Shown here in pieces: positions 1-64,000 of a stretch of 64,000 bases of DNA. A program made the position numbers and the translations under genes. The DNA is taken from the NCBI GenBank assembly GCA_964035015.1, contig OZ036003.1, positions 3,602,031 through 3,666,030 on the forward strand. The letters are read 5' to 3'. Position 1 is the stretch's first letter. Each line of letters opens with the position of its first letter. The DNA comes from Corallium rubrum (Eukaryota > Cnidaria > Anthozoa > Scleralcyonacea > Coralliidae). The notes beneath the pieces were generated by a model. It was not told where the DNA came from and did not search any database. It was given only the letters and a program-made list of their open reading frames with translations.

Positions 1-452
1 CGTTCCTTTGCATCCAAGATTCCAGAGATCCGAGAAGAGGTTACTGGGTGTGTAAATTCTACAAAGACCCTGATTTCTTCAATGATACAGCGGCTTAAAT
101 TGAAGGATCACAACTTCGAGACCCATAGTCCTCCCTCGGAAGCAGAAATGGATTCCTTGTGGGAAAATGTCTTAAAGGTGAGTGTTTTTGTCTTAAACTT
201 TTTAGTCATAAACAAATAGAGTTCTTAACTATTAAAACATACAAAAAATTATTATTTTGCAGATAGACAACTCCCTGACTAAAGACACGCGTACCAAGAA
301 GCAAATCAAGACGAAAGAAGAGCTAAAGTCGTTCTTAGAAAGCCACTGCAAAGTACGACGGTACATGTTTAGCATCTTGAAATGTGGAAAGCCAACGTGT
401 ACAGTATGCCAAGCTCCTCGCCTGCCAGAAGATGTCAAGGTGAAAAGTCAAG
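1..452 (+). CDS. 3' part of an unrecognised two-exon gene fragment
   Basis: Two exons are visible: 1-177, open in frame 1 and ending at a GTGAGT donor, and 263-452, starting after a TTTTGCAG acceptor and ending at GTGAGA. The junction is phase 0 and the joined frame is open. Exon 2 contains a compact cysteine pattern, KCGKPTCTVC followed by QAPRLPEDV, which looks like a small zinc-binding knuckle. I associate this pattern with uncharacterised families in cnidarians and sponges, but only from memory. The gene begins left of the window. No further exon is found after 452; the DNA there turns into repeats, so the gene either stops here or is broken. Function unknown. Confidence 0.5.
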
Positions 453-611
453 GTGAGATAATACGGCGACCATTTAATTACAGCAAGCAGTGTGTTTCTA
501 AAATCACAAATCCTATGAGAGTGGTAATGTTCTGTAACAATGTTGCGTTGGAAGTTGAATCGAAATGTTGCGCGTATTTAATACCATCTACATCGTGCAA
601 CGTTCGAGCAA
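453..611. other. Noncoding stretch rich in AATGTTGCG-like motifs
   Basis: No exon with consistent splice signals is seen. Short motifs of the type AATGTTGCG and AACATGTTG recur in both orientations, which suggests a decayed foldback or transposon end rather than gene sequence. Confidence 0.35.
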
Positions 612-725
612 CATGTTGAGAAAAATAAAAGTATAAACATATACTTTTCGTAACATGTTGCTTGCTGCAAATTGTAACAAACAGATGTGTTGCAGGAGTT
701 GCCGAGTTGGTGGTGATATGGGTGA
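612..725 (+). repeat. First copy of a ~112-bp dispersed direct repeat
   Basis: This segment is nearly identical to 3774-3883. It begins with a foldback (CATGTTG ... AACATGTTG around a short palindrome AAGTATAAACATATACTT). The main difference is a 4-nt TTGC expansion in this copy. The two copies bracket about 3 kb of microsatellite and mobile DNA. Confidence 0.75.
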
Positions 726-1092
726 CATTTTGTTCCATACAAAATTTCTTTAATACTTCTCGAGGAACAGTTCTAAAATTGTACTTTCCATCTGTGGTTG
801 CTCCTGCGGATTTCCAACTCGAGACGTTAGGCGAAATTAGGCCGTTTGCGTCTTTATTAATATGTGTTTTGTCTTTATTAAAGATATTGTACCTATATCA
901 TGCGTTTATTTGGCCAGTTGTAAATAGTTGAAGTTAAATGTTCAAGATAAATTATTAAATTTTCCACATTTTAGGCACCCTTGACAAAAGAGTCGTGTAT
1001 ACACCAATTTAATAATAATAAAAAATTTTAAAAAACGTCCGCCCGCCCGCCCGCATTTCAGCAAACGTAAAGGACCATCACCAACTTTTTTT
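726..1092. other. Noncoding AT-rich spacer
   Basis: No gene is supported here. A short GC-rich CGCC-type run (about 1037-1055) stands out in otherwise AT-rich DNA. Confidence 0.4.
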
Positions 1093-1475
<383 letters not shown>

Positions 1476-1479
<4 letters not shown>

Positions 1480-1816
1480 ACATAGCTTTGATATAGCAAC
1501 GTTTTTGATTGGCTGTCGTGCGTGCTCCATAACTCGATGGAGCATGGTAAAAAAGCGCGCGAAAAAATTTCAAAACAAAACTGAGTTTTAAATTGACTTT
1601 TTATGGCCTTTTATATTATCAAAATACCGAGTCATTTAATTTTATTGAGTAATAAAGAACAACGACCCAGAAGACATAAACTGGGTCTGCGTAACCGAGT
1701 TTAAACTGTCCTTTTGGTTGGATTTTAGTGAACAAAAAAGACTTTGGCTACGAAAGTAGAAAAACACAACAACCAAAACGATTCGCCGGCTTGTGAAAGG
1801 ATTTAATGCTATATTA
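1476..1816. other. Noncoding spacer with a small palindrome
   Basis: No gene is supported. A short inverted repeat, TGCTCCAT-AACTCG-ATGGAGCA, lies near 1523-1545. The same core is embedded in the right arm of the foldback element at 1821-2006, so this may be a relic of the same family. Confidence 0.4.
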
Positions 1817-1820
1817 TAAA

Positions 1821-2006
1821 AGAAATGGCTCATGGTTTAGTGTGTTCCATCGAGTCATGGATGCACTTGGGAAATTTGGAGAGCACTCAAAAATCTAGAG
1901 TTGGTCTCGGCTCGCCTCAACCAACTCTTACGATTTTTTCGTGCTCTCCCAATTTTCCGCGTGCATCCATAACTCGATGGAGCACGCTGAACCATGAGCC
2001 ATTTCT
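1821..2006. mobile_element. Foldback MITE with TAAA target duplication
   Basis: The element starts AGAAATGGCTCATGG and ends in the reverse complement, CCATGAGCCATTTCT. The arms pair over most of the 186 bp, with only a short loop near CTCGGCTCGCCTC, so the whole element can fold as one long imperfect hairpin. It is flanked by direct TAAA duplications at 1817-1820 and 2007-2010. No coding capacity is present. Confidence 0.75.
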
Positions 2007-2011
2007 TAAAG

Positions 2012-2086
2012 ATATATATATATATAATATATATAATATGTATATAATATGTATATAATATATATAATATGTATATAATATATATA

Positions 2087-2163
<77 letters not shown>

Positions 2164-2374
2164 TATAATATATATATAATATATATATAATATATTTTAT
2201 ATATATATATTTTATATATATATATTTTATATATATATATTTTATATATATATATTTTATATATATATATTTTATATATATATATTTTATATATATATTT
2301 TATATAAAATATATATATTTTATATAAAATATATATATTTTATATATATATTTTATATATATATTTTATATATA

Positions 2375-2462
<88 letters not shown>

Positions 2463-2489
2463 TTTATATATATATATATTATATATATA

Positions 2490-2521
<32 letters not shown>

Positions 2522-2523
2522 TA
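2012..2523. repeat. (TA)n and TATATAATA/TATATTTTA microsatellite
   Basis: A 0.5 kb tract of pure TA with interspersed AATA and TTTTA units sits between the foldback element and the miniature Penelope element. Confidence 0.9.
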
Positions 2524-3340
2524 ATATATTACCAGGGTTAAGTCACGTTGGCCTGAAAAAAAGAGAAAAATCTTCTCGACGTTTCGAGCGAAGGCCCTTC
2601 GTCAGGAGAAATTAGTAAACAACTCACATGTGGTCACGCGTATTTATAGCAGAGCTACAATGGGAATCACGTGAACACATGTAAGCCAATAAAAACAAAG
2701 TAAACAAATAAATTAATATGTATCTCTTGCAGTAAATGTCCCATGCTTTACATCGGAGAAACTGGAAGACGTTTAGGTGACAGGTTTGTTGAACACCTTC
2801 GTGATGTCAAATACAATGTGCAAAACAAACCTGTTGCCAGGCACTTCAACAGTGCCAACCACTCCTTTTCCAACATGAAAATCTGTGCCATTCAGCCCAT
2901 TACAGGTTGTAATGATACTCGTCGTAAACAGGAAATGCGTCTCATTTACAAACTTGGTACCATTCACCCTCACGGCCTCAATGAGCGATTCTCTTTCATT
3001 TAGCTCACTCCACCACCATATTCCACACCTTTTCCTTAACCTTTTTCCGATGATTTAAATAGTAATTTATAACCTGTTTCTTTGCCTATTTGCAGGTAGC
3101 TGACCCACAAATTGGGCCAGCACCTGCACACAGGCTAAAATTACATATTAATTTATTTGTTTACTTTGTTTTTATTGGCTTACATGTGTTCACGTGATTC
3201 CCATTGTAGCTCTGCTATAAATACGCGTGACCACATGTGAGTTGTTTACTAATTTCTCCTGACGAAGGGCCTTCGCTCGAAACGTCGAGAAGATTTTTCT
3301 CTTTTTTTCAGGCCAACGTGACTTAACCCTGGTAATATTT
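2524..3340 (+). mobile_element. Miniature Penelope-like element with inverted terminal repeats
   Basis: Nearly perfect inverted repeats of about 195 bp (2524-2721 and 3143-3340) flank a 420-bp interior that encodes a GIY-YIG nuclease domain. Penelope-like elements are known to carry LTR-like repeats that can be inverted, and only they combine this with a C-terminal GIY-YIG domain. The reverse transcriptase is entirely missing, so the copy is non-autonomous. Each arm carries a hammerhead-like CTGACGA ... CGAAACGTC motif. Confidence 0.8.
2728..3003 (+). CDS. GIY-YIG endonuclease domain of a Penelope-like element (fragment)
   Basis: The translated segment has the family pattern in order: MLYIGETGRRLGDRF (the Y-I-G half of the signature with the catalytic R), EHLRD, PVARHFN, a conserved E in KQEMRLIYKL, and a terminal GLNERFSF. 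This is the C-terminal nuclease module that nicks target DNA in Penelope elements. There is no RT upstream; reading begins after a TCTCTTGCAG tract that resembles a splice acceptor. The normal full-length protein is around 800 residues and only about 90 remain. Probably not expressed as a functional enzyme. Confidence 0.75.
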   Translation, partial: CSKCPMLYIGETGRRLGDRFVEHLRDVKYNVQNKPVARHFNSANHSFSNMKICAIQPITGCNDTRRKQEMRLIYKLGTIHPHGLNERFSFI

Positions 3341-3378
3341 GGATTTCAACCGTGGCCGACGCTGTCCTAGAAGCTTTT

Positions 3379-3447
3379 ACTTATATATATATTATATATT
3401 TTACATATATATATATTATATATATATATATATTATATATATATATG

Positions 3448-3507
<60 letters not shown>

Positions 3508-3693
3508 TATATATATTTTTTATATATATATTTTATATATATATATTTTATATATATATTTTGTATATATATTTTGTATATACATTTTGTATATTTTGTA
3601 TATATATTTTGTATATATATTTTGTGTATACATTTTGTATATACATTTTGTATATACATTTTGTATATACATTTTGTATATATATTTTCTATA

Positions 3694-3768
<75 letters not shown>

Positions 3769-3770
3769 TA
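3379..3770. repeat. TA-rich compound microsatellite with TATTTTGTATATACA units
   Basis: Tandem TATTTTGTATATACAT-like units lie inside (TA)n. ORFs of about 145 codons in several frames are low-complexity artefacts. Confidence 0.9.
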
Positions 3771-3773
3771 TAG

Positions 3774-3883
3774 CATGTTGAGAAAAATAAAAGTATAAAC
3801 ATCTACTTTTCGTAACATGTTGCTGCAAATTGTAACAAACAGATGTGTTGCAGGAGTTGCCGAGTTGGTGGTGATACGGGTGA
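3774..3883 (+). repeat. Second copy of the ~112-bp direct repeat
   Basis: This copy matches 612-725. Downstream of it, 3881-3925 carries a GC-rich block (CCAGGCGGTGTACGCATAG) also seen in inverse orientation at 18058-18098. Confidence 0.75.
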
Positions 3884-3988
3884 TCCCAGGCGGTGTACGC
3901 ATAGCGACCGCAAAGCCCGACGGGGAAAATGAAGATATTTTCATTGTGCGTCCAGTCGTGGTCTGGTGAACATATGCAAATATAGCAA

Positions 3989-6900
3989 ATGGGTATTAAG
4001 AATTTATTCCCCTTTCCAAAAGAATATTGTAAAGACGCAAATCTCGCGGATTTCGCTGGGAAGACAGTAGCTATCGAGGCTTCATGCTGGATTCATCGAG
4101 CGCTAGCAATTTCTGTATCTGGAGGTGGAAATCGAGAAAGGCAAGTGGCTTCGTTTGTAAAATATCTACACTAGTCAGTATAAAATGTGCAACTTTTGCG
4201 CTGAAATTTTGCATCATTTAGTCATTAATATTCATGTTATTTACTTTCAGATTGGGCAGTATTTTCCGAAAACATTTAACGTTGGTAAGAAGCGCTGGAG
4301 TTATTTCGTTTGTTGTCTTTGATGGTTCGCCTCTGCCTGCCAAGGCAAAGGAAGCAGCGAAAAGGCAAAGGTGAGTTAAGATCAAATGACTTAGTATTAT
4401 TAAAGCATGTCAAAGATAGTTACCGTAAATCTAACGGCTAAATATATTTTCACCATACCACTGTAGAACGAAAGACGATGCATTAAGAAGAGCAAACGAA
4501 GCAGCCAGTCGAGAAGAGCAGAACAAACTACTTAGCCAAGGGATATCTATTTCATTTGAGGATATTTCAACATGCATAGAAGTAACTATTACTATATATA
4601 TGCCTGTATATTCCATACTTACATGATCTAATTATTTAACTAGAGTATAAGGACATATAATAACTAAAGCCATGTTTGTATTATTAGTGTTAAGGAGAAT
4701 ATTCGTTACATTGTATCTCCATATGAGTCTGATGCTCAGATAGCATCTCTTGTAAAACAAGGTCATGCAGATTTTGTCATCACAGAGGACTCTGATTTAC
4801 TCACCTATGGTTGTAAAGAGGTATACACTTTGCTTTTGGTTTCACTGTAGTTATTCGCACAACACCAGATCCCACAGCCCAAATGAAATTTACATTGTAG
4901 GGTTGAACTCTCCTTTGACTGGAAAAATCATTTGGCATTAGACAGAGTAAAATGCAAAACTAGTGCATGCCATTGTCTCTTTTACTCTGTCTTGATTATA
5001 TAGCATACTAAATAGCCATATATTGAATATAAATGATTTTTCATGATGCTTGCAGATAATTTGTAAAGCAAAGATGTGTGGTACTGGAAAGCATGTTGCC
5101 CTTACACAAGTTTTGGATGGTTTGAAATTAAATTTTCAACAATTTCAAGAACTGTGCATTGCAGCTGGGTGCGATTATCTGGAAAATGTTAAAGGAATTG
5201 GAATCCATAGGGCATATGCATTTGTTTGTGGTCACCATTTGCTTGATGAATTGGCAAAGAAAGGGGCACCAGTTGATTATGAGGAGCATTTCGCCAACGC
5301 CTTGGCTGTTTTTAAAGTGCTTATGTCACAAAAAAATTTTTTTTAACTTTGGAGTAGAGGACAAAAAGTTAGTTAATAGGTTCTTTAACATTTTTCGGTT
5401 TTCTCTTTTCATTCGCGAGATATGCGGCTCTAAACAGCAATTTTCGTGAAAATGTCGCGTATCAACAAGAGTCTGGGACGAGCGTGGTGTGACGTAGCTT
5501 AAGGGACTTATTAATTTTAACAATAGCTTTTTAGTACTCCTTCACATGTGAATTCGAACCTCCGTCTCTTAAGCTACGTCACACGGCTGTCGCCCCAGAC
5601 CCTTTTCTGTTTTTTTCTCGGGCGTGACAATTTTTTGCTAAAAGCCAATTTTTCAAGGTTTAGAGCCGCATATCTCGCGAATGAAAAGAGAAAACCAAAA
5701 AATGTTAAACAACCTATTAACTAACTTTTTGTCCTCTACTCAAAAGTCAAAAAAATTTTTTTGTGACATAAGCACTTTAACCATCAGACAGTCTTTAGCA
5801 TTGGCAGTATGAAATGTGTTCCTCTGAATGAGTGGAACAAACCTGTTCCAGACAAACTTCAGCATTTTTGTGGAATGTAACTTTGAATAAAAAGTTGTTA
5901 ATGCCTACATAATTTCATGAAAAACATATATTGATCAATTTTCTTAACTTACATCAGATTACTCAATGACACAATTTCCATCAACGTTGCCTCGGGTAAT
6001 GTGGATCCAAAGAGTGGTGTGAAAGTGAATAATTATGCACTCATTAAACAGGTGATTTTCATTTCAGTGATAAAATTTCCATGCAGGAAAGTTCAGGAAT
6101 AGAAAAAAAAGGCAGATGTTTTGGTAATTTTCAGAGAACCCAAACAAATGAATAGGGTCATTCCAGAAAACCAAAACAAATGAAATGGGAAAGTGAATCA
6201 TCGATTTCTTATTTCAATTAACCATTAGCACATATACGATTCACTAGGAGCCTAAAAGCTTCTAAAAACTTTTTAAGCTCTGTATTACGATTAAATGAAC
6301 TCATTAAAAATTTAGGTGCCTTATAACAGTGACAACCAGAATAGCACGAATGAGGACCAGTCTTCAGAAGAAACACACAAAGAAACAAATGGTATGTTTT
6401 TTGTCTAATCAATATGAAAAATAGACTGTAGTTTATTACAAATCCCAGTTTCAAAGCCCATTGTTTTTGAAGCATTATTATCATTCCTAACTATTTAAGG
6501 GAACAAATTAGTGCATATTGTTAGGGACCGGTCATTAATTACAGGGGAGGGGGGGGGGGCTGGTGGAAAGAGAGGGGGGGCAACAATTTTTGTGCAAGTA
6601 GTATTTACCCCATTTGTGTAATTTGAAGCACGGAAATATTAAAATTTTATGAAGTAGTTAGTCTACAGTCTAAATTTAAAAGTGTTTTCGTACCAGGACC
6701 GTGGAAAAGGAAGGTGGGGGCTTTAAACTCCAATAATTTTTCATACACATTGTGATTTTTATTTACATATATAAAACACTACTGGTAATCATGATTGGAT
6801 AGTATGGATAGCACTGCTCTTCACATAGTCCAGAAAAATGCCTCATTGACATATTCGCATTTTGATGATGCAATTTGATTGCATTTGCCTGGGGCTCTGA

Positions 6901-7673
6901 GAGGCCTCAGATTTCAAGATTTTTTCCCCTAGTATGCTCACGCCTTCAGCATTCGCTAGCCCTCCTAACCCAAAAATGGTCCATGGTCCCTGTTGTAGAA
7001 AGCCAATAAATGGTTTCACTATATATACACACTTAAAATAAGGTGTGTATCTTTTCTTATTGTGTGTGGGGGGGGGGGGGGGGGGGGGCAAGAAAATTTG
7101 AACATCTCATTTCTTATTTCCACCAGCCCCCCTCCCCTGTAATTAATGACTGGTCCCTTAGATCGTATGTTGGAATGCTACTTGATTAATGACTTTTGTT
7201 GATTTACTCTGTCTAACGCCAGAGATTTACCAGCAAATGTACCAACAACTAGCGGGAGTGATTATGTTGATACAGATGAACTTGGTGAATCTCATTGCTT
7301 ACCATTTAAGGTTTCGGGAAGTGCTTACAATACTTCAAGACAGAATGCCCTGGAAGAGGCATATGAGTACTTGTATGACTACAATCGACCCGTCTTGGTT
7401 AAGCTAGAAGCAGAGTCTGAGAATGAACATGATAAAAATGCTATTGGAGTATATGTAATGACAGGGGGCTTTTATACCAATGTTGGCTATATACCTAGTG
7501 AATTGACTAAATATTTACACCCACTGTTAGGAAGGGCAGACCTTGATGTTTCTGTAAAGCGCATTAGCTTCTGTACAACTTATTTAATGATTGGTTTTTA
7601 TCTTACAATCGGAATAACAAAGAACGGCCCATGGCCAAATAAAGTTGTCCAGGCCAGTAAAAAAGTTGCTTAA
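3989..7673 (+). CDS. EXO1/XPG-family 5' nuclease with C-terminal HIRAN domain, 8 exons, disrupted by a MITE
   Basis: Exons fit at 3989-4173, 4260-4370, 4467-4581, 4695-4820, 5056-5876 (interrupted), 5958-6051, 6316-6391 and 7225-7673. All junctions are GT-AG and phase-consistent; ignoring the MITE the frame is open for 503 codons. The N-terminus MGIKNLFPF and [11 protein letters not shown] is the XPG-N block of EXO1. [26 protein letters not shown] and AGCDYL carry the two-metal acidic residues and start the helix-hairpin-helix. Exon 8 encodes a HIRAN domain ([29 protein letters not shown]), the 3'-end-binding module known from HLTF/Rad5. The family acts in DNA repair; the fusion's role is unknown. 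One metal ligand is Glu30 where EXO1 has Asp. The MITE brings an early stop in exon 5, so the allele may be null. The exon 1/2 junction is the least certain. Confidence 0.8.
5316..5776. mobile_element. Foldback MITE with TTAA target site inside a coding exon
   Basis: This 461-bp element has ends AGTGCTTATGTCAC and GTGACATAAGCACT and long inverted arms continuing through AAAGTTAGTTAATAGG and CATTCGCGAGATATGCGG. It is flanked by TTAA at 5312-5315 and 5777-5780, the target-site signature of piggyBac- and Kolobok-type transposases. It lies in exon 5 of the nuclease-HIRAN gene. Removing the element plus one TTAA (465 bp) restores an uninterrupted reading frame across the junction. As it stands it adds an in-frame TAA near 5343. 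Confidence 0.85.
6524..7157. mobile_element. Tourist-like (Harbinger-type) MITE with TTA duplication in an intron
   Basis: Ends are GGGACCGGTCATTAATTACA and its near-perfect complement, with target duplications TTA at 6521-6523 and 7158-7160. A TTA/TWA duplication with GG-starting ends is characteristic of PIF/Harbinger elements. Long G-runs lie just inside both arms (6541-6560 and 7068-7088). It sits in the last intron of the nuclease-HIRAN gene and should be removed by splicing. Confidence 0.75.
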
Positions 7674-7770
7674 AACCATACCATACTTGTAAATATTATG
7701 AATAAAATTTAAATGTCTAATTGTCTGTCAAATTGTCTCTCAAAACTGTACGTTAAGATAATTGCCAACC

Positions 7771-9662
7771 TTAAATTTGATGTGGTGGCAAACCAACTGG
7801 AGCTTTGTGAAACTTTTCTCTCGCAGTAAGTTCTCCTTTTTGCGGCAAGGATGCTCGGTTTGCAACAAATATTCCTGGGTCTCCTCTCTTTGAAATGCGT
7901 ACTCTCTCAAGTCTCTCCTGTACACCATCACCTGATGGCTCGTTGAAAGAGGGTAGCTCCATTTCCCGAAATCGCTCTTTTGTACCAGTCCAGTAGTAGT
8001 CTGGATTTATCCGTTTAGTAAACTCATTTAAAATCTTGGGTTGGCAATCATGGAACTGCTTTAAATCAAATATTTCCAAGCATTTCGTGCATAACCGAAA
8101 ACAGACATTCACAGTCATCACTTGAAGATGCCCTGGGGTGTTCTGGGGGAAGATCTCTTGCCACATATTCTTGGCTCCGGATTTCCCTACTCTCTAAGTT
8201 GGCGACCAATCCAACAACAATCTCTCTGGTAAGACCACAAACACCCTTGATAGGCCTATAAAACATTTGCATTATCATTTAACATTTACAACAATAGTAC
8301 AGGTTCTAATCGTTTGTCCATAACTCTGTTCACCTCCTGAAAAAGGTACAAAAGGTAGTTGTGGTATACATGTACTTACCTGTTAACATCATGGAAGAAA
8401 AATCAGGTAAGTCCTTAAACCATGGCATCCAGTCGTTTAAGAGCCATTCCTTCATATCTTTACAGTACACAGAACGTACTGCTTCCGTTAATCGTCTTCC
8501 GTCTACTGCTTATGCCAGTTGTGGACTATTCGAATAACTTTGGCGGTAGAAGTGTAGCCCATACTGTCGAGGAATGAAATCACGCCGGTGCTGATCGAAC
8601 GCTCACAATCTGGTACAGATTGCTTGGTTTGCCTGTTAGAGCCTCGTACGTCAATCCGGTTGATGGGTCATGCAGCGCCACTCTCAGGTGTCGTAGATCT
8701 ACGCCTGGAATACGACCATCTCTCAAGCAGGTCACCACCCGTTTCAGCAGGTGATTGTGGTCTTCTCGGTGGTGGAGCCTTTCACTGGATGTACACTTTT
8801 CTGGTTGGTACAGAAACATGCTGAAATTCGCAGGATCGGTCTCGTCGTTCTTTAGATTCCGGACACGAATACGGAATATGTAGATGGCCATGATGGACTT
8901 TAGGACATCTACCGTAGTTTCAGGCCTTCCTGGAAATGTTAAATGAGAGGAACTGCTGTGTAATAGACGAATGAAGTGACAGAGAAATTTCTCTTCCTCT
9001 TCTTTTCAACTGTTTCTATCCTAACAATACTTACATCAACATGAATATGAGAACAGTTTGTTGCCTCACGTAGGCACTCTAAATATTAAAGAAATCTTAA
9101 ATTAGTCGTACCTTCAACCTATAGATGTGGATCGTGCATGAACGGAAAAAGCTTTCGCCGTAAAATGTGGATAGCTTCAGCGAATTCCAACTTTTCCTCC
9201 CTATCATCCATAAAATCACGAAACCAACGTAAGTCTTCCACAGGGACAGCTGGGTGACTTTCTAATGGATCTCCTGTTGGAAAAGTTAAGAACAGAGTCA
9301 GAGTATAAATATTTTAACAAGAATCGTGTAACCCTATGTCTAATCAGCACCGCGTTTACTGTGAAAATCCAATCTTTTCCGTTCCTTTTTTTGCATCATT
9401 TACATTTTTATATTTTCCGCAATCAATCTCCATGCAATGTATATAGCGGTATATTTGTTTATTACTACAGTTTGTTACCTTTGCTATCCAGTGTGAAATA
9501 TTTAGTCATTGTTGGCTCTCGCATACTTCGAGCGTTGTTTCTGGCATCTTGAATAAGGCCAATAATAGAAACGGGACGATTCTTCCCTGATGAGTGGAGA
9601 GAATTAAATGCACCATCAGTGGTGAATCCTGTAAAATGTATAGATAAAATATATTATTTGAA

Positions 9663-9705
<43 letters not shown>

Positions 9706-10930
9706 GCATGCTGAAAATTTTTAGTAACGGACATGCAATCCCAAACGAGTGAAACTTCGTACATTAGCTTCTTACCACAGAGAAGGTGAAAAGATTAAAA
9801 GCAGGTATGACTTAATAGGCACTTTGAAAACGTACAGTAAAGTGTTCAGACAACATACCAACGACTGTCATTCCATTTTTTTCCATAATACGCTGCAACT
9901 TTGTTTCCAGCTCAGTCAATTTTGCGTCAGTTATTGACTTGTAGGGCAAAAACTGAACTGGAACGGCGTATGGTTTTCTGTTCCTCAACTCATCCGCAAT
10001 CATGAACACAAGGAGGTACTTAGCGGGGAGTCTCTTCTTCAAAAACAGATCCTTCAGATATTTTCTCATCCTTACTTTAAACTCTATCACGTCAATCTTC
10101 ACCCCCTTCCTTTTGTCTGCTAACATGGTTTCAATTTCTAATTTTAAACGAGTAGCCTTCTTCAAAAGCTTTTGATACTCCAAAGCATCCCAGCCGACCT
10201 CCATCAATTTCTTTTCTGTTGAATGTCCTTTTTCCAGAACTTGATTATATAGTTTGTTAGACTGTTCATTTCCTTTTGTCAGGAAATCGAAATCGCCACA
10301 CACCTCTTTCTTGATTTTTTCCAAATCACCACACACTGAGGCTAACCTTTTGGCTGTTCCTAGACCATTCACTACTGCCTTTCGTGACTTGTACTCACGG
10401 TACATTTGCTGCAGAGAACCGTCGCCGAAGTCTTCGTCACCTTCCCAAATTCCACACATACTTAATTTCCCGCAGTCCCTTTCGAACATCACAGGCATCA
10501 GCTTTGATCCACCACCAACCATTACTGAGCTTGCTTCAAGATTTTCATCTACAGTAAGACAAAAGTAAGAATTTTAGCTTTTGTGCACCTGTTACCAAAT
10601 ATGAAATCATTGGAAATTGTGAACTGCAAAACAATATTACACAATATTATATTTACTACAGTCCTTGTGCGTTAGTTTTACTTAAAACATACATGTATCT
10701 TACAAATATGTTATTAGCCTCATTAGAAAGCCAGACAACAATAAAAAACTTTCAAGAGTTGGAATGATGGTGCAAAAAATACTTGCTTTACTCACTTGTA
10801 CATCAACTGTTCTTGAAAAACCTGAAGACTTAACACGTTTTTGTAACGCTCGTGGTCCCAAACTAGCAACATTAATCTGTGACTGGTCATGCAGCGTCTC
10901 GGCTATCACTATCGCACTATTTAACGCCAC
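7771..10930 (-). pseudogene. Decayed six-exon gene of an unrecognised family
   Basis: Exons can be followed on the minus strand at about 10930-10796, 10545-9859, 9628-9479, 9273-9113, 8929-8380 and 8255-7771, mostly with clean GT-AG borders. The long second exon is rich in charged coiled-coil-like helices and ends NGMTVVG; the third begins FTTDGAFNSLHSSG. The last exon includes SSDDCECLFSVMHEMLG and RERFREMELPSF-like segments. Lesions visible: an in-frame TAG at 9119-9121, one-base frameshifts near 8617, 8515 and 8086. These make a functional product unlikely. I recognise the family only as a recurrent uncharacterised one; an RNase H-type transposase ancestry is possible because of the DGAF and ECLFSVM blocks, but this is speculation. 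Confidence 0.6.
9667..9703. repeat. (TA)n microsatellite
   Basis: A pure TA tract lies in an intron of the decayed minus-strand gene. Confidence 0.9.
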
Positions 10931-10939
10931 GCAAATCCA

Positions 10940-11481
10940 AACTCGTTTGTTCAGAGATAACCTGTACGTAATACATTTTGAAACAACGCTGTCATTGTAC
11001 CTTTACACATGCATGTAAACTGTGTGGAAATATGTTTATTTATAATGCAGGAATAAGTTTTGAACGATAACATTTGATCATTGTGGTATTGTTTGACAAA
11101 AACAATCGCGATGTACTCGTAAGCAAAAAACAACGACGACATCGGCGGTTATAGAAGGAAAATAACATTTGCAATCTAACGCCCCATCAACGGCCCCCGT
11201 ACCGCTAAAACGAGTGTGCTGTACTGTTCAGTCTGCATTGGAGTCAAAGCAATAAGCCTCATCTTTCAGAGGTGTTGTCTAAACCCGTCTTGGGTCTAAT
11301 TGGGTCATTCACTTTTGTTTTGCAAGACGAAGTATCTTGTTTGAAAGACGTCGTCGTTGAGTGCCATAATAGATCTTAATTGTAAAGCCCTGCTAATTAA
11401 CATGACTACAAGTGTTTATAATTAATTTCATTCAAGTCAAATACGTTGACGTTTTTAATGCTCTTGTGGCAATACCTTGGG

Positions 11482-11523
<42 letters not shown>

Positions 11524-11747
11524 ACAATGACTTGTTATAATTGCTCGTTAAACTGTGAGTTTTTACCATGCAGATGTTTTCAATTAAAATTGTAAAACAA
11601 TGGCTGCGTTTTGTATATTACTCTTGGGAGTGTTCGCTGATCAAAACATTCAACCCTGTGTTGGTAAACGGTTTTAAAATCTGACGACAAGACGCGTGCT
11701 GCACAATTAAATTATAATACACACGATAACTGCAAATCTTCGCTACA
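10940..11747. other. Intergenic DNA with one (TA)n tract
   Basis: No exon or RNA gene could be supported. A (TA)n run lies at 11484-11519. Confidence 0.4.
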
Positions 11748-12015
11748 ATGCCTCCACGAGAAGTAATAAGATTCGGGAATTTAGAAAAAACTCTAATTCT
11801 TGCTAACTATCGTCAAAATGGTGCTATGTGGGATATTATTATCAATGAAATAAGCAGAAATCCAGTTTGCACAGCTTCCAGGGAACGTGCAGGATATGTA
11901 CAGGAACGTGGACCGTCGAAATGCTTTACGAAGGCGGATTCGAGAGTACATTCGCAGGGAACAGAGGCAGTGAGTATATTGAATAGATTAATTCGACTTA
12001 ATTCCGCATCTTGAA

Positions 12016-12102
<87 letters not shown>

Positions 12103-12605
12103 TTAGGGCACTACTTGAAAGGGTGAATGAGATGCGCTACGCCAATTTGGTAGACCCAGAGCAACGACAAGAAGCCCATGCTGCCATCAGACACCGCATT
12201 AGAGTGGATGCGGAAGATCTGCAAGATATTCCTCCTCCACCACCCCCTGTTGTTGCTCCTCCTCCTCCTCCTCCTCCAGCACCACCTGCACAAGGACAAC
12301 AAGTAGGACAACAAGCCCAGGCAAACCTTGCTCCACCGGCTTTGCCAGATAATCACGACCATCAACCTGGCAACGGTCAAATGGATAGAGGCGAAAACCG
12401 CGGCCTTAATGGCATGATTGCCAAGGCTATTCCTGTGCCACAAGTACAAGCAGAAAGATGTCCTTACCATGCCTTAGCACGTGAAAATGCGGAGGCTCTA
12501 AACGTGCTCCTGACCAGAGATGTACCCATTTTGACTAACCAAATGCAGCAAAGTATTCAACTACTAGACACGCTTATCAGACGTCAATTGGACAATCAAA
12601 TGTAG
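11748..12605 (+). CDS. Unknown two-exon ORF, possible partner protein of a Harbinger element
   Basis: Exon 1 starts at ATG 11748 (MPPREVIRFGNLEKTL) and ends at a GTGAGT donor near 11969. Exon 2 starts after ATTTAG near 12108 and runs to TAG at 12605. Around the junction a helical, Arg-rich frame (RRRIREYIRREQRQ joined to ALLERVNEMRY) is continuous across the splice. It is not the frame opened by the ATG, so there is either a frameshift or an unseen intron in exon 1. Exon 2 has a long Pro-rich stretch and a C-terminal amphipathic helix. A (TA)n tract fills the intron. Harbinger elements encode a second DNA-binding protein, and the transposase lies 0.65 kb away on the opposite strand; this pairing is an inference. 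Confidence 0.4.
12019..12100. repeat. (TA)n microsatellite
   Basis: TA repeat interrupted once by GTA, within the intron of the ORF at 11748-12605. Confidence 0.9.
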
Positions 12606-12811
12606 CATGCGGAATATGCTCTTTTCGCTTCCTTATTTTTGCATTTATTTTGTTTTTGTTAATAAAGTATTGTTGTAGTGCAAAATTACATAAAAGTCAC
12701 AAAAATAATTTGTTAAATAATAATTTATGCATAATGGTTATATTCCTTCTTTTTTTAATTTGAACTTGGGGAGCATTGTATCATTACAATATATATCTCT
12801 TTCACGGTGTT

Positions 12812-12916
12812 ACTTCTTTTTTTTAACAACTGTTATGGGTGATTACATGCAAGAAGAGTTTTAGACTTCTTTTTTAACAACTGTTATGGGTGATTGTATG
12901 CAAGAAGAGTTTTAGT
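12812..12916 (+). repeat. Two tandem copies of a ~52-bp unit
   Basis: The unit TTTTTTAACAACTGTTATGG followed by GTGATTxxATGCAAGAAGAG is present twice in a row with two mismatches. It is in noncoding DNA between the 12123 ORF and the transposase. Confidence 0.75.
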
Positions 12917-13247
12917 TTGGGCTGAAATAAACCGTGAGTTATCGTCTTGCTATTTAGCTATTGCAGTCCAAACTAAAATTAATATGTAAACTGCATGCAA
13001 AATTTTACAATCCAACTCTTAGGAGGATTTCATTAGGAATTCAGGCAAAATTTCGACCTGGTTAGTTAACTCAGGATAAACTAACTGTGCATTATGAAAA
13101 CGTACAATAGTATTGTGATACTATACACAACTGGCTGGTCAAAGTAAACTGATATATATATAGCAATTAATGAAACGTTCTTAACAAACGCAAAGTATAA
13201 ACATATCTGATGACAAATATAGATTCATGTATTTACAAATTAACAAA

Positions 13248-14438
13248 TCATAATACACTCGATAGCACGATGTGCCTTTGCGCCAAAAACGCGCATAACT
13301 CGGCAACAACTGGAAACATCCAACATTCGTGACGCCAAAGATGCTGAACAGCTCCATATTCTTTGACTCGTCTGATGCAGTGTTCTACTCTCACACGTCC
13401 TCGTCAAAGTACGAAGTTGAAAAGCTCTCTTCTTTGATTACCAGCAGCATCTGCTTGTCGCCGTGGTGTGACAAGAGGGTACTGTAGGGGATAACCTTTA
13501 TCCGCAATAATGTACAATCCGTGTGGAAAATGCAGTTCTTCTCCAGGTCCAATTCTCGGCATCATATAGAACTGTCCACTGTCGTTGTTGTGTCCTAAGA
13601 AGCCTGATTGAATGAATACAATATTTCCATGGTTGTCCATTATTATTTGCGTGGAAAAGTTGTGATAGCAACAGTGACCGCTATAGAAAAGTTGTTGAGG
13701 CTCTGTTTGCGGTCGTTGGATCTCGTGTCTAGTTCCGTCAATGACAGCAACAGCTCCCGGTAACATTTCCCAGTGGTTAGCCATCTGAAGCCACTGCTGA
13801 GCTGTAGGCCATTTCACCAGCTCTTTAAAATAGTGCCACAGTAATGGTAGAATAAATCTTATTTCTCTTTCTACTGTCGTAGGGCTAACCATAAACATAC
13901 CGCTAAGCATAGTAACTTCTGGATACATTCTAAGCCAAATTATAATGAGAAGGACCCTGTTTCGCATATCCAATATATATGGGTAGTCGTGGCGTCTTGT
14001 GTGCCCCCTCCGTGTTTGGAAATAAACCGTTGGGCCTACATCACGTACTATCCACGTGAATGACTCGACACTTTCTCCTGTTAAACTCCAAAACAGATGC
14101 TGGCATCGCTCTAATTCACTAAAAAAGTCACGACCATGAAACTCAGAGCCAACAAAATGTGGAAACAATACTCCCTCGATACGTGGCTTAGGAATGTTAG
14201 CTTGTGCACATGTTGCCGTCAGGCTTAACAGTTGGTAGTAACTGCGAATAAATAGGCCAACTGTTGACAATAATGAATTTATTTCGTTGTTTGAACGTAT
14301 ATAGTTTTCTTCTAGAGCTGTTCCTACTACCGGCAAGTAAACCGAGAACAAAAAGTCGAATACCAGCGTTACTGCCATTTGCAAGCCACCGTTAGGCGAG
14401 CGATTTTTTTCATGTTTGTTTACGTTTGAAAGTTGCAC
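13248..14438 (-). pseudogene. PIF/Harbinger (DDE_Tnp_4-type) transposase with an in-frame TGA
   Basis: The minus-strand frame is open from 14438 to a TGA at 13404-13406 and then continues in the same frame to a stop at 13248-13250. Family landmarks are AVIDGTRHEI (first catalytic Asp), FYSGHCCYHNFSTQ, SGFLGHNNDSGQF (second Asp) and LYIIADKGYPL. The third catalytic acid lies in VRVEHCIRRVK, which is downstream of the TGA, so the truncated product would lack it. The enzyme would cut and paste elements with TWA target sites. Its N-terminal codons overlap the left arm of the 14369-14639 foldback, so the true start is probably the Met of MAVTLVF near 14378. TGA could be a mutation or a recoded stop; mutation is more likely. 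Confidence 0.75.
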
Positions 14439-14639
14439 GTTTCACACGAAAACATTGAACGTTTAAAAACAAATCAATCAACTTGCGGCGTCATTTTGAC
14501 AGGTTTCTTTGAACTGACGCCGAAACTTGATTTATTTGTTTTTAAACGTTCAACGTTTTCGTGTGAAACGTGCAACTTTCAAACGTAAACAAACATGAAA
14601 AAAATCGCTCGCCTAACGGTGGCTTGCAAATGGCAGTAA
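14369..14639. mobile_element. 271-bp foldback element
   Basis: The segment reads TTACTGCCATTTGCAAGCC at the left and its exact complement at the right. Arms of about 125 bp surround a short centre (CATTTTGACAGGTTTC). A related foldback with the same TTGCAAGCCACCGTTA end and the CAACTTGCGGCGTC core lies at 22070-22258. It overlaps the first codons of the transposase. Confidence 0.8.
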
Positions 14640-15202
14640 TAACTGTAAAACGGTTGCACTAACATCTAAATCATCCACCATGATTCCGTTCAGATACCAG
14701 AATTGAACACCTTTCTTCACCGTCAATGGAGAACTATTATTTAATACATTTCATAACCCTATACCTTAGGTACTTTCTATTTTGTACCGATCTTATTAAA
14801 ATGGGCTTATGAATACCATGTATATATGGTTCTCGATCAGCTTCCTGCGTAAAGGGTATACGGCTATACGCGTTTGGTCATCCTTACTTAATTTTGACGA
14901 ATATTGATTAATTTCCGGCGACGTGCAAATGAACATCTGAGATTTTTCTTGCTGTATAATTAGCATAACTGCATATTCGTCCATTCTCGTTGGATTGTGC
15001 AGGTTCACTACTTAGTTCAAAATCTTTATTTCAATCACACTACTGTCAGTTATCCCAATGAGCATTTAAATATTTTTTTTGGGGGGTGGGTGGGTGCAAA
15101 TTTCTCTAGGTGGGGTGGTGCACCCCCACCCCCACCCACCCCCCACCCCCCGCACACCCCCCCAGAAAATCCGTCTATGAACACATATAACAATGATCTT
15201 AC
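14640..15202. other. Noncoding DNA with a G-rich/C-rich foldback
   Basis: No exon is supported. 15078-15165 holds GGGGGGTGGGTGGG, then a spacer, then CCCCCACCCCCACCC and CCCCCC blocks. The two halves are mutually complementary, and each strand has four or more G-runs compatible with a quadruplex. Confidence 0.55.
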
Positions 15203-17657
15203 TTTTAGTGGATTGAAGATAGATGCCTGGATTACATTGCACGACTTTGGATTTGGTTGGGCAAACGTGATGGTGCTTCTCCATTTCAACTGGACCAGCA
15301 TTTCCAAGCCTGATCTCATTCTGATCATCATCTGTTGCATGGGTCCACAAGTGCGAAAGGTTTATCAGGTTTGTTGCAGAGTCAACAGTTGAAACGCTCT
15401 CTTCTGAATAACACAGTAATAAAACAACAATAAGTAAAACACTAAACAAGTATATGTACAGACATATCTTAAATTCTAATTGCTTACAATATCACATGTT
15501 ATTATACTCTCACATTCAATTAAGCAATCACAAGTCTTAGTTTATCAAATCTTTTCAGCTGTTTTTTTCAATACACAACAAGCAATAAGGCAAAGTAAAG
15601 AAAAAAATTTCGAACATTGAATACGTTTTGTCGAAAATTACAAAAGCACGGGAAAAATGTCTTTGCAAAAGAAAACACCTATTGGATTTCTCTTTGCCTA
15701 TTATGAAAAAATATTAGATCTCAACTTCAATATTTAAATCCCTGTCTAGTATTGGGCTCAGAGGAATCCAATAAGTTATATTATTCTAACTTCAGTCTGG
15801 CAATGTCTCGCTATACAATCCTGTAATCATAGCCAAATAGTTATATCGAAGGGCATTACCTGATACACACATTCTGGAATTCTCATCAACACTTGTGGAT
15901 AAACTACTTTCGAAGGATGAACAACTCGAAAGTGTGAAATCTGCCAAAGAGATTTCGAACATTTCAAGCGATTCATCATAATTCACATCTCCTTGTAATG
16001 ATGACTGCTGAAACATATTCTCTGCAGCATGTAAATCACTAACATCTCCATCATAGGTGTCTAGGTCAATCCCACTTTGCTGAAGTGCTTTTTCCATGAG
16101 TGAATTCAATCCTGTTTCATCATTAGCATCTGCTGTATCTTTGTCAGCAGTGTTGGCATCTGCTGTATCTTTGACAGCAGTGTTGGCATCTGCTGTATCT
16201 TTGACAGCAGTGATGGCATTTCCTCTATCTTTGACAGCAGTGTTGGCATCTGCTTTGACATCTGCTTCGTCCACTTTATATTGCCATACTGGACCTCTAT
16301 GAAGACACAACCATTTATGCCCAAATTGGGAGAACATCGTATCCAGCCATGAACCGTGATGTTCCTCATACCCTAATGCATTTGTTCGATTAGATGCAAA
16401 AAAACGAATGTTATAGTCCAGAAGACCAAAGGGCATTCTGTCGAGTGGCATTCTGCACTGACAGTTCACATCTGTTCTTTCAAAACACTTGCACAACTCT
16501 AGAATAAGGTTATGCCTCTTTTCCTCATGTAATGTCTTCATTGAACTGAAACATATGTTCACAAAAACTCGAGAGATATAGTTTAAATATTCCATTCCAC
16601 CAATGTCTAATACTACTAATTTAAAGATGTAGTTCATGATTTGCATTTTTAACCTCGATGACATTGAACGTTGAAAACACTTTAAAAACGTCTGGACAAC
16701 ATCACCAACATATCGAGGAGCTGCATTCTCTTGCTTGGGAATTGGTGAGGATTTAAACACAGGAGATAAAGTCGATAAGAGATCACCAATGGAGGTTGCT
16801 GTTTTAGGAGTTGTTGATTTGCGTTCAGTGTTGTAGCAACCAAAATCGTTCGACATATAATCAATGTTTAAGGATTCTTCAGCCTGGGACAATGTTATGT
16901 ACCTTACAGCCAGGTGCTTATTTACCCCTGTACGACATGCTCCACCTGCCAAGAAAAAGTAATGTTATATATTTTGAGAAAGTTATCGCAGAAAAGCAAG
17001 TCTGTTGAATATGCCGGAACTTGATGTGTCATAGTTGTTCATTCGACATGAATAATTTTTATAAAGAAACCCTGACCCACACAAAAAACCTGACCCTTCA
17101 CACCAAAACCTAGACCTACAACCTCATGAAGCATTTGATAGTTAAAAACAGTCTAAAATTGAATAAATGACAAACCTGTTCTTGTTGAGTTGCAAGCATT
17201 ATTGACAGCCTCTGCACAAGCATTCCAGAATTCTTGTCAGGAATATTAAAGCCCAGCATATAATTTTAAAAAGCCCCAAAAATTATAATAAATTTAAAAA
17301 AATATGAAAAAAAAATTTAAAATTATATGCTGGGCTTTAATATTCCTGACAAGATTACGCTTTCCGCCTGGTTCGTCTATTGCTACCATTCCAGAATTCC
17401 ATGTCTTTTGTTGTTGGCCATTCATTAGAATAAGCATTGCTCCAAAACAGGCAAATGTATTGGACTAAGCAGGATTCCTCCATTTCTGTCCAACGACTCG
17501 CACGTGCCTTCGGTATTTCATCCTCGATTTCATCCTCATTCGATCCAAAGAGGCTTCTTCTAGACGTGCCTTTTACTGTTCGCTTACACGATGGTTTACC
17601 AGGAGTATTGCCTTCTACAACCGAAGGTCTCTTGGCCGCCATATTATCAACTATCAA
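15203..17657 (-). CDS. Unknown gene with Myb/SANT-like N-terminus and Asp/Ala-rich repeats, disrupted by an insertion
   Basis: Three exons join in phase on the minus strand: 17657-17176 (with an insertion), 16945-15860 and 15403-15203, after which no terminal exon was found. Translation starts at MAAKRPSVVEG near 17642. Residues about 45-100 (RWTEMEESCLVQYICLFW, WPTTKDMEFWNACAEAV, ACRTGVNKHL) have the W-spaced, basic pattern of a Myb/SANT or trihelix DNA-binding domain. The middle is helical; the C-terminal half holds about four copies of a 10-residue AVKDTADANT repeat (16120-16268) and then an acidic Ser-rich tail. The first exon is split by 153 bp of Penelope-derived DNA with a 13-bp duplication; without it the frame reads through EFWNACAEAV. 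Function not known. Confidence 0.55.
17234..17386 (-). mobile_element. Short Penelope-derived insertion with 13-bp target duplication
   Basis: The 13-bp direct repeat CATTCCAGAATTC flanks the insert at 17221-17233 and 17387-17399. The insert ends with ACCAGGCGG-type sequence (on the minus strand GTAGCAATAGAC then ACCAGGCGGAAAGCG). This matches the outer 35 bp of the Penelope pair at 20984-21018. The rest is a palindrome built on AATATTAAAGCCCAGCATAT. It interrupts a coding exon. Confidence 0.7.
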
Positions 17658-17974
17658 GTTTCAACCTACGAAAAATGTGTATGTTTAGAGTGAAAAAACC
17701 CCAGTTATTCGAAGGGGTGCGTTGGGGTGTGTTTATACTAGGCTGTTTATTAAAGCTTCTATTTTAGGTTCATGGTCGTTGAGACGAGAATTGAGCAGTA
17801 GTAGTTCAGTTGCTGCGAAGGCTTTTCAACATTAGTTAAAATTAGCATCAAAATAGCATCCTATTTCATGGCGAAAATAGCATGTAAAATAAGGCAATCA
17901 ATACAAATTATGATATGGAAATCTCAAGATGGTAGACAATAGTTGCTTAAAATACATAAAACGAAAATATTTAC

Positions 17975-18035
17975 CTCTTGACATTGCAGTAAAGTGCCCA
18001 GGAACTTCAGCAAATTTCGCCACACTTTCCGCCAT
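17975..18035 (-). CDS. Possible short first exon (MAESVAKFAEVPGHFTAMSRG)
   Basis: An ATG in the context CAATATGGCGG opens 20 codons that end at a GTAAAT donor. Joining it to the acceptor near 17672 would give an immediate stop, so it is probably not part of the 17657 gene. The downstream exon is not identified. Confidence 0.25.
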
Positions 18036-18239
18036 ATTGAAAAAGTTCGACCCAGTGTGCTTTGCAGTCCCTATGCGCACACCGCCTGGGGTGATCCACA
18101 GAGGAGGCCGGACAAGTATCATGTGATTGTCACGTGACATTGTCGACCAATGAAATTGCGCTATTTTCTTATCGTTGCTCGGCTGAAAATTTTGCATTGG
18201 ACTTGGAATACTGAATATTATGCTTTTGTCATTCATTTT

Positions 18240-19400
18240 TTTCTTTAAAAAAGCAGCGATATCGTTTGATATATTGTTGGACTATCCATATCTGCAGGAT
18301 TTTGCAAGGTAAATGTATTTTTCTACTTTATTTTGATCGTTTGTGTAGGTCGTTTATGTAGGTCGAACCTCACTTCCGGTTTGTCAACAATCTTCAAAGC
18401 AAAAAATCTCGAATTCCCATGGTTCGAATTCTCTAATTTTTGCGTAATAAGTTGAAGAAATGTCTAGTCTTGGATTCTATCCGGACGCCCCCCTCCTGGC
18501 CCCCGCAACCGTTTTCGAGATATTCGCCGTTGAACCGACCATGGTATTTCGGCTTTCGCTAAGATGGCGCCCAATAAGTTTAAGAGAGACTTTCGCCACT
18601 AAAGTTTGTTTTTTTCTCAAGAATTTTGGAACTTTCCTAATATCTACAGCTTTGTTCGTTTGAGTATAAAGTGTAGAATGAGTGGTGGACTATTATTAAA
18701 GAGTAAAATTTGGTATTTGTCTGTTTTTATGGTCCAAAACGCTTGTCCTCGCTGTATAAAAACACCATCATTCTGGAAAAATTGTATACATAATACATAT
18801 CAGGCCTGCATACATTTGTAATTATTACAGAATGTACTGAACTTTTTTAAACACGGAGCGAGCGCATAAAAGGCAACCACCCCCCGGTATTCAGCGCTAG
18901 AATTTTGAAATTTAAGAATGGCCGTCAGCCAGTAAACAAGGAAGTGTAAATGTTGGCTGAATAGCAAGTCATTTACGATTGTTTTGTTTTCCTTCAAAGC
19001 TTTAGAGCTTTATGTAAATGTAATTCGCATGTAGCAGTATACACTTCGTGAAAAATACAGCCCCTTTCAATTGCATGAACTGTTGCATCGAAGTATAGGC
19101 CTTGTCGTTTCAAATATGGCGCGCAAAAGTCTCTCTCGACCAAGGGTGTTTATACATTCCTTGCTGCTTTTATTGACGCCTGCAATGCTGCTTTCGTTGA
19201 CGGTTTCATTCATTTGACCATGCGTTTGTCGAATAAATTTAGCATAATAAACTGCATTTATTATTGGCCATGGCAGATGATAACAACGTCGAAAGGCTGT
19301 CAGATCTTTCACCATCAAAGAAAAGACAGTGACGGAATAAGCGATATTATGAAAAAATAAGGACAGTTCCAAAAGTAACAAATGTAGTTACCACTTTAAA
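18240..19400. other. Intergenic or 5' flanking DNA
   Basis: No supported gene. An ATG at 19270 opens MADDNNVERLSDLSPSKKRQ before a stop. It could be a first exon of the gene that follows, but no splice pair keeps it in frame with 19401. Confidence 0.35.
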
Positions 19401-22400
19401 ATGGAATTGCCGAAAGAAGATGAACATCGCTTGACTGAAATCAAAGCGAAAATCGAGAACGCGAAGGAACGGCTGAAGCAGCGAACCGGAAAGACCACGA
19501 ATGTTGATCTGTTGGAGGCGCTCCTTGATAGTTGGCTAAATGCGTCAAGTCCTGATATTACTTCGACATCTACATCTGTAAGTGACCCAATGCAGTTTCT
19601 ACATTCTAACAGCGATCCAGTTCCTTCCTTTGGTAGCACTGCAACGGTTCCTCCATCATTAGTCAACCCGAAGGTTCAGCTTCATAGTGCCAACAAAGAA
19701 AATGATGAAATTTATCTTGTTTGTGGAACTGCGTTGGAGCGCCTATTTAAATATTTTGTCGAGAGTGGTAACGTTTGTAGTTGTGGACGCAAACTTGATC
19801 CGTCCAGCATAAAAATTGGAAGAGTGGCCAAGCACAGTCATTGTGTGAAGGTTGTTGTTGGCTGTGACAAGAAACACGTAACTGAGTGGTTTTCCTCATC
19901 TATAATGAGCAGTCAATCAGCTGGAAAATACTATGTGAATGTCAGGTGAGTTCAAACTTATATATTTAAGAAATACTGTACAAAATGGCCGCTTGTGTTT
20001 ACAGTATATGCAAACGCCAGAGGGAGTTTGGAACTTTGGGAGAAATCAAAAGTTTATTTGAACCCGAGCTGTAGGTGGTTACCAATGGTTTACATAAGTA
20101 CTTTTCAATTCTCTCAAACTGCCCCAAGTATATATTAGAAGCTATATTATAAAACACAGGGTATCTGTTTTATTTCCTTTATAAAATATAATTAAGAAAT
20201 TTGCAGTGATATCACAATGGTGTTTGCATAGCGTGATATAAACTTGACCAATCACAGCATACATAGGGTGCAATTATATGTACCTCTGTATGTCTGTCTG
20301 TCAACATCGCCATTTCCAAAATCATAATATGACCTGATTCAGAATTGATATACTGTACTGGTATTTGTTACATTTTAGGGTGGTGCATGGTTTTACTTCA
20401 ACTGGTATGTTCCCATCACAATATGAAGGATTCTGCCAGGCTGCTAAACTTGGATTTGTAAATGAACACTATGTTGCTGATGGTAAGCCAATGAAACTGC
20501 TATAAATTATGGAACTGCTATAATATATAAACCATAACATTTTATTTCTTAATTTCAGTGTACCATTCAATAAAGTACATAGAAGCTGTGCAGGGTCTAA
20601 CAGACTATGAGTGTTCAGGAATTATTGAGGAAATAAGAAGCAGTGACAGTTATAAGAAAAATGGAGAGGTGAATATATTATGCACTTGTCAATCATTTTT
20701 TATGTTTAACTTTGTCTGTGATATGCAATGATTGTGCAAGAGACAGAGTTAAATATTAAACTATTTTATTATTTTCATGTTTTAGGGTGTAATGCTGGAC
20801 GCTCGTTATGACTTTGTTCGTACTGCCTATCACACAACTGTGTCAGATATCAGTATGACGTAAGTCAAAATTGCAAACATTCTTATGTGCCTACTTTAGG
20901 TTGTTTTCTTGTTTTATTATTTACTTTATGCAGCTAACTATTTATGATGAAACAGAAAAAGTATAATATACATGATACACTGTAGCGATAGACACCAGGC
21001 GGAAAACGCAATTTAAAAATGAATATCAGAGCCCAGCAAATGACTTTGAAACAAGACATAATAAAAAGAAAAGAAAATTTATTTACTGACGTTTCGTTGT
21101 TACATCACAACATCTTCAGAGCATTTAAACTATATTACAGTTGGTTCACTATATATACTACAAAGATATACTGGTTTAAAATTACAAGAACGGTTACAAA
21201 ATTTAAAGTTCAAACGGACAAATGAACGTCAAGAACAGACAACAGAGATTGAATATCAATAACAGACAACATACTTAAAATAGATCAAGAGGAGTTGATC
21301 TTATAGTGGCGTTAAGAACTGGATTAAGTTTGGAGATTAGAAGGCTTTCACGTATAAGTAGATCGTGTTCAGAAATGCCAGATGAAAGTATTTTAAAGTC
21401 AGAGGAGGAGACAGTGTGTTTGAGGAGATGTTTATGTGCAAGTATACTTGACATAGTTGATACAGAGTGATCCTTTCCAGTCAAAGGCGAGATACCCATA
21501 TGCTCTGAGATACGTGTGTGAATATGTCGGCGTGTTTGGCCAACATACAATGCACTACAGCATTGACACTTAAACAAATACACAACACGTGATCTCAGGT
21601 CAAATGGGATTTTGTCTTTGAAAGGAAAGAAACTAGAGAGACGGCTAGATGGACGGAAAACGACTCGTAGAGAGATATGTGGATAAGCAGAGGAGAGAAT
21701 TTTATGGAGGTGTGAGCGAATCTGTAGGCCATGATGACCGGGGAATGGAAGGCAGAAATAGACAGTCTTTTTAGCACACGTGTGAACTAAGTCTTGTGAA
21801 GTGTAAATTTTGTCAAGGAAGGTCTTAATACAACTGTCCAAGAGTACTGCGGGATAGCCATTGAGAGAGAAAGTCTTTTTAAATCTTTCCATTTCAGAAT
21901 GAAAAAAATTCGTAAGAAGAGCAAATGTAGCCTGCGTGCAGACGCTCCTTCCCCCTCCTGAAATCGGGGAAACGGAGGTCTGCAAAACGGCGTTCGAAAT
22001 CGTGTTCCTGGTCACGTGAACCAAAATAATTAATTTATATGCTGGAATAATTACCACACCAATACTTGCATTTGCAAGCCACCGTTATTACGGCTTTCGA
22101 TTATTTTCAAGTTTGTTTACGTCTGAAAACGTTGAACATTTACAAACAATTCAATCAACTTGCGGCGTCGGATTTTGACAGGTTGCTTTGAAATGACGCC
22201 GCAAGTTGATTGATTTGTTTTTAAATTTCAACGTTTTCTGGTGAAATTTGCAAATATAGTGTTTATTTTGGTCGACCGTTCTGTGCTGAGAGAGATTATA
22301 TTGATGAGAGAATGGACGAACTGGATGCGAAGAAATTGAGACTTTGTTGGTGTCGATGTGTACTCGATGTTATTCCAAGCACCACGATGCGCACTGATTA

Positions 22401-25400
22401 CCATGAGAATTATTTCGGTAGATCTGTGTTTTTTCTCCCAAACTGGTAAGTTCGGCTGTTTCCTGTTAATTGCACTGTGTGGTTTTCTATTAAAGGTATT
22501 AACTGCTATTTCATTTAAAAATTAAATTATTTTGATGTTGAGCGGCGACAATACCGGATCCAGACAATATTAAATCGCAATCAGAAAGTCGATCGTTTCG
22601 ACGGAGAACGCGCGTAGTACTCACACAATCGATTTCTCTTTTTTACATTGAGCGGCTGGCATGAAAGTCTTGAATGATGTAAATCGTAGAGGTCGGCCTC
22701 GACTTTTCGCAGAATATTTATTATACCGCGGCGTTTTTTAAGCTTCTCGACACAAGATTTTCAAATATATGGTGACTTCGAGTGAATTATAAATTCAAGC
22801 GTAGCTAATTCTTCTTTCACTTCACATGCACCTTTACCATCAACCAGGTTTTTGTCGTTATGTTTCAAAGAGAATACATGTTGACATTTCAAAGTAGGAT
22901 AGACACAAAGGGAGACAATATAATATAGAGAGGGAAAAGCCGCTATAGCACTTTCGCATGAGAATTTCCTAATGATCGGAAATTTGACCAATGAAATATC
23001 GGCTACTTTAAATTATCCTTTGTCAACCAATCACATATTAGTCCTTAAAATCCTGTGACGATTCACGTGACCAGAACACGATTTCGAACGCCGTTTCGCA
23101 GACCTCCGTTTCCCCGATTTCAGGAGGGGTAAGGAGCGTCTGCACGCAGGCTAAGCAAATGTTGAAATAACGAGAAATAAGTGAGAGTAAGAGACCTTTC
23201 TTGTACATCATAGGAATAAAACTATCAAAGTTAGTAAATAATCCAGTGGAGGTACATTTGTGATGGACAGATGTTGAAAAAGATCCATTTGAACGCATTA
23301 TGTTAATGTCTAGGAAAGGAAGAGTTGAGTTACTTTCAAGTTCATGGGTGAATTCAATGTTAGGGTGTTTTGAATTAAGATAAGAGAGAAATGGAAGGAT
23401 GTGGTCACGTGATTTGAATATCAAAAAGCAGTCATCAACGTAACGGCGATAGAAAAGAGGTTTGAAGTGAGTAGGGCAATCAGCCAACCAAGATTTTTCA
23501 TGAAACGAAAGAAAAATATTTGCAAAAATTGGACCAAGTGGTGAACCCATCGCAACGCCATCAATCTGTTTACATAAAACAGCATTGAATAAGAAATGAC
23601 AGTTTTTCACAGATAAATTTAAAAGTTGAGTAAACTGGTCACGTGAGAAACCATGAAAGCGAAGGGCACTAGAGAAACATTTATCTACGATTATATTAAT
23701 GGTTTCGTCAAGTGGTATATTAGTGAAAAGCGATTTAATATCAAAGCTTGCCATCACAATATGGTTAGTGTTAAAGGGTAGGTCACGCAATTCCTTAACA
23801 AAAGAAAAGGTGTCAGTAATGGTAAAGCTATTGTTAGAAATAGGACGAAGGAGCGCAACAAGAAATTTAGCAAGTTCGTAACAGTGAGTACCTACAGCAG
23901 AGATTATTGGTCTAAGTGGAAAGTTAGGTTTATGAACTTTAGGTAGACCATATAATATACCTGGTCGAGAACCAACAGGAGAAAGTTCCTCATACAAATG
24001 TGCAGATATTATTTCATCACTTTTGAGTTCTTTTAATAATTGGCGAACTTTCTCTTCAGTTCGCCAATTATTAAAAGAACTCAAAAATGATGAAATAATA
24101 TCTGCACATTTGTATGAGGAACTTTCTCCTGTTGGTTCTCGACCAGGTATATTATATGGTCTACCTAAAGTTCATAAACCTAACTTTCCACTTAGACCAA
24201 TAATCTCTGCTGTAGGTACTCACTGTTACAAACTTGCTAAATTTCTTGTTGCGCTCCTTCGTCCTATTTCTAACAATAGCTTTACCATTACTGACACCTT
24301 TTCTTTTGTTAAGGAATTGCGTGACCTACCCTTTAACACTAACCATATTGTGATGGCAAGCTTTGATATTAAATCGCTTTTCACTAATATACCACTTGAC
24401 GAAACCATTAATATAATCGTAGATAAATGTTTCTCTAATGCCCTTCGCTTTCATGGTTTCTCACGTGACCAGTTTACTCAACTTTTAAATTTATCTGTGA
24501 AAAACTGTCATTTCTTATTCAATGCTGTTTTATGTAAACGGATTGATGGCGTTGCGATGGGTTCACCACTTGGTCCATTTTTTGCAAATATTTTTCTTTC
24601 GTTTCATGAAAAATCTTGGTTGGCTGATTGCCCTACTCACTTCAAACCTCTTTTCTATCGCCGTTACGTTGATGACTGCTTTTTGATATTCAAATCACGT
24701 GACCACATCCTTCCATTTCTCTCTTATCTTAATTCAAAACACCCTAACATTGAATTCACCCATAAACTTGAAAGTAACTCAACTCTTCCTTTCCTAGACA
24801 TTAACATAATGCGTTCAAATGGATCTTTTTCAACATCTGTCCATCACAAATGTACCTCCACTGGATTATTTACTAACTTTGATAGTTTTATTCCTATGAT
24901 GTACAAGAAAGGTCTCTTACTCTCACTTATTTCTCGTTATTTCAACATTTGCTCTTCTTACGAATTTTTTCATTCTGAAATGGAAAGATTTAAAAAGACT
25001 TTCTCTCTCAATGGCTATCCTGCAGTACTCTTGGACAGTTGTATTAAGACCTTCCTTGACAAAGTTTACACTTCACAAGACTCAGTTCACACATGTGCTA
25101 AAAAGACTGTCTATTTCTGCCTTCCATTTACTGGTCATCATGGCCTACAGATTCGCTCACATATCCATAAAATTCTCTCCTCTGCTTATCCACATATCTC
25201 TCTACGAGTCGTTTTCCGTCCATCTTGCCGTCTCTCTAGTTTCTTTCCTTTCAAAGACAAAATCCCATTTGACCTGAGATCACGTGTTGTGTATTTGTTT
25301 AAGTGTCAATGCTGTAGTGCATTGTATGTTGGCCAAACACGCCGACATATTCACACACGTATCTCAGAGCATATCGGTATCTCGCCTTTGACTGGAAAGG

Positions 25401-26351
25401 ATCGCTCTGTATCAACTATGTCAAGTATACTTGCACATAAACATCTCCTCAAACACACTGTCTCCTCCTCTGACTTTAAAATACTTTCATCTGGCATTTC
25501 TGAATACGATCTACTTATACGTGAAAGCCTTCTAATCTCCAAACTTAATCCAGTTCTTAACGCCACTATAAGATCAACTCCTCTTGATCTATTTTAAGTA
25601 TGTTGTCTGTTATTGATATTCAATCTCTGTTGTCTGTTCTTGACGTTCATTTGTCCGTTTGAACTTTAAATTTTGTAACCATTCTTGTAATTTTAAACCA
25701 GTATATCTTTGTAGTATATATAGTGAACCAACTGTAATATAGTTTAAATGCTCTGAAGATGTTGTGATGTAACAACGAAACGTCAGTAAATAAATTTTCT
25801 TTTCTTTTTATTATGTCTTGTTTCAAAGTCATTTGCTGGGCTCTGATATTCATGATACACTGTGTTCTATATTTGATATTAAAGAATGAATCTTTTTTTA
25901 TATAACCTTTAGGAATCATAAAGTCATTGGTGTGACAAACTGCTCGAGAGCTGACATCGCCAGTGCACAGGCCCGTGAAAAGCCTATGAGTCTTACATTA
26001 ATAGACAATTTGAAGACAGGTGAGTAATGTAACAGACTTTAGTACAGTATATCAGCTGTTGGTCATGTAGCTGTAATGTGAAAATAATAGTCATCACAGT
26101 TAGAATTTGGAGGTATTTATCTGATATGATTTTTTTAGAGTTAAATACTGTCATTTCTATAAAGAATGATCTGGTTTCTCGTGGAATAAATAATTCATTT
26201 GACACATGGCATGGTAAGGGGGATATATTTTGACTATACAATAAAAGTCATTGTTAAGTTTACCAATATTGTACAGTATTTAATTTGGCAACTTATATTA
26301 ATAGGTGGTAAAAGTGTAAAGAAAGCATTGACAAAAGTGGCTAAGCGAACT

Positions 26352-26383
<32 letters not shown>

Positions 26384-28295
26384 ATGGTTTATTCACATAT
26401 CTTGGCATTAATACAATGAATTATGATATGTTTACATAAGTTCAATAAGATATCTAAAAGTTAAAATCTATATAATATACAAATAATGAAATTACAAAAC
26501 GATATTTAAAAGCTATCACTGAAGTTTATTCCTTGCGTCAAAGCACATTGCTGGAATAAAACTATGTTTGTACTTAATAGTACGACACTTTGGTAGGGAC
26601 AGACAGTCCTTATTGCGCAAAGTCCGTCCATGCACGGCTACCCGTGTTGGAGGCAGGAGGTGGTTCAATCGGTTGTTGGGTTTAGCAATCTTCTCAAAGG
26701 TTTTCGTACACAAATCATGTCTCCTAGTAGCTAAGCAAGGGATTTGGGCAATTTGAAGTGCGTCGGTGTAATGCAAACCTGGGTATAATATGCGCAAGGC
26801 ACGTTTCTGAACAAGTTCAATCTTGTTTGAGAGATAATCAGGGAGACTCGTATGCCAAACTGTGCATGCGTACTCTAGGACTGAACGTACCAGGGCGAGG
26901 AAAACTGGTAGTAGGTCAGCTGATGGAACACCACTTCTCCGCAGTATACGCAAGATGTACAGGCGTTTAGAAGCTTTCTTCACGATACTGTTGACATTAT
27001 CATTCCACTTCAGATGGTCGTTAAAAGTGACACCAAGTACTTTAAATGATGATACGACGTTGAGTGGATTCCCATTAATATGCAGGGAGGCAATGTTCGG
27101 ACTTTGTCGTAGAAAGCTGATCACCATTTCTTTGCATTTCTTGACATTCAACCGCATGTCATTTCGCTCTGCCCATTGTTGTATTTCGTCTAGGTCAGAC
27201 TGTAGTGTCGATTGATCACGTATAGATAGAGATTCAGAAAGAGTAAGATCATCAACATATTTCCAGTGACTTGTATGTGAAGACTTTAGTTCAAGATCGT
27301 TAATCATAACAAGAAATAATATCGGACCCAGCTTGGTTCCTTGTGGGACACCTCCATTAACACTCCCCCATGCTGACTGAAATCCACCGATCTTAACTAA
27401 TTGACGACGATTAGAGAGAAAGTCACAGATCCAACTTTAAAAAATGAGGGGGAAACCTGGTTTTGTGAGCTGTCAGACAAAGGTAAATATTGTGAAATAT
27501 TAACCAGAACCTTGATTCTTTTCACACACTGTGATTTTGTGTGCAGTATATAGTGTATTTCCACTATTATCACCAGGGGGACATATTGTATCAATTTTAT
27601 GCCGTTACAAGAGGGTTCACAGAGACTAGTAGGGGTGTGATAGATGGAGGTGTGACTTCATAGAGGAAATAGGAAAAACTATTCAATGCACAAGTTTGTA
27701 TATTTCTTGTAGTGAAAAGTGTCAAGACACACTTTTATTATGCCATGAAAAATTGTGACAATGACTCGGAGGAACTTAAGAAAGGTTTAATAAATATAGT
27801 TGAGCATTACAAGGTTTGTTTAATAGTGATATGTGGTCTTTTCTACCTTACTAACCTTTCATACCCATTTTTTTGAGATTACATATGGCTCAGCTCTAGG
27901 AAGATTTCTTTATAAATAGGGCAACCATGCAAAATGCAATGAGGAGTCAAGATGCAAAACCCAAGATGATTATATTCCAACAAAAAGGGTAATCAAAAGT
28001 CCTGCTGCAGCAAAAGCACTTATGGACACAATCAAATCAACAAGTATATACAAAAATGCAAAAGACTTTGCAACTGTAAGTACTGTACAATGTTGGTGTA
28101 AAGAGTTGCGTGCAAGGTACACGTATATTATTAGTACACAAACTTACTCGTGTCAATTTAATGATATACTTTCAGTGTCGTGATACTTACTACACTGAAA
28201 GTTTTCATAATGCCATTCTTGTTTACGCTCCCAAGAGAATTCATTTTAGTGATGAAGTATACAACATGAGAATCAATACAGCTATATTAGACTGG
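19401..28295 (+). CDS. Unknown conserved-looking 10-11 exon gene with DARYD motif, split by a retroelement
   Basis: Exons with matching phases are 19401-19945, 20379-20482, 20559-20668, 20786-20859, 25913-26019, 26139-26213, 26305-26356 plus 27442-27482 (one exon split by a retroelement), 27713-27813, 27920-28075 and 28176-28295. The product has an N-terminal helix, a Cys pair CSCGRKL with later H and C residues, VMLDARYDFVRTAYH, a GKSVKKALTKV block, HFYYAMKNC, a His/Cys cluster GNHAKCNEESRC and a C-terminal CRDTYYTESFHNAIL. DARYD at a strand end followed by spaced acidic and His residues is reminiscent of RNase H-fold transposases, so domestication is possible, but no named family is certain. 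The intron after exon 4 holds a 4.9 kb Penelope pair. The last exon ends at a GTATG donor with no further exon found. Confidence 0.6.
21275..24049 (-). pseudogene. Left-arm Penelope RT/GIY-YIG copy, interrupted
   Basis: This is the inverted twin of the right-arm ORF. The RT half (YVDD included) reads at 24049-23162 and the GIY-YIG half at 21919-21275, both on the minus strand. Between them lies the 1,226-bp transposon at 21928-23153 with an 8-bp duplication. The sequence otherwise stays open, with a handful of substitutions relative to the right arm. Confidence 0.8.
21928..23153. mobile_element. hAT-like nonautonomous DNA transposon with 8-bp duplication
   Basis: Terminal inverted repeats of about 95 bp begin TAGCCTGCGTGCAGACG and end in the complement. 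They are flanked by direct AGCAAATG duplications at 21920-21927 and 23154-23161. TAG-starting ends and an 8-bp duplication fit the hAT superfamily. No transposase is encoded. The interior contains a foldback at 22070-22258 related to the one at 14369-14639, so at least three layers of insertion are nested here. Confidence 0.75.
24056..25597 (+). CDS. Penelope-like reverse transcriptase plus GIY-YIG, 5'-truncated (right arm)
   Basis: About 510 residues remain. RT landmarks in order: GILYGLPKVHK, PLRPIISAVGT, MASFDIKSLFTNIPLDE, GVAMGSPLGP, FYRRYVDDCFLIF (catalytic YVDD) and LPFLDINIM. The C-terminus has a GIY-YIG nuclease: LFKCQCCSALYVGQTRRH (Y..YVG and the catalytic Arg) and LIRESLLI with the conserved Glu. 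Penelope RTs prime at nicked DNA ends. The N-terminal RT fingers are lost at the head-to-head centre and there is no genuine start codon, so the frame is open but the enzyme is incomplete. Confidence 0.85.
   Translation, partial: SVRQLLKELKNDEIISAHLYEELSPVGSRPGILYGLPKVHKPNFPLRPIISAVGTHCYKLAKFLVALLRPISNNSFTITDTFSFVKELRDLPFNTNHIVMASFDIKSLFTNIPLDETINIIVDKCFSNALRFHGFSRDQFTQLLNLSVKNCHFLFNAVLCKRIDGVAMGSPLGPFFANIFLSFHEKSWLADCPTHFKPLFYRRYVDDCFLIFKSRDHILPFLSYLNSKHPNIEFTHKLESNSTLPFLDINIMRSNGSFSTSVHHKCTSTGLFTNFDSFIPMMYKKGLLLSLISRYFNICSSYEFFHSEMERFKKTFSLNGYPAVLLDSCIKTFLDKVYTSQDSVHTCAKKTVYFCLPFTGHHGLQIRSHIHKILSSAYPHISLRVVFRPSCRLSSFFPFKDKIPFDLRSRVVYLFKCQCCSALYVGQTRRHIHTRISEHIGISPLTGKDRSVSTMSSILAHKHLLKHTVSSSDFKILSSGISEYDLLIRESLLISKLNPVLNATIRSTPLDLF
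26357..27432 (-). mobile_element. 5'-truncated CR1/L2-like non-LTR retrotransposon inside an exon
   Basis: On the minus strand the element runs from within the RT (NGGVPQGTKLGP, then MINDL and KYVDDL) to a C-terminal domain ending ARNKLQ, a short 3' UTR and an (AAAT)n-type tail at 26357-26384. A 9-bp duplication AACTTTAAA flanks it at 26348-26356 and 27433-27441. The endonuclease and most RT motifs are missing. Its RT resembles that of the long element at 51777-55388 in using KYVDD and PSGVPQGTKLGP-like blocks. Confidence 0.85.
26516..27432 (-). pseudogene. RT C-terminal fragment of a CR1-like element
   Basis: The frame is open from the truncation point to the stop at 26516. It keeps the YVDD catalytic box, the thumb-like LGVTFNDHLKW block and the C-terminal VQKRALRILYP region. 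Without endonuclease and the first RT motifs it cannot retrotranspose. Confidence 0.8.
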
Positions 28296-28603
28296 GTATG
28301 TGCTTAAATAGATTACTATTATATATTGTTGTAATTCTAAATTATTTCAAATTAAGCTGTTTCTTCTCAAACTGTATATGATAATTCATAGCATTTTTGC
28401 TCATTAGATAAATACTGTATTTGTATTTTTTCACTGTTAGTTTCTTAATTTCATCATTATTCTCTGGTTATTGTGTTATGTCTATGTCAGTCTATGTTGT
28501 TTATCTTTGTGGGTGTACACCTTACCAAACATGATGATATGGGACATATATGGTCCAAGTATGGAAAAATAATGGGTTGAACTATGGTCCATACATGGGG
28601 TAC

Positions 28604-28850
28604 ATATGGTTTTGCTATGGGCTTCTACTTTCCTTACCAGACCCATATATATGGAAAATGTAGGAAATTGGCAAAAATCCATAGGATTCCCATATTCCTG
28701 ATGGGAATTATATGGGGTTCCATAGTATTGCCATATATTTAGTAATTTTCTGCAGTGATATGGTTTTGCTATGGGCTTCTATCTCCCATATCATTTCCAT
28801 ATATATGGAAAATGTAGGAAATTGGCAAAAATCCATAGAATTCCCATATG
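28604..28850 (+). repeat. Two direct ~93-bp copies rich in CCATAT/ATATGG
   Basis: 28604-28696 and 28758-28850 are about 90% alike (ATATGGTTTTGCTATGGGCT ... GAAATTGGCAAAAATCCATAG). The surrounding 28540-28900 is unusually dense in CCATAT, ATATGG and CTATGG, giving many small inverted repeats. Confidence 0.75.
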
Positions 28851-29319
28851 GGATTTTTGCAAACTATGGGAAAACTATGGGAATCCTGAATGATTTCATG
28901 GTTGGATTTGTTACCCATAGAAAACCCATTTGTTGGATCCTGTGTCACTTCAGTGATCTTACAGTCGAGCAATGGTTTTATTAAAATAAATCAATCAAGC
29001 AAGACATCAACAGTCAATCAAAATTGGTTTAATTAATTTAAGTAAACAAATTTGCTAATTTAACTACAAAACTACAGCTTAATGTGAGCAATATAATATA
29101 ATACAAATGTAAATTTTCATTATAATACTTAAACAAATTTAAAAATAAAAAAGTTAATTATAATATTAATATAATATTTATTACGTATAATAATAAAAAT
29201 GAATTGAGGAAAACACCACTTTAAACTTGTAATAATAACTTAATCTAAATCTAAATAGTATAAATAAATAAATAAAGCCGATTCAGCTTGACCGTTTAGC
29301 GAAAATAATTGACCGTACC
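28851..29319. other. AT-rich noncoding DNA
   Basis: No gene, RNA or clear repeat boundary seen. Confidence 0.4.
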
Positions 29320-29543
29320 GAAAAAGATGGCGACTTGTACATTTAACCACAATCCTTTGTGCACATTATATATTGTTTCTTGTACAATTATTGGAAGATA
29401 GGTCTTTAAAAAAATCAACTTTGGTAAGAATGAAGTTCTTGCTTAGTTAATCCATGTTAACATGATAAACAATGTTTTGTTATTATTTGAGCTGATTTGA
29501 GGTCGCAAAGCATTATGGTTAAATGTACCGCCGCCATCTTTTC
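29320..29543. mobile_element. Foldback element with AAAAAGATGGCG ends
   Basis: 29321-29357 and 29502-29542 are inverted, imperfect complements sharing AAGATGGCG and GTACATTTAACCAxAAT. The interior is noncoding. A target duplication was not resolved. Confidence 0.55.
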
Positions 29544-29820
29544 ACGTTAGGATTTCCTATTGAATCCTATAGGATTTCCTATTGAGCAAATGCTATGGAA
29601 ATTAATCAGCGAGAAAGACAAAGCAACTTCCCCTTACGAAAATATCCAATAGAATATTGCATAAAAAAATTCTATAGAATATTCTATTAGATTTTGGGAC
29701 GTATTCTATTAGATTCTCTATGCAATATTGTATAGGATATGCTATAATATGTAATAGAAAGTGCTTTAGAATATTTTATAAGCTATCTTACAAGATATAC
29801 AATAGAATATTCTTTGTAAT
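29544..29820. repeat. Diffuse TTCTATAGAATATTCTATT-type repeats
   Basis: AGAATATTCTATTAG and its complement recur irregularly, so the block is locally palindromic on many scales. Noncoding. Confidence 0.5.
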
Positions 29821-29919
29821 GTTTACAACACGAGCGGCCGTGTTGTATTGAATATACAATCACGAGTCGAAGGCGAGTGATTGTATATTCAATACAACAA
29901 GGACGCGAGTGTTGTAAAC
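29821..29919. repeat. Long hairpin, ~46-bp arms
   Basis: Left arm GTTTACAACACGAG ... TATACAATCACGAG pairs with the right arm ending GTTGTAAAC, with a 6-nt loop near TCGAAGG. The right arm carries a few mismatches. Confidence 0.75.
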
Positions 29920-29964
29920 AACTTGTGAAATGAATGAATAGTAAAAATCCCTTTGGGATATTGA

Positions 29965-30072
29965 GATGCTAATTAGTTACAAGCACTAGTGGTTGTATCG
30001 GAAGAGTATACATCCACTAGTGGTTGTATCGGAAGAGTATACATCCACTAGTGGTTGTAACTAATTAGCATC
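29965..30072. repeat. Hairpin enclosing tandem CACTAGTGG units
   Basis: The ends GATGCTAATTAGTTACAA and its exact complement form an 18-bp stem. The inside holds direct copies of a ~36-bp unit (ACTAGTGGTTGTATCGGAAG and GTATACATCC), and CACTAGTGG is itself near-palindromic. Confidence 0.8.
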
Positions 30073-30417
30073 ATTGGTTTTAGTTTGTATGGGGTTTACA
30101 GGGGTATACATGTGACGTAATTTCTGAAATTGGATTGGCTGCAAAACTCATGAATTAGTAATGAATTTCACAAGGAATTCTACAAGATACTCTACAAAAC
30201 ATCTTATCAATGGTTTTTTTTGGCTTGTCCAAATCTTGACACACCATAAGGTGTGTTTTGTTAAATGGTGCACAGGTCGAAATAAAATCCTTTAATCAAC
30301 GTTAAAGGTAATTTAAAGTAGTGTTAATGGGGCCATTAAACATCTTTAATTGTTTTTTTTAAAGAAGTTAAATTTAACTTTAATCCCCTATCCATTCGTT
30401 ATTAAAGGTTCTAATGA

Positions 30418-30883
30418 AGGCTTTAATGGTGTCAAGTTAAAGTGCGGTTAAAGTTGATTAATTATATGTATAAAATTACAGTTTAAAGTTGTGTAAAGTA
30501 AAGTAAACGTTCGTATATATATTGAAAGATATCTTTAAGATTCTTTAGGCAACATTAACTTTCAGTATTAAGAGATATTTATTTCAACTTTAATCACCTT
30601 TAATTCTCGGGTTTATATACGGTATTTCTCAAACCGTCCGGGGGAGGTTTTGTTTTAGTTTCTCAGGGGGGTTAATTCAGCATAGGTAATTTCAAGACCC
30701 GGCTTAATTAATATTATGTCTTTAATGGGGCCCAATTAAAGTTCGGTTAAAGTTGAATAAAGATGTGTTTTTTATTACAGTTTAAAGTTGTATAAAGCAA
30801 AATAAAGGTTTGTAAATCACCTTTAACTATCAAAGAAAAGGTTATTTAAAGAGAGGTTTATTTCAGAATTAATCATTGATTCC

Positions 30884-30946
<63 letters not shown>

Positions 30947-31003
30947 CGTATTTGTCAAACCATTGCGGGAGGTTTTATTCAGGGGGAATTTAAATTCAGT
31001 ATA
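30418..31003 (+). repeat. Two diverged direct copies of a ~270-bp unit
   Basis: 30418-30680 and 30718-31003 share, in order, CGGTTAAAGTTGA, CAGTTTAAAGTTGT, TAAAGGTTYGTA-like, CGTATTTSTCAAACC and GGGAGGTTTT blocks. The second copy has gained a (TA)n tract at 30885-30943. Confidence 0.6.
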
Positions 31004-31403
31004 AAAACATTTTATTTAAGATGTTGACTGTAAGGACTGTAGTACAATATTGTACCATGATTGTGAAGATGTCTTTCCGCTTCGAGTGAAAGCACAGACG
31101 AAAGACTAGAAGTATATGTATAAATTATCTAGCCACACTTAGTCAAAAACTCTCCTTGCAGTTCAACCTCGTACACCAGTGAGTGCGATTTTACTCGGAT
31201 AAAAACAACAGAGTTTATACATGTAGTTGTGAAATTGTTTATTGCAATAAACCCATACTACCAATAAGTTAAATAGCATTAAATTAACCCAAGCTGTTCT
31301 TGTGCAAAAAAGTTTATAAAACAACATTGAAAGTTAACACACCATACACTGAAGCAATAAATCCAGTGGTGCTATACAAAAAGTATTTAACTAAGTATTA
31401 CAA

Positions 31404-31636
31404 ATTTGAAAGTCTTACAGCAGTAAGTTACAGTTGGATAAAAACCTGGCTGGAAACAACACTAGGTTTTCACATTCTTTTTCAATTTTGTATGTTGATA
31501 CAGTAAAAATCCGAGTGACCAAAAGCAGTCAAATCTGAGGCTCTGGCTTAAAATTGTGTGCGAAATAAAATGGTTATTTCTGAAATTGTACTGTAAATAT
31601 GCACAAGAACCTCAGGCTGAAATTATGAATTTATAT
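31404..31636 (+). repeat. First copy of a 233-bp direct duplication
   Basis: Nearly identical to 31934-32166 (few substitutions). Both copies start ATTTGAAAGTCTTACAGCAG and are followed directly by (TA)n. Apparent short ORFs in both are not gene-like. Confidence 0.85.
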
Positions 31637-31641
31637 CTATA

Positions 31642-31707
<66 letters not shown>
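31637..31707. repeat. (TA)n microsatellite
   Basis: TA tract following the first duplicated copy. Confidence 0.9.
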
Positions 31708-31712
<5 letters not shown>

Positions 31713-31817
31713 ACCTATCCCAGGCTGATTTGGTAAAATGTAGGTTCTGTTAGCGGGTTTTTACTGTATGTGTATACATATTATAAAAAACCTGCTGGCA
31801 TTTGCTACGAACTGAAA

Positions 31818-31933
31818 GCATATCATCATATCATATCATATCATATCATACAATATCATATCATATCATATATCATATCATATCATATCATATCATATCA
31901 TATCATATCATATCATATCATATCATATCATAT
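31818..31933. repeat. (ATATC)n pentanucleotide microsatellite
   Basis: About 22 units of ATATC with two small interruptions. It ends directly at the second copy of the 233-bp duplication. Confidence 0.9.
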
Positions 31934-32162
31934 ATTTGAAAGTCTTACAGCAGTAAGTTACAGTTGGATAAAAACCAGGCTGGAAACATACACTAGGTTT
32001 TGGCATTCTTTTTCAATTTTGTATGTTGATACAGTAAAAATCCGAATGACCAAAAGCAGTCAAATCTGAGGCTCTGGCTTAAAATTGTGTACGAAATAAA
32101 ATGGTTATTTCTGAAATTGTACTGTAAATATGCACAAGAACCTCAGGCTGAAATTAAGAATT

Positions 32163-32166
<4 letters not shown>
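31934..32166 (+). repeat. Second copy of the 233-bp direct duplication
   Basis: Matches 31404-31636. It is followed by (TA)n at 32167-32249, after which the satellite begins. Confidence 0.85.
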
Positions 32167-32254
<88 letters not shown>

Positions 32255-35200
32255 ATAATATTGGGCATTTCACTCGATTACATAGCATGTTCTAAGGATT
32301 TAGGGTGAAGGAAAATTCGAGTGTAGGATATATACATTTTAAGACCAAACCGGGAGCAGTTGCGAATAATGCAACTACACAGGCCCTCCGGCAGGAATTG
32401 AACCCACGACCTTGCGATTCTAGTGCAATACTCTGACCACTGAGCCATGGAGGCCGTTGCCGAGAGCTTGATCGCGAGTTCTGTATATATAATAAGGTGG
32501 TAATGCCAGGAGAGAATTGGGTATATTATAAATAATATTGGGCACTTCACTCGATTACATAGCATGTTCTAAGGATTTAGGGTGAAGGAAAATTCGAGTG
32601 TAGGATATATACATTTTAAGACCAAACCGGGAGCAGTTGCGAAAAATGCAACTACAGAGGCCCTCTGGCTGGAATTGAACCCACGACCTTGCGATTCTAG
32701 TGCAATGCTCTGACCACTGAGCCACGGAGGCCGTTGCCGAGAGCTTGATCGCGAGTTCTGTATATATAATAAGGTGGTAATGCCAGGAGAGAATTGAGTA
32801 TATTATAAATAATATTGGGCATTTCACTCGATTACATAGCATGTTCTAAGGATTTAGGGTGAAGGAAAATTCGAGTGTAGGATATATACATTTTAAGACC
32901 AAACCGGGAGCAGTTGCGAAAAATGCAACTACACAGGCCCTCCGGCAGGAATTGAACCCACGACCTTGCGATTCTAGTGCAATGCTCTGACCACTGAGCC
33001 ACGGAGGCCGTTGCCGAGAGCTTGATCGCGAGTTCTGTATATATAATAAAGTGGTAATGCCAGGAGAGAATTGGGTATATTATAAATAATATTGGGTATT
33101 TCACTCGATTACATAGCATGTTCTAAGGATTTAGGGTGAAGGAAAATTCGAGTGTAGGATATATACATTTTAAGACCAAACCGGGAGCAGTTGCGAAAAA
33201 TGCAACTACACAGGCCCTCCGGCAGGAATTGAACCCACGACCTTGCGATTCAAGTGCAATGCTCTGACCACTGAGCCACGGAGGCCGTTGCCGAGAGCTT
33301 GATCGCGAGTTCTGTATATATAATAAGGTGGTAATGCCAGGAGAGAATTGGGTATATTATAAATAATATTGGGCATTTCACTCGATTACATAGCATGTTC
33401 TAAGGATTTAGGGTGAAGGAAAATTCGAGTGTAGTATATATACATTTTAAGACCAAACCGGGAGCAGTTGCGAAAAATGCAACTACACAGGCCCTCCGGC
33501 AGGAATTGAACCCACGACCTTGCGATTCTAGTGCAATGCTCTGACCACTGAGCCACGGAGGCCGTTGCCGAGAGCTTGATCGCGAGTTCTGTATATATAA
33601 TAAGGTGGTAATGCCAGGAGAGAATTGGGTATATTATAAATAATATTGGGCATTTCACTCGATTACATAGCATGTTCTAAGGATTTAGGGTGAAGGAAAA
33701 TTCGGGTGTAGGATATATACATTTTAAGACCAAACCGGGAGCAGTTGCGAAAAATGCAACTACACAGCCCCTCCGGCAGGAATTGAACCCACGACCTTGC
33801 GATTCTAGTGCAATGCTCTGACCACTGAGCCACGGAGGCCGTTGCCGAGAGCTTGATCGCGAGTTCTGTATATATAATAAGGTGGTAATGCCAGGAGAGA
33901 ATTGGGTATATTATAAATAATATTGGGCATTTCACTCGATTACATAGCATGTTCTAAGGATTTAGGGTGAAGGAAAATTCGAGTGTAGGATATATACATT
34001 TTAAGACCAAACCGGGAGCAGTTGCGAATAATGCAACTACATTATAAATAATATTGGGCATTTCACTCGATTACATAGCATGTTCTAAGGATTTAGGGTG
34101 AAGGAAAATTCGAGTGTAGGATATATACATTTTAAGACCAAACCGGGAGCAGTTGCGAATAATGCAACTACACAGGCCCTCCGGCAGGAATTGAACCCAC
34201 GACCTTGCGATTCTAGTGCAATACTCTGACCACTGAGCCATGGAGGCCGTTGCCGAGAGCTTGATCGCGAGTTCTGTATATATAATAAGGTGGTAATGCC
34301 AGGAGAGAATTGGGTATATTATAAATAATATTGGGCACTTCACTCGATTACATAGCATGTTCTAAGGATTTAGGGTGAAGGAAAATTCGGGTGTAGGATA
34401 TATACATTTTAAGACCAAACCGGGAGCAGTTGCGAAAAATGCAACTACACAGCCCCTCCGGCAGGAATTGAACCCACGACCTTGCGATTCTAGTGCAATG
34501 CTCTGACCACTGAGCCACGGAGGCCGTTGCCGAGAGCTTGATCGCGAGTTCTGTATATATAATAAGGTGGTAATGCCAGGAGAGAATTGGGTATATTATA
34601 AATAATATTGGGCATTTCACTCGATTACATAGCATGTTCTAAGGATTTAGGGTGAAGGAAAATTCGAGTGTAGGATATATACATTTTAAGACCAAACCGG
34701 GAGCAGTTGCGAATAATGCAACTACACAGGCCCTCCGGCAGGAATTGAACCCACGACCTTGCGATTCTAGTGCAATACTCTGACCACTGAGCCATGGAGG
34801 CCGTTGCCGAGAGCTTGATCGCGAGTTCTGTATATATAATAAGGTGGTAATGCCAGGAGAGAATTGGGTATATTATAAATAATATTGGGCACTTCACTCG
34901 ATTACATAGCATGTTCTAAGGATTTAGGGTGAAGGAAAATTCGAGTGTAGGATATATACATTTTAAGACCAAACCGGGAGCAGTTGCGAAAAATGCAACT
35001 ACAGAGGCCCTCTGGCTGGAATTGAACCCACGACCTTGCGATTCTAGTGCAATGCTCTGACCACTGAGCCACGGAGGCCGTTGCCGAGAGCTTGATCGCG
35101 AGTTCTGTATATATAATAAGGTGGTAATGCCAGGAGAGAATTGAGTATATTATAAATAATATTGGGCATTTCACTCGATTACATAGCATGTTCTAAGGAT

Positions 35201-38200
35201 TTAGGGTGAAGGAAAATTCGAGTGTAGGATATATACATTTTAAGACCAAACCGGGAGCAGTTGCGAAAAATGCAACTACACAGGCCCTCCGGCAGGAATT
35301 GAACCCACGACCTTGCGATTCTAGTGCAATGCTCTGACCACTGAGCCACGGAGGCCGTTGCCGAGAGCTTGATCGCGAGTTCTGTATATATAATAAGGTG
35401 GTAATGCCAGGAGAGAATTGGGTATATTATAAATAATATTGGGTATTTCACTCGATTACATAGCATGTTCTAAGGATTTAGGGTGAAGGAAAATTCGAGT
35501 GTAGGATATATACATTTTAAGACCAAACCGGGAGCAGTTGCGAAAAATGCAACTACACAGGCCCTCCGGCAGGAATTGAACCCACGACCTTGCGATTCAA
35601 GTGCAATGCTCTGACCACTGAGCCACGGAGGCCGTTGCCGAGAGCTTGATCGCGAGTTCTGTATATATAATAAGGTGGTAATGCCAGGAGAGAATTGGGT
35701 ATATTATAAATAATATTGGGCATTTCACTCGATTACATAGCATGTTCTAAGGATTTAGGGTGAAGGAAAATTCGGGTGTAGGATATATACATTTTAAGAC
35801 CAAACCGGGAGCAGTTGCGAAAAATGCAACTACACAGCCCCTCCGGCAGGAATTGAACCCACGACCTTGCGATTCTAGTGCAATGCTCTGACCACTGAGC
35901 CACGGAGGCCGTTGCCGAGAGCTTGATCGCGAGTTCTGTATATATAATAAGGTGGTAATGCCAGGAGAGAATTGGGTATATTATAAATAATATTGGGCAT
36001 TTCACTCGATTACATAGCATGTTCTAAGGATTTAGGGTGAAGGAAAATTCGAGTGTAGGATATATACATTTTAAGACCAAACCGGGAGCAGTTGCGAATA
36101 ATGCAACTACACAGGCCCTCCGGCAGGAATTGAACCCACGACCTTGCGATTCTAGTGCAATACTCTGACCACTGAGCCATGGAGGCCGTTGCCGAGAGCT
36201 TGATCGCGAGTTCTGTATATATAATAAGGTGGTAATGCCAGGAGAGAATTGGGTATATTATAAATAATATTGGGCACTTCACTCGATTACATAGCATGTT
36301 CTAAGGATTTAGGGTGAAGGAAAATTCGAGTGTAGGATATATACATTTTAAGACCAAACCGGGAGCAGTTGCGAAAAATGCAACTACAGAGGCCCTCTGG
36401 CTGGAATTGAACCCACGACCTTGCGATTCTAGTGCAATGCTCTGACCACTGAGCCACGGAGGCCGTTGCCGAGAGCTTGATCGCGAGTTCTGTATATATA
36501 ATAAGGTGGTAATGCCAGGAGAGAATTGAGTATATTATAAATAATATTGGGCATTTCACTCGATTACATAGCATGTTCTAAGGATTTAGGGTGAAGGAAA
36601 ATTCGAGTGTAGGATATATACATTTTAAGACCAAACCGGGAGCAGTTGCGAAAAATGCAACTACACAGGCCCTCCGGCAGGAATTGAACCCACGACCTTG
36701 CGATTCTAGTGCAATGCTCTGACCACTGAGCCACGGAGGCCGTTGCCGAGAGCTTGATCGCGAGTTCTGTATATATAATAAGGTGGTAATGCCAGGAGAG
36801 AATTGGGTATATTATAAATAATATTGGGTATTTCACTCGATTACATAGCATGTTCTAAGGATTTAGGGTGAAGGAAAATTCGAGTGTAGGATATATACAT
36901 TTTAAGACCAAACCGGGAGCAGTTGCGAAAAATGCAACTACACAGGCCCTCCGGCAGGAATTGAACCCACGACCTTGCGATTCAAGTGCAATGCTCTGAC
37001 CACTGAGCCACGGAGGCCGTTGCCGAGAGCTTGATCGCGAGTTCTGTATATATAATAAGGTGGTAATGCCAGGAGAGAATTGGGTATATTATAAATAATA
37101 TTGGGCATTTCACTCGATTACATAGCATGTTCTAAGGATTTAGGGTGAAGGAAAATTCGAGTGTAGTATATATACATTTTAAGACCAAACCGGGAGCAGT
37201 TGCGAAAAATGCAACTACACAGGCCCTCCGGCAGGAATTGAACCCACGACCTTGCGATTCTAGTGCAATGCTCTGACCACTGAGCCACGGAGGCCGTTGC
37301 CGAGAGCTTGATCGCGAGTTCTGTATATATAATAAGGTGGTAATGCCAGGAGAGAATTGGGTATATTATAAATAATATTGGGCATTTCACTCGATTACAT
37401 AGCATGTTCTAAGGATTTAGGGTGAAGGAAAATTCGGGTGTAGGATATATACATTTTAAGACCAAACCGGGAGCAGTTGCGAAAAATGCAACTACACAGC
37501 CCCTCCGGCAGGAATTGAACCCACGACCTTGCGATTCTAGTGCAATGCTCTGACCACTGAGCCACGGAGGCCGTTGCCGAGAGCTTGATCGCGAGTTCTG
37601 TATATATAAGAAGGTGGTAATGCCAGGAGAGAATTGGGTATATTATAAATAATATTGGGCATTTCACTCGATTACATAGCATGTTCTAAGGATTTAGGGT
37701 GAAGGAAAATTCGAGTGTAGGATATATACATTTTAAGACCAAACCGGGAGCAGTTGCGAAAAATGCAACTACACAGGCCCTCCGGCAGGAATTGAACCCA
37801 CGACCTTGCGATTCTAGTGCAATGCTCTGACCACTGAGCCACGGAGGCCGTTGCCGAGAGCTTGATCGCGAGTTCTGTATATATAATAAGGTGGTAATGC
37901 CAGGAGAGAATTGGGTATATTATAAATAATATTGGGCATTTCACTCGATTACATAGCATGTTCTAAGGATTTAGGGTGAAGGAAAATTCGAGTGTAGGAT
38001 ATATACATTTTAAGACCAAACCGGGAGCAGTTGGGAAAAATGCAACTACACAGGCCCTCCGGCAGGAATTGAACCCACGACCTTGCGATTCTAGTGCAAT
38101 GCTCTGACCACTGAGCCACGGAGGCCGTTGCCGAGAGCTTGATCGCGAGTTCTGTATATATAATAAGGTGTTAATGCCAGGAGAGAATTGGGTATATTAT

Positions 38201-39341
38201 AAACAATATTGGGCATTTCACTCGATTACATAGCATGTTCTAAGGATTTAGGGTGAAGGAAAATTCGAGTGTAGGATATATACATTTTAAGACCAAACTG
38301 GGAGCAGTTGCGAAAAATGCAACTACACAGGCCCTCCGGCAGGAATTGAACCCACGACCTTGCGATTCTAGTGCAATGCTCTGACCACTGAGCCACGGAG
38401 GCCGTTGCCGAGAGCTTGATCGCGAGTTCTGTATATATAATAAGGTGGTAATGCCAGGAGAGAATTGGGTATATTATAAATAATATTGGGCATTTCACTC
38501 GATTACATAGCATGTTCTAAGGATTTAGGGTGAAGGAAAATTCGAGTGTAGGATATATACATTTTAAGACCAAACCGGGAGCAGTTGCGAAAAATGCAAC
38601 TACACAGGCCCTCCAGCAGGAATTGAACCCACGACCTTGCGATTCTAGTGCAATGCTCGGACAACTGAGCCACGGAGGCCGTTGCCGAGAGCTTGATCGC
38701 GAGTTCTGTATATATAATAAGGTGGTAATGCCAGGAGAGAATTGAGTATATTATAAATAATATTGGGCATTTCACTCGATTACATAGCATGTTCTAAGGA
38801 TTTAGGGTGAAGGAAAATTCGAGTGTAGGATATATACATTTTAAGACCAAACCGGGAGCAGTTGCGAAAAATGCAACTACACAGGCCCTCCGGCAGGAAT
38901 TGAACCCACGACCTTGCGATTCTAGTGCAATGCTCTGACCACTGAGCCCGTTGCCGAGAGCTTGATCGCGAGTTCTGTATATATAATAAGGTGGTAATGC
39001 CAGGAGAGAATTGGGTATATTATAAACAATATTGGGCATTTCACTCGATTACATAGCATGTTCTAAGGATTTAGGGTGAAGGAAAAATTCGAGTGTAGGA
39101 TATATACATTTTAAGACCAAACTGGGGAGCAGTTGCGAAAAATGCAACTACACAGGCCCTCCGGCAGGAATTGAACCCACGACCTTGCGATTCTAGTGCA
39201 ATGCTCTGACCACTGAGCCACGGAGGCCGTTGCCGAGAGCTTGATCGCGAGTTCTGTATATATAATAAGGTGGTAATGCCAGGAGAGAATTGGGTATATT
39301 ATAAATAATATTGGGCATTTCACTCGATTACATAGCATGTT
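32255..39341 (-). repeat. tRNA-like satellite, block 1 (~25 units of 277 bp)
   Basis: Tandem 277-bp units start immediately after a (TA)n tract and stop at a retroelement. Each has on the minus strand a tRNA-like segment with Pol III A and B boxes. Subtypes recur in order. One subtype has a GAATAATGC loop (32363, 34026, 34156, 34710, 36095). One has GATTCAAGTGC (33247, 35595, 36980), and one has GTGTAGTATATA (33431, 37163). One 131-bp partial unit at about 33940-34070 has lost its tRNA-like part, and one unit (about 38946) has lost 8 bp of the acceptor arm. Confidence 0.95.
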
Positions 39342-40649
39342 AACAAACTACAGTTTGGTTTTCTTAAGGGAAAGTCTACCACGTCTCAGCTCCTACTAGT
39401 TCTACATGAAATTGGGGAATTGCTCGACAAGAGAGTGCAAACGGATACAATCTATCTAGACTTTGCTAAAGCTTTTGACAGGGTCGACCACCAACTGCTG
39501 CTCATAAAGTTATGCAACTTCGGCATTTGTGGAAATTTGTTGAAGTGGTTTGAGAACTACCTAGTAGATCGTCGTCAGAAGGTCACCGTCCTTGGAAAAA
39601 CATCACAGCCACTCCCAGCTCTATCTGGCGTGCCCCAAGGCTCGATTCTCGGTCCTTTGTTATTTCTTATATATGTGAATGATCTTCCTAATGTAACCAA
39701 CACATCGTCCGTTGCTTTATTTGCTGATGACACTAAATGTTATCGTGATATAAGAAATTCAGAGGATGGGAAATGTCTCCAGCGTGATCTTGACAAGATA
39801 TCCGAGTGGTGTGAAATCTGGCGCATGGATCTCAACCAAACCAAATGTGGTCTCCTGAGAGTAACAAGGAATACCAAACCTATTCAGACATGCTATCGTG
39901 TGACGGACACGCCAGTTAAGACCATCAGCGTTCAAAGAGATCTTGGGGTTCTAGTTACTCCTAATCTAAAATGGAACTCGCATGTATCTGCAGTATTGAC
40001 TAAAGCCAACAAAATGCTGGGTTTTATTCGAAGATCTTCAATTGATATTCATGACCAGCGTGTCCGTACTGCACTATACACAGCTTTAGTTAGGAGTCAC
40101 TTTGCATATTGTTCCCAAGTTTGGTCGCCGCAGTCTGTGTCGTTAATTCTCAACGTTGAAAGAGTCCAACGCCGCGCCACAAGGTTTATTCTGTCATTGC
40201 CATTTAGATCCGACAACACCTATCAGGATAGACTCGTAAAAACAGGACTTCTACCTCTGTCCTACTGGCAAGAGTACCTTGACTTAGTATACCTCTTTAA
40301 ACGTTTATGTATTGCAAGTGACCCTTACATTTCTGTTAAGTCCTCTAACCGTGTAACTAGGCGCTCTAACCAAAAAAATGAAATTATTCTAAATATTCCT
40401 AAAGTAAACACTCTAACTTTTCAAAACAGCTTTTATTGTAGAGCACCGCGAATTTTCAACTCCTTGCCATCACATTTGCGAAATGTCAACCTCTCTACTA
40501 GTCAATTTAAATCTAAATTATTAGAATATTACCAACACGCAACCGAACACGTATACAATGTTGAAACTCCACAAACTTTTAAAACCGTCTGTGTTAAATG
40601 TCACTCGTGCCGTCCTCTGTCCGGTCTTCTTGTTAAAATGTGCTGTTAA
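39342..40649 (+). CDS. RT C-terminal two-thirds of a CR1/L2-like element (partial)
   Basis: The frame is open from the truncation point: FGFLKGKSTTSQLL, TIYLDFAKAFDRVDH (first catalytic Asp), SGVPQGSILGPLLF, ALFADDTKC (FADD box) and a C-terminal VERVQRRATRFI region ending in a Cys/His-like CVKCHSCRPL. No endonuclease remains. The open frame over 435 codons suggests a fairly recent insertion. There is no natural start codon. Confidence 0.85.
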   Translation, partial: NKLQFGFLKGKSTTSQLLLVLHEIGELLDKRVQTDTIYLDFAKAFDRVDHQLLLIKLCNFGICGNLLKWFENYLVDRRQKVTVLGKTSQPLPALSGVPQGSILGPLLFLIYVNDLPNVTNTSSVALFADDTKCYRDIRNSEDGKCLQRDLDKISEWCEIWRMDLNQTKCGLLRVTRNTKPIQTCYRVTDTPVKTISVQRDLGVLVTPNLKWNSHVSAVLTKANKMLGFIRRSSIDIHDQRVRTALYTALVRSHFAYCSQVWSPQSVSLILNVERVQRRATRFILSLPFRSDNTYQDRLVKTGLLPLSYWQEYLDLVYLFKRLCIASDPYISVKSSNRVTRRSNQKNEIILNIPKVNTLTFQNSFYCRAPRIFNSLPSHLRNVNLSTSQFKSKLLEYYQHATEHVYNVETPQTFKTVCVKCHSCRPLSGLLVKMCC

Positions 40650-40813
40650 TTTATGTATATTCACGAGTCTTAGGTGAGAACTTACTTTTAATATTTATGT
40701 TTTAATGTTTTCCATATTAATTTTGTATTTTGGGGATCCCGTAATGGAGCCACAAGCTCTGTGGGACTTCCCTGTCATTTTGGCAAAGCTTGTAAATAAA
40801 TAAATAAAATAAA
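39342..40813 (+). mobile_element. 5'-truncated CR1/L2-like retrotransposon inserted in the satellite
   Basis: ATGTT is duplicated at 39337-39341 and 40814-40818, and the interrupted 277-bp unit resumes exactly after it. The element has a truncated RT, a 3' UTR and a TAAATAAATAAAT-type tail, the hallmark of target-primed integration of this clade. Its 3' UTR reads GGAGCCACAAGCTCTGTGG before the tail. Confidence 0.9.
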
Positions 40814-41161
40814 ATGTTCTAAGGATTTAGGGTGAAGGAAAATTCGAGTGTAGGATATATACATTTTAAAACCAAACCGGGAGCAGTTGCGAAAAATGCA
40901 ACTACACAGGCCCTCCAGCAGGAATTGAACCCACGACCTTGCGGTTCTAGTGCAATGCTCTGACAACTGAGCCACGGAGGCCGTTGCCCAGAGCTTGATC
41001 GCGAGTTCTGTATATATAATAAGGTGGTAATGCCAGGAGAGAATTGGGCATATTATAAATAATATTGGGCATTTCACTCGATTACATAGCATGTTCTAAG
41101 GATTTAGGGTGAAGGAAAATTCGAGTGTAGGATATATACATTTTAAGACCAAACCGGGAGC

Positions 41162-41180
41162 AGTTGCGAAAAATGCAACT
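41162..41180 (-). terminator. Hairpin with T5 loop downstream of the tRNA-like segment
   Basis: On the minus strand AGTTGC-ATTTTTC-GCAACT forms a 6-bp stem whose loop has a T5 run (41169-41173), starting about 13 nt after the tRNA-like 3' end. T4 or longer stops Pol III. One subtype has ATTATTC in the loop and so lacks the run; the unit near 60540 has T6. Confidence 0.6.
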
Positions 41181-41197
41181 ACACAGGCCCTCCGGCA

Positions 41198-41208
41198 GGA
41201 ATTGAACC
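41198..41208 (-). promoter_or_regulatory. Pol III B box
   Basis: GGTTCAATTCC fits the consensus GGTTCRANNCC at every position. It is almost invariant across the array. Confidence 0.8.
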
Positions 41209-41240
41209 CACGACCTTGCGATTCTAGTGCAATGCTCTGA

Positions 41241-41251
41241 CCACTGAGCCA
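41241..41251 (-). promoter_or_regulatory. Pol III A box
   Basis: TGGCTCAGTGG fits TRGYNNARNGG fully. The spacing to the B box is normal for tRNA genes. One subtype carries TG in place of the terminal GG. Confidence 0.8.
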
Positions 41252-41286
41252 CGGAGGCCGTTGCCGAGAGCTTGATCGCGAGTTCT

Positions 41287-41298
41287 GTATATATAATA
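41287..41298 (-). promoter_or_regulatory. TATA-like tract upstream of the tRNA-like segment
   Basis: On the minus strand TTATATATAC lies about 30-39 nt upstream of the first tRNA-like base, where TFIIIB/TBP is placed on type 2 Pol III genes. Present in almost all units. Base composition alone could explain it. Confidence 0.45.
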
Positions 41299-44200
41299 AG
41301 GTGGTAATGCCAGGAGAGAATTGGGTATATTATAAATAATATTGGGCATTTCACTCGATTACATAGCATGTTCTAAGGATTTAGGGTGAAGGAAAATTCG
41401 AGTGTAGGTTATATACATTTTAAGACCAAACCGGGAGCAGTTGCGAAAAATGCAACTACACAGGCCCTCCGGCAGGAATTGAACCCACGACCTTGCGATT
41501 CTAGTGCAATGCTCTGACCACTGAGCCACGGAGGCCGTTGCCGAGAGCTTGATCGCGAGTTCTGTATATATAATAAGGTGGTAATGCCAGGAGAGAATTG
41601 GGTATATTATAAATAATATTGGGCATTTCACTCGATTACATAGCATGTTCTAAGGATTTAGGGTGAAGGAAAATTCGAGTGCAGGATATATACATTTTAA
41701 GACCAAACCGGGAGCAGTTGCGAAAAATGCAACTACACAGGCCCTCTGGCTGGAATTGAACCCACGACCTTGCGATTCTAGTGCAATGCTCTGACCACTG
41801 AGCCACGGAGGCCGTTGCCGAGAGCTTGATCGCGAGTTCTGTATATATAGTAAGGTGGTAATGCCAGGAGAGAATTGAGTATATTATAAATAATATTGGG
41901 CATTTCACTCGATTACATAGCATGTTCTAAGGATTTAGGGTGAAGGAAAATTCGAGTGTAGGATATATACATTTTAAGACCAAACCGGGAGCAGTTGGGA
42001 AAAATGCAACTACACAGGCCCTCCGGCAGGAATTGAACCCACGACCTTGCGATTCTAGTGCAATGCTCTGACCACTGAGCCACGGAGGCCGTTGCCGAGA
42101 GCTTGATCGCGAGTTCTGTATATATAATAAGGTGGTAATGCCAGGAGAGAATTGGGTATATTATAAACAATATTGGGCATTTCACTCGATTACATAGCAT
42201 GTTCTAAGGATTTAGGGTGAAGGAAAATTCGAGTGTAGGATATATACATTTTAAGACCAAACTGGGAGCAGTTGCGAAAAATGCAACTACACAGGCCCTC
42301 CGGCAGGAATTGAACCCACGACCTTGCGATTCTAGTGCAATGCTCTGACCACTGAGCCACGGAGGCCGTTGCCGAGAGCTTGATCGCGAGTTCTGTATAT
42401 ATAATAAGGTGGTAATGCCAGGAGAGAATTGGGTATATTATAAATAATATTGGGCATTTCACTCGATTACATAGCATGTTCTAAGGATTTAGGGTGAAGG
42501 AAAATTCGAGTGTAGATATGATATATACATTTTAAGACCAAACCGGGAGCAGTTGCGAAAAATGCAACTACACAGGCCCTCCAGCAGGAATTGAACCCAC
42601 GACCTTGCAATTCTAGTGCAATGCTCTGACCACTGAGCCACGGAGGCCGTTGCCGAGAGCTTGATCGCGAGTTCTGTATATATAATAAGGTGGTAATGCC
42701 AGGAGAGAATTGGGTATATTATAAATAATATTGGGCATTTCACTCGATTACATAGCATGTTCTAAGGATTTAGGGTGAAGGAAAATTCGAATGTAGGATA
42801 TATACATTTTAAAACCAAACCGGGAGCAGTTGCGAAAAATGCAACTACACAGGCCCTCCAGCAGGAATTGAACCCACGACCTTGCGGTTCTAGTGCAATG
42901 CTCTGACAACTGAGCCACGGAGGCCGTTGCCCAGAGTTTGATCGCGAGTTCTGTATATATAATAAGGTGGTAATGCCAGGAGAGAATTGGGCATATTATA
43001 AATAATATTGGGCATTTCACTCGATTACATAGCATGTTCTAAGGATTTAGGGTGAAGGAAAATTCGAGTGTAGGATATATACATTTTAAGACCAAACCGG
43101 GAGCAGTTGCGAAAAATGCAACTACACAGGCCCTCCGGCAGGAATTGAACCCACGACCTTGCGATTCTAGTGCAATGCTCTGACCACTGAGCCACGGAGG
43201 CCGTTGCCGAGAGCTTGATCGCGAGTTCTGTATATATAATAAGGTGGTAATGCCAGGAGAGAATTGGGTATATTATAAATAATATTGGGCATTTCACTCG
43301 ATTACATAGCATGTTCTAAGGATTTAGGGTGAAGGAAAATTCGAGTGCAGGATATATACATTTTAAGACCAAACCGGGAGCAGTTGCGAAAAATGCAACT
43401 ACACAGGCCCTCTGGCTGGAATTGAACCCACGACCTTGCGATTCTAGTGCAATGCTCTGACCACTGAGCCACGGAGGCCGTTGCCGAGAGCTTGATCGCG
43501 AGTTCTGTATATATAGTAAGGTGGTAATGCCAGGAGAGAATTGAGTATATTATAAATAATATTGGGCATTTCACTCGATTACATAGCATGTTCTAAGGAT
43601 TTAGGGTGAAGGAAAATTCGAGTGTAGGATATATACATTTTAAGACCAAACCGGGAGCAGTTGGGAAAAATGCAACTACACAGGCCCTCCGGCAGGAATT
43701 GAACCCACGACCTTGCGATTCTAGTGCAATGCTCTGACCACTGAGCCACGGAGGCCGTTGCCGAAAGCTTGATCGCGAGTTCTGTATATATAATAAGGTG
43801 GTAATGCCAGGAGAGAATTGGGTATATTATAAACAATATTGGGCATTTCACTCGATTACATAGCATGTTCTAAGGATTTAGGGTGAAGGAAAATTCGAGT
43901 GTAGGATATATACATTTTAAGACCAAACTGGGAGCAGTTGCGAAAAATGCAACTACACAGGCCCTCCGGCAGGAATTGAACCCACGACCTTGCGATTCTA
44001 GTGCAATGCTCTGACCACTGAGCCACGGAGGCCGTTGCCGAGAGCTTGATCGCGAGTTCTGTATATATAATAAGGTGGTAATGCCAGGAGAGAATTGGGT
44101 ATATTATAAATAATATTGGGCATTTCACTCGATTACATAGCATGTTCTAAGGATTTAGGGTGAAGGAAAATTCGAGTGTAGGATATATACATTTTAAGAC

Positions 44201-47200
44201 CAAACCGGGAGCAGTTGCGAAAAATGCAACTACACAGGCCCTCCAGCAGGAATTGAACCCACGACCTTGCGATTCTAGTGCAATGCTCTGACCACTGAGC
44301 CACGGAGGCCGTTGCCGAGAGCTTGATCGCGAGTTCTGTATATATAATAAGGTGGTAATGCCAGGAGAGAATTGGGTATATTATAAATAATATTGGGCAT
44401 TTCACTCGATTACATAGCATGTTCTAAGGATTTAGGGTGAAGGAAAATTCGAGTGCAGGATATATACATTTTAAGACCAAACCGGGAGCAGTTGCGAAAA
44501 ATGCAACTACACAGGCCCTCTGGCTGGAATTGAACCCACGACCTTGCGATTCTAGTGCAATGCTCTGACCACTGAGCCACGGAGGCCGTTGCCGAGAGCT
44601 TGATCGCGAGTTCTGTATATATAGTAAGGTGGTAATGCCAGGAGAGAATTGAGTATATTATAAATAATATTGGGCATTTCACTCGATTACATAGCATGTT
44701 CTAAGGATTTAGGGTGAAGGAAAATTCGAGTGTAGGATATATACATTTTAAGACCAAACCGGGAGCAGTTGGGAAAAATGCAACTACACAGGCCCTCCGG
44801 CAGGAATTGAACCCACGACCTTGCGATTCTAGTGCAATGCTCTGACCACTGAGCCACGGAGGCCGTTGCCGAGAGCTTGATCGCGAGTTCTGTATATATA
44901 ATAAGGTGGTAATGCCAGGAGAGAATTGGGTATATTATAAACAATATTGGGCATTTCACTCGATTACATAGCATGTTCTAAGGATTTAGGGTGAAGGAAA
45001 ATTCGAGTGTAGGATATATACATTTTAAGACCAAACTGGGAGCAGTTGCGAAAAATGCAACTACACAGGCCCTCCGGCAGGAATTGAACCCACGACCTTG
45101 CGATTCTAGTGCAATGCTCTGACCACTGAGCCACGGAGGCCGTTGCCGAGAGCTTGATCGCGAGTTCTGTATATATAATAAGGTGGTAATGCCAGGAGAG
45201 AATTGGGTATATTATAAATAATATTGGGCATTTCACTCGATTACATAGCATGTTCTAAGGATTTAGGGTGAAGGAAAATTCGAGTGTAGGATATATACAT
45301 TTTAAGACCAAACCGGGAGCAGTTGCGAAAAATGCAACTACACAGGCCCTCCAGCAGGAATTGAACCCACGACCTTGCGATTCTAGTGCAATGCTCTGAC
45401 AACTGAGCCACGGAGGCCGTTGCCCAGAGCTTGATCGCGAGTTCTGTATATATAATAAGGTGGTAATGCCAGGAGAGAATTGGGTATATTATAAATAATA
45501 TTGGGCATTTCACTCGATTACATAGCATGTTCTAAGGATTTAGGGTGAAGGAAAATTCGAGTGTAGGATATATACATTTTAAGACCAAACCGGGAGCAGT
45601 TGCGAAAAATGCAACTACACAGGCCCTCCGGCAGGAATTGAACCCACGACCTTGCGATTCTAGTGCAATGCTCTGACCACTGAGCCACGGAGGCCGTTGC
45701 CGAGAGCTTGATCGCGAGTTCTGTATATATAATAAGGTGGTAATGCCAGGAGAGAATTGGGTATATTATAAATAATATTGGGCATTTCACTCGATTACAT
45801 AGCATGTTCTAAGGATTTAGGGTGAAGGAAAATTCGAGTGTAGGTTATATACATTTTAAGACCAAACCGGGAGCAGTTGCGAAAAATGCAACTACACAGG
45901 CCCTCCGGCACGAATTGAACCCACGACCTTGCGATTCTAGTGCAATGCTCTGACCACTGAGCCACGGAGGCCGTTGCCGAGAGCTTGATCGCGAGTTCTG
46001 TATATATAATAAGGTGGTAATGCCAGGAGAGAATTGGGTATATTATAAACAATATTGGGCATTTCACTCGATTACATAGCATGTTCTAAGGATTTAGGGT
46101 GAAGGAAAATTCGAGTGTAGGATATATACATTTTAAGACCAAACTGGGAGCAGTTGCGAAAAATGCAACTACACAGGCCCTCCGGCAGGAATTGAACCCA
46201 CGACCTTGCGATTCTAGTGCAATGCTCTGACCACTGAGCCACGGAGGCCGTTGCCGAGAGCTTGATCGCGAGTTCTGTATATATAATAAGGTGGTAATGC
46301 CAGGAGAGAATTGGGTATATTATAAATAATATTGGGCATTTCACTCGATTACATAGCATGTTCTAAGGATTTAGGGTGAAGGAAAATTCGAGTGTAGGTT
46401 ATATACATTTTAAGACCAAACCGGGAGCAGTTGCGAAAAATGCAACTACACAGGCCCTCCGGCAGGAATTGAACCCACGACCTTGCGATTCTAGTGCAAT
46501 GCTCTGACCACTGAGCCACGGAGGCCGTTGCCGAGAGCTTGATCGCGAGTTCTGTATATATAATAAGGTGGTAATGCCAGGAGAGAATTGGGTATATTAT
46601 AAATAATATTGGGCATTTCACTCGATTACATAGCATGTTCTAAGGATTTAGGGTGAAGGAAAATTCGAGTGTAGGATATATACATTTTAAGACCAAGCCG
46701 GGAGCAGTTGCGAAAGATGCAACTACACAGGCCCTCCGGCAGGAATTGAACCCACGACCTTGCGATTCTAGTGCAATGCTCTGACCACTGAGCCACGGAG
46801 GCCGTTGCCGAGAGCTTGATCGCGAGTTCTGTATATATAATAAGGTGGTAATGCCAGGAGAGAATTGGGTATATTATAAATAATATTGGGCATTTCACTC
46901 GATTACATAGCATGTTCTAAGGATTTAGAGTGAAGGAAAATTCGAGTGTAGGATATATACATTTTAAGACCAAACCAGGAGCAGTTGCGAAAAATGCAAC
47001 TACACAGGCCCTCCGGCAGGAATTGAACCCACGACCTTGCGATTCTAGTGCAATGCTCTGACCACTGAGCCACGGAGGCCGTTGCCGAGAGCTTGATCGC
47101 GAGTTCTGTATATATAATAAGGTGGTAATGCCAGGAGAGAATTGGGTATATTATAAATAATATTGGGCATTTCACTCGATTACATAGCATGTTCTAAGGA

Positions 47201-48490
47201 TTTAGGGTGAAGGAAAATTCGAGTGTAGGATATATACATTTTAAGACCAAACCAGGAGCAGTTGCGAAAAATGCAACTACACCGGCCCTCCGGCAGGAAT
47301 TGAACCCACGACCTTGCGATTCTAGTGCAATGCTCTGACCACTGAGCCACGGAGGCCGTTGCCGAGAGCTTGATCGCGAGTTCTGTATATATAATAAGGT
47401 GGTAATGCCAGGAGAGAATTGGGTATATTATAAATAATATTGGGCATTTCACTCGATTACATATCATGTTCTAAGGATTTAGGGTGAAGGAAAATTCGAG
47501 TGTAGGATATATACATTTTAAGACCAAGCCGGGAGCAGTTGCGAAAAATGCAACTACACAGGCCCTCCGGCAGGAATTGAACCCACGACCTTGCGATTCT
47601 AGTGCAATGCTCTGACCACTGAGCCACGGAGGCCGTTGCCGAGAGCTTGATCGCGAGTTCTGTATATATAATAAGGTGGTAATGCCAGGAGAGAATTGGG
47701 TATATTATAAATAATATTGGGCATTTCACTCGATTACATAGCATGTTCTAAGGATTTAGGGTGAAGGAAAATTCGAGTGTAGGATATATACATTTTAAGA
47801 CCAAACCGGGAGCAGTTGCGAAAAATGCAACTACACAGGCCCTCCGGCAGGAATTGAACCCACGACCTTGCGATTCTAGTGCAATGCTCTGACAACTGAG
47901 CCACGGAGGCCGTTGCCCAGAGCTTGATCGCGAGTTCTGTATATATAATAAGGTGGTAATGCCAGGAGAGAATTGGGTATATTATAAATAATATTGGGCA
48001 TTTCACTCGATTACATAGCATGTTCTAAGGATTTAGGGTGAAGGAAAATTCGAGTGTAGGATATATACATTTTAAGACCAAACCGGGAGCAGTTGCGAAA
48101 AATGCAACTACACAGGCCCTCCGGCAGGAATTGAACCCACGACCTTGCGATTCTAGTGCAATGCTCTGACCACTGAGCCACGGAGGCCGTTGCCGAGAGC
48201 TTGATCGCGAGTTCTGTATATATAATAAGGTGGTAATGCCAGGAGAGAATTGGGTATATTATAAATAATATTGGGCATTTCACTCGATTACATAGCATGT
48301 TCTAAGGATTTAGGGTGAAGGAAAATTCGAGTGTAGGATATATACATTTTAAGACCAAACCGGGAGCAGTTGCGAAAAATGCAACTACACAGGCCCTCTG
48401 GCAGGAATTGAACCCACGACCTTGCGACTCTAGTGCAATGCTCTGACCACTGAGCCACGGAGGCCGTTGCCGAGAGCTTGATCGCGAGTT

Positions 48491-51400
48491 CATTTTATTT
48501 TTATTTTATTTTATTAGATTTGCCATGTAAGGAAAATATAAACTAACTAAATACAAAAGAATAATATAAATGGCAGGGTGACCGCAACAGCGTATGGCCA
48601 ATTACCGCGGGCCCAAGTTATATAAATAGAATATGTAAAAACTTAGAAACAACATGTTATCGGGCGCGTTAGGCTCCGCGATGTGTTGCATTTGCAACAA
48701 ATGGTCTTAAATGTCGTAGGATTATCTGGATCATATGTTGTTGCCAGTGAAGTATGGTAATACTGGTTTATAATGTTTTTAAAATAGTTCAAGTTGTCGG
48801 TTCTTAAATCAAGTTCCTCTGCCAAAGCATTCCATGTTCTGGTAACTCTTACGAAGAAAGATCTTTGATAGGTTGTGGTCTTGCTCCTTGGTACAACATA
48901 TAGCGTATTAGGGTTATTTGAAGATCTAGTATGTTTCGTATTTTTACGCAGACGTGGAATGAGAGATTGTTTAATATTTACCAGGCCATGCGTTATTTTG
49001 AATAGAAAAACGAGGTCCAGATATTCATGCCAGTAACATATGGGTTGCAGAGACAGGGATTGCAGTCTTGAGGCGTAGCTGGTCGTAGTGGAAAAAGGCA
49101 AGCCAAGTATGAATTTTGTAGCGCGCCTCTGAGTCCTTTCTAGTTTGACTATAAGGTCTATGGACTGGGGTGCCCAGATCTGCGTAGCGTACCCTAAATG
49201 AGAACGGATTAAACTCAAATAAATAGTCCGTTTAACTGAAGTGTTACTGATGCAACGTGTGTTCCTTTTGATGTAACCCAGTGTCTTATTTGCACGAGTA
49301 GCTTGTTCCAAAACTTGCTTTTTCCAAGATAGATCAGTGCATATCCACACTCCAAGATCTCGTTCGATGTCTGTGGTCTCTAAAATCTTGTCCTTCAGCT
49401 TATACTGGGTGACTACTGGCTTTAGTTTACGAGTTACAGATTGTAAGCGACATTTTTTTTCGTTGAAGACCAGGCCAGTAGTTGAGGACCAGGTGTCCAA
49501 GTTCATCAAGGCAGTTTCAAGGTCCGATGCATCATCCGCAGATTTGATGGTTTTAAACACTTTCGTGTCGTCTGCAAACATTGCGACCTGGCTAGAGGTA
49601 ATAGCATCTGGAAGTTCGTTCACATATAATAGGAAAAGTGCCGGCCCTAGTATAGAACCTTGCGGAACCCCTGAAGTTACCGGAAGTGTATCCGAGCTCG
49701 CCCCAAGTACAATTACTCGTTGACTGCGGTCTGTCACGTAGTTCCGAAACCATTGCAGTAAGTTCCCTCCAAAACCGAAGCTGCGCAGTTTGTAGAGGAG
49801 CAGCTCGTGGTTTACTTGATCGAAAGCTTTACTCATATCCAAATATACTACCTCTGTCTGACCGCCGTTATCTAAGATGGACCCAATGTGTTCTAGGACT
49901 TCAATTAGATTAGTCGTGCATGACTTTCCAGGGATGCATCCATGTTGACAATTATTCACCAGGTCGTATAGACAAGTTTTTATGTTATTGAGAACGACAC
50001 GTTCAAGAACTTTAGATACGATGGGTAGCAGCGAAATCGGTCTATAATTTTCGGTGTGCTCCTTGTCCCCTTTCTTGTATATCGGCACAACATTTGCCAG
50101 TTTCCATTCATGGGGTATGATCCCCAAACTAAGCGATTTGTTAAATAAAACGCATAGTGATGGTGCAATGACAGCGGCAGTGTCGCGCAGCAACCTGGCT
50201 GGGATTCCATCTGCTCCAGTCGCCTTGGTGACGTCTAAGGACTGAAGGGCAGTTTGGACTACGCTTACGGACAGACATACGTCGGATAAAACTGGACTGG
50301 TATTCGGTTGAGAACTGCTGTTATACTGGACATTTCTTGTAGTAAACACCGATGCAAAGTAGCGGTTAAATAAGTTAGCAATCGCTATTGGGCGGTCAGC
50401 GGTAATTCTTGGTAAAGAATGCATGTGGTCAGTTATCGTGCCAGGGACGGCTGGCATCGAGATGCGGTCCGGCACACCACGTGACTTAGATTTTTGTTTC
50501 ATAACTGACCAGAAACGTTTTTGATTAGATTTTATATCGCCTTCAAGCGACCCAAAGAATTTGTCACGGCTTTCACGCAATAGACGTTTAACCTCGGTGC
50601 GTAGAGATTTAAATTTTTCCCTTAGATATAAACTGAATGATTTCTTCAATTTTTGTCGCACTGAATCTTTCTTCTTTATCAGGTGAAGAATTTTCCCAGT
50701 GATCCACGGTAAAGGATTCCGGCCTTTGAGCCTCTTAATAGGGATGTAGTCCAACACCGCAGCTAGAAAGGTGTCTCGCCATTGCTGCCAATCAGTATTA
50801 ATGTCGCCTGTACCTAAAACCGCGGATAGGTCGATCGCTTTGAGAGCTGAACGTAAGCCTTCAAAGTCACCCTTTTCGTAATCATACACTGACCGATGAA
50901 TTTTTGTTGAAGCTTTTATAAAGGCGGAAAATTCAAAGGAGATCACGCAATGGTCAGTAAACACCTCAACTTGTTCTGGAGACAGAACTTCACGTATGCT
51001 GACATGATCTGGTTTGCTTGTTATCACTAGGTCCAATATATTCTTACCACGCGTGGGAGTATTGTTCATCTGCGACAAGTAATGGTCGTTGTGTGACTCG
51101 ATGAAACATAACTCATTAGTGCCACTTGTGTTGGCAACTGAGTCCCAAGGGATATGTGGTAAGTTGAGATCACCACAAATTACCATACTGTCGTATGAAT
51201 CACGGGCAAGAGTTAAAAATGTATTAAACTTTTCCATCCAACTTGAATCAGAATCTGGTGGCCGATAAATGGAGCTAAAAAGCAATTTTTGATTACAGCT
51301 TGTGATTACTTCGGCGGACACGACTTCAAGTTGTTGTGGATCTTCTGAGTGTTGTGAATATTCTCTGACTGATTTAAAGGAGTCCGATTTAACCGCAATA

Positions 51401-51580
51401 AGAACACCGCCACCGATTCGGCTAGTTCGATCTTTCCTGTATGTAGTGAAGCCAGAGTGAAACACTTCTTCGTTGTCAATGTCACTGCTTAGCCAAGTTT
51501 CGTTGATACAGACTATATCAGAATTTTCAGCGTATACAAGATCCTGAACGTGTTGTAAATTACATACGGTCGAAGAATCT
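48491..51580 (-). mobile_element. CR1/L2-like retrotransposon, 5'-truncated
   Basis: The minus-strand element ends in a 3' UTR and a tail of AATAAAATAAAA-type at 48491-48523, directly adjoining satellite sequence. At its 5' side it abuts the (CTAT)n tail of the next element at 51581. About 3.1 kb, lacking the first part of the endonuclease. Confidence 0.85.
48643..51579 (-). CDS. Endonuclease-reverse transcriptase of a CR1/L2-like element (near-complete ORF)
   Basis: About 978 open codons. AP-endonuclease landmarks: CINETWLSSDI, GGGVLIAVK, SIYRPP, CGDLNLPHIPWD, TRGKNILDLVIT and FTDHCVISF (catalytic DH). RT landmarks: VVPIYKKGD, YRPISLLPIVSK, VVYLDMSKAFDQVNH, TSGVPQGSILGP, AMFADDTKV (FADD) and a C-terminal CKCNTSRSL. 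The protein nicks DNA and copies its RNA at the nick. The frame reaches the truncation point with no ATG; the first endonuclease strand is lost. The absence of stops suggests recent insertion. Confidence 0.85.
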   Translation of the reverse strand, partial: DSSTVCNLQHVQDLVYAENSDIVCINETWLSSDIDNEEVFHSGFTTYRKDRTSRIGGGVLIAVKSDSFKSVREYSQHSEDPQQLEVVSAEVITSCNQKLLFSSIYRPPDSDSSWMEKFNTFLTLARDSYDSMVICGDLNLPHIPWDSVANTSGTNELCFIESHNDHYLSQMNNTPTRGKNILDLVITSKPDHVSIREVLSPEQVEVFTDHCVISFEFSAFIKASTKIHRSVYDYEKGDFEGLRSALKAIDLSAVLGTGDINTDWQQWRDTFLAAVLDYIPIKRLKGRNPLPWITGKILHLIKKKDSVRQKLKKSFSLYLREKFKSLRTEVKRLLRESRDKFFGSLEGDIKSNQKRFWSVMKQKSKSRGVPDRISMPAVPGTITDHMHSLPRITADRPIAIANLFNRYFASVFTTRNVQYNSSSQPNTSPVLSDVCLSVSVVQTALQSLDVTKATGADGIPARLLRDTAAVIAPSLCVLFNKSLSLGIIPHEWKLANVVPIYKKGDKEHTENYRPISLLPIVSKVLERVVLNNIKTCLYDLVNNCQHGCIPGKSCTTNLIEVLEHIGSILDNGGQTEVVYLDMSKAFDQVNHELLLYKLRSFGFGGNLLQWFRNYVTDRSQRVIVLGASSDTLPVTSGVPQGSILGPALFLLYVNELPDAITSSQVAMFADDTKVFKTIKSADDASDLETALMNLDTWSSTTGLVFNEKKCRLQSVTRKLKPVVTQYKLKDKILETTDIERDLGVWICTDLSWKKQVLEQATRANKTLGYIKRNTRCISNTSVKRTIYLSLIRSHLGYATQIWAPQSIDLIVKLERTQRRATKFILGLPFSTTTSYASRLQSLSLQPICYWHEYLDLVFLFKITHGLVNIKQSLIPRLRKNTKHTRSSNNPNTLYVVPRSKTTTYQRSFFVRVTRTWNALAEELDLRTDNLNYFKNIINQYYHTSLATTYDPDNPTTFKTICCKCNTSRSLTRPITCCF

Positions 51581-51776
51581 ACGATAGATAGATAGATAGA
51601 TAGATAGATGGTTTATTTTCAAAAACATTGCAGCCGAAAAGCTGAATTATGTTAAGAATTACATGAATACAGAATAAATTAGAATAACAATTAAAAAGTA
51701 TGAACAATCGTGATGATAATTATAAACAAAGGTTGAAATTTAGAACTTGAATTGTAAATAATATTATGTACAATTT

Positions 51777-54700
51777 TTAAGCACGCGTTTTTAGTGCATT
51801 GTAAATGATGAAACTCTTTTTAAACCGATCAGTTCTAAATGGTTGAATTTGGAAAAGGCGTTTCTTTCTTAAGTTGAACTGGCATTTGTTTGCTGGTGGT
51901 AGAAGATCATTTAGTTTATGGCTAGTGTCGCCAATAACTTGCTGGAATAGTTTGTCCGTTAGCTGCTGTCTACGCACCACTAGAGGGACTAACTCTGCGA
52001 CGGAAAGAGCCTCATCATATGATAATTCAGGAAAGATTATTCGCATAGCTCGTTGCTGTATTCTTTCAATGTCTTTAGCGAGATAGTCTGGCAGGCTATC
52101 GTGGAAGACCGGACACGCATACTCTGTAACAGGTCTTATGCAAGTACGGTAAAAGGAGACAAGTTCCCTGCGGCCCACGTTGGAACGTTTTAGTTGGCTT
52201 AGAAAGTATAGCCGCTTATTCGTTTTCTTTATGATTACAGATGTATGGGTATTCCACTTAAGATCACGAGATATATGTAAGCCTAAAACTTTTACGTTTT
52301 CAACGAGCTCCAGTTCCTTGTTGTTAATGATAATGGGGTCAAAGTCGGGACAAGACTTTCTGAAGCTGATACGCAGCTCTTTACACTTGGTCTCATTTAG
52401 CTTGAACTTATCAACAGCGATCTTCCTTGTAAGATTATCAACTGTCTCTTGAATGTTGGAGTGGCCGTTTCTTTCGACAGTCTCAGCGATCGTTGTATCG
52501 TCGACATACTTCCAGAGTTCTGTACCTGGGAGGTTTAGGTCATTTATCATAATGATAAATAACCATGGTCCGAGCTTTGTACCCTGGGGAACACCGGATG
52601 GAATGTTTCCCCATTCGGAATAGCATTCATTACCTAGTTTGACGCGCTGTTTACGACATGTAAGGAAATCGATAATCCAGTCGACAATGCCTTCAGGAAT
52701 ATCGTAAGATTTCAGTTTCAGTACAAGTATATGGTGGTCAATAAGGTCGAATGCTTTCTTGAAGTCAACCAAAACTGTCCTGACTGTTGCACCACTACCA
52801 TCCGTCGCTTTATTCCACGAATGCAGCATACTGATTAAAGCTTGAGTGGTGTTACTGCCTGGTATCGTCCCAAATTGACGACAATCTACTTTCTTGAGTA
52901 CCGCAGGCTTTACAAAACCCTCCACGATGAAGTCCTCTGCCACCTTCGATAAAATGGGTGTCAAAGATATGGGTCGCAAATGACTATTCACGTCAAGGAT
53001 CGGTTTTTGCTTTGGGACTGGTGAAATGTTGGCCTCTTTCCATGATGATGGCAGACGAGCTTCCGTGTATGAGCAGTTTAGAATATTCGATACTGGTAGC
53101 GCAAGTAGGTCGGCGTTATCCCGCAGAAGCCAACTCGGGATACCATCGGGCCCAGTGGCCTTGGTTGGATTCAATGAAGATAGCTTCTTGTTGACAGAGA
53201 ACTCAGAGACTTGGAAAACACAAGCTTCGGAAACTTGGGTGGTTTGCGCGAATTCATTAGGTTGTAGGGGGGTAAAATCACTCATAGGTACAAGAAATGC
53301 CTTATTGATAACATTGGCGAGGACGATATTACTGGCAGATGCCTCCCCTTGGCCACAATCAATATGCTGAAACATAGAGGCTTGGTCAGCCTGGGTTGAA
53401 TCAACAGCAGTCATCCCACTAAGCCTTTTCACTTCTTTCCACCACAGTGCAGGCTTGCAGTCTTTCAAATGCTCGACCTTAGACTCGTAGTACTTAGCAC
53501 GACACGTCTTCCGTTCGCGGTTGACCCGATTTCTCAATTGGAGGAATAGCACCTGGTCTCCTTGTTCTAAGGCTTTCTGGCGCTTGCGAATTAAGTGTTT
53601 AAGTGACTTGTTGATCCAAGGCGGTTCGCTTGTGATGACGGTTTTGGACTTTAAGGGAAGTACCATATCCATGCCAGTATTGATGATTGTTTCCAGCAGC
53701 ATCACCTTGTCTTCACACGTACTTTGGCTATCGATAAGAGTTGGAATGTCGACTTTCTCTAGGTATGAGCGCATCGCAAAGCGCTTAGAAGGCCGCAAGT
53801 CTCTTGATTTTACAGTGATCTTGGGCTTAGATACCATACTTCGCTTGAGAGGCTTGACTTCAATGGAGTCATGATCAGACAGACCGAAAGGGGATCGCTT
53901 AATTGGACAGCCATAAAACTTACTCATGTTGGTGTATATCAGGTCCAAGGTATTTTGACCGCGCGTTGAAAACTTTACAATCTGCTTTAGTTTGAAGAAA
54001 TTGCAGAGACGTGAGCTGTTCAGTTTATTGAAGTCACCAAGAAGAATTATACCACTGCCTGGAAAGCGAGCTTCAATGAAGGATAAACTGTTGTACAGGT
54101 AGTCCAACATAAGCGAGTCGACAGCGCTCGGGGGATGATAAACGGTTCCAACTACAATACTGGTGATGCCCCTTGGGAGACGCTGAGGACGTATTTGAGT
54201 CCAGAGAACTTCGAAGTTAGGATCCATAATATCGTCTAGGACCTTGAATTTAATGGAGTTCTTAACGTACATGCATACACCACCATGTTGACCCTCAATT
54301 CTATCACGACGAATCACGTTAAACCCAGAGATGGCGATGACATTGTCAACAATGTGTTCTCGAAGCCACGTCTCCGTTATGCATATAAGATCTAGGTATG
54401 TATGATTAATTACATCACGAATCTCGTCAATTTTTGGAGCCAAGGACATAACATTGGACAACATAAAAGCTGGAACAAAAAGATGGACAGAACCAAGTAC
54501 CTGGTGAAATTGTAGAGGTATAGTAACGCAGTTCGAAGGATTGTGACACGATTTGGGTCTCGAAGAGCCAAGGTCATGGTTAACTGGTCTCGGTGAAACA
54601 ATGTCGATGCAATGACGGCGTAAATATGGCTTCGTGACTGACGAATATAAGGGGTTTATCGGCTTAAAATCATCAATACAATTCAAAAATTGTCCTCCAC

Positions 54701-55388
54701 GCTTTCCTCTTAGCCTCCGAACTAAGCCATTCGATCTCAGAGAGTCCCAAACGAGATAGTTAAGAGGCTTTGTCGGTTGTATTCGAATATGGCCGGTAGA
54801 TTGAAGTCCAAGCGAACCAGATTTCCACCAAAAGCGAAGGGAAAATAAAAAGCTTCTTGAATACGTAACTTGCATTATGGCACCAATAGTCCTTAGACTT
54901 AAGCTAGTAACAACATTTAATATAAAAACTTGTAGTAGGTAGTTTAAAAACTCCAATTTATGGAGCGAATATATAAGCAGCCAGCCGGCGCTATCTACTC
55001 GGTGTATACTCTTTAAACTCCTAGCGTTAACGACGAGACATTTGATTGGTAATCTAGGACTTGTCGATGGACCCGGCTGGGAAATGATATCACCGCAAAG
55101 TAGCAGGAAACCAGCAACAAAGCCATTAAAACCTCTGAACTTTCGGCCAGGGGAAACGGTTAGTGTAGGCCGTTGCTTAAATCCAGTTCTTGACGTAGCT
55201 GTCATCCCAGACCCAAACATAGGCCTAAAATATCTCCAAGTCGTATCCGCAAAACTTTCCCCAGATCTCAGTGGTTGCAGAAAACCATCCATAGTGACTT
55301 GGTCCAGTTTAGAACGGTAATGAATAAGGAGAAACCGAAGTAAAAGCACAAAGAACACGGAGCACATACGAGCACGTCCATTCGCCAT
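51777..55388 (-). CDS. CR1-like polyprotein: N-terminal domain, 2A-like site, endonuclease, reverse transcriptase
   Basis: The ORF from MANGRARMCS is about 1,203 residues without a stop. Upstream in-frame codons come from the satellite and are not part of it. Residues ~10-22 are hydrophobic. GFLLLCGDIISQPGP at ~93-107 resembles the 2A-like sites of some CR1 elements. The endonuclease follows (LDLICITETWL, GGVCMYVK, GDFNKLN, RGQNTLDLIYT, LSDHDSIEV), then the RT (LRPISLTPILSK, VLVDFKKAFDLIDH, PSGVPQGTKLGPWLF, WKYVDDTTI) and a C-terminal IERIQQRAMRIIFP. All catalytic boxes are intact, so the copy could still encode active enzyme. Confidence 0.85.
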   Translation of the reverse strand: MANGRARMCSVFFVLLLRFLLIHYRSKLDQVTMDGFLQPLRSGESFADTTWRYFRPMFGSGMTATSRTGFKQRPTLTVSPGRKFRGFNGFVAGFLLLCGDIISQPGPSTSPRLPIKCLVVNARSLKSIHRVDSAGWLLIYSLHKLEFLNYLLQVFILNVVTSLSLRTIGAIMQVTYSRSFLFSLRFWWKSGSLGLQSTGHIRIQPTKPLNYLVWDSLRSNGLVRRLRGKRGGQFLNCIDDFKPINPLYSSVTKPYLRRHCIDIVSPRPVNHDLGSSRPKSCHNPSNCVTIPLQFHQVLGSVHLFVPAFMLSNVMSLAPKIDEIRDVINHTYLDLICITETWLREHIVDNVIAISGFNVIRRDRIEGQHGGVCMYVKNSIKFKVLDDIMDPNFEVLWTQIRPQRLPRGITSIVVGTVYHPPSAVDSLMLDYLYNSLSFIEARFPGSGIILLGDFNKLNSSRLCNFFKLKQIVKFSTRGQNTLDLIYTNMSKFYGCPIKRSPFGLSDHDSIEVKPLKRSMVSKPKITVKSRDLRPSKRFAMRSYLEKVDIPTLIDSQSTCEDKVMLLETIINTGMDMVLPLKSKTVITSEPPWINKSLKHLIRKRQKALEQGDQVLFLQLRNRVNRERKTCRAKYYESKVEHLKDCKPALWWKEVKRLSGMTAVDSTQADQASMFQHIDCGQGEASASNIVLANVINKAFLVPMSDFTPLQPNEFAQTTQVSEACVFQVSEFSVNKKLSSLNPTKATGPDGIPSWLLRDNADLLALPVSNILNCSYTEARLPSSWKEANISPVPKQKPILDVNSHLRPISLTPILSKVAEDFIVEGFVKPAVLKKVDCRQFGTIPGSNTTQALISMLHSWNKATDGSGATVRTVLVDFKKAFDLIDHHILVLKLKSYDIPEGIVDWIIDFLTCRKQRVKLGNECYSEWGNIPSGVPQGTKLGPWLFIIMINDLNLPGTELWKYVDDTTIAETVERNGHSNIQETVDNLTRKIAVDKFKLNETKCKELRISFRKSCPDFDPIIINNKELELVENVKVLGLHISRDLKWNTHTSVIIKKTNKRLYFLSQLKRSNVGRRELVSFYRTCIRPVTEYACPVFHDSLPDYLAKDIERIQQRAMRIIFPELSYDEALSVAELVPLVVRRQQLTDKLFQQVIGDTSHKLNDLLPPANKCQFNLRKKRLFQIQPFRTDRFKKSFIIYNALKTRA
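55068..55094 (-). other. 2A-like ribosome-skipping motif, degenerate
   Basis: GDIISQPGP follows a Leu-rich run. The canonical 2A core is D-x-E-x-N-P-G-P; here Asp and PGP remain, but Glu is Ile/Ser and Asn is Gln. Function is therefore doubtful. Confidence 0.45.
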
Positions 55389-55400
55389 GCTTTTATGGTA

Positions 55401-58400
55401 TAATAATATAATAAGGTGGTAATGCCAGGAGAGAATTGAGTATATTATAAATAGTATTGTGCATTTCACTCGATTACATAGCATGTTCTAAGGATTTAGG
55501 GAGAAGGAAAATTCGAGTGTAGGATATATACATTTTAAGACCAAACCGGGAGCAGTTGCGAAAAATGCAACTACACAGGCCCTCCGGCACGAATTGAACC
55601 CACGACCTTGCGATTCTAGTGCAATGCTCTGACCACTGAGCCACGGAGGCCGTTGCCGAGAGCTTGATCGCGAGTTCTGTATATATAATAAGGTGGTAAT
55701 GCCAGGAGAGAATTGAGTATATTATAAATAATATTGTGCATTTCACTCGATTACATAGCATGTTCTAAGGATTTAGGGTGAAGGAAAATTCGAGTGTAGG
55801 ATATATACATTTTAAGACCAAACCGGGAGCAGTTGCGAAAAATGCAACTACACAGGCCCTCCGGCAGGAATTGAACCCACGACCTTGCGATTCTAGTGCA
55901 ATGCTCTGACCACTGAGCTACGGAGGCCGTTGCCGAGAGCTTGATCGCGAGTTCTGTATATATAATAAGGTGGTAATGCCAGGAGAGAATTGGGTATATT
56001 ATAAATAATATTGGGCATTTCACTCGATTACATAGCATGTTCTAAGGATTTAGGGTGAAGGAAAATTCGAGTGTAGGATATATACATTTTAAGACCAAAC
56101 CGGGAGCAGTTGCGAAAAATGCAACTACACCGGCCCTCCGGCAGGAATTGAACCCACGACCTTGCGATTCTAGTGCAATGCTCTGACCACTGAGCCACGG
56201 AGGCCGTTGCCGAGAGCTTGATCGCGAGTTCTGTATATATAATAAGGTGGTAATGCCAGGAGAGAATTCGGTATATTATAAATAATATTGGGCATTTCAC
56301 TCGATTACATAGCATGTTCTAAGGATTTAGGGTGAAGGAAAATTCGAGTGTAGGATATATACATTTTAAGACCAAACCGGGAGCAGTTGCGAAAAATGCA
56401 ACTACACAGGCCCTCCGGCAGGAATTGAACCCACGACCTTGCGATTCTAGTGCAATGCTCTGACCACTGAGCCACGGAGGCCGTTGCCGAGAGCTTGATC
56501 GCGAGTTCTGTATATATAATAAGGTGGTAATGCCAGGAGAGAGTTGGGTATATTATAAACAATATTGGGCATTTCACTCGATTACATAGCATGTTCTAAG
56601 GATTTAGGGTGAAGGAAAATTCGAGTGTAGGATATATACATTTTAAGACCAAACCGGGAGCAGTTGCGAAAAATGCAACTACACAGGCCCTCCGGCAGGA
56701 ATAGAACCCACGACCTTGCGATTCTAGTGCAATGCTCTGACAACTGAGCCACGGAGGCCGTTGCCCAGAGCTTGATCGCGAGTTCTGTATATATAATAAG
56801 GTGGTAATGCCAGGAGAGAATTGGGTATATTATAAATAATATTGGGCATTTCACTCGATTACATAGCATGTTCTAAGGATTTAGGGTGAAGGAAAATTCG
56901 AGTGTAGGATATATACATTTTAAGACCAAACCGGGAGCAGTTGCGAAAAATGCAACTACACCGGCCCTCCGGCAGGAATTGAACCCACGACCTTGCGATT
57001 CTAGTGCAATGCTCTGACCACTGAGCCACGGAGGCCGTTGCCGAGAGCTTGATCGCGAGTTCTGTATATATAATAAGGTGGTAATGCCAGGAGAGAATTG
57101 GGTATATTATAAATAATATTGGGCATTTCACTCGATTACATAGCATGTTCTAAGGATTTAGGGTGAAGGAAAATTCGAGTGTAGGATATATACATTTTAA
57201 GACCAAACCGGGAGCAGTTGCGAAAAATGCAACTACACAGGCCCTCCGGCATGAATTGAACCCACGACCTTGCGATTCTAGTGCAATGCTCTGACCACTG
57301 AGCCACGGAGGCCGTTGCCGAGAGCTTGATCGCGAGTTCTGTATATATAATAAGGTGGTAATGCCAGGAGAGAGTTGGGTATATTATAAACAATATTGGG
57401 CATTTCACTCGATTACATAGCATGTTCTAAGGATTTAGGGTGAAGGAAAATTCGAGTGTAGGATATATACATTTTAAGACCAAACCGGGAGCAGTTGCGA
57501 AAAATGCAACTACACAGGCCCTCCGGCAGGAATTGAACCCACGACCTTGCGATTCTAGTGCAATGCTCTGACAACTGAGCCACGGAGGCCGTTGCCCAGA
57601 GCTTGATCGCGAGTTCTGTATATATAATAAAGTGGCAATGCCAGGAGAGAATTGGGTATATTATAAATAATATTGGGCATTTCACTCGATTACATAGCAT
57701 GTTCTAAGGATTTAGGGTGAAGGAAAATTCGAGTGTAGGATATATACATTTTAAGACCAAACCGGGAGCAGTTGCGAAAAATGCAACTACACAGGCCCTC
57801 CGGCAGGAATTGAACCCACGACCTTGCGATTCTAGTGCAATGCTCTGACAACTGAGCCACGGAGGCCGTTGCCCAGAGCTTGATCGCGAGTTCTGTATAT
57901 ATAATAAGGTCGTAATGCCAGGAGAGAATTGGGTATATTATAAATAATATTGGGCATTTCACTCGATTACATAGCATGTTCTAAGGATTTAGGGTGAAGG
58001 AAAATTCGAGTGTAGGATATATACATTTTAAGCCAAACCGGGAGCAGTTGCGAAAAATGCAACTACACAGGCCCTCCGGCAGGAATTGAACCGACGACCT
58101 TGCGATTCTAGTGCAATGCTCTGACCACTGAGCCACGGAGGCCGTTGCCGAGAGCTTGATCGCGAGTTCTGTATATATAAGGTGGTAATGCCAGGAGAGA
58201 ATTGGGTATATTATGAATAATATTGGGCATTTCACTCGATTACATAGCATGTTCTAAGGATTTAGGGTGAAGGAAAATTCGAGTGTAGGATATATACATT
58301 TTAAGACCAAACCGGGAGCAGTTGCGAAAAATGCAACTACACAGGCCCTCTGGCAGGAATTGAACCCACGACCTTGCGAATCTAGTGCAATCCTCTGACC

Positions 58401-61400
58401 ACTGAGCCACGGAGGCCGTTGCCGAGAGCTTGATCGCGAGTTCTGTATATATAATAAGGTGGTAATGCCAAGAGAGAATTGAGTATATTATAAATAATAT
58501 TGGGCATTTCACTCGATTACATAGCATGTTCTAAGGATTTAGGGTGAAGGAAAATTCGAGTGTAGGATATATACATTTTAAGACCAAACCGGGAGCAGTT
58601 GCGAAAAATGCAACTACACAGGCCCTCCGGCAGGAATTGAACCCACGACCTTGCGATTCTAGTGCAATGCTCTGACCACTGAGCCACGGAGGTCGTTGCC
58701 GAGAGCTTGATCGCGAGTTCTGTATATATATAATAAGGTGGTAATGCCAGGAGAGAATTCGGTATATTATAAATAATATTGGGCATTTCACTCGATTACA
58801 TAGCATGTTCTAAGGATTTAGGGTGAAGGAAAATTCGAGTGTAGGATATATACATTTTAAGACCAAACCGGGAGCAGTTGCGAAAAATGCAACTACACAG
58901 GCCCTCCGGCAGGAATTGAACCCACGACCTTGCGATTCTAGTGCAATGCTCTGACCACTGAGCCACGGAGGCCGTTGCCGAGAGCTTGATCGCGAGTTCT
59001 GTATATATAATAAGGTGGTAATGCCAGAAGAGAATTGAGTATATTATAAATAATATTGGGCATTTCACTCGATTACATAGCATGTTCTAAGGATTTAGGG
59101 TGAAGGAAAATTCGAGTGTAGGATATATACATTTTAAGACCAAACCGGGAGCAGTTGCGAAAAATGCAACTACACAGGCCTCCGGCAGGAATTGAACCCA
59201 CGACCTTGCGATTCTAGTGCAATGCTCTGACCACTGAGCCACGTAGGCCGTTGCCGAGAGCTTGATCGCGAGTTCTGTATATATAATAAGGTGGTAATGC
59301 CAGGAGAGAATTGAGTATATTATATATAATATTGGGCATTTCACTCGATTACATAGCATGTTCTAAGGATTTAGGGTGAAGGAAAATTCGAGTGTAGGAT
59401 ATATACATTTTAAGACCAAACCGGGAGCAGTTGCGAAAAATGCAACTACACAGGCCCTCCGGCAGGAATTGAACCCACGACCTTGCGATTCTAGTGCAAT
59501 GCTCTGACCACTGAGCCACGGAGGCCGTTGCCGAGAGCTTGATCGCGAGTTCTGTATATATAATGTGGTAATGCCAGGAGAGAATTGGGTATATTATAAA
59601 TAATATTGGGCATTTCACTCGATTACATAGCATGTTCTAAGGATTTAGGGTGAAGGAAAATTCGAGTGTAGGATATATACATTTTAAGACCAAACCGGGA
59701 GCAGTTGCGAAAAATGCAACTACACAGGCCCTCCGGCAGGAATTGAACCCACGACCTTGCGATTCTAGTGCAATGCTCTGACCACTGAGCTACGGAGGCC
59801 GTTGCCGAGAGCTTGATCGCGAGTTCTGTATATATAATAAGGTGGTAATGCCAGGAGAGAATTGGGTATATTATGAATAATATTGGGCATTTCACTCGAT
59901 TACATAGCATGTTCTAAGGATTTAGGGTGAAGGAAAATTCGAGTGTAGGATATATACATTTTAAGACCAAACCGGGAGCAGTTGCGAAAAATGCAACTAC
60001 ACCGGCCCTCCGGCAGGAATTGAACCCACGACCTTGCGATTCTTGTGCAATGCTCTGACCACTGAGCTACGGAGGCCGTTGCCGAGAGCTTGATCGCGAG
60101 TTCTGTATATATAATAAGGTGGTAATGCCAGGAGAGAATTGGGTATATTATAAATAATATTGGGCATTTCACTCGATTACATAGCATGTTCTAAGGATTT
60201 AGGGTGAAGGAAAATTCGAGTGTAGGATATATACATTTTAAGACCAAACCGGGAGCAGTTGCGAAAAATGCAACTACACAGGCCCTCCGGCAGGAATTGA
60301 ACCCACGACCTTGCGATTCTAGTGCAATGCTCTGACCACTGAGCCACGGAGGCCGTTGCCGAGAGCTTGATCGCGAGTTCTGTATATATAATAAGGTGGT
60401 AATGCCAGGAGAGAGTTGGGTATATTATAAACAATATTGGGCATTTCACGCGATTACATAGCATGTTCTAAGGATTTAGGGTGAAGGAAAATTCGAGTGT
60501 AGGATATATACATTTTAAGACCAAACCGGGAGCAGTTGCAAAAAATGCAACTACACAGGCCCTCCGGCAGGAATTGAACCCACGACCTTGCGATTCTATT
60601 GCAATGCTCTGACAACTGAGCCACGGAGGCCGTTGCCCAGAGCTTGATCGCGAGTTCTGTATATATAATAAGGTCGTAATGCCAGGGGAGAATTGGGTAT
60701 ATTATAAATAATATTGGGCATTTCACTCGATTACATAGCATGTTCTAAGGATTTAGGGTGAAGGAAAATTCGAGTGTAGGATATATACATTTTAAGCCAA
60801 ACCGGGAGCAGTTGCGAAAAATGCAACTACACAGGCCCTCCGGCAGGAATTGAACCCGCGACCTTGCGATTCTAGAGCAATGCTGTGACCACTGAGCCAC
60901 GGAGGCTGTTGCCGAGAGCTTGATCGCGAGTTCTGTATACATAATAAGGTGGTAATGCCAGGAGAGAATTGGGTATATTATAAATAATATTGGGCATTTC
61001 ACTCGATTACATAGCATGTTCTAAGGGTTTAGGGTGGAGGAAAATTCGAGTGTAGGATATATACATTTTATGACCAAACCGGGAGCAGTTGCGAAAAATG
61101 CAACTACACAGGCCCTCCGGCAGGAATTGAACCCACGACCTTGCGATTCTAGTGCAATGCTCTGACCACTGAGCCACGGAGGCCGTTGCCGAGAGCTTGA
61201 TCGCGAGTTCTGTATATATAATAAGGTGGTAATGCCAGGAGAGAATTGAGTATATTATAAATAATATTGTGCATTTCACTCGATTACATAGCATGTTCTA
61301 AGGATTTAGGGTGAAGGAAAATTCGAGTGTAGGATATATACATTTTAAGACCAAACCGGGAGCAGTTGCGAAAAATGCAACTACACAGGCCCTCCGGCAG

Positions 61401-64000
61401 GAATTGAACCCACGACCTTGCGATTCTAGTGCAATGCTCTGACCACTGAGCCACGGAGGCCGTTGCCGAGAGCTTGATCGCGAGTTCTGTATATATAATA
61501 AGGTGGTAATGCCAGGAGAGAATTGAGTATATTATAAATAATATTGGGCATTTCACTCGATTACATAGCATGTTCTAAGGATTTAGGGTGAAGGAAAATT
61601 CGAGTGTAGGATATATACATTTTAAGACCAAACCGGGAGCAGTTGCGAAAAATGCAACTACACAGGCCCTCCGGCAGGAATTGAACCCACGACCTTGCGA
61701 TTCTAGTGCAATGCTCTGACCACTGAGCCACGGAGGTCGTTGCCGAGAGCTTGATCGCGAGTTCTGTATATATATAATAAGGTGGTAATGCCAGGAGAGA
61801 ATTGGGTATATTATAAATAATATTGGGCATTTCACTCGATTACATAGCATGTTCTAAGGATTTAGGGTGAAGGAAAATTCGAGTGTAGGATATATACATT
61901 TTAAGACCAAACCGGGAGCAGTTGCGAAAAATGCAACTACACAGGCCCTCCGGCAGGAATTGAACCCACGACCTTGCGATTCTAGTGCAATGCTCTGACC
62001 ACTGAGCCCGTTGCCGAGAGCTTGATCGCGAGTTCTGTATATATAATAAGGTGGTAATGCCAGAAGAGAATTGAGTATATTATAAATAATATTGGGCATT
62101 TCACTCGATTACATAGCATGTTCTAAGGATTTAGGGTGAAGGAAAATTCGAGTGTAGGATATATACATTTTAAGACCAAACCGGGAGCAGTTGCGAAAAA
62201 TGCAACTACACAGGCCCTCCGGCAGGAATTGAACCCACGACCTTGCGATTCTAGTGCAATGCTCTGACCACTGAGCCACGTAGGCCGTTGCCGAGAGCTT
62301 GATCGCGAGTTCTGTATATATAATAAGGTGGTAATGCCAGGAGAGAATTGAGTATATTATAAATAATATTGGGCATTTCACTCGATTACATAGCATGTTC
62401 TAAGGATTTAGGGTGAAGGAAAATTCGAGTGTAGGATATATACATTTTAAGACCAAACCGGGAGCAGTTGCGAAAAATGCAACTACACAGGCCCTCCGGC
62501 AGGAATTGAACCCACGACCTTGCGATTCTAGTGCAATGCTCTGACCACTGAGCCACGGAGGCCGTTGCCGAGAGCTTGATCGCGAGTTCTGTATATATAA
62601 TGTGGTAATGCCAGGAGAGAATTGGGTATATTATAAATAATATTGGGCATTTCACTCGATTACATAGCATGTTCTAAGGATTTAGGGTGAAGGAAAATTC
62701 GAGTGTAGGATATATACATTTTAAGACCAAACCGGGAGCAGTTGCGAAAAATGCAACTACACAGGCCCTCCGGCAGGAATTGAACCCACGACCTTGCGAT
62801 TCTAGTGCAATGCTCTGACCACTGAGCCACGGAGGCCGTTGCCGAGAGCTTGATCGCGAGTTCTGTATATATAATAAGGTGGTAATGCCAGGAGAGAATT
62901 GAGTATATTATAAATAATATTGGGCATTTCACTCGATTACATAGCATGTTCTAAGGATTTAGGGTGAAGGAAAATTCGAGTGTAGGATATATACATTTTA
63001 AGACCAAACCGGGAGCAGTTGCGAAAAATGCAACTACACAGGCCCTCCGGCAGGAATTGAACCCAGGACCTTGCGATTCTAGTGCAATGCTCTGACCACT
63101 GAGCCACGGAGGCCGTTGCCGAGAGCTTGATCGCGAGTTCTGTATATATAATAAGGTGGTAATGCCAGGAGAGAATTGGGTATATTATAAATAATATTGG
63201 GCATTTCACTCGATTACATAGCATGTTCTAAGGATTTAGGGTGAAGGAAAATTCGAGTGTAGGATATATACATTTTAAGACCAAACCAGGAGCAGTTGCG
63301 AAAAATGCAACTACACAGGCCCTCCGGCAGGAATTGAACCCACGACCTTGCGATTCTAGTGCAATGCTCTGACCACTGAGCCACGTAGGCCGTTGCCGAG
63401 AGCTTGATCGCGAGTTCTGTATATATAATAAGGTGGTAATGCCAGGAGAGAATTGAGTATATTATAAATAATATTGGGCATTTCACTCGATTACATAGCA
63501 TGTTCTAAGGATTTAGGGTGAAGGAAAATTCGAGTGTAGGATATATACGTTTTAAGACCAAACCGGGAGCAGTTGCGAAAAATGCAACTACACAGGCCCT
63601 CCGGCAGAAATTGAACCCACGACCTTGCGATTCTAGTGCGATGCTCTGACCACTGAGCCACGGAGGCCGTTGCCGAGAGCTTGATCGCGAGTTCTGTATA
63701 TATAATAAGGTGGTAATGCCAGGAGAGAATTGGGTATATTATAAATAATATTGGGCATTTCACTCGATTACATAGCATGTTCTAAGGATTTAGGGTGAAG
63801 GAAAATTCGAGTGTAGGATATATACATTTTAAGACCAAACCAGGAGCAGTTGCGAAAAATGCAACTACACAGGCCCTCCGGCAGGAATTGAACCCACGAC
63901 CTTGCGATTCTAGTGCAATGCTCTGACCACTGAGCCACGGAGGCCGTTGCCGAGAGCTTGATCGCGAGTTCTGTATATATAATAAGGTGGTAATGCCAGG
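55401..64000 (-). repeat. tRNA-like satellite, block 3 (~31 units of 277 bp), open at the right edge
   Basis: Same unit and orientation as blocks 1 and 2. A three-unit motif, CACCGGCCC then GAGAGTTGGG then GACAACTGAG, recurs from about 56028, 56859 and 59900. The stretch 58517-59900 corresponds to 61561-62940 unit for unit, about 11 units apart. Small length variants occur: a shortened TATATAATGTGG spacer (59562, 62598), a lengthened TATATATATAATAAGG (58725, 61768), and an 8-bp acceptor-arm deletion (about 62008). Confidence 0.95.

Follow-up and report, generated by a model that had tools for sequence, protein, structure and literature searches.

A dispersed 277-bp tRNA-like repeat of Corallium rubrum as a candidate multimeric retroelement and seed of satellite arrays

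Introduction

Metazoan (non-LTR) retrozymes are described as tandem units of 150-450 bp with a GC content below 50%, found as dimers to 62-mers, with target duplications that, when present, are longer than 4 bp (PMC7229834). A circular RNA has been proposed as the template of their tandem cDNA, and a LINE or a Penelope-like element (PLE) has been suggested as helper (PMC7229834). Minimal hammerheads are also reported from Penelope-like elements themselves (PMC7761336). Amphibian Pol III satellites, namely Cynops PolIII/TAN, Xenopus OAX, Rana/polIII and Hydromantes Hy/polIII, are presented as tandem repeats of ~200-360 nt with a tRNA-like part, OAX being longer and Hy/polIII being without a B box (PMC10702118). 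The same source describes squamate SINE-derived satellites, which are tandem amplifications of parts of a known SINE, and the limpet PcH-sat is derived from Nin-SINE, with A and B boxes missing (PMC11121367). Helenus TRIMs are described as non-autonomous elements with a tRNA-like sequence, LTRs with a primer-binding site and polypurine tract, and 4-5-bp duplications (PMC10886601), and Entamoeba as carrying long tandem arrays of units with tRNA genes that are the organism's own (PMC2652664).

Here we analysed a 64,000-nucleotide stretch of the Corallium rubrum genome (contig OZ036003.1, positions 3,602,031 to 3,666,030; hereafter the window), in which a satellite with tRNA-type promoters had been predicted from the sequence alone. 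The family to which its repeat belongs joins tRNA-type promoters, multimeric retroelements and satellites, which are usually treated separately.

Results and discussion

A tandem array with a 277-bp period runs from position 32247 to the end of the window in three blocks (32247..39341, 40814..48491 and 55406..64000), with all tRNA-like segments on the minus strand. The blocks are separated by a 5'-truncated non-LTR retrotransposon on the plus strand (39342..40813), with a 5-bp duplication, ATGTT, read by eye, and by a pair of adjoining non-LTR retrotransposons on the minus strand (48492..55405). The predicted array of about 84 tandem units is real, with 84 units of at least 230 bp, while the predicted "at least 24 kb" of satellite is slightly high for the window: since both interruptions are non-LTR insertions, the net satellite amounts to 23,368 bp. 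The whole array is longer, as the third block carries on for ~15 kb beyond the window to C20:3680949, which gives 46.7 kb end to end including non-LTR insertions. The unit has a GC content of 0.438, consecutive units in the window diverge by 1.9%, and blocks of 3 and of 4 units recur. The array itself is inserted in a (TA)n run of a flank whose neighbouring copy represents the empty site: this paralogue (31404..31933) can be aligned over its full length with the array's two flanks once these are joined, and holds a (TA)n run at the position where the array sits in its own flank.

The representative unit (32801..33077, minus strand; unit position p corresponds to window position 33078 - p) looks like a complete Pol III minigene (TATA, A box, B box and T5) accompanied by ~200 bp of further sequence. 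Its tRNA-like segment (32937..33008, minus) has a class I layout and scores 48.2 bits against the Rfam tRNA model RF00005. The motif TATATATA (33038..33045, minus; unit positions 33-40, or -37 to -30 counted from where the tRNA-like segment begins) recurs in 82 of the 84 units; the A box TGGCTCAGTGG (32991..33001, minus) and the B box GGTTCAATTCC (32948..32958, minus) follow, and a T5 run, the likely Pol III terminator (32919..32923, minus), occupies the loop of an 8-bp hairpin (32910..32932, minus; -10.9 kcal/mol). Under strict definitions (A box TRGYNNARNGG, B box GGTTCRANTCC), 73 units carry the A box, 79 the B box and 69 of 84 both, so that the original prediction overstated the match in having every unit fit both consensus sequences in full. 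Strict A/B pairs were nonetheless absent from 200 first-order Markov sequences of array length, and looser pairs numbered 80 in the array vs a Markov mean of 0.185 and a maximum of 3. Among the 79 units whose B box is strict, 74 have a run of five or six T 23-24 nt 3' of that box, and because of this position a Pol III transcript should stop at ~90-100 nt and not read through the array. RF00005 matches 84 times in the array at 30.2-51.4 bits, above the cut-off of 29. The prediction was right that the units resemble Pol III transcription units in a single orientation within this array.

ARAGORN makes 82 tRNA calls in the array, labelled tRNA-Ser. This label, together with Rfam scores of up to 51.4 bits, would favour an array of working tRNA-Ser(AGA) genes, a reading that can hardly be correct: the long variable arm of tRNA-Ser is absent in the Rfam alignment, two of the 21 cloverleaf pairs of the unit consensus are non-standard, and of the 40 pair cells that are changed among the array units, 28 lose their pairing, with no double changes. 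On the missing arm and the pair-breaking changes we set working tRNA genes aside. The tRNA-like part is also not less variable than the rest of the unit (32/73 vs 60/204 variable sites). The predicted TFIIIC titration and chromatin boundary roles are putative; the A and B boxes are not clearly conserved in excess within the window array. The description of the segment as foldable is borne out by the 19 of 21 cloverleaf pairs that are kept and standard, but not by folding beyond shuffles (unit RNA, z = -0.19; 85 of 200 shuffles equalled or surpassed it). Among ten human tRNAs compared as candidate parents, the nearest was Arg-TCT (51/73). The 277-bp unit differs from the tandem units of Entamoeba in being mobile and in holding a segment that does not act as a working tRNA.

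This mobility becomes apparent outside the window. A pattern search with a 41-nt piece of the unit, allowing up to 3 mismatches, returned 4,259 + 4,358 = 8,617 matches in the 474-Mb genome, and the reversed pattern returned 0 + 0. The first 100 of the 8,617 matches listed, each of them exact and located on contig C1, fall into 44 clusters that span 1-11 units, with clusters undercounted on this basis; among the matches listed, 43 of 44 same-strand spacings measure 276-281, and 20 of the 44 clusters hold a single exact match. BLAST retrieved no unit copy from seven 10-kb stretches that were sampled at a single arbitrary position, and a scan of viral contigs and of bacterial and archaeal genome contigs for the unit or its chance ORF gave no relative. 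Relatives comprise at least 120 ORFs among the matches listed (120 of 340 proteins), of which 12 cross the unit-to-unit border in one alignment and 6 contain an antisense stretch. The predicted contrast between dispersed SINEs and a tandem unit therefore does not hold, since thousands of copies of this very unit are scattered through the genome, and it occurs there as short multimers. "Satellite" fits the array and tells only part of the story of a unit that is also dispersed and mobile, features which lay outside the view of the window and which the original prediction could not see.

The insertions that we fetched are exact 41-mer matches on contig C1 only, and therefore lean towards young copies with the T5 run preselected. 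In these dispersed copies the A box is present in 48/48, the B box in 48/48 and the preselected T5 run in 47/48, and both boxes are present in 46 of the 57 window-array units that share the same exact 41-mer; the promoter contrast between dispersed and array copies has p = 0.0008 by copies and p = 0.056 by 18 loci.

Target duplications of 12-14 bp were found at six (L014, L019, L021, L024, L025 and L031) of the 21 dispersed loci in the test, which covered all 23 fetched loci except L033 and L034. As a control, flanks of different loci matched at 8 bp or more in 1 of 420 pairs. Eleven of the 23 fetched loci contact (TA)n, where a duplication is invisible; away from (TA)n, 6 of the 10 loci in the test have a duplication and L015, L016 and L023 show no duplication. 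At L030, a 16-nt flank string is common to both sides but includes element bases. Orientation switches in the fetched loci were minus-then-plus in 14 of 14 cases, with head-to-head centres overlapping by 3-11 bp in seven of them. The duplication length speaks against a TRIM-type element: like Helenus TRIMs, the unit has the makings of a non-autonomous retroelement with a tRNA-like sequence, but its duplications measure 12-14 bp vs 4-5 bp.

These insertions bear directly on the original proposal of a plain Pol III satellite of the Xenopus or newt kind, or a SINE-derived satellite, spread by recombination. Tandem tRNA-like units with Pol III boxes in a long array are what OAX and PolIII/TAN also display, and the predicted precedent for tRNA-promoter satellites in a few animals such as Xenopus is confirmed by the amphibian examples in PMC10702118. 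However, dispersed copies with 12-14-bp target duplications and two arms, and the empty-site paralogue of the array's insertion point, make this explanation quite unlikely; mobility with target duplications is not among the properties stated for the amphibian satellites in the accessible part of PMC10702118.

The outer ends of copies lie at varying unit positions, and on this ground we rejected a DNA transposon with fixed termini. Within the duplication, as many as 6 bases match the element. L015 and L024, which consist of about one unit or have an arm of 1.26 units, both cross the unit border. As copies cross this border and end at many unit positions, the template appears to have had no fixed start or end. 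No tail, whether A or simple repeat, was found on copies outside (TA)n, which end at several unit positions; the sequence 5' of the tRNA-like part belongs to the unit, being present in many copies and relatives; only L013 among the examined loci starts at the tRNA-like head; and the unit has no match to the LINEs in the window. Variable starts, ends without a tail and an upstream sequence that is part of the unit dispose of the suggestion of a SINE with a tRNA head, and we rejected this candidate: the unit shares the A and B boxes of the tRNA-derived part with tRNA-derived SINEs, but neither the start at the head nor the 3' tail nor, judged against the LINEs of the window, a LINE-related end. 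Like the squamate satellites and PcH-sat, the array is tied to a dispersed tRNA-related element; unlike them, it involves no known SINE amplified in part, and its A and B boxes are present.

Units within one insertion are far more alike than units of different insertions. Across 71 of the 78 copies, at 23 loci (the remainder being 2 below 90% identity and 5 that were short), divergence is 0.0038 (0.4%) within insertions vs 0.0205 (2.1%) between them, and 0 of 1000 label permutations were as low as the observed within-insertion value. Five multi-unit insertions show 0.0012-0.0037 within vs 0.013-0.030 to others. The 7 copies of L031 have 4 differences in 3,397 compared positions, with variants common to both arms, three units of L030 have a private 2-nt insertion in common, and the repeat period of L033 is mostly 276. 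None of 78 runs of 5 consecutive window-array units was equally alike (minimum 0.0087). The expected direction is found in 16 of 17 loci, L012 being reversed (0.0258 within vs 0.0232 between), and the small gap in short insertions counts against a single template. When the 90% filter was not applied, 57 copies at 21 loci diverged by 0.0072 within insertions for the same orientation, 0.0362 within insertions for opposite orientations and 0.0275 between insertions, because L030 mixes ~98% and ~82% units side by side. Overall, each short multimer has the look of repeated copying of a single unit.

Near-identical units within one insertion would also result if SINE-like monomers inserted by target-primed reverse transcription and slippage or unequal exchange then multiplied each of them locally, first into identical units and later into satellites. 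The recurring blocks of 3 and 4 units in the window array and the single exact match in 20 of 44 clusters, among the first 100 matches listed, fit such local amplification as well. We nevertheless consider it unlikely, given the variants common to both arms of L031, the crossing of the unit border in L015 and L024, copy ends at many unit positions, and the lack of any SINE tail.

Taken together, these comparisons suggest that the array is probably a single, exceptionally long copy of a non-coding and non-autonomous retroelement that is dispersed in the genome and forms multimers from one unit template, with a Penelope-like element as candidate helper. The sequence shows insertions at sites marked by 12-14-bp duplications or in (TA)n, with one to several head-to-tail units derived from one template and many two-armed copies; RNA circles and Pol III transcription of the unit are putative. 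The template would be a circular (or freshly multimerised) one-unit RNA, a circular RNA being the simplest option. A reverse transcriptase, putatively that of a Penelope-like element, would be primed from both ends of the cut and run round the RNA ring, and the two cDNAs would be joined in the middle to leave a head-to-head centre with an outward-facing arm on each side. In some copies, the window array among them, unequal exchange may later add units and let them diverge, so that satellites result. With the T5 run as its end, a Pol III transcript would cover much less than one unit, and it is therefore not evident that the template is a Pol III RNA.

An alternative that dispenses with reverse transcription, in which the unit spreads as extrachromosomal circular DNA and staggered breaks capture it, would fit a circular template, multimers and short homologies at breakpoints equally well. 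It is highly unlikely, as the narrow 12-14-bp duplication length and the minus-then-plus order are both shared with the window's Penelope-like element and would be unexpected for random capture.

The retroelement that we propose resembles metazoan retrozymes in its unit length of 277 bp, its GC content of 0.438, its multimers (clusters of 1-11 units among the matches listed, and the 46.7-kb array) and its target duplications of more than 4 bp (12-14 bp, 6 of 21 loci). It differs in carrying a tRNA-like Pol III minigene and no hammerhead or other known ribozyme: the ribozyme families described in Rfam gave no match at E <= 10 on a 587-bp two-unit stretch and none at E <= 5 in a further search, and a CTGANGA...GAAA core is absent from both strands of the unit consensus. 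For lack of a hammerhead, which metazoan retrozymes carry as type I in every unit, we do not file the unit as a metazoan retrozyme, although it would seem to work like one. Two-armed insertions are not mentioned for metazoan retrozymes in the part of PMC7229834 available to us, and titles and abstract openings in the literature, with subscription journals largely outside this coverage, name no such ribozyme-less multimeric element. Tentatively, and with some doubt, the unit may be a ribozyme-free retrozyme whose tRNA-like Pol III module takes the place of the hammerhead, with mobilisation by a Penelope-like element and insertions that seed satellites; for instance, tRNA-processing enzymes and tRNA ligase would then cut and close the ring. 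If so, this would be a second road in animals from transcript via RNA ring to tandem DNA. With intermediates visible in one family, from single copies and short uniform multimers to a diversified 46.7-kb array, the family offers a direct test of the birth of satellites from mobile elements, and of whether RNA rings are formed and reverse-transcribed without a hammerhead.

The candidate helper is represented in the window by a Penelope-like element arranged as a head-to-head inverted pair (20971..25863), each end of which carries the 13-bp CATGATACACTGT. In this layout and in its 13-bp duplication the element resembles the insertions of the unit, which itself has no reverse transcriptase, whereas the LINE in the array left a duplication of 5 bp. 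Comparison of the unit with the ends of this element gave no convincing match, which counts against the helper role. Among the 120 matches listed for the Penelope-like protein of the window, one relative comes from the soft coral Xenia.

Organization of the satellite

A 277-bp unit, repeated head-to-tail, fills the window from 32247 to its end apart from inserted elements, and the array extends ~15 kb further, reaching C20:3680949 (the window itself spans C20:3602031-3666030). The net satellite length in the window is 23,368 bp, short of the originally predicted "at least 24 kb", though the array continues outside. The insertions comprise a 5′-truncated non-LTR retrotransposon (39342-40813) with a 5-bp duplication and two adjoining non-LTR elements in one shared orientation (48492-55405), the latter carrying long open frames, 989 and 1236 aa from stop to stop, and having a GATA microsatellite between them. 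A 131-bp partial unit recurs inside the array at 33909-34172, and blocks of four identical units occur at 34594 and 35979.

The tandem tRNA-like array of the original prediction was recovered, with 82 (ARAGORN) or 84 (Rfam) tRNA-like segments on the minus strand of array units, but not with complete promoters throughout: among 84 array units of at least 230 bp, strict A and B boxes were found in 73 and 79, respectively, and both in only 69. The TATA-like TATATATA was present in 82/84 units, and a run of five or six Ts lay 23-24 nt past the B box in 74 of the 79 strict-B-box units, with T5 placed inside the loop of a hairpin that has an 8-bp stem. In rodents, TATA-like boxes at -31/-24 are important for the 4.5S RNA genes, which are tRNA- and 7SL-derived (PMC10137851). 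If Pol III transcribes the unit, its RNA should be ~90-100 nt long and end within the unit.

Within the window array, neither the tRNA-like part (variable at 32/73 sites vs. 60/204 in the rest of the unit) nor the boxes stood out as conserved, the boxes, TATA, and T5 being jointly variable at 9/35 sites, a value equaled or beaten by 66/276 circular shifts. The segment had also been described as foldable; its folding was no better than that of shuffled sequences. A working tRNA-Ser was rejected given a class I layout, two non-standard pairs, the lack of double changes, and this same folding result. In two cases only, a copy has its boundary at an expected cut site of RNase P or tRNase Z: one begins precisely with the 5′ end of the tRNA-like part (unit position 70; dispersed locus L013, 761), and one stops at the tRNA-like 3′ end (unit position 142; locus L024, 1477).

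Genome-wide dispersal and insertion sites

A 41-mer from behind the tRNA-like part matched 4,259 + 4,358 places in the 474-Mb genome with ≤3 mismatches; at one unit per match, these would add up to ~2.4 Mb (~0.5% of the sequence). The first 100 places listed, all exact matches on contig C1, formed 44 clusters (20 singles, 12 doubles, 6 triples, and the remainder of 4 to 11 units), which are undercounted because inexact units are missed. Orientation switches were minus-plus in 12/12 cases among these places, and in 14/14 cases in the partly overlapping set of loci whose sequence was read.

Twenty loci, and later three more, were fetched (23 in total). A (TA)n adjoined eleven of them, seven on both sides. 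Duplications 12-14 bp long that contain two or more G/C were found in 6 of 21 loci examined, while control flanks gave a match in 1/420 pairs; one further locus (L018) scored as a match but is a (TA) run. All six duplications fall among the ten examined loci away from (TA)n, where no duplication was found in L015, L016, and L023, and where the flanks of L030 have a 16-nt string in common, ACCTTATTCTAAAATG. The outer ends of insertions are scattered over many positions along the unit, frequently close to 234-245 or 273-277, and the unit end ...GAACAT directly abuts (AT)n at 154 genome places (≤2 mismatches). The window array is likewise located in (TA)n, and its joined flanks match a neighboring copy (31404-31933) over the whole 530 bp of that copy, with 511 identities, 17 mismatches, and 102 gap positions.

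A single template per insertion

Across 71 copies from 23 loci (90% identity filter), divergence was 0.0038 within insertions vs. 0.0205 between them, a within-insertion value reached by 0/1000 permutations (minimum 0.0147). Five multi-unit loci showed 0.0012-0.0037 within vs. 0.013-0.030 to others, and within-locus divergence was the lower in 16 of the 17 loci having pairs (exception, L012), with a small gap in several short loci. The repeat period of one locus (L033) is mostly 276 bp, and three L030 units have a private 2-nt insertion in common. A short multimer was made from one unit. It is not a copied stretch of an array like that in the window, since runs of five consecutive units there diverge more (mean 0.0193, never <0.0087).

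Local growth after insertion would also make a multimer from one unit. However, opposite-orientation arms, differing by 0.0071 under the 90% filter (0.0362 without it, because of two old units in L030), have variants in common, and the template seems to lack a fixed start or end. For these two reasons we prefer a ring, i.e., a circular RNA of one unit that a reverse transcriptase would circle to produce a multimeric copy. At L030 896-2460, ~98% and ~80-82% units adjoin in one cluster; an older subfamily therefore exists.

The earlier description of an unusual Pol III satellite holds within its limits, but a mobile, multimeric retroelement probably gave rise to the satellite as its final product. 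The sequence shows the structure, the dispersal, duplications at some insertions, and multimers from a single template; the ring, the helper, and transcription are inferred. Strict A and B boxes were found in 48/48 dispersed copies spanning the region (18 loci) and T5 in 47/48, vs. both boxes in 46/57 array units holding the same exact 41-mer. This contrast (p = 0.0008 by copies, 0.056 by loci) suggests, but does not show, that the promoter is under selection in mobile copies.

Known systems and relatives

Metazoan retrozymes have the same proposed mode of working as the unit but are defined by a hammerhead (PMC7229834); a hammerhead sought in the unit was not found, and we therefore do not claim retrozyme membership. 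Parts of the system have precedents in SINE-derived satellites and the Pol III satellites of amphibians (PMC10702118) and in the limpet PcH-sat (PMC11121367).

The unit's chance ORF as sole query yielded 4 protein matches, and a query in which these four were aligned with two units from the window yielded 340, through a search that relies on shared words and hence provides no measure of conservation. Among the 120 listed relatives examined, all from ENA, similarity spans both sides of the tRNA-like part. A unit tail runs into the next unit within a single alignment in 12/120, some at low identity (13/120 show this order by a looser regex), and an antisense stretch occurs in 6/120. Six tail pairs within one ORF are spaced by 183, 243, 282, 285, 288, and 294 nt. 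The family thus seems wider than Corallium rubrum, and tandem in the relatives too.

A candidate helper

An element at 20971-25863, flanked by a 13-bp duplication, consists of two head-to-head copies forming a 1.8-kb near-perfect palindrome (23154-24953; 98.9% when compared with its reverse complement). Relatives of its protein carry RVT_1, with a GIY-YIG domain in one of 120 listed. Hammerhead-like cores (CTGAAGA...CAACGAAA) lie in inverted orientation near both outer ends, at 21092-21119 and 25753-25780. We presume the element to be Penelope-like from the head-to-head layout, duplication, domains, and hammerhead-like cores. By likeness of layout, it may be the helper of the unit. A third, longer match to the hammerhead regex is found close to the center of the Penelope-like element, on the minus strand. 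A DDE_Tnp_4 transposase open frame occupies 13407-14441 on the minus strand of the window.
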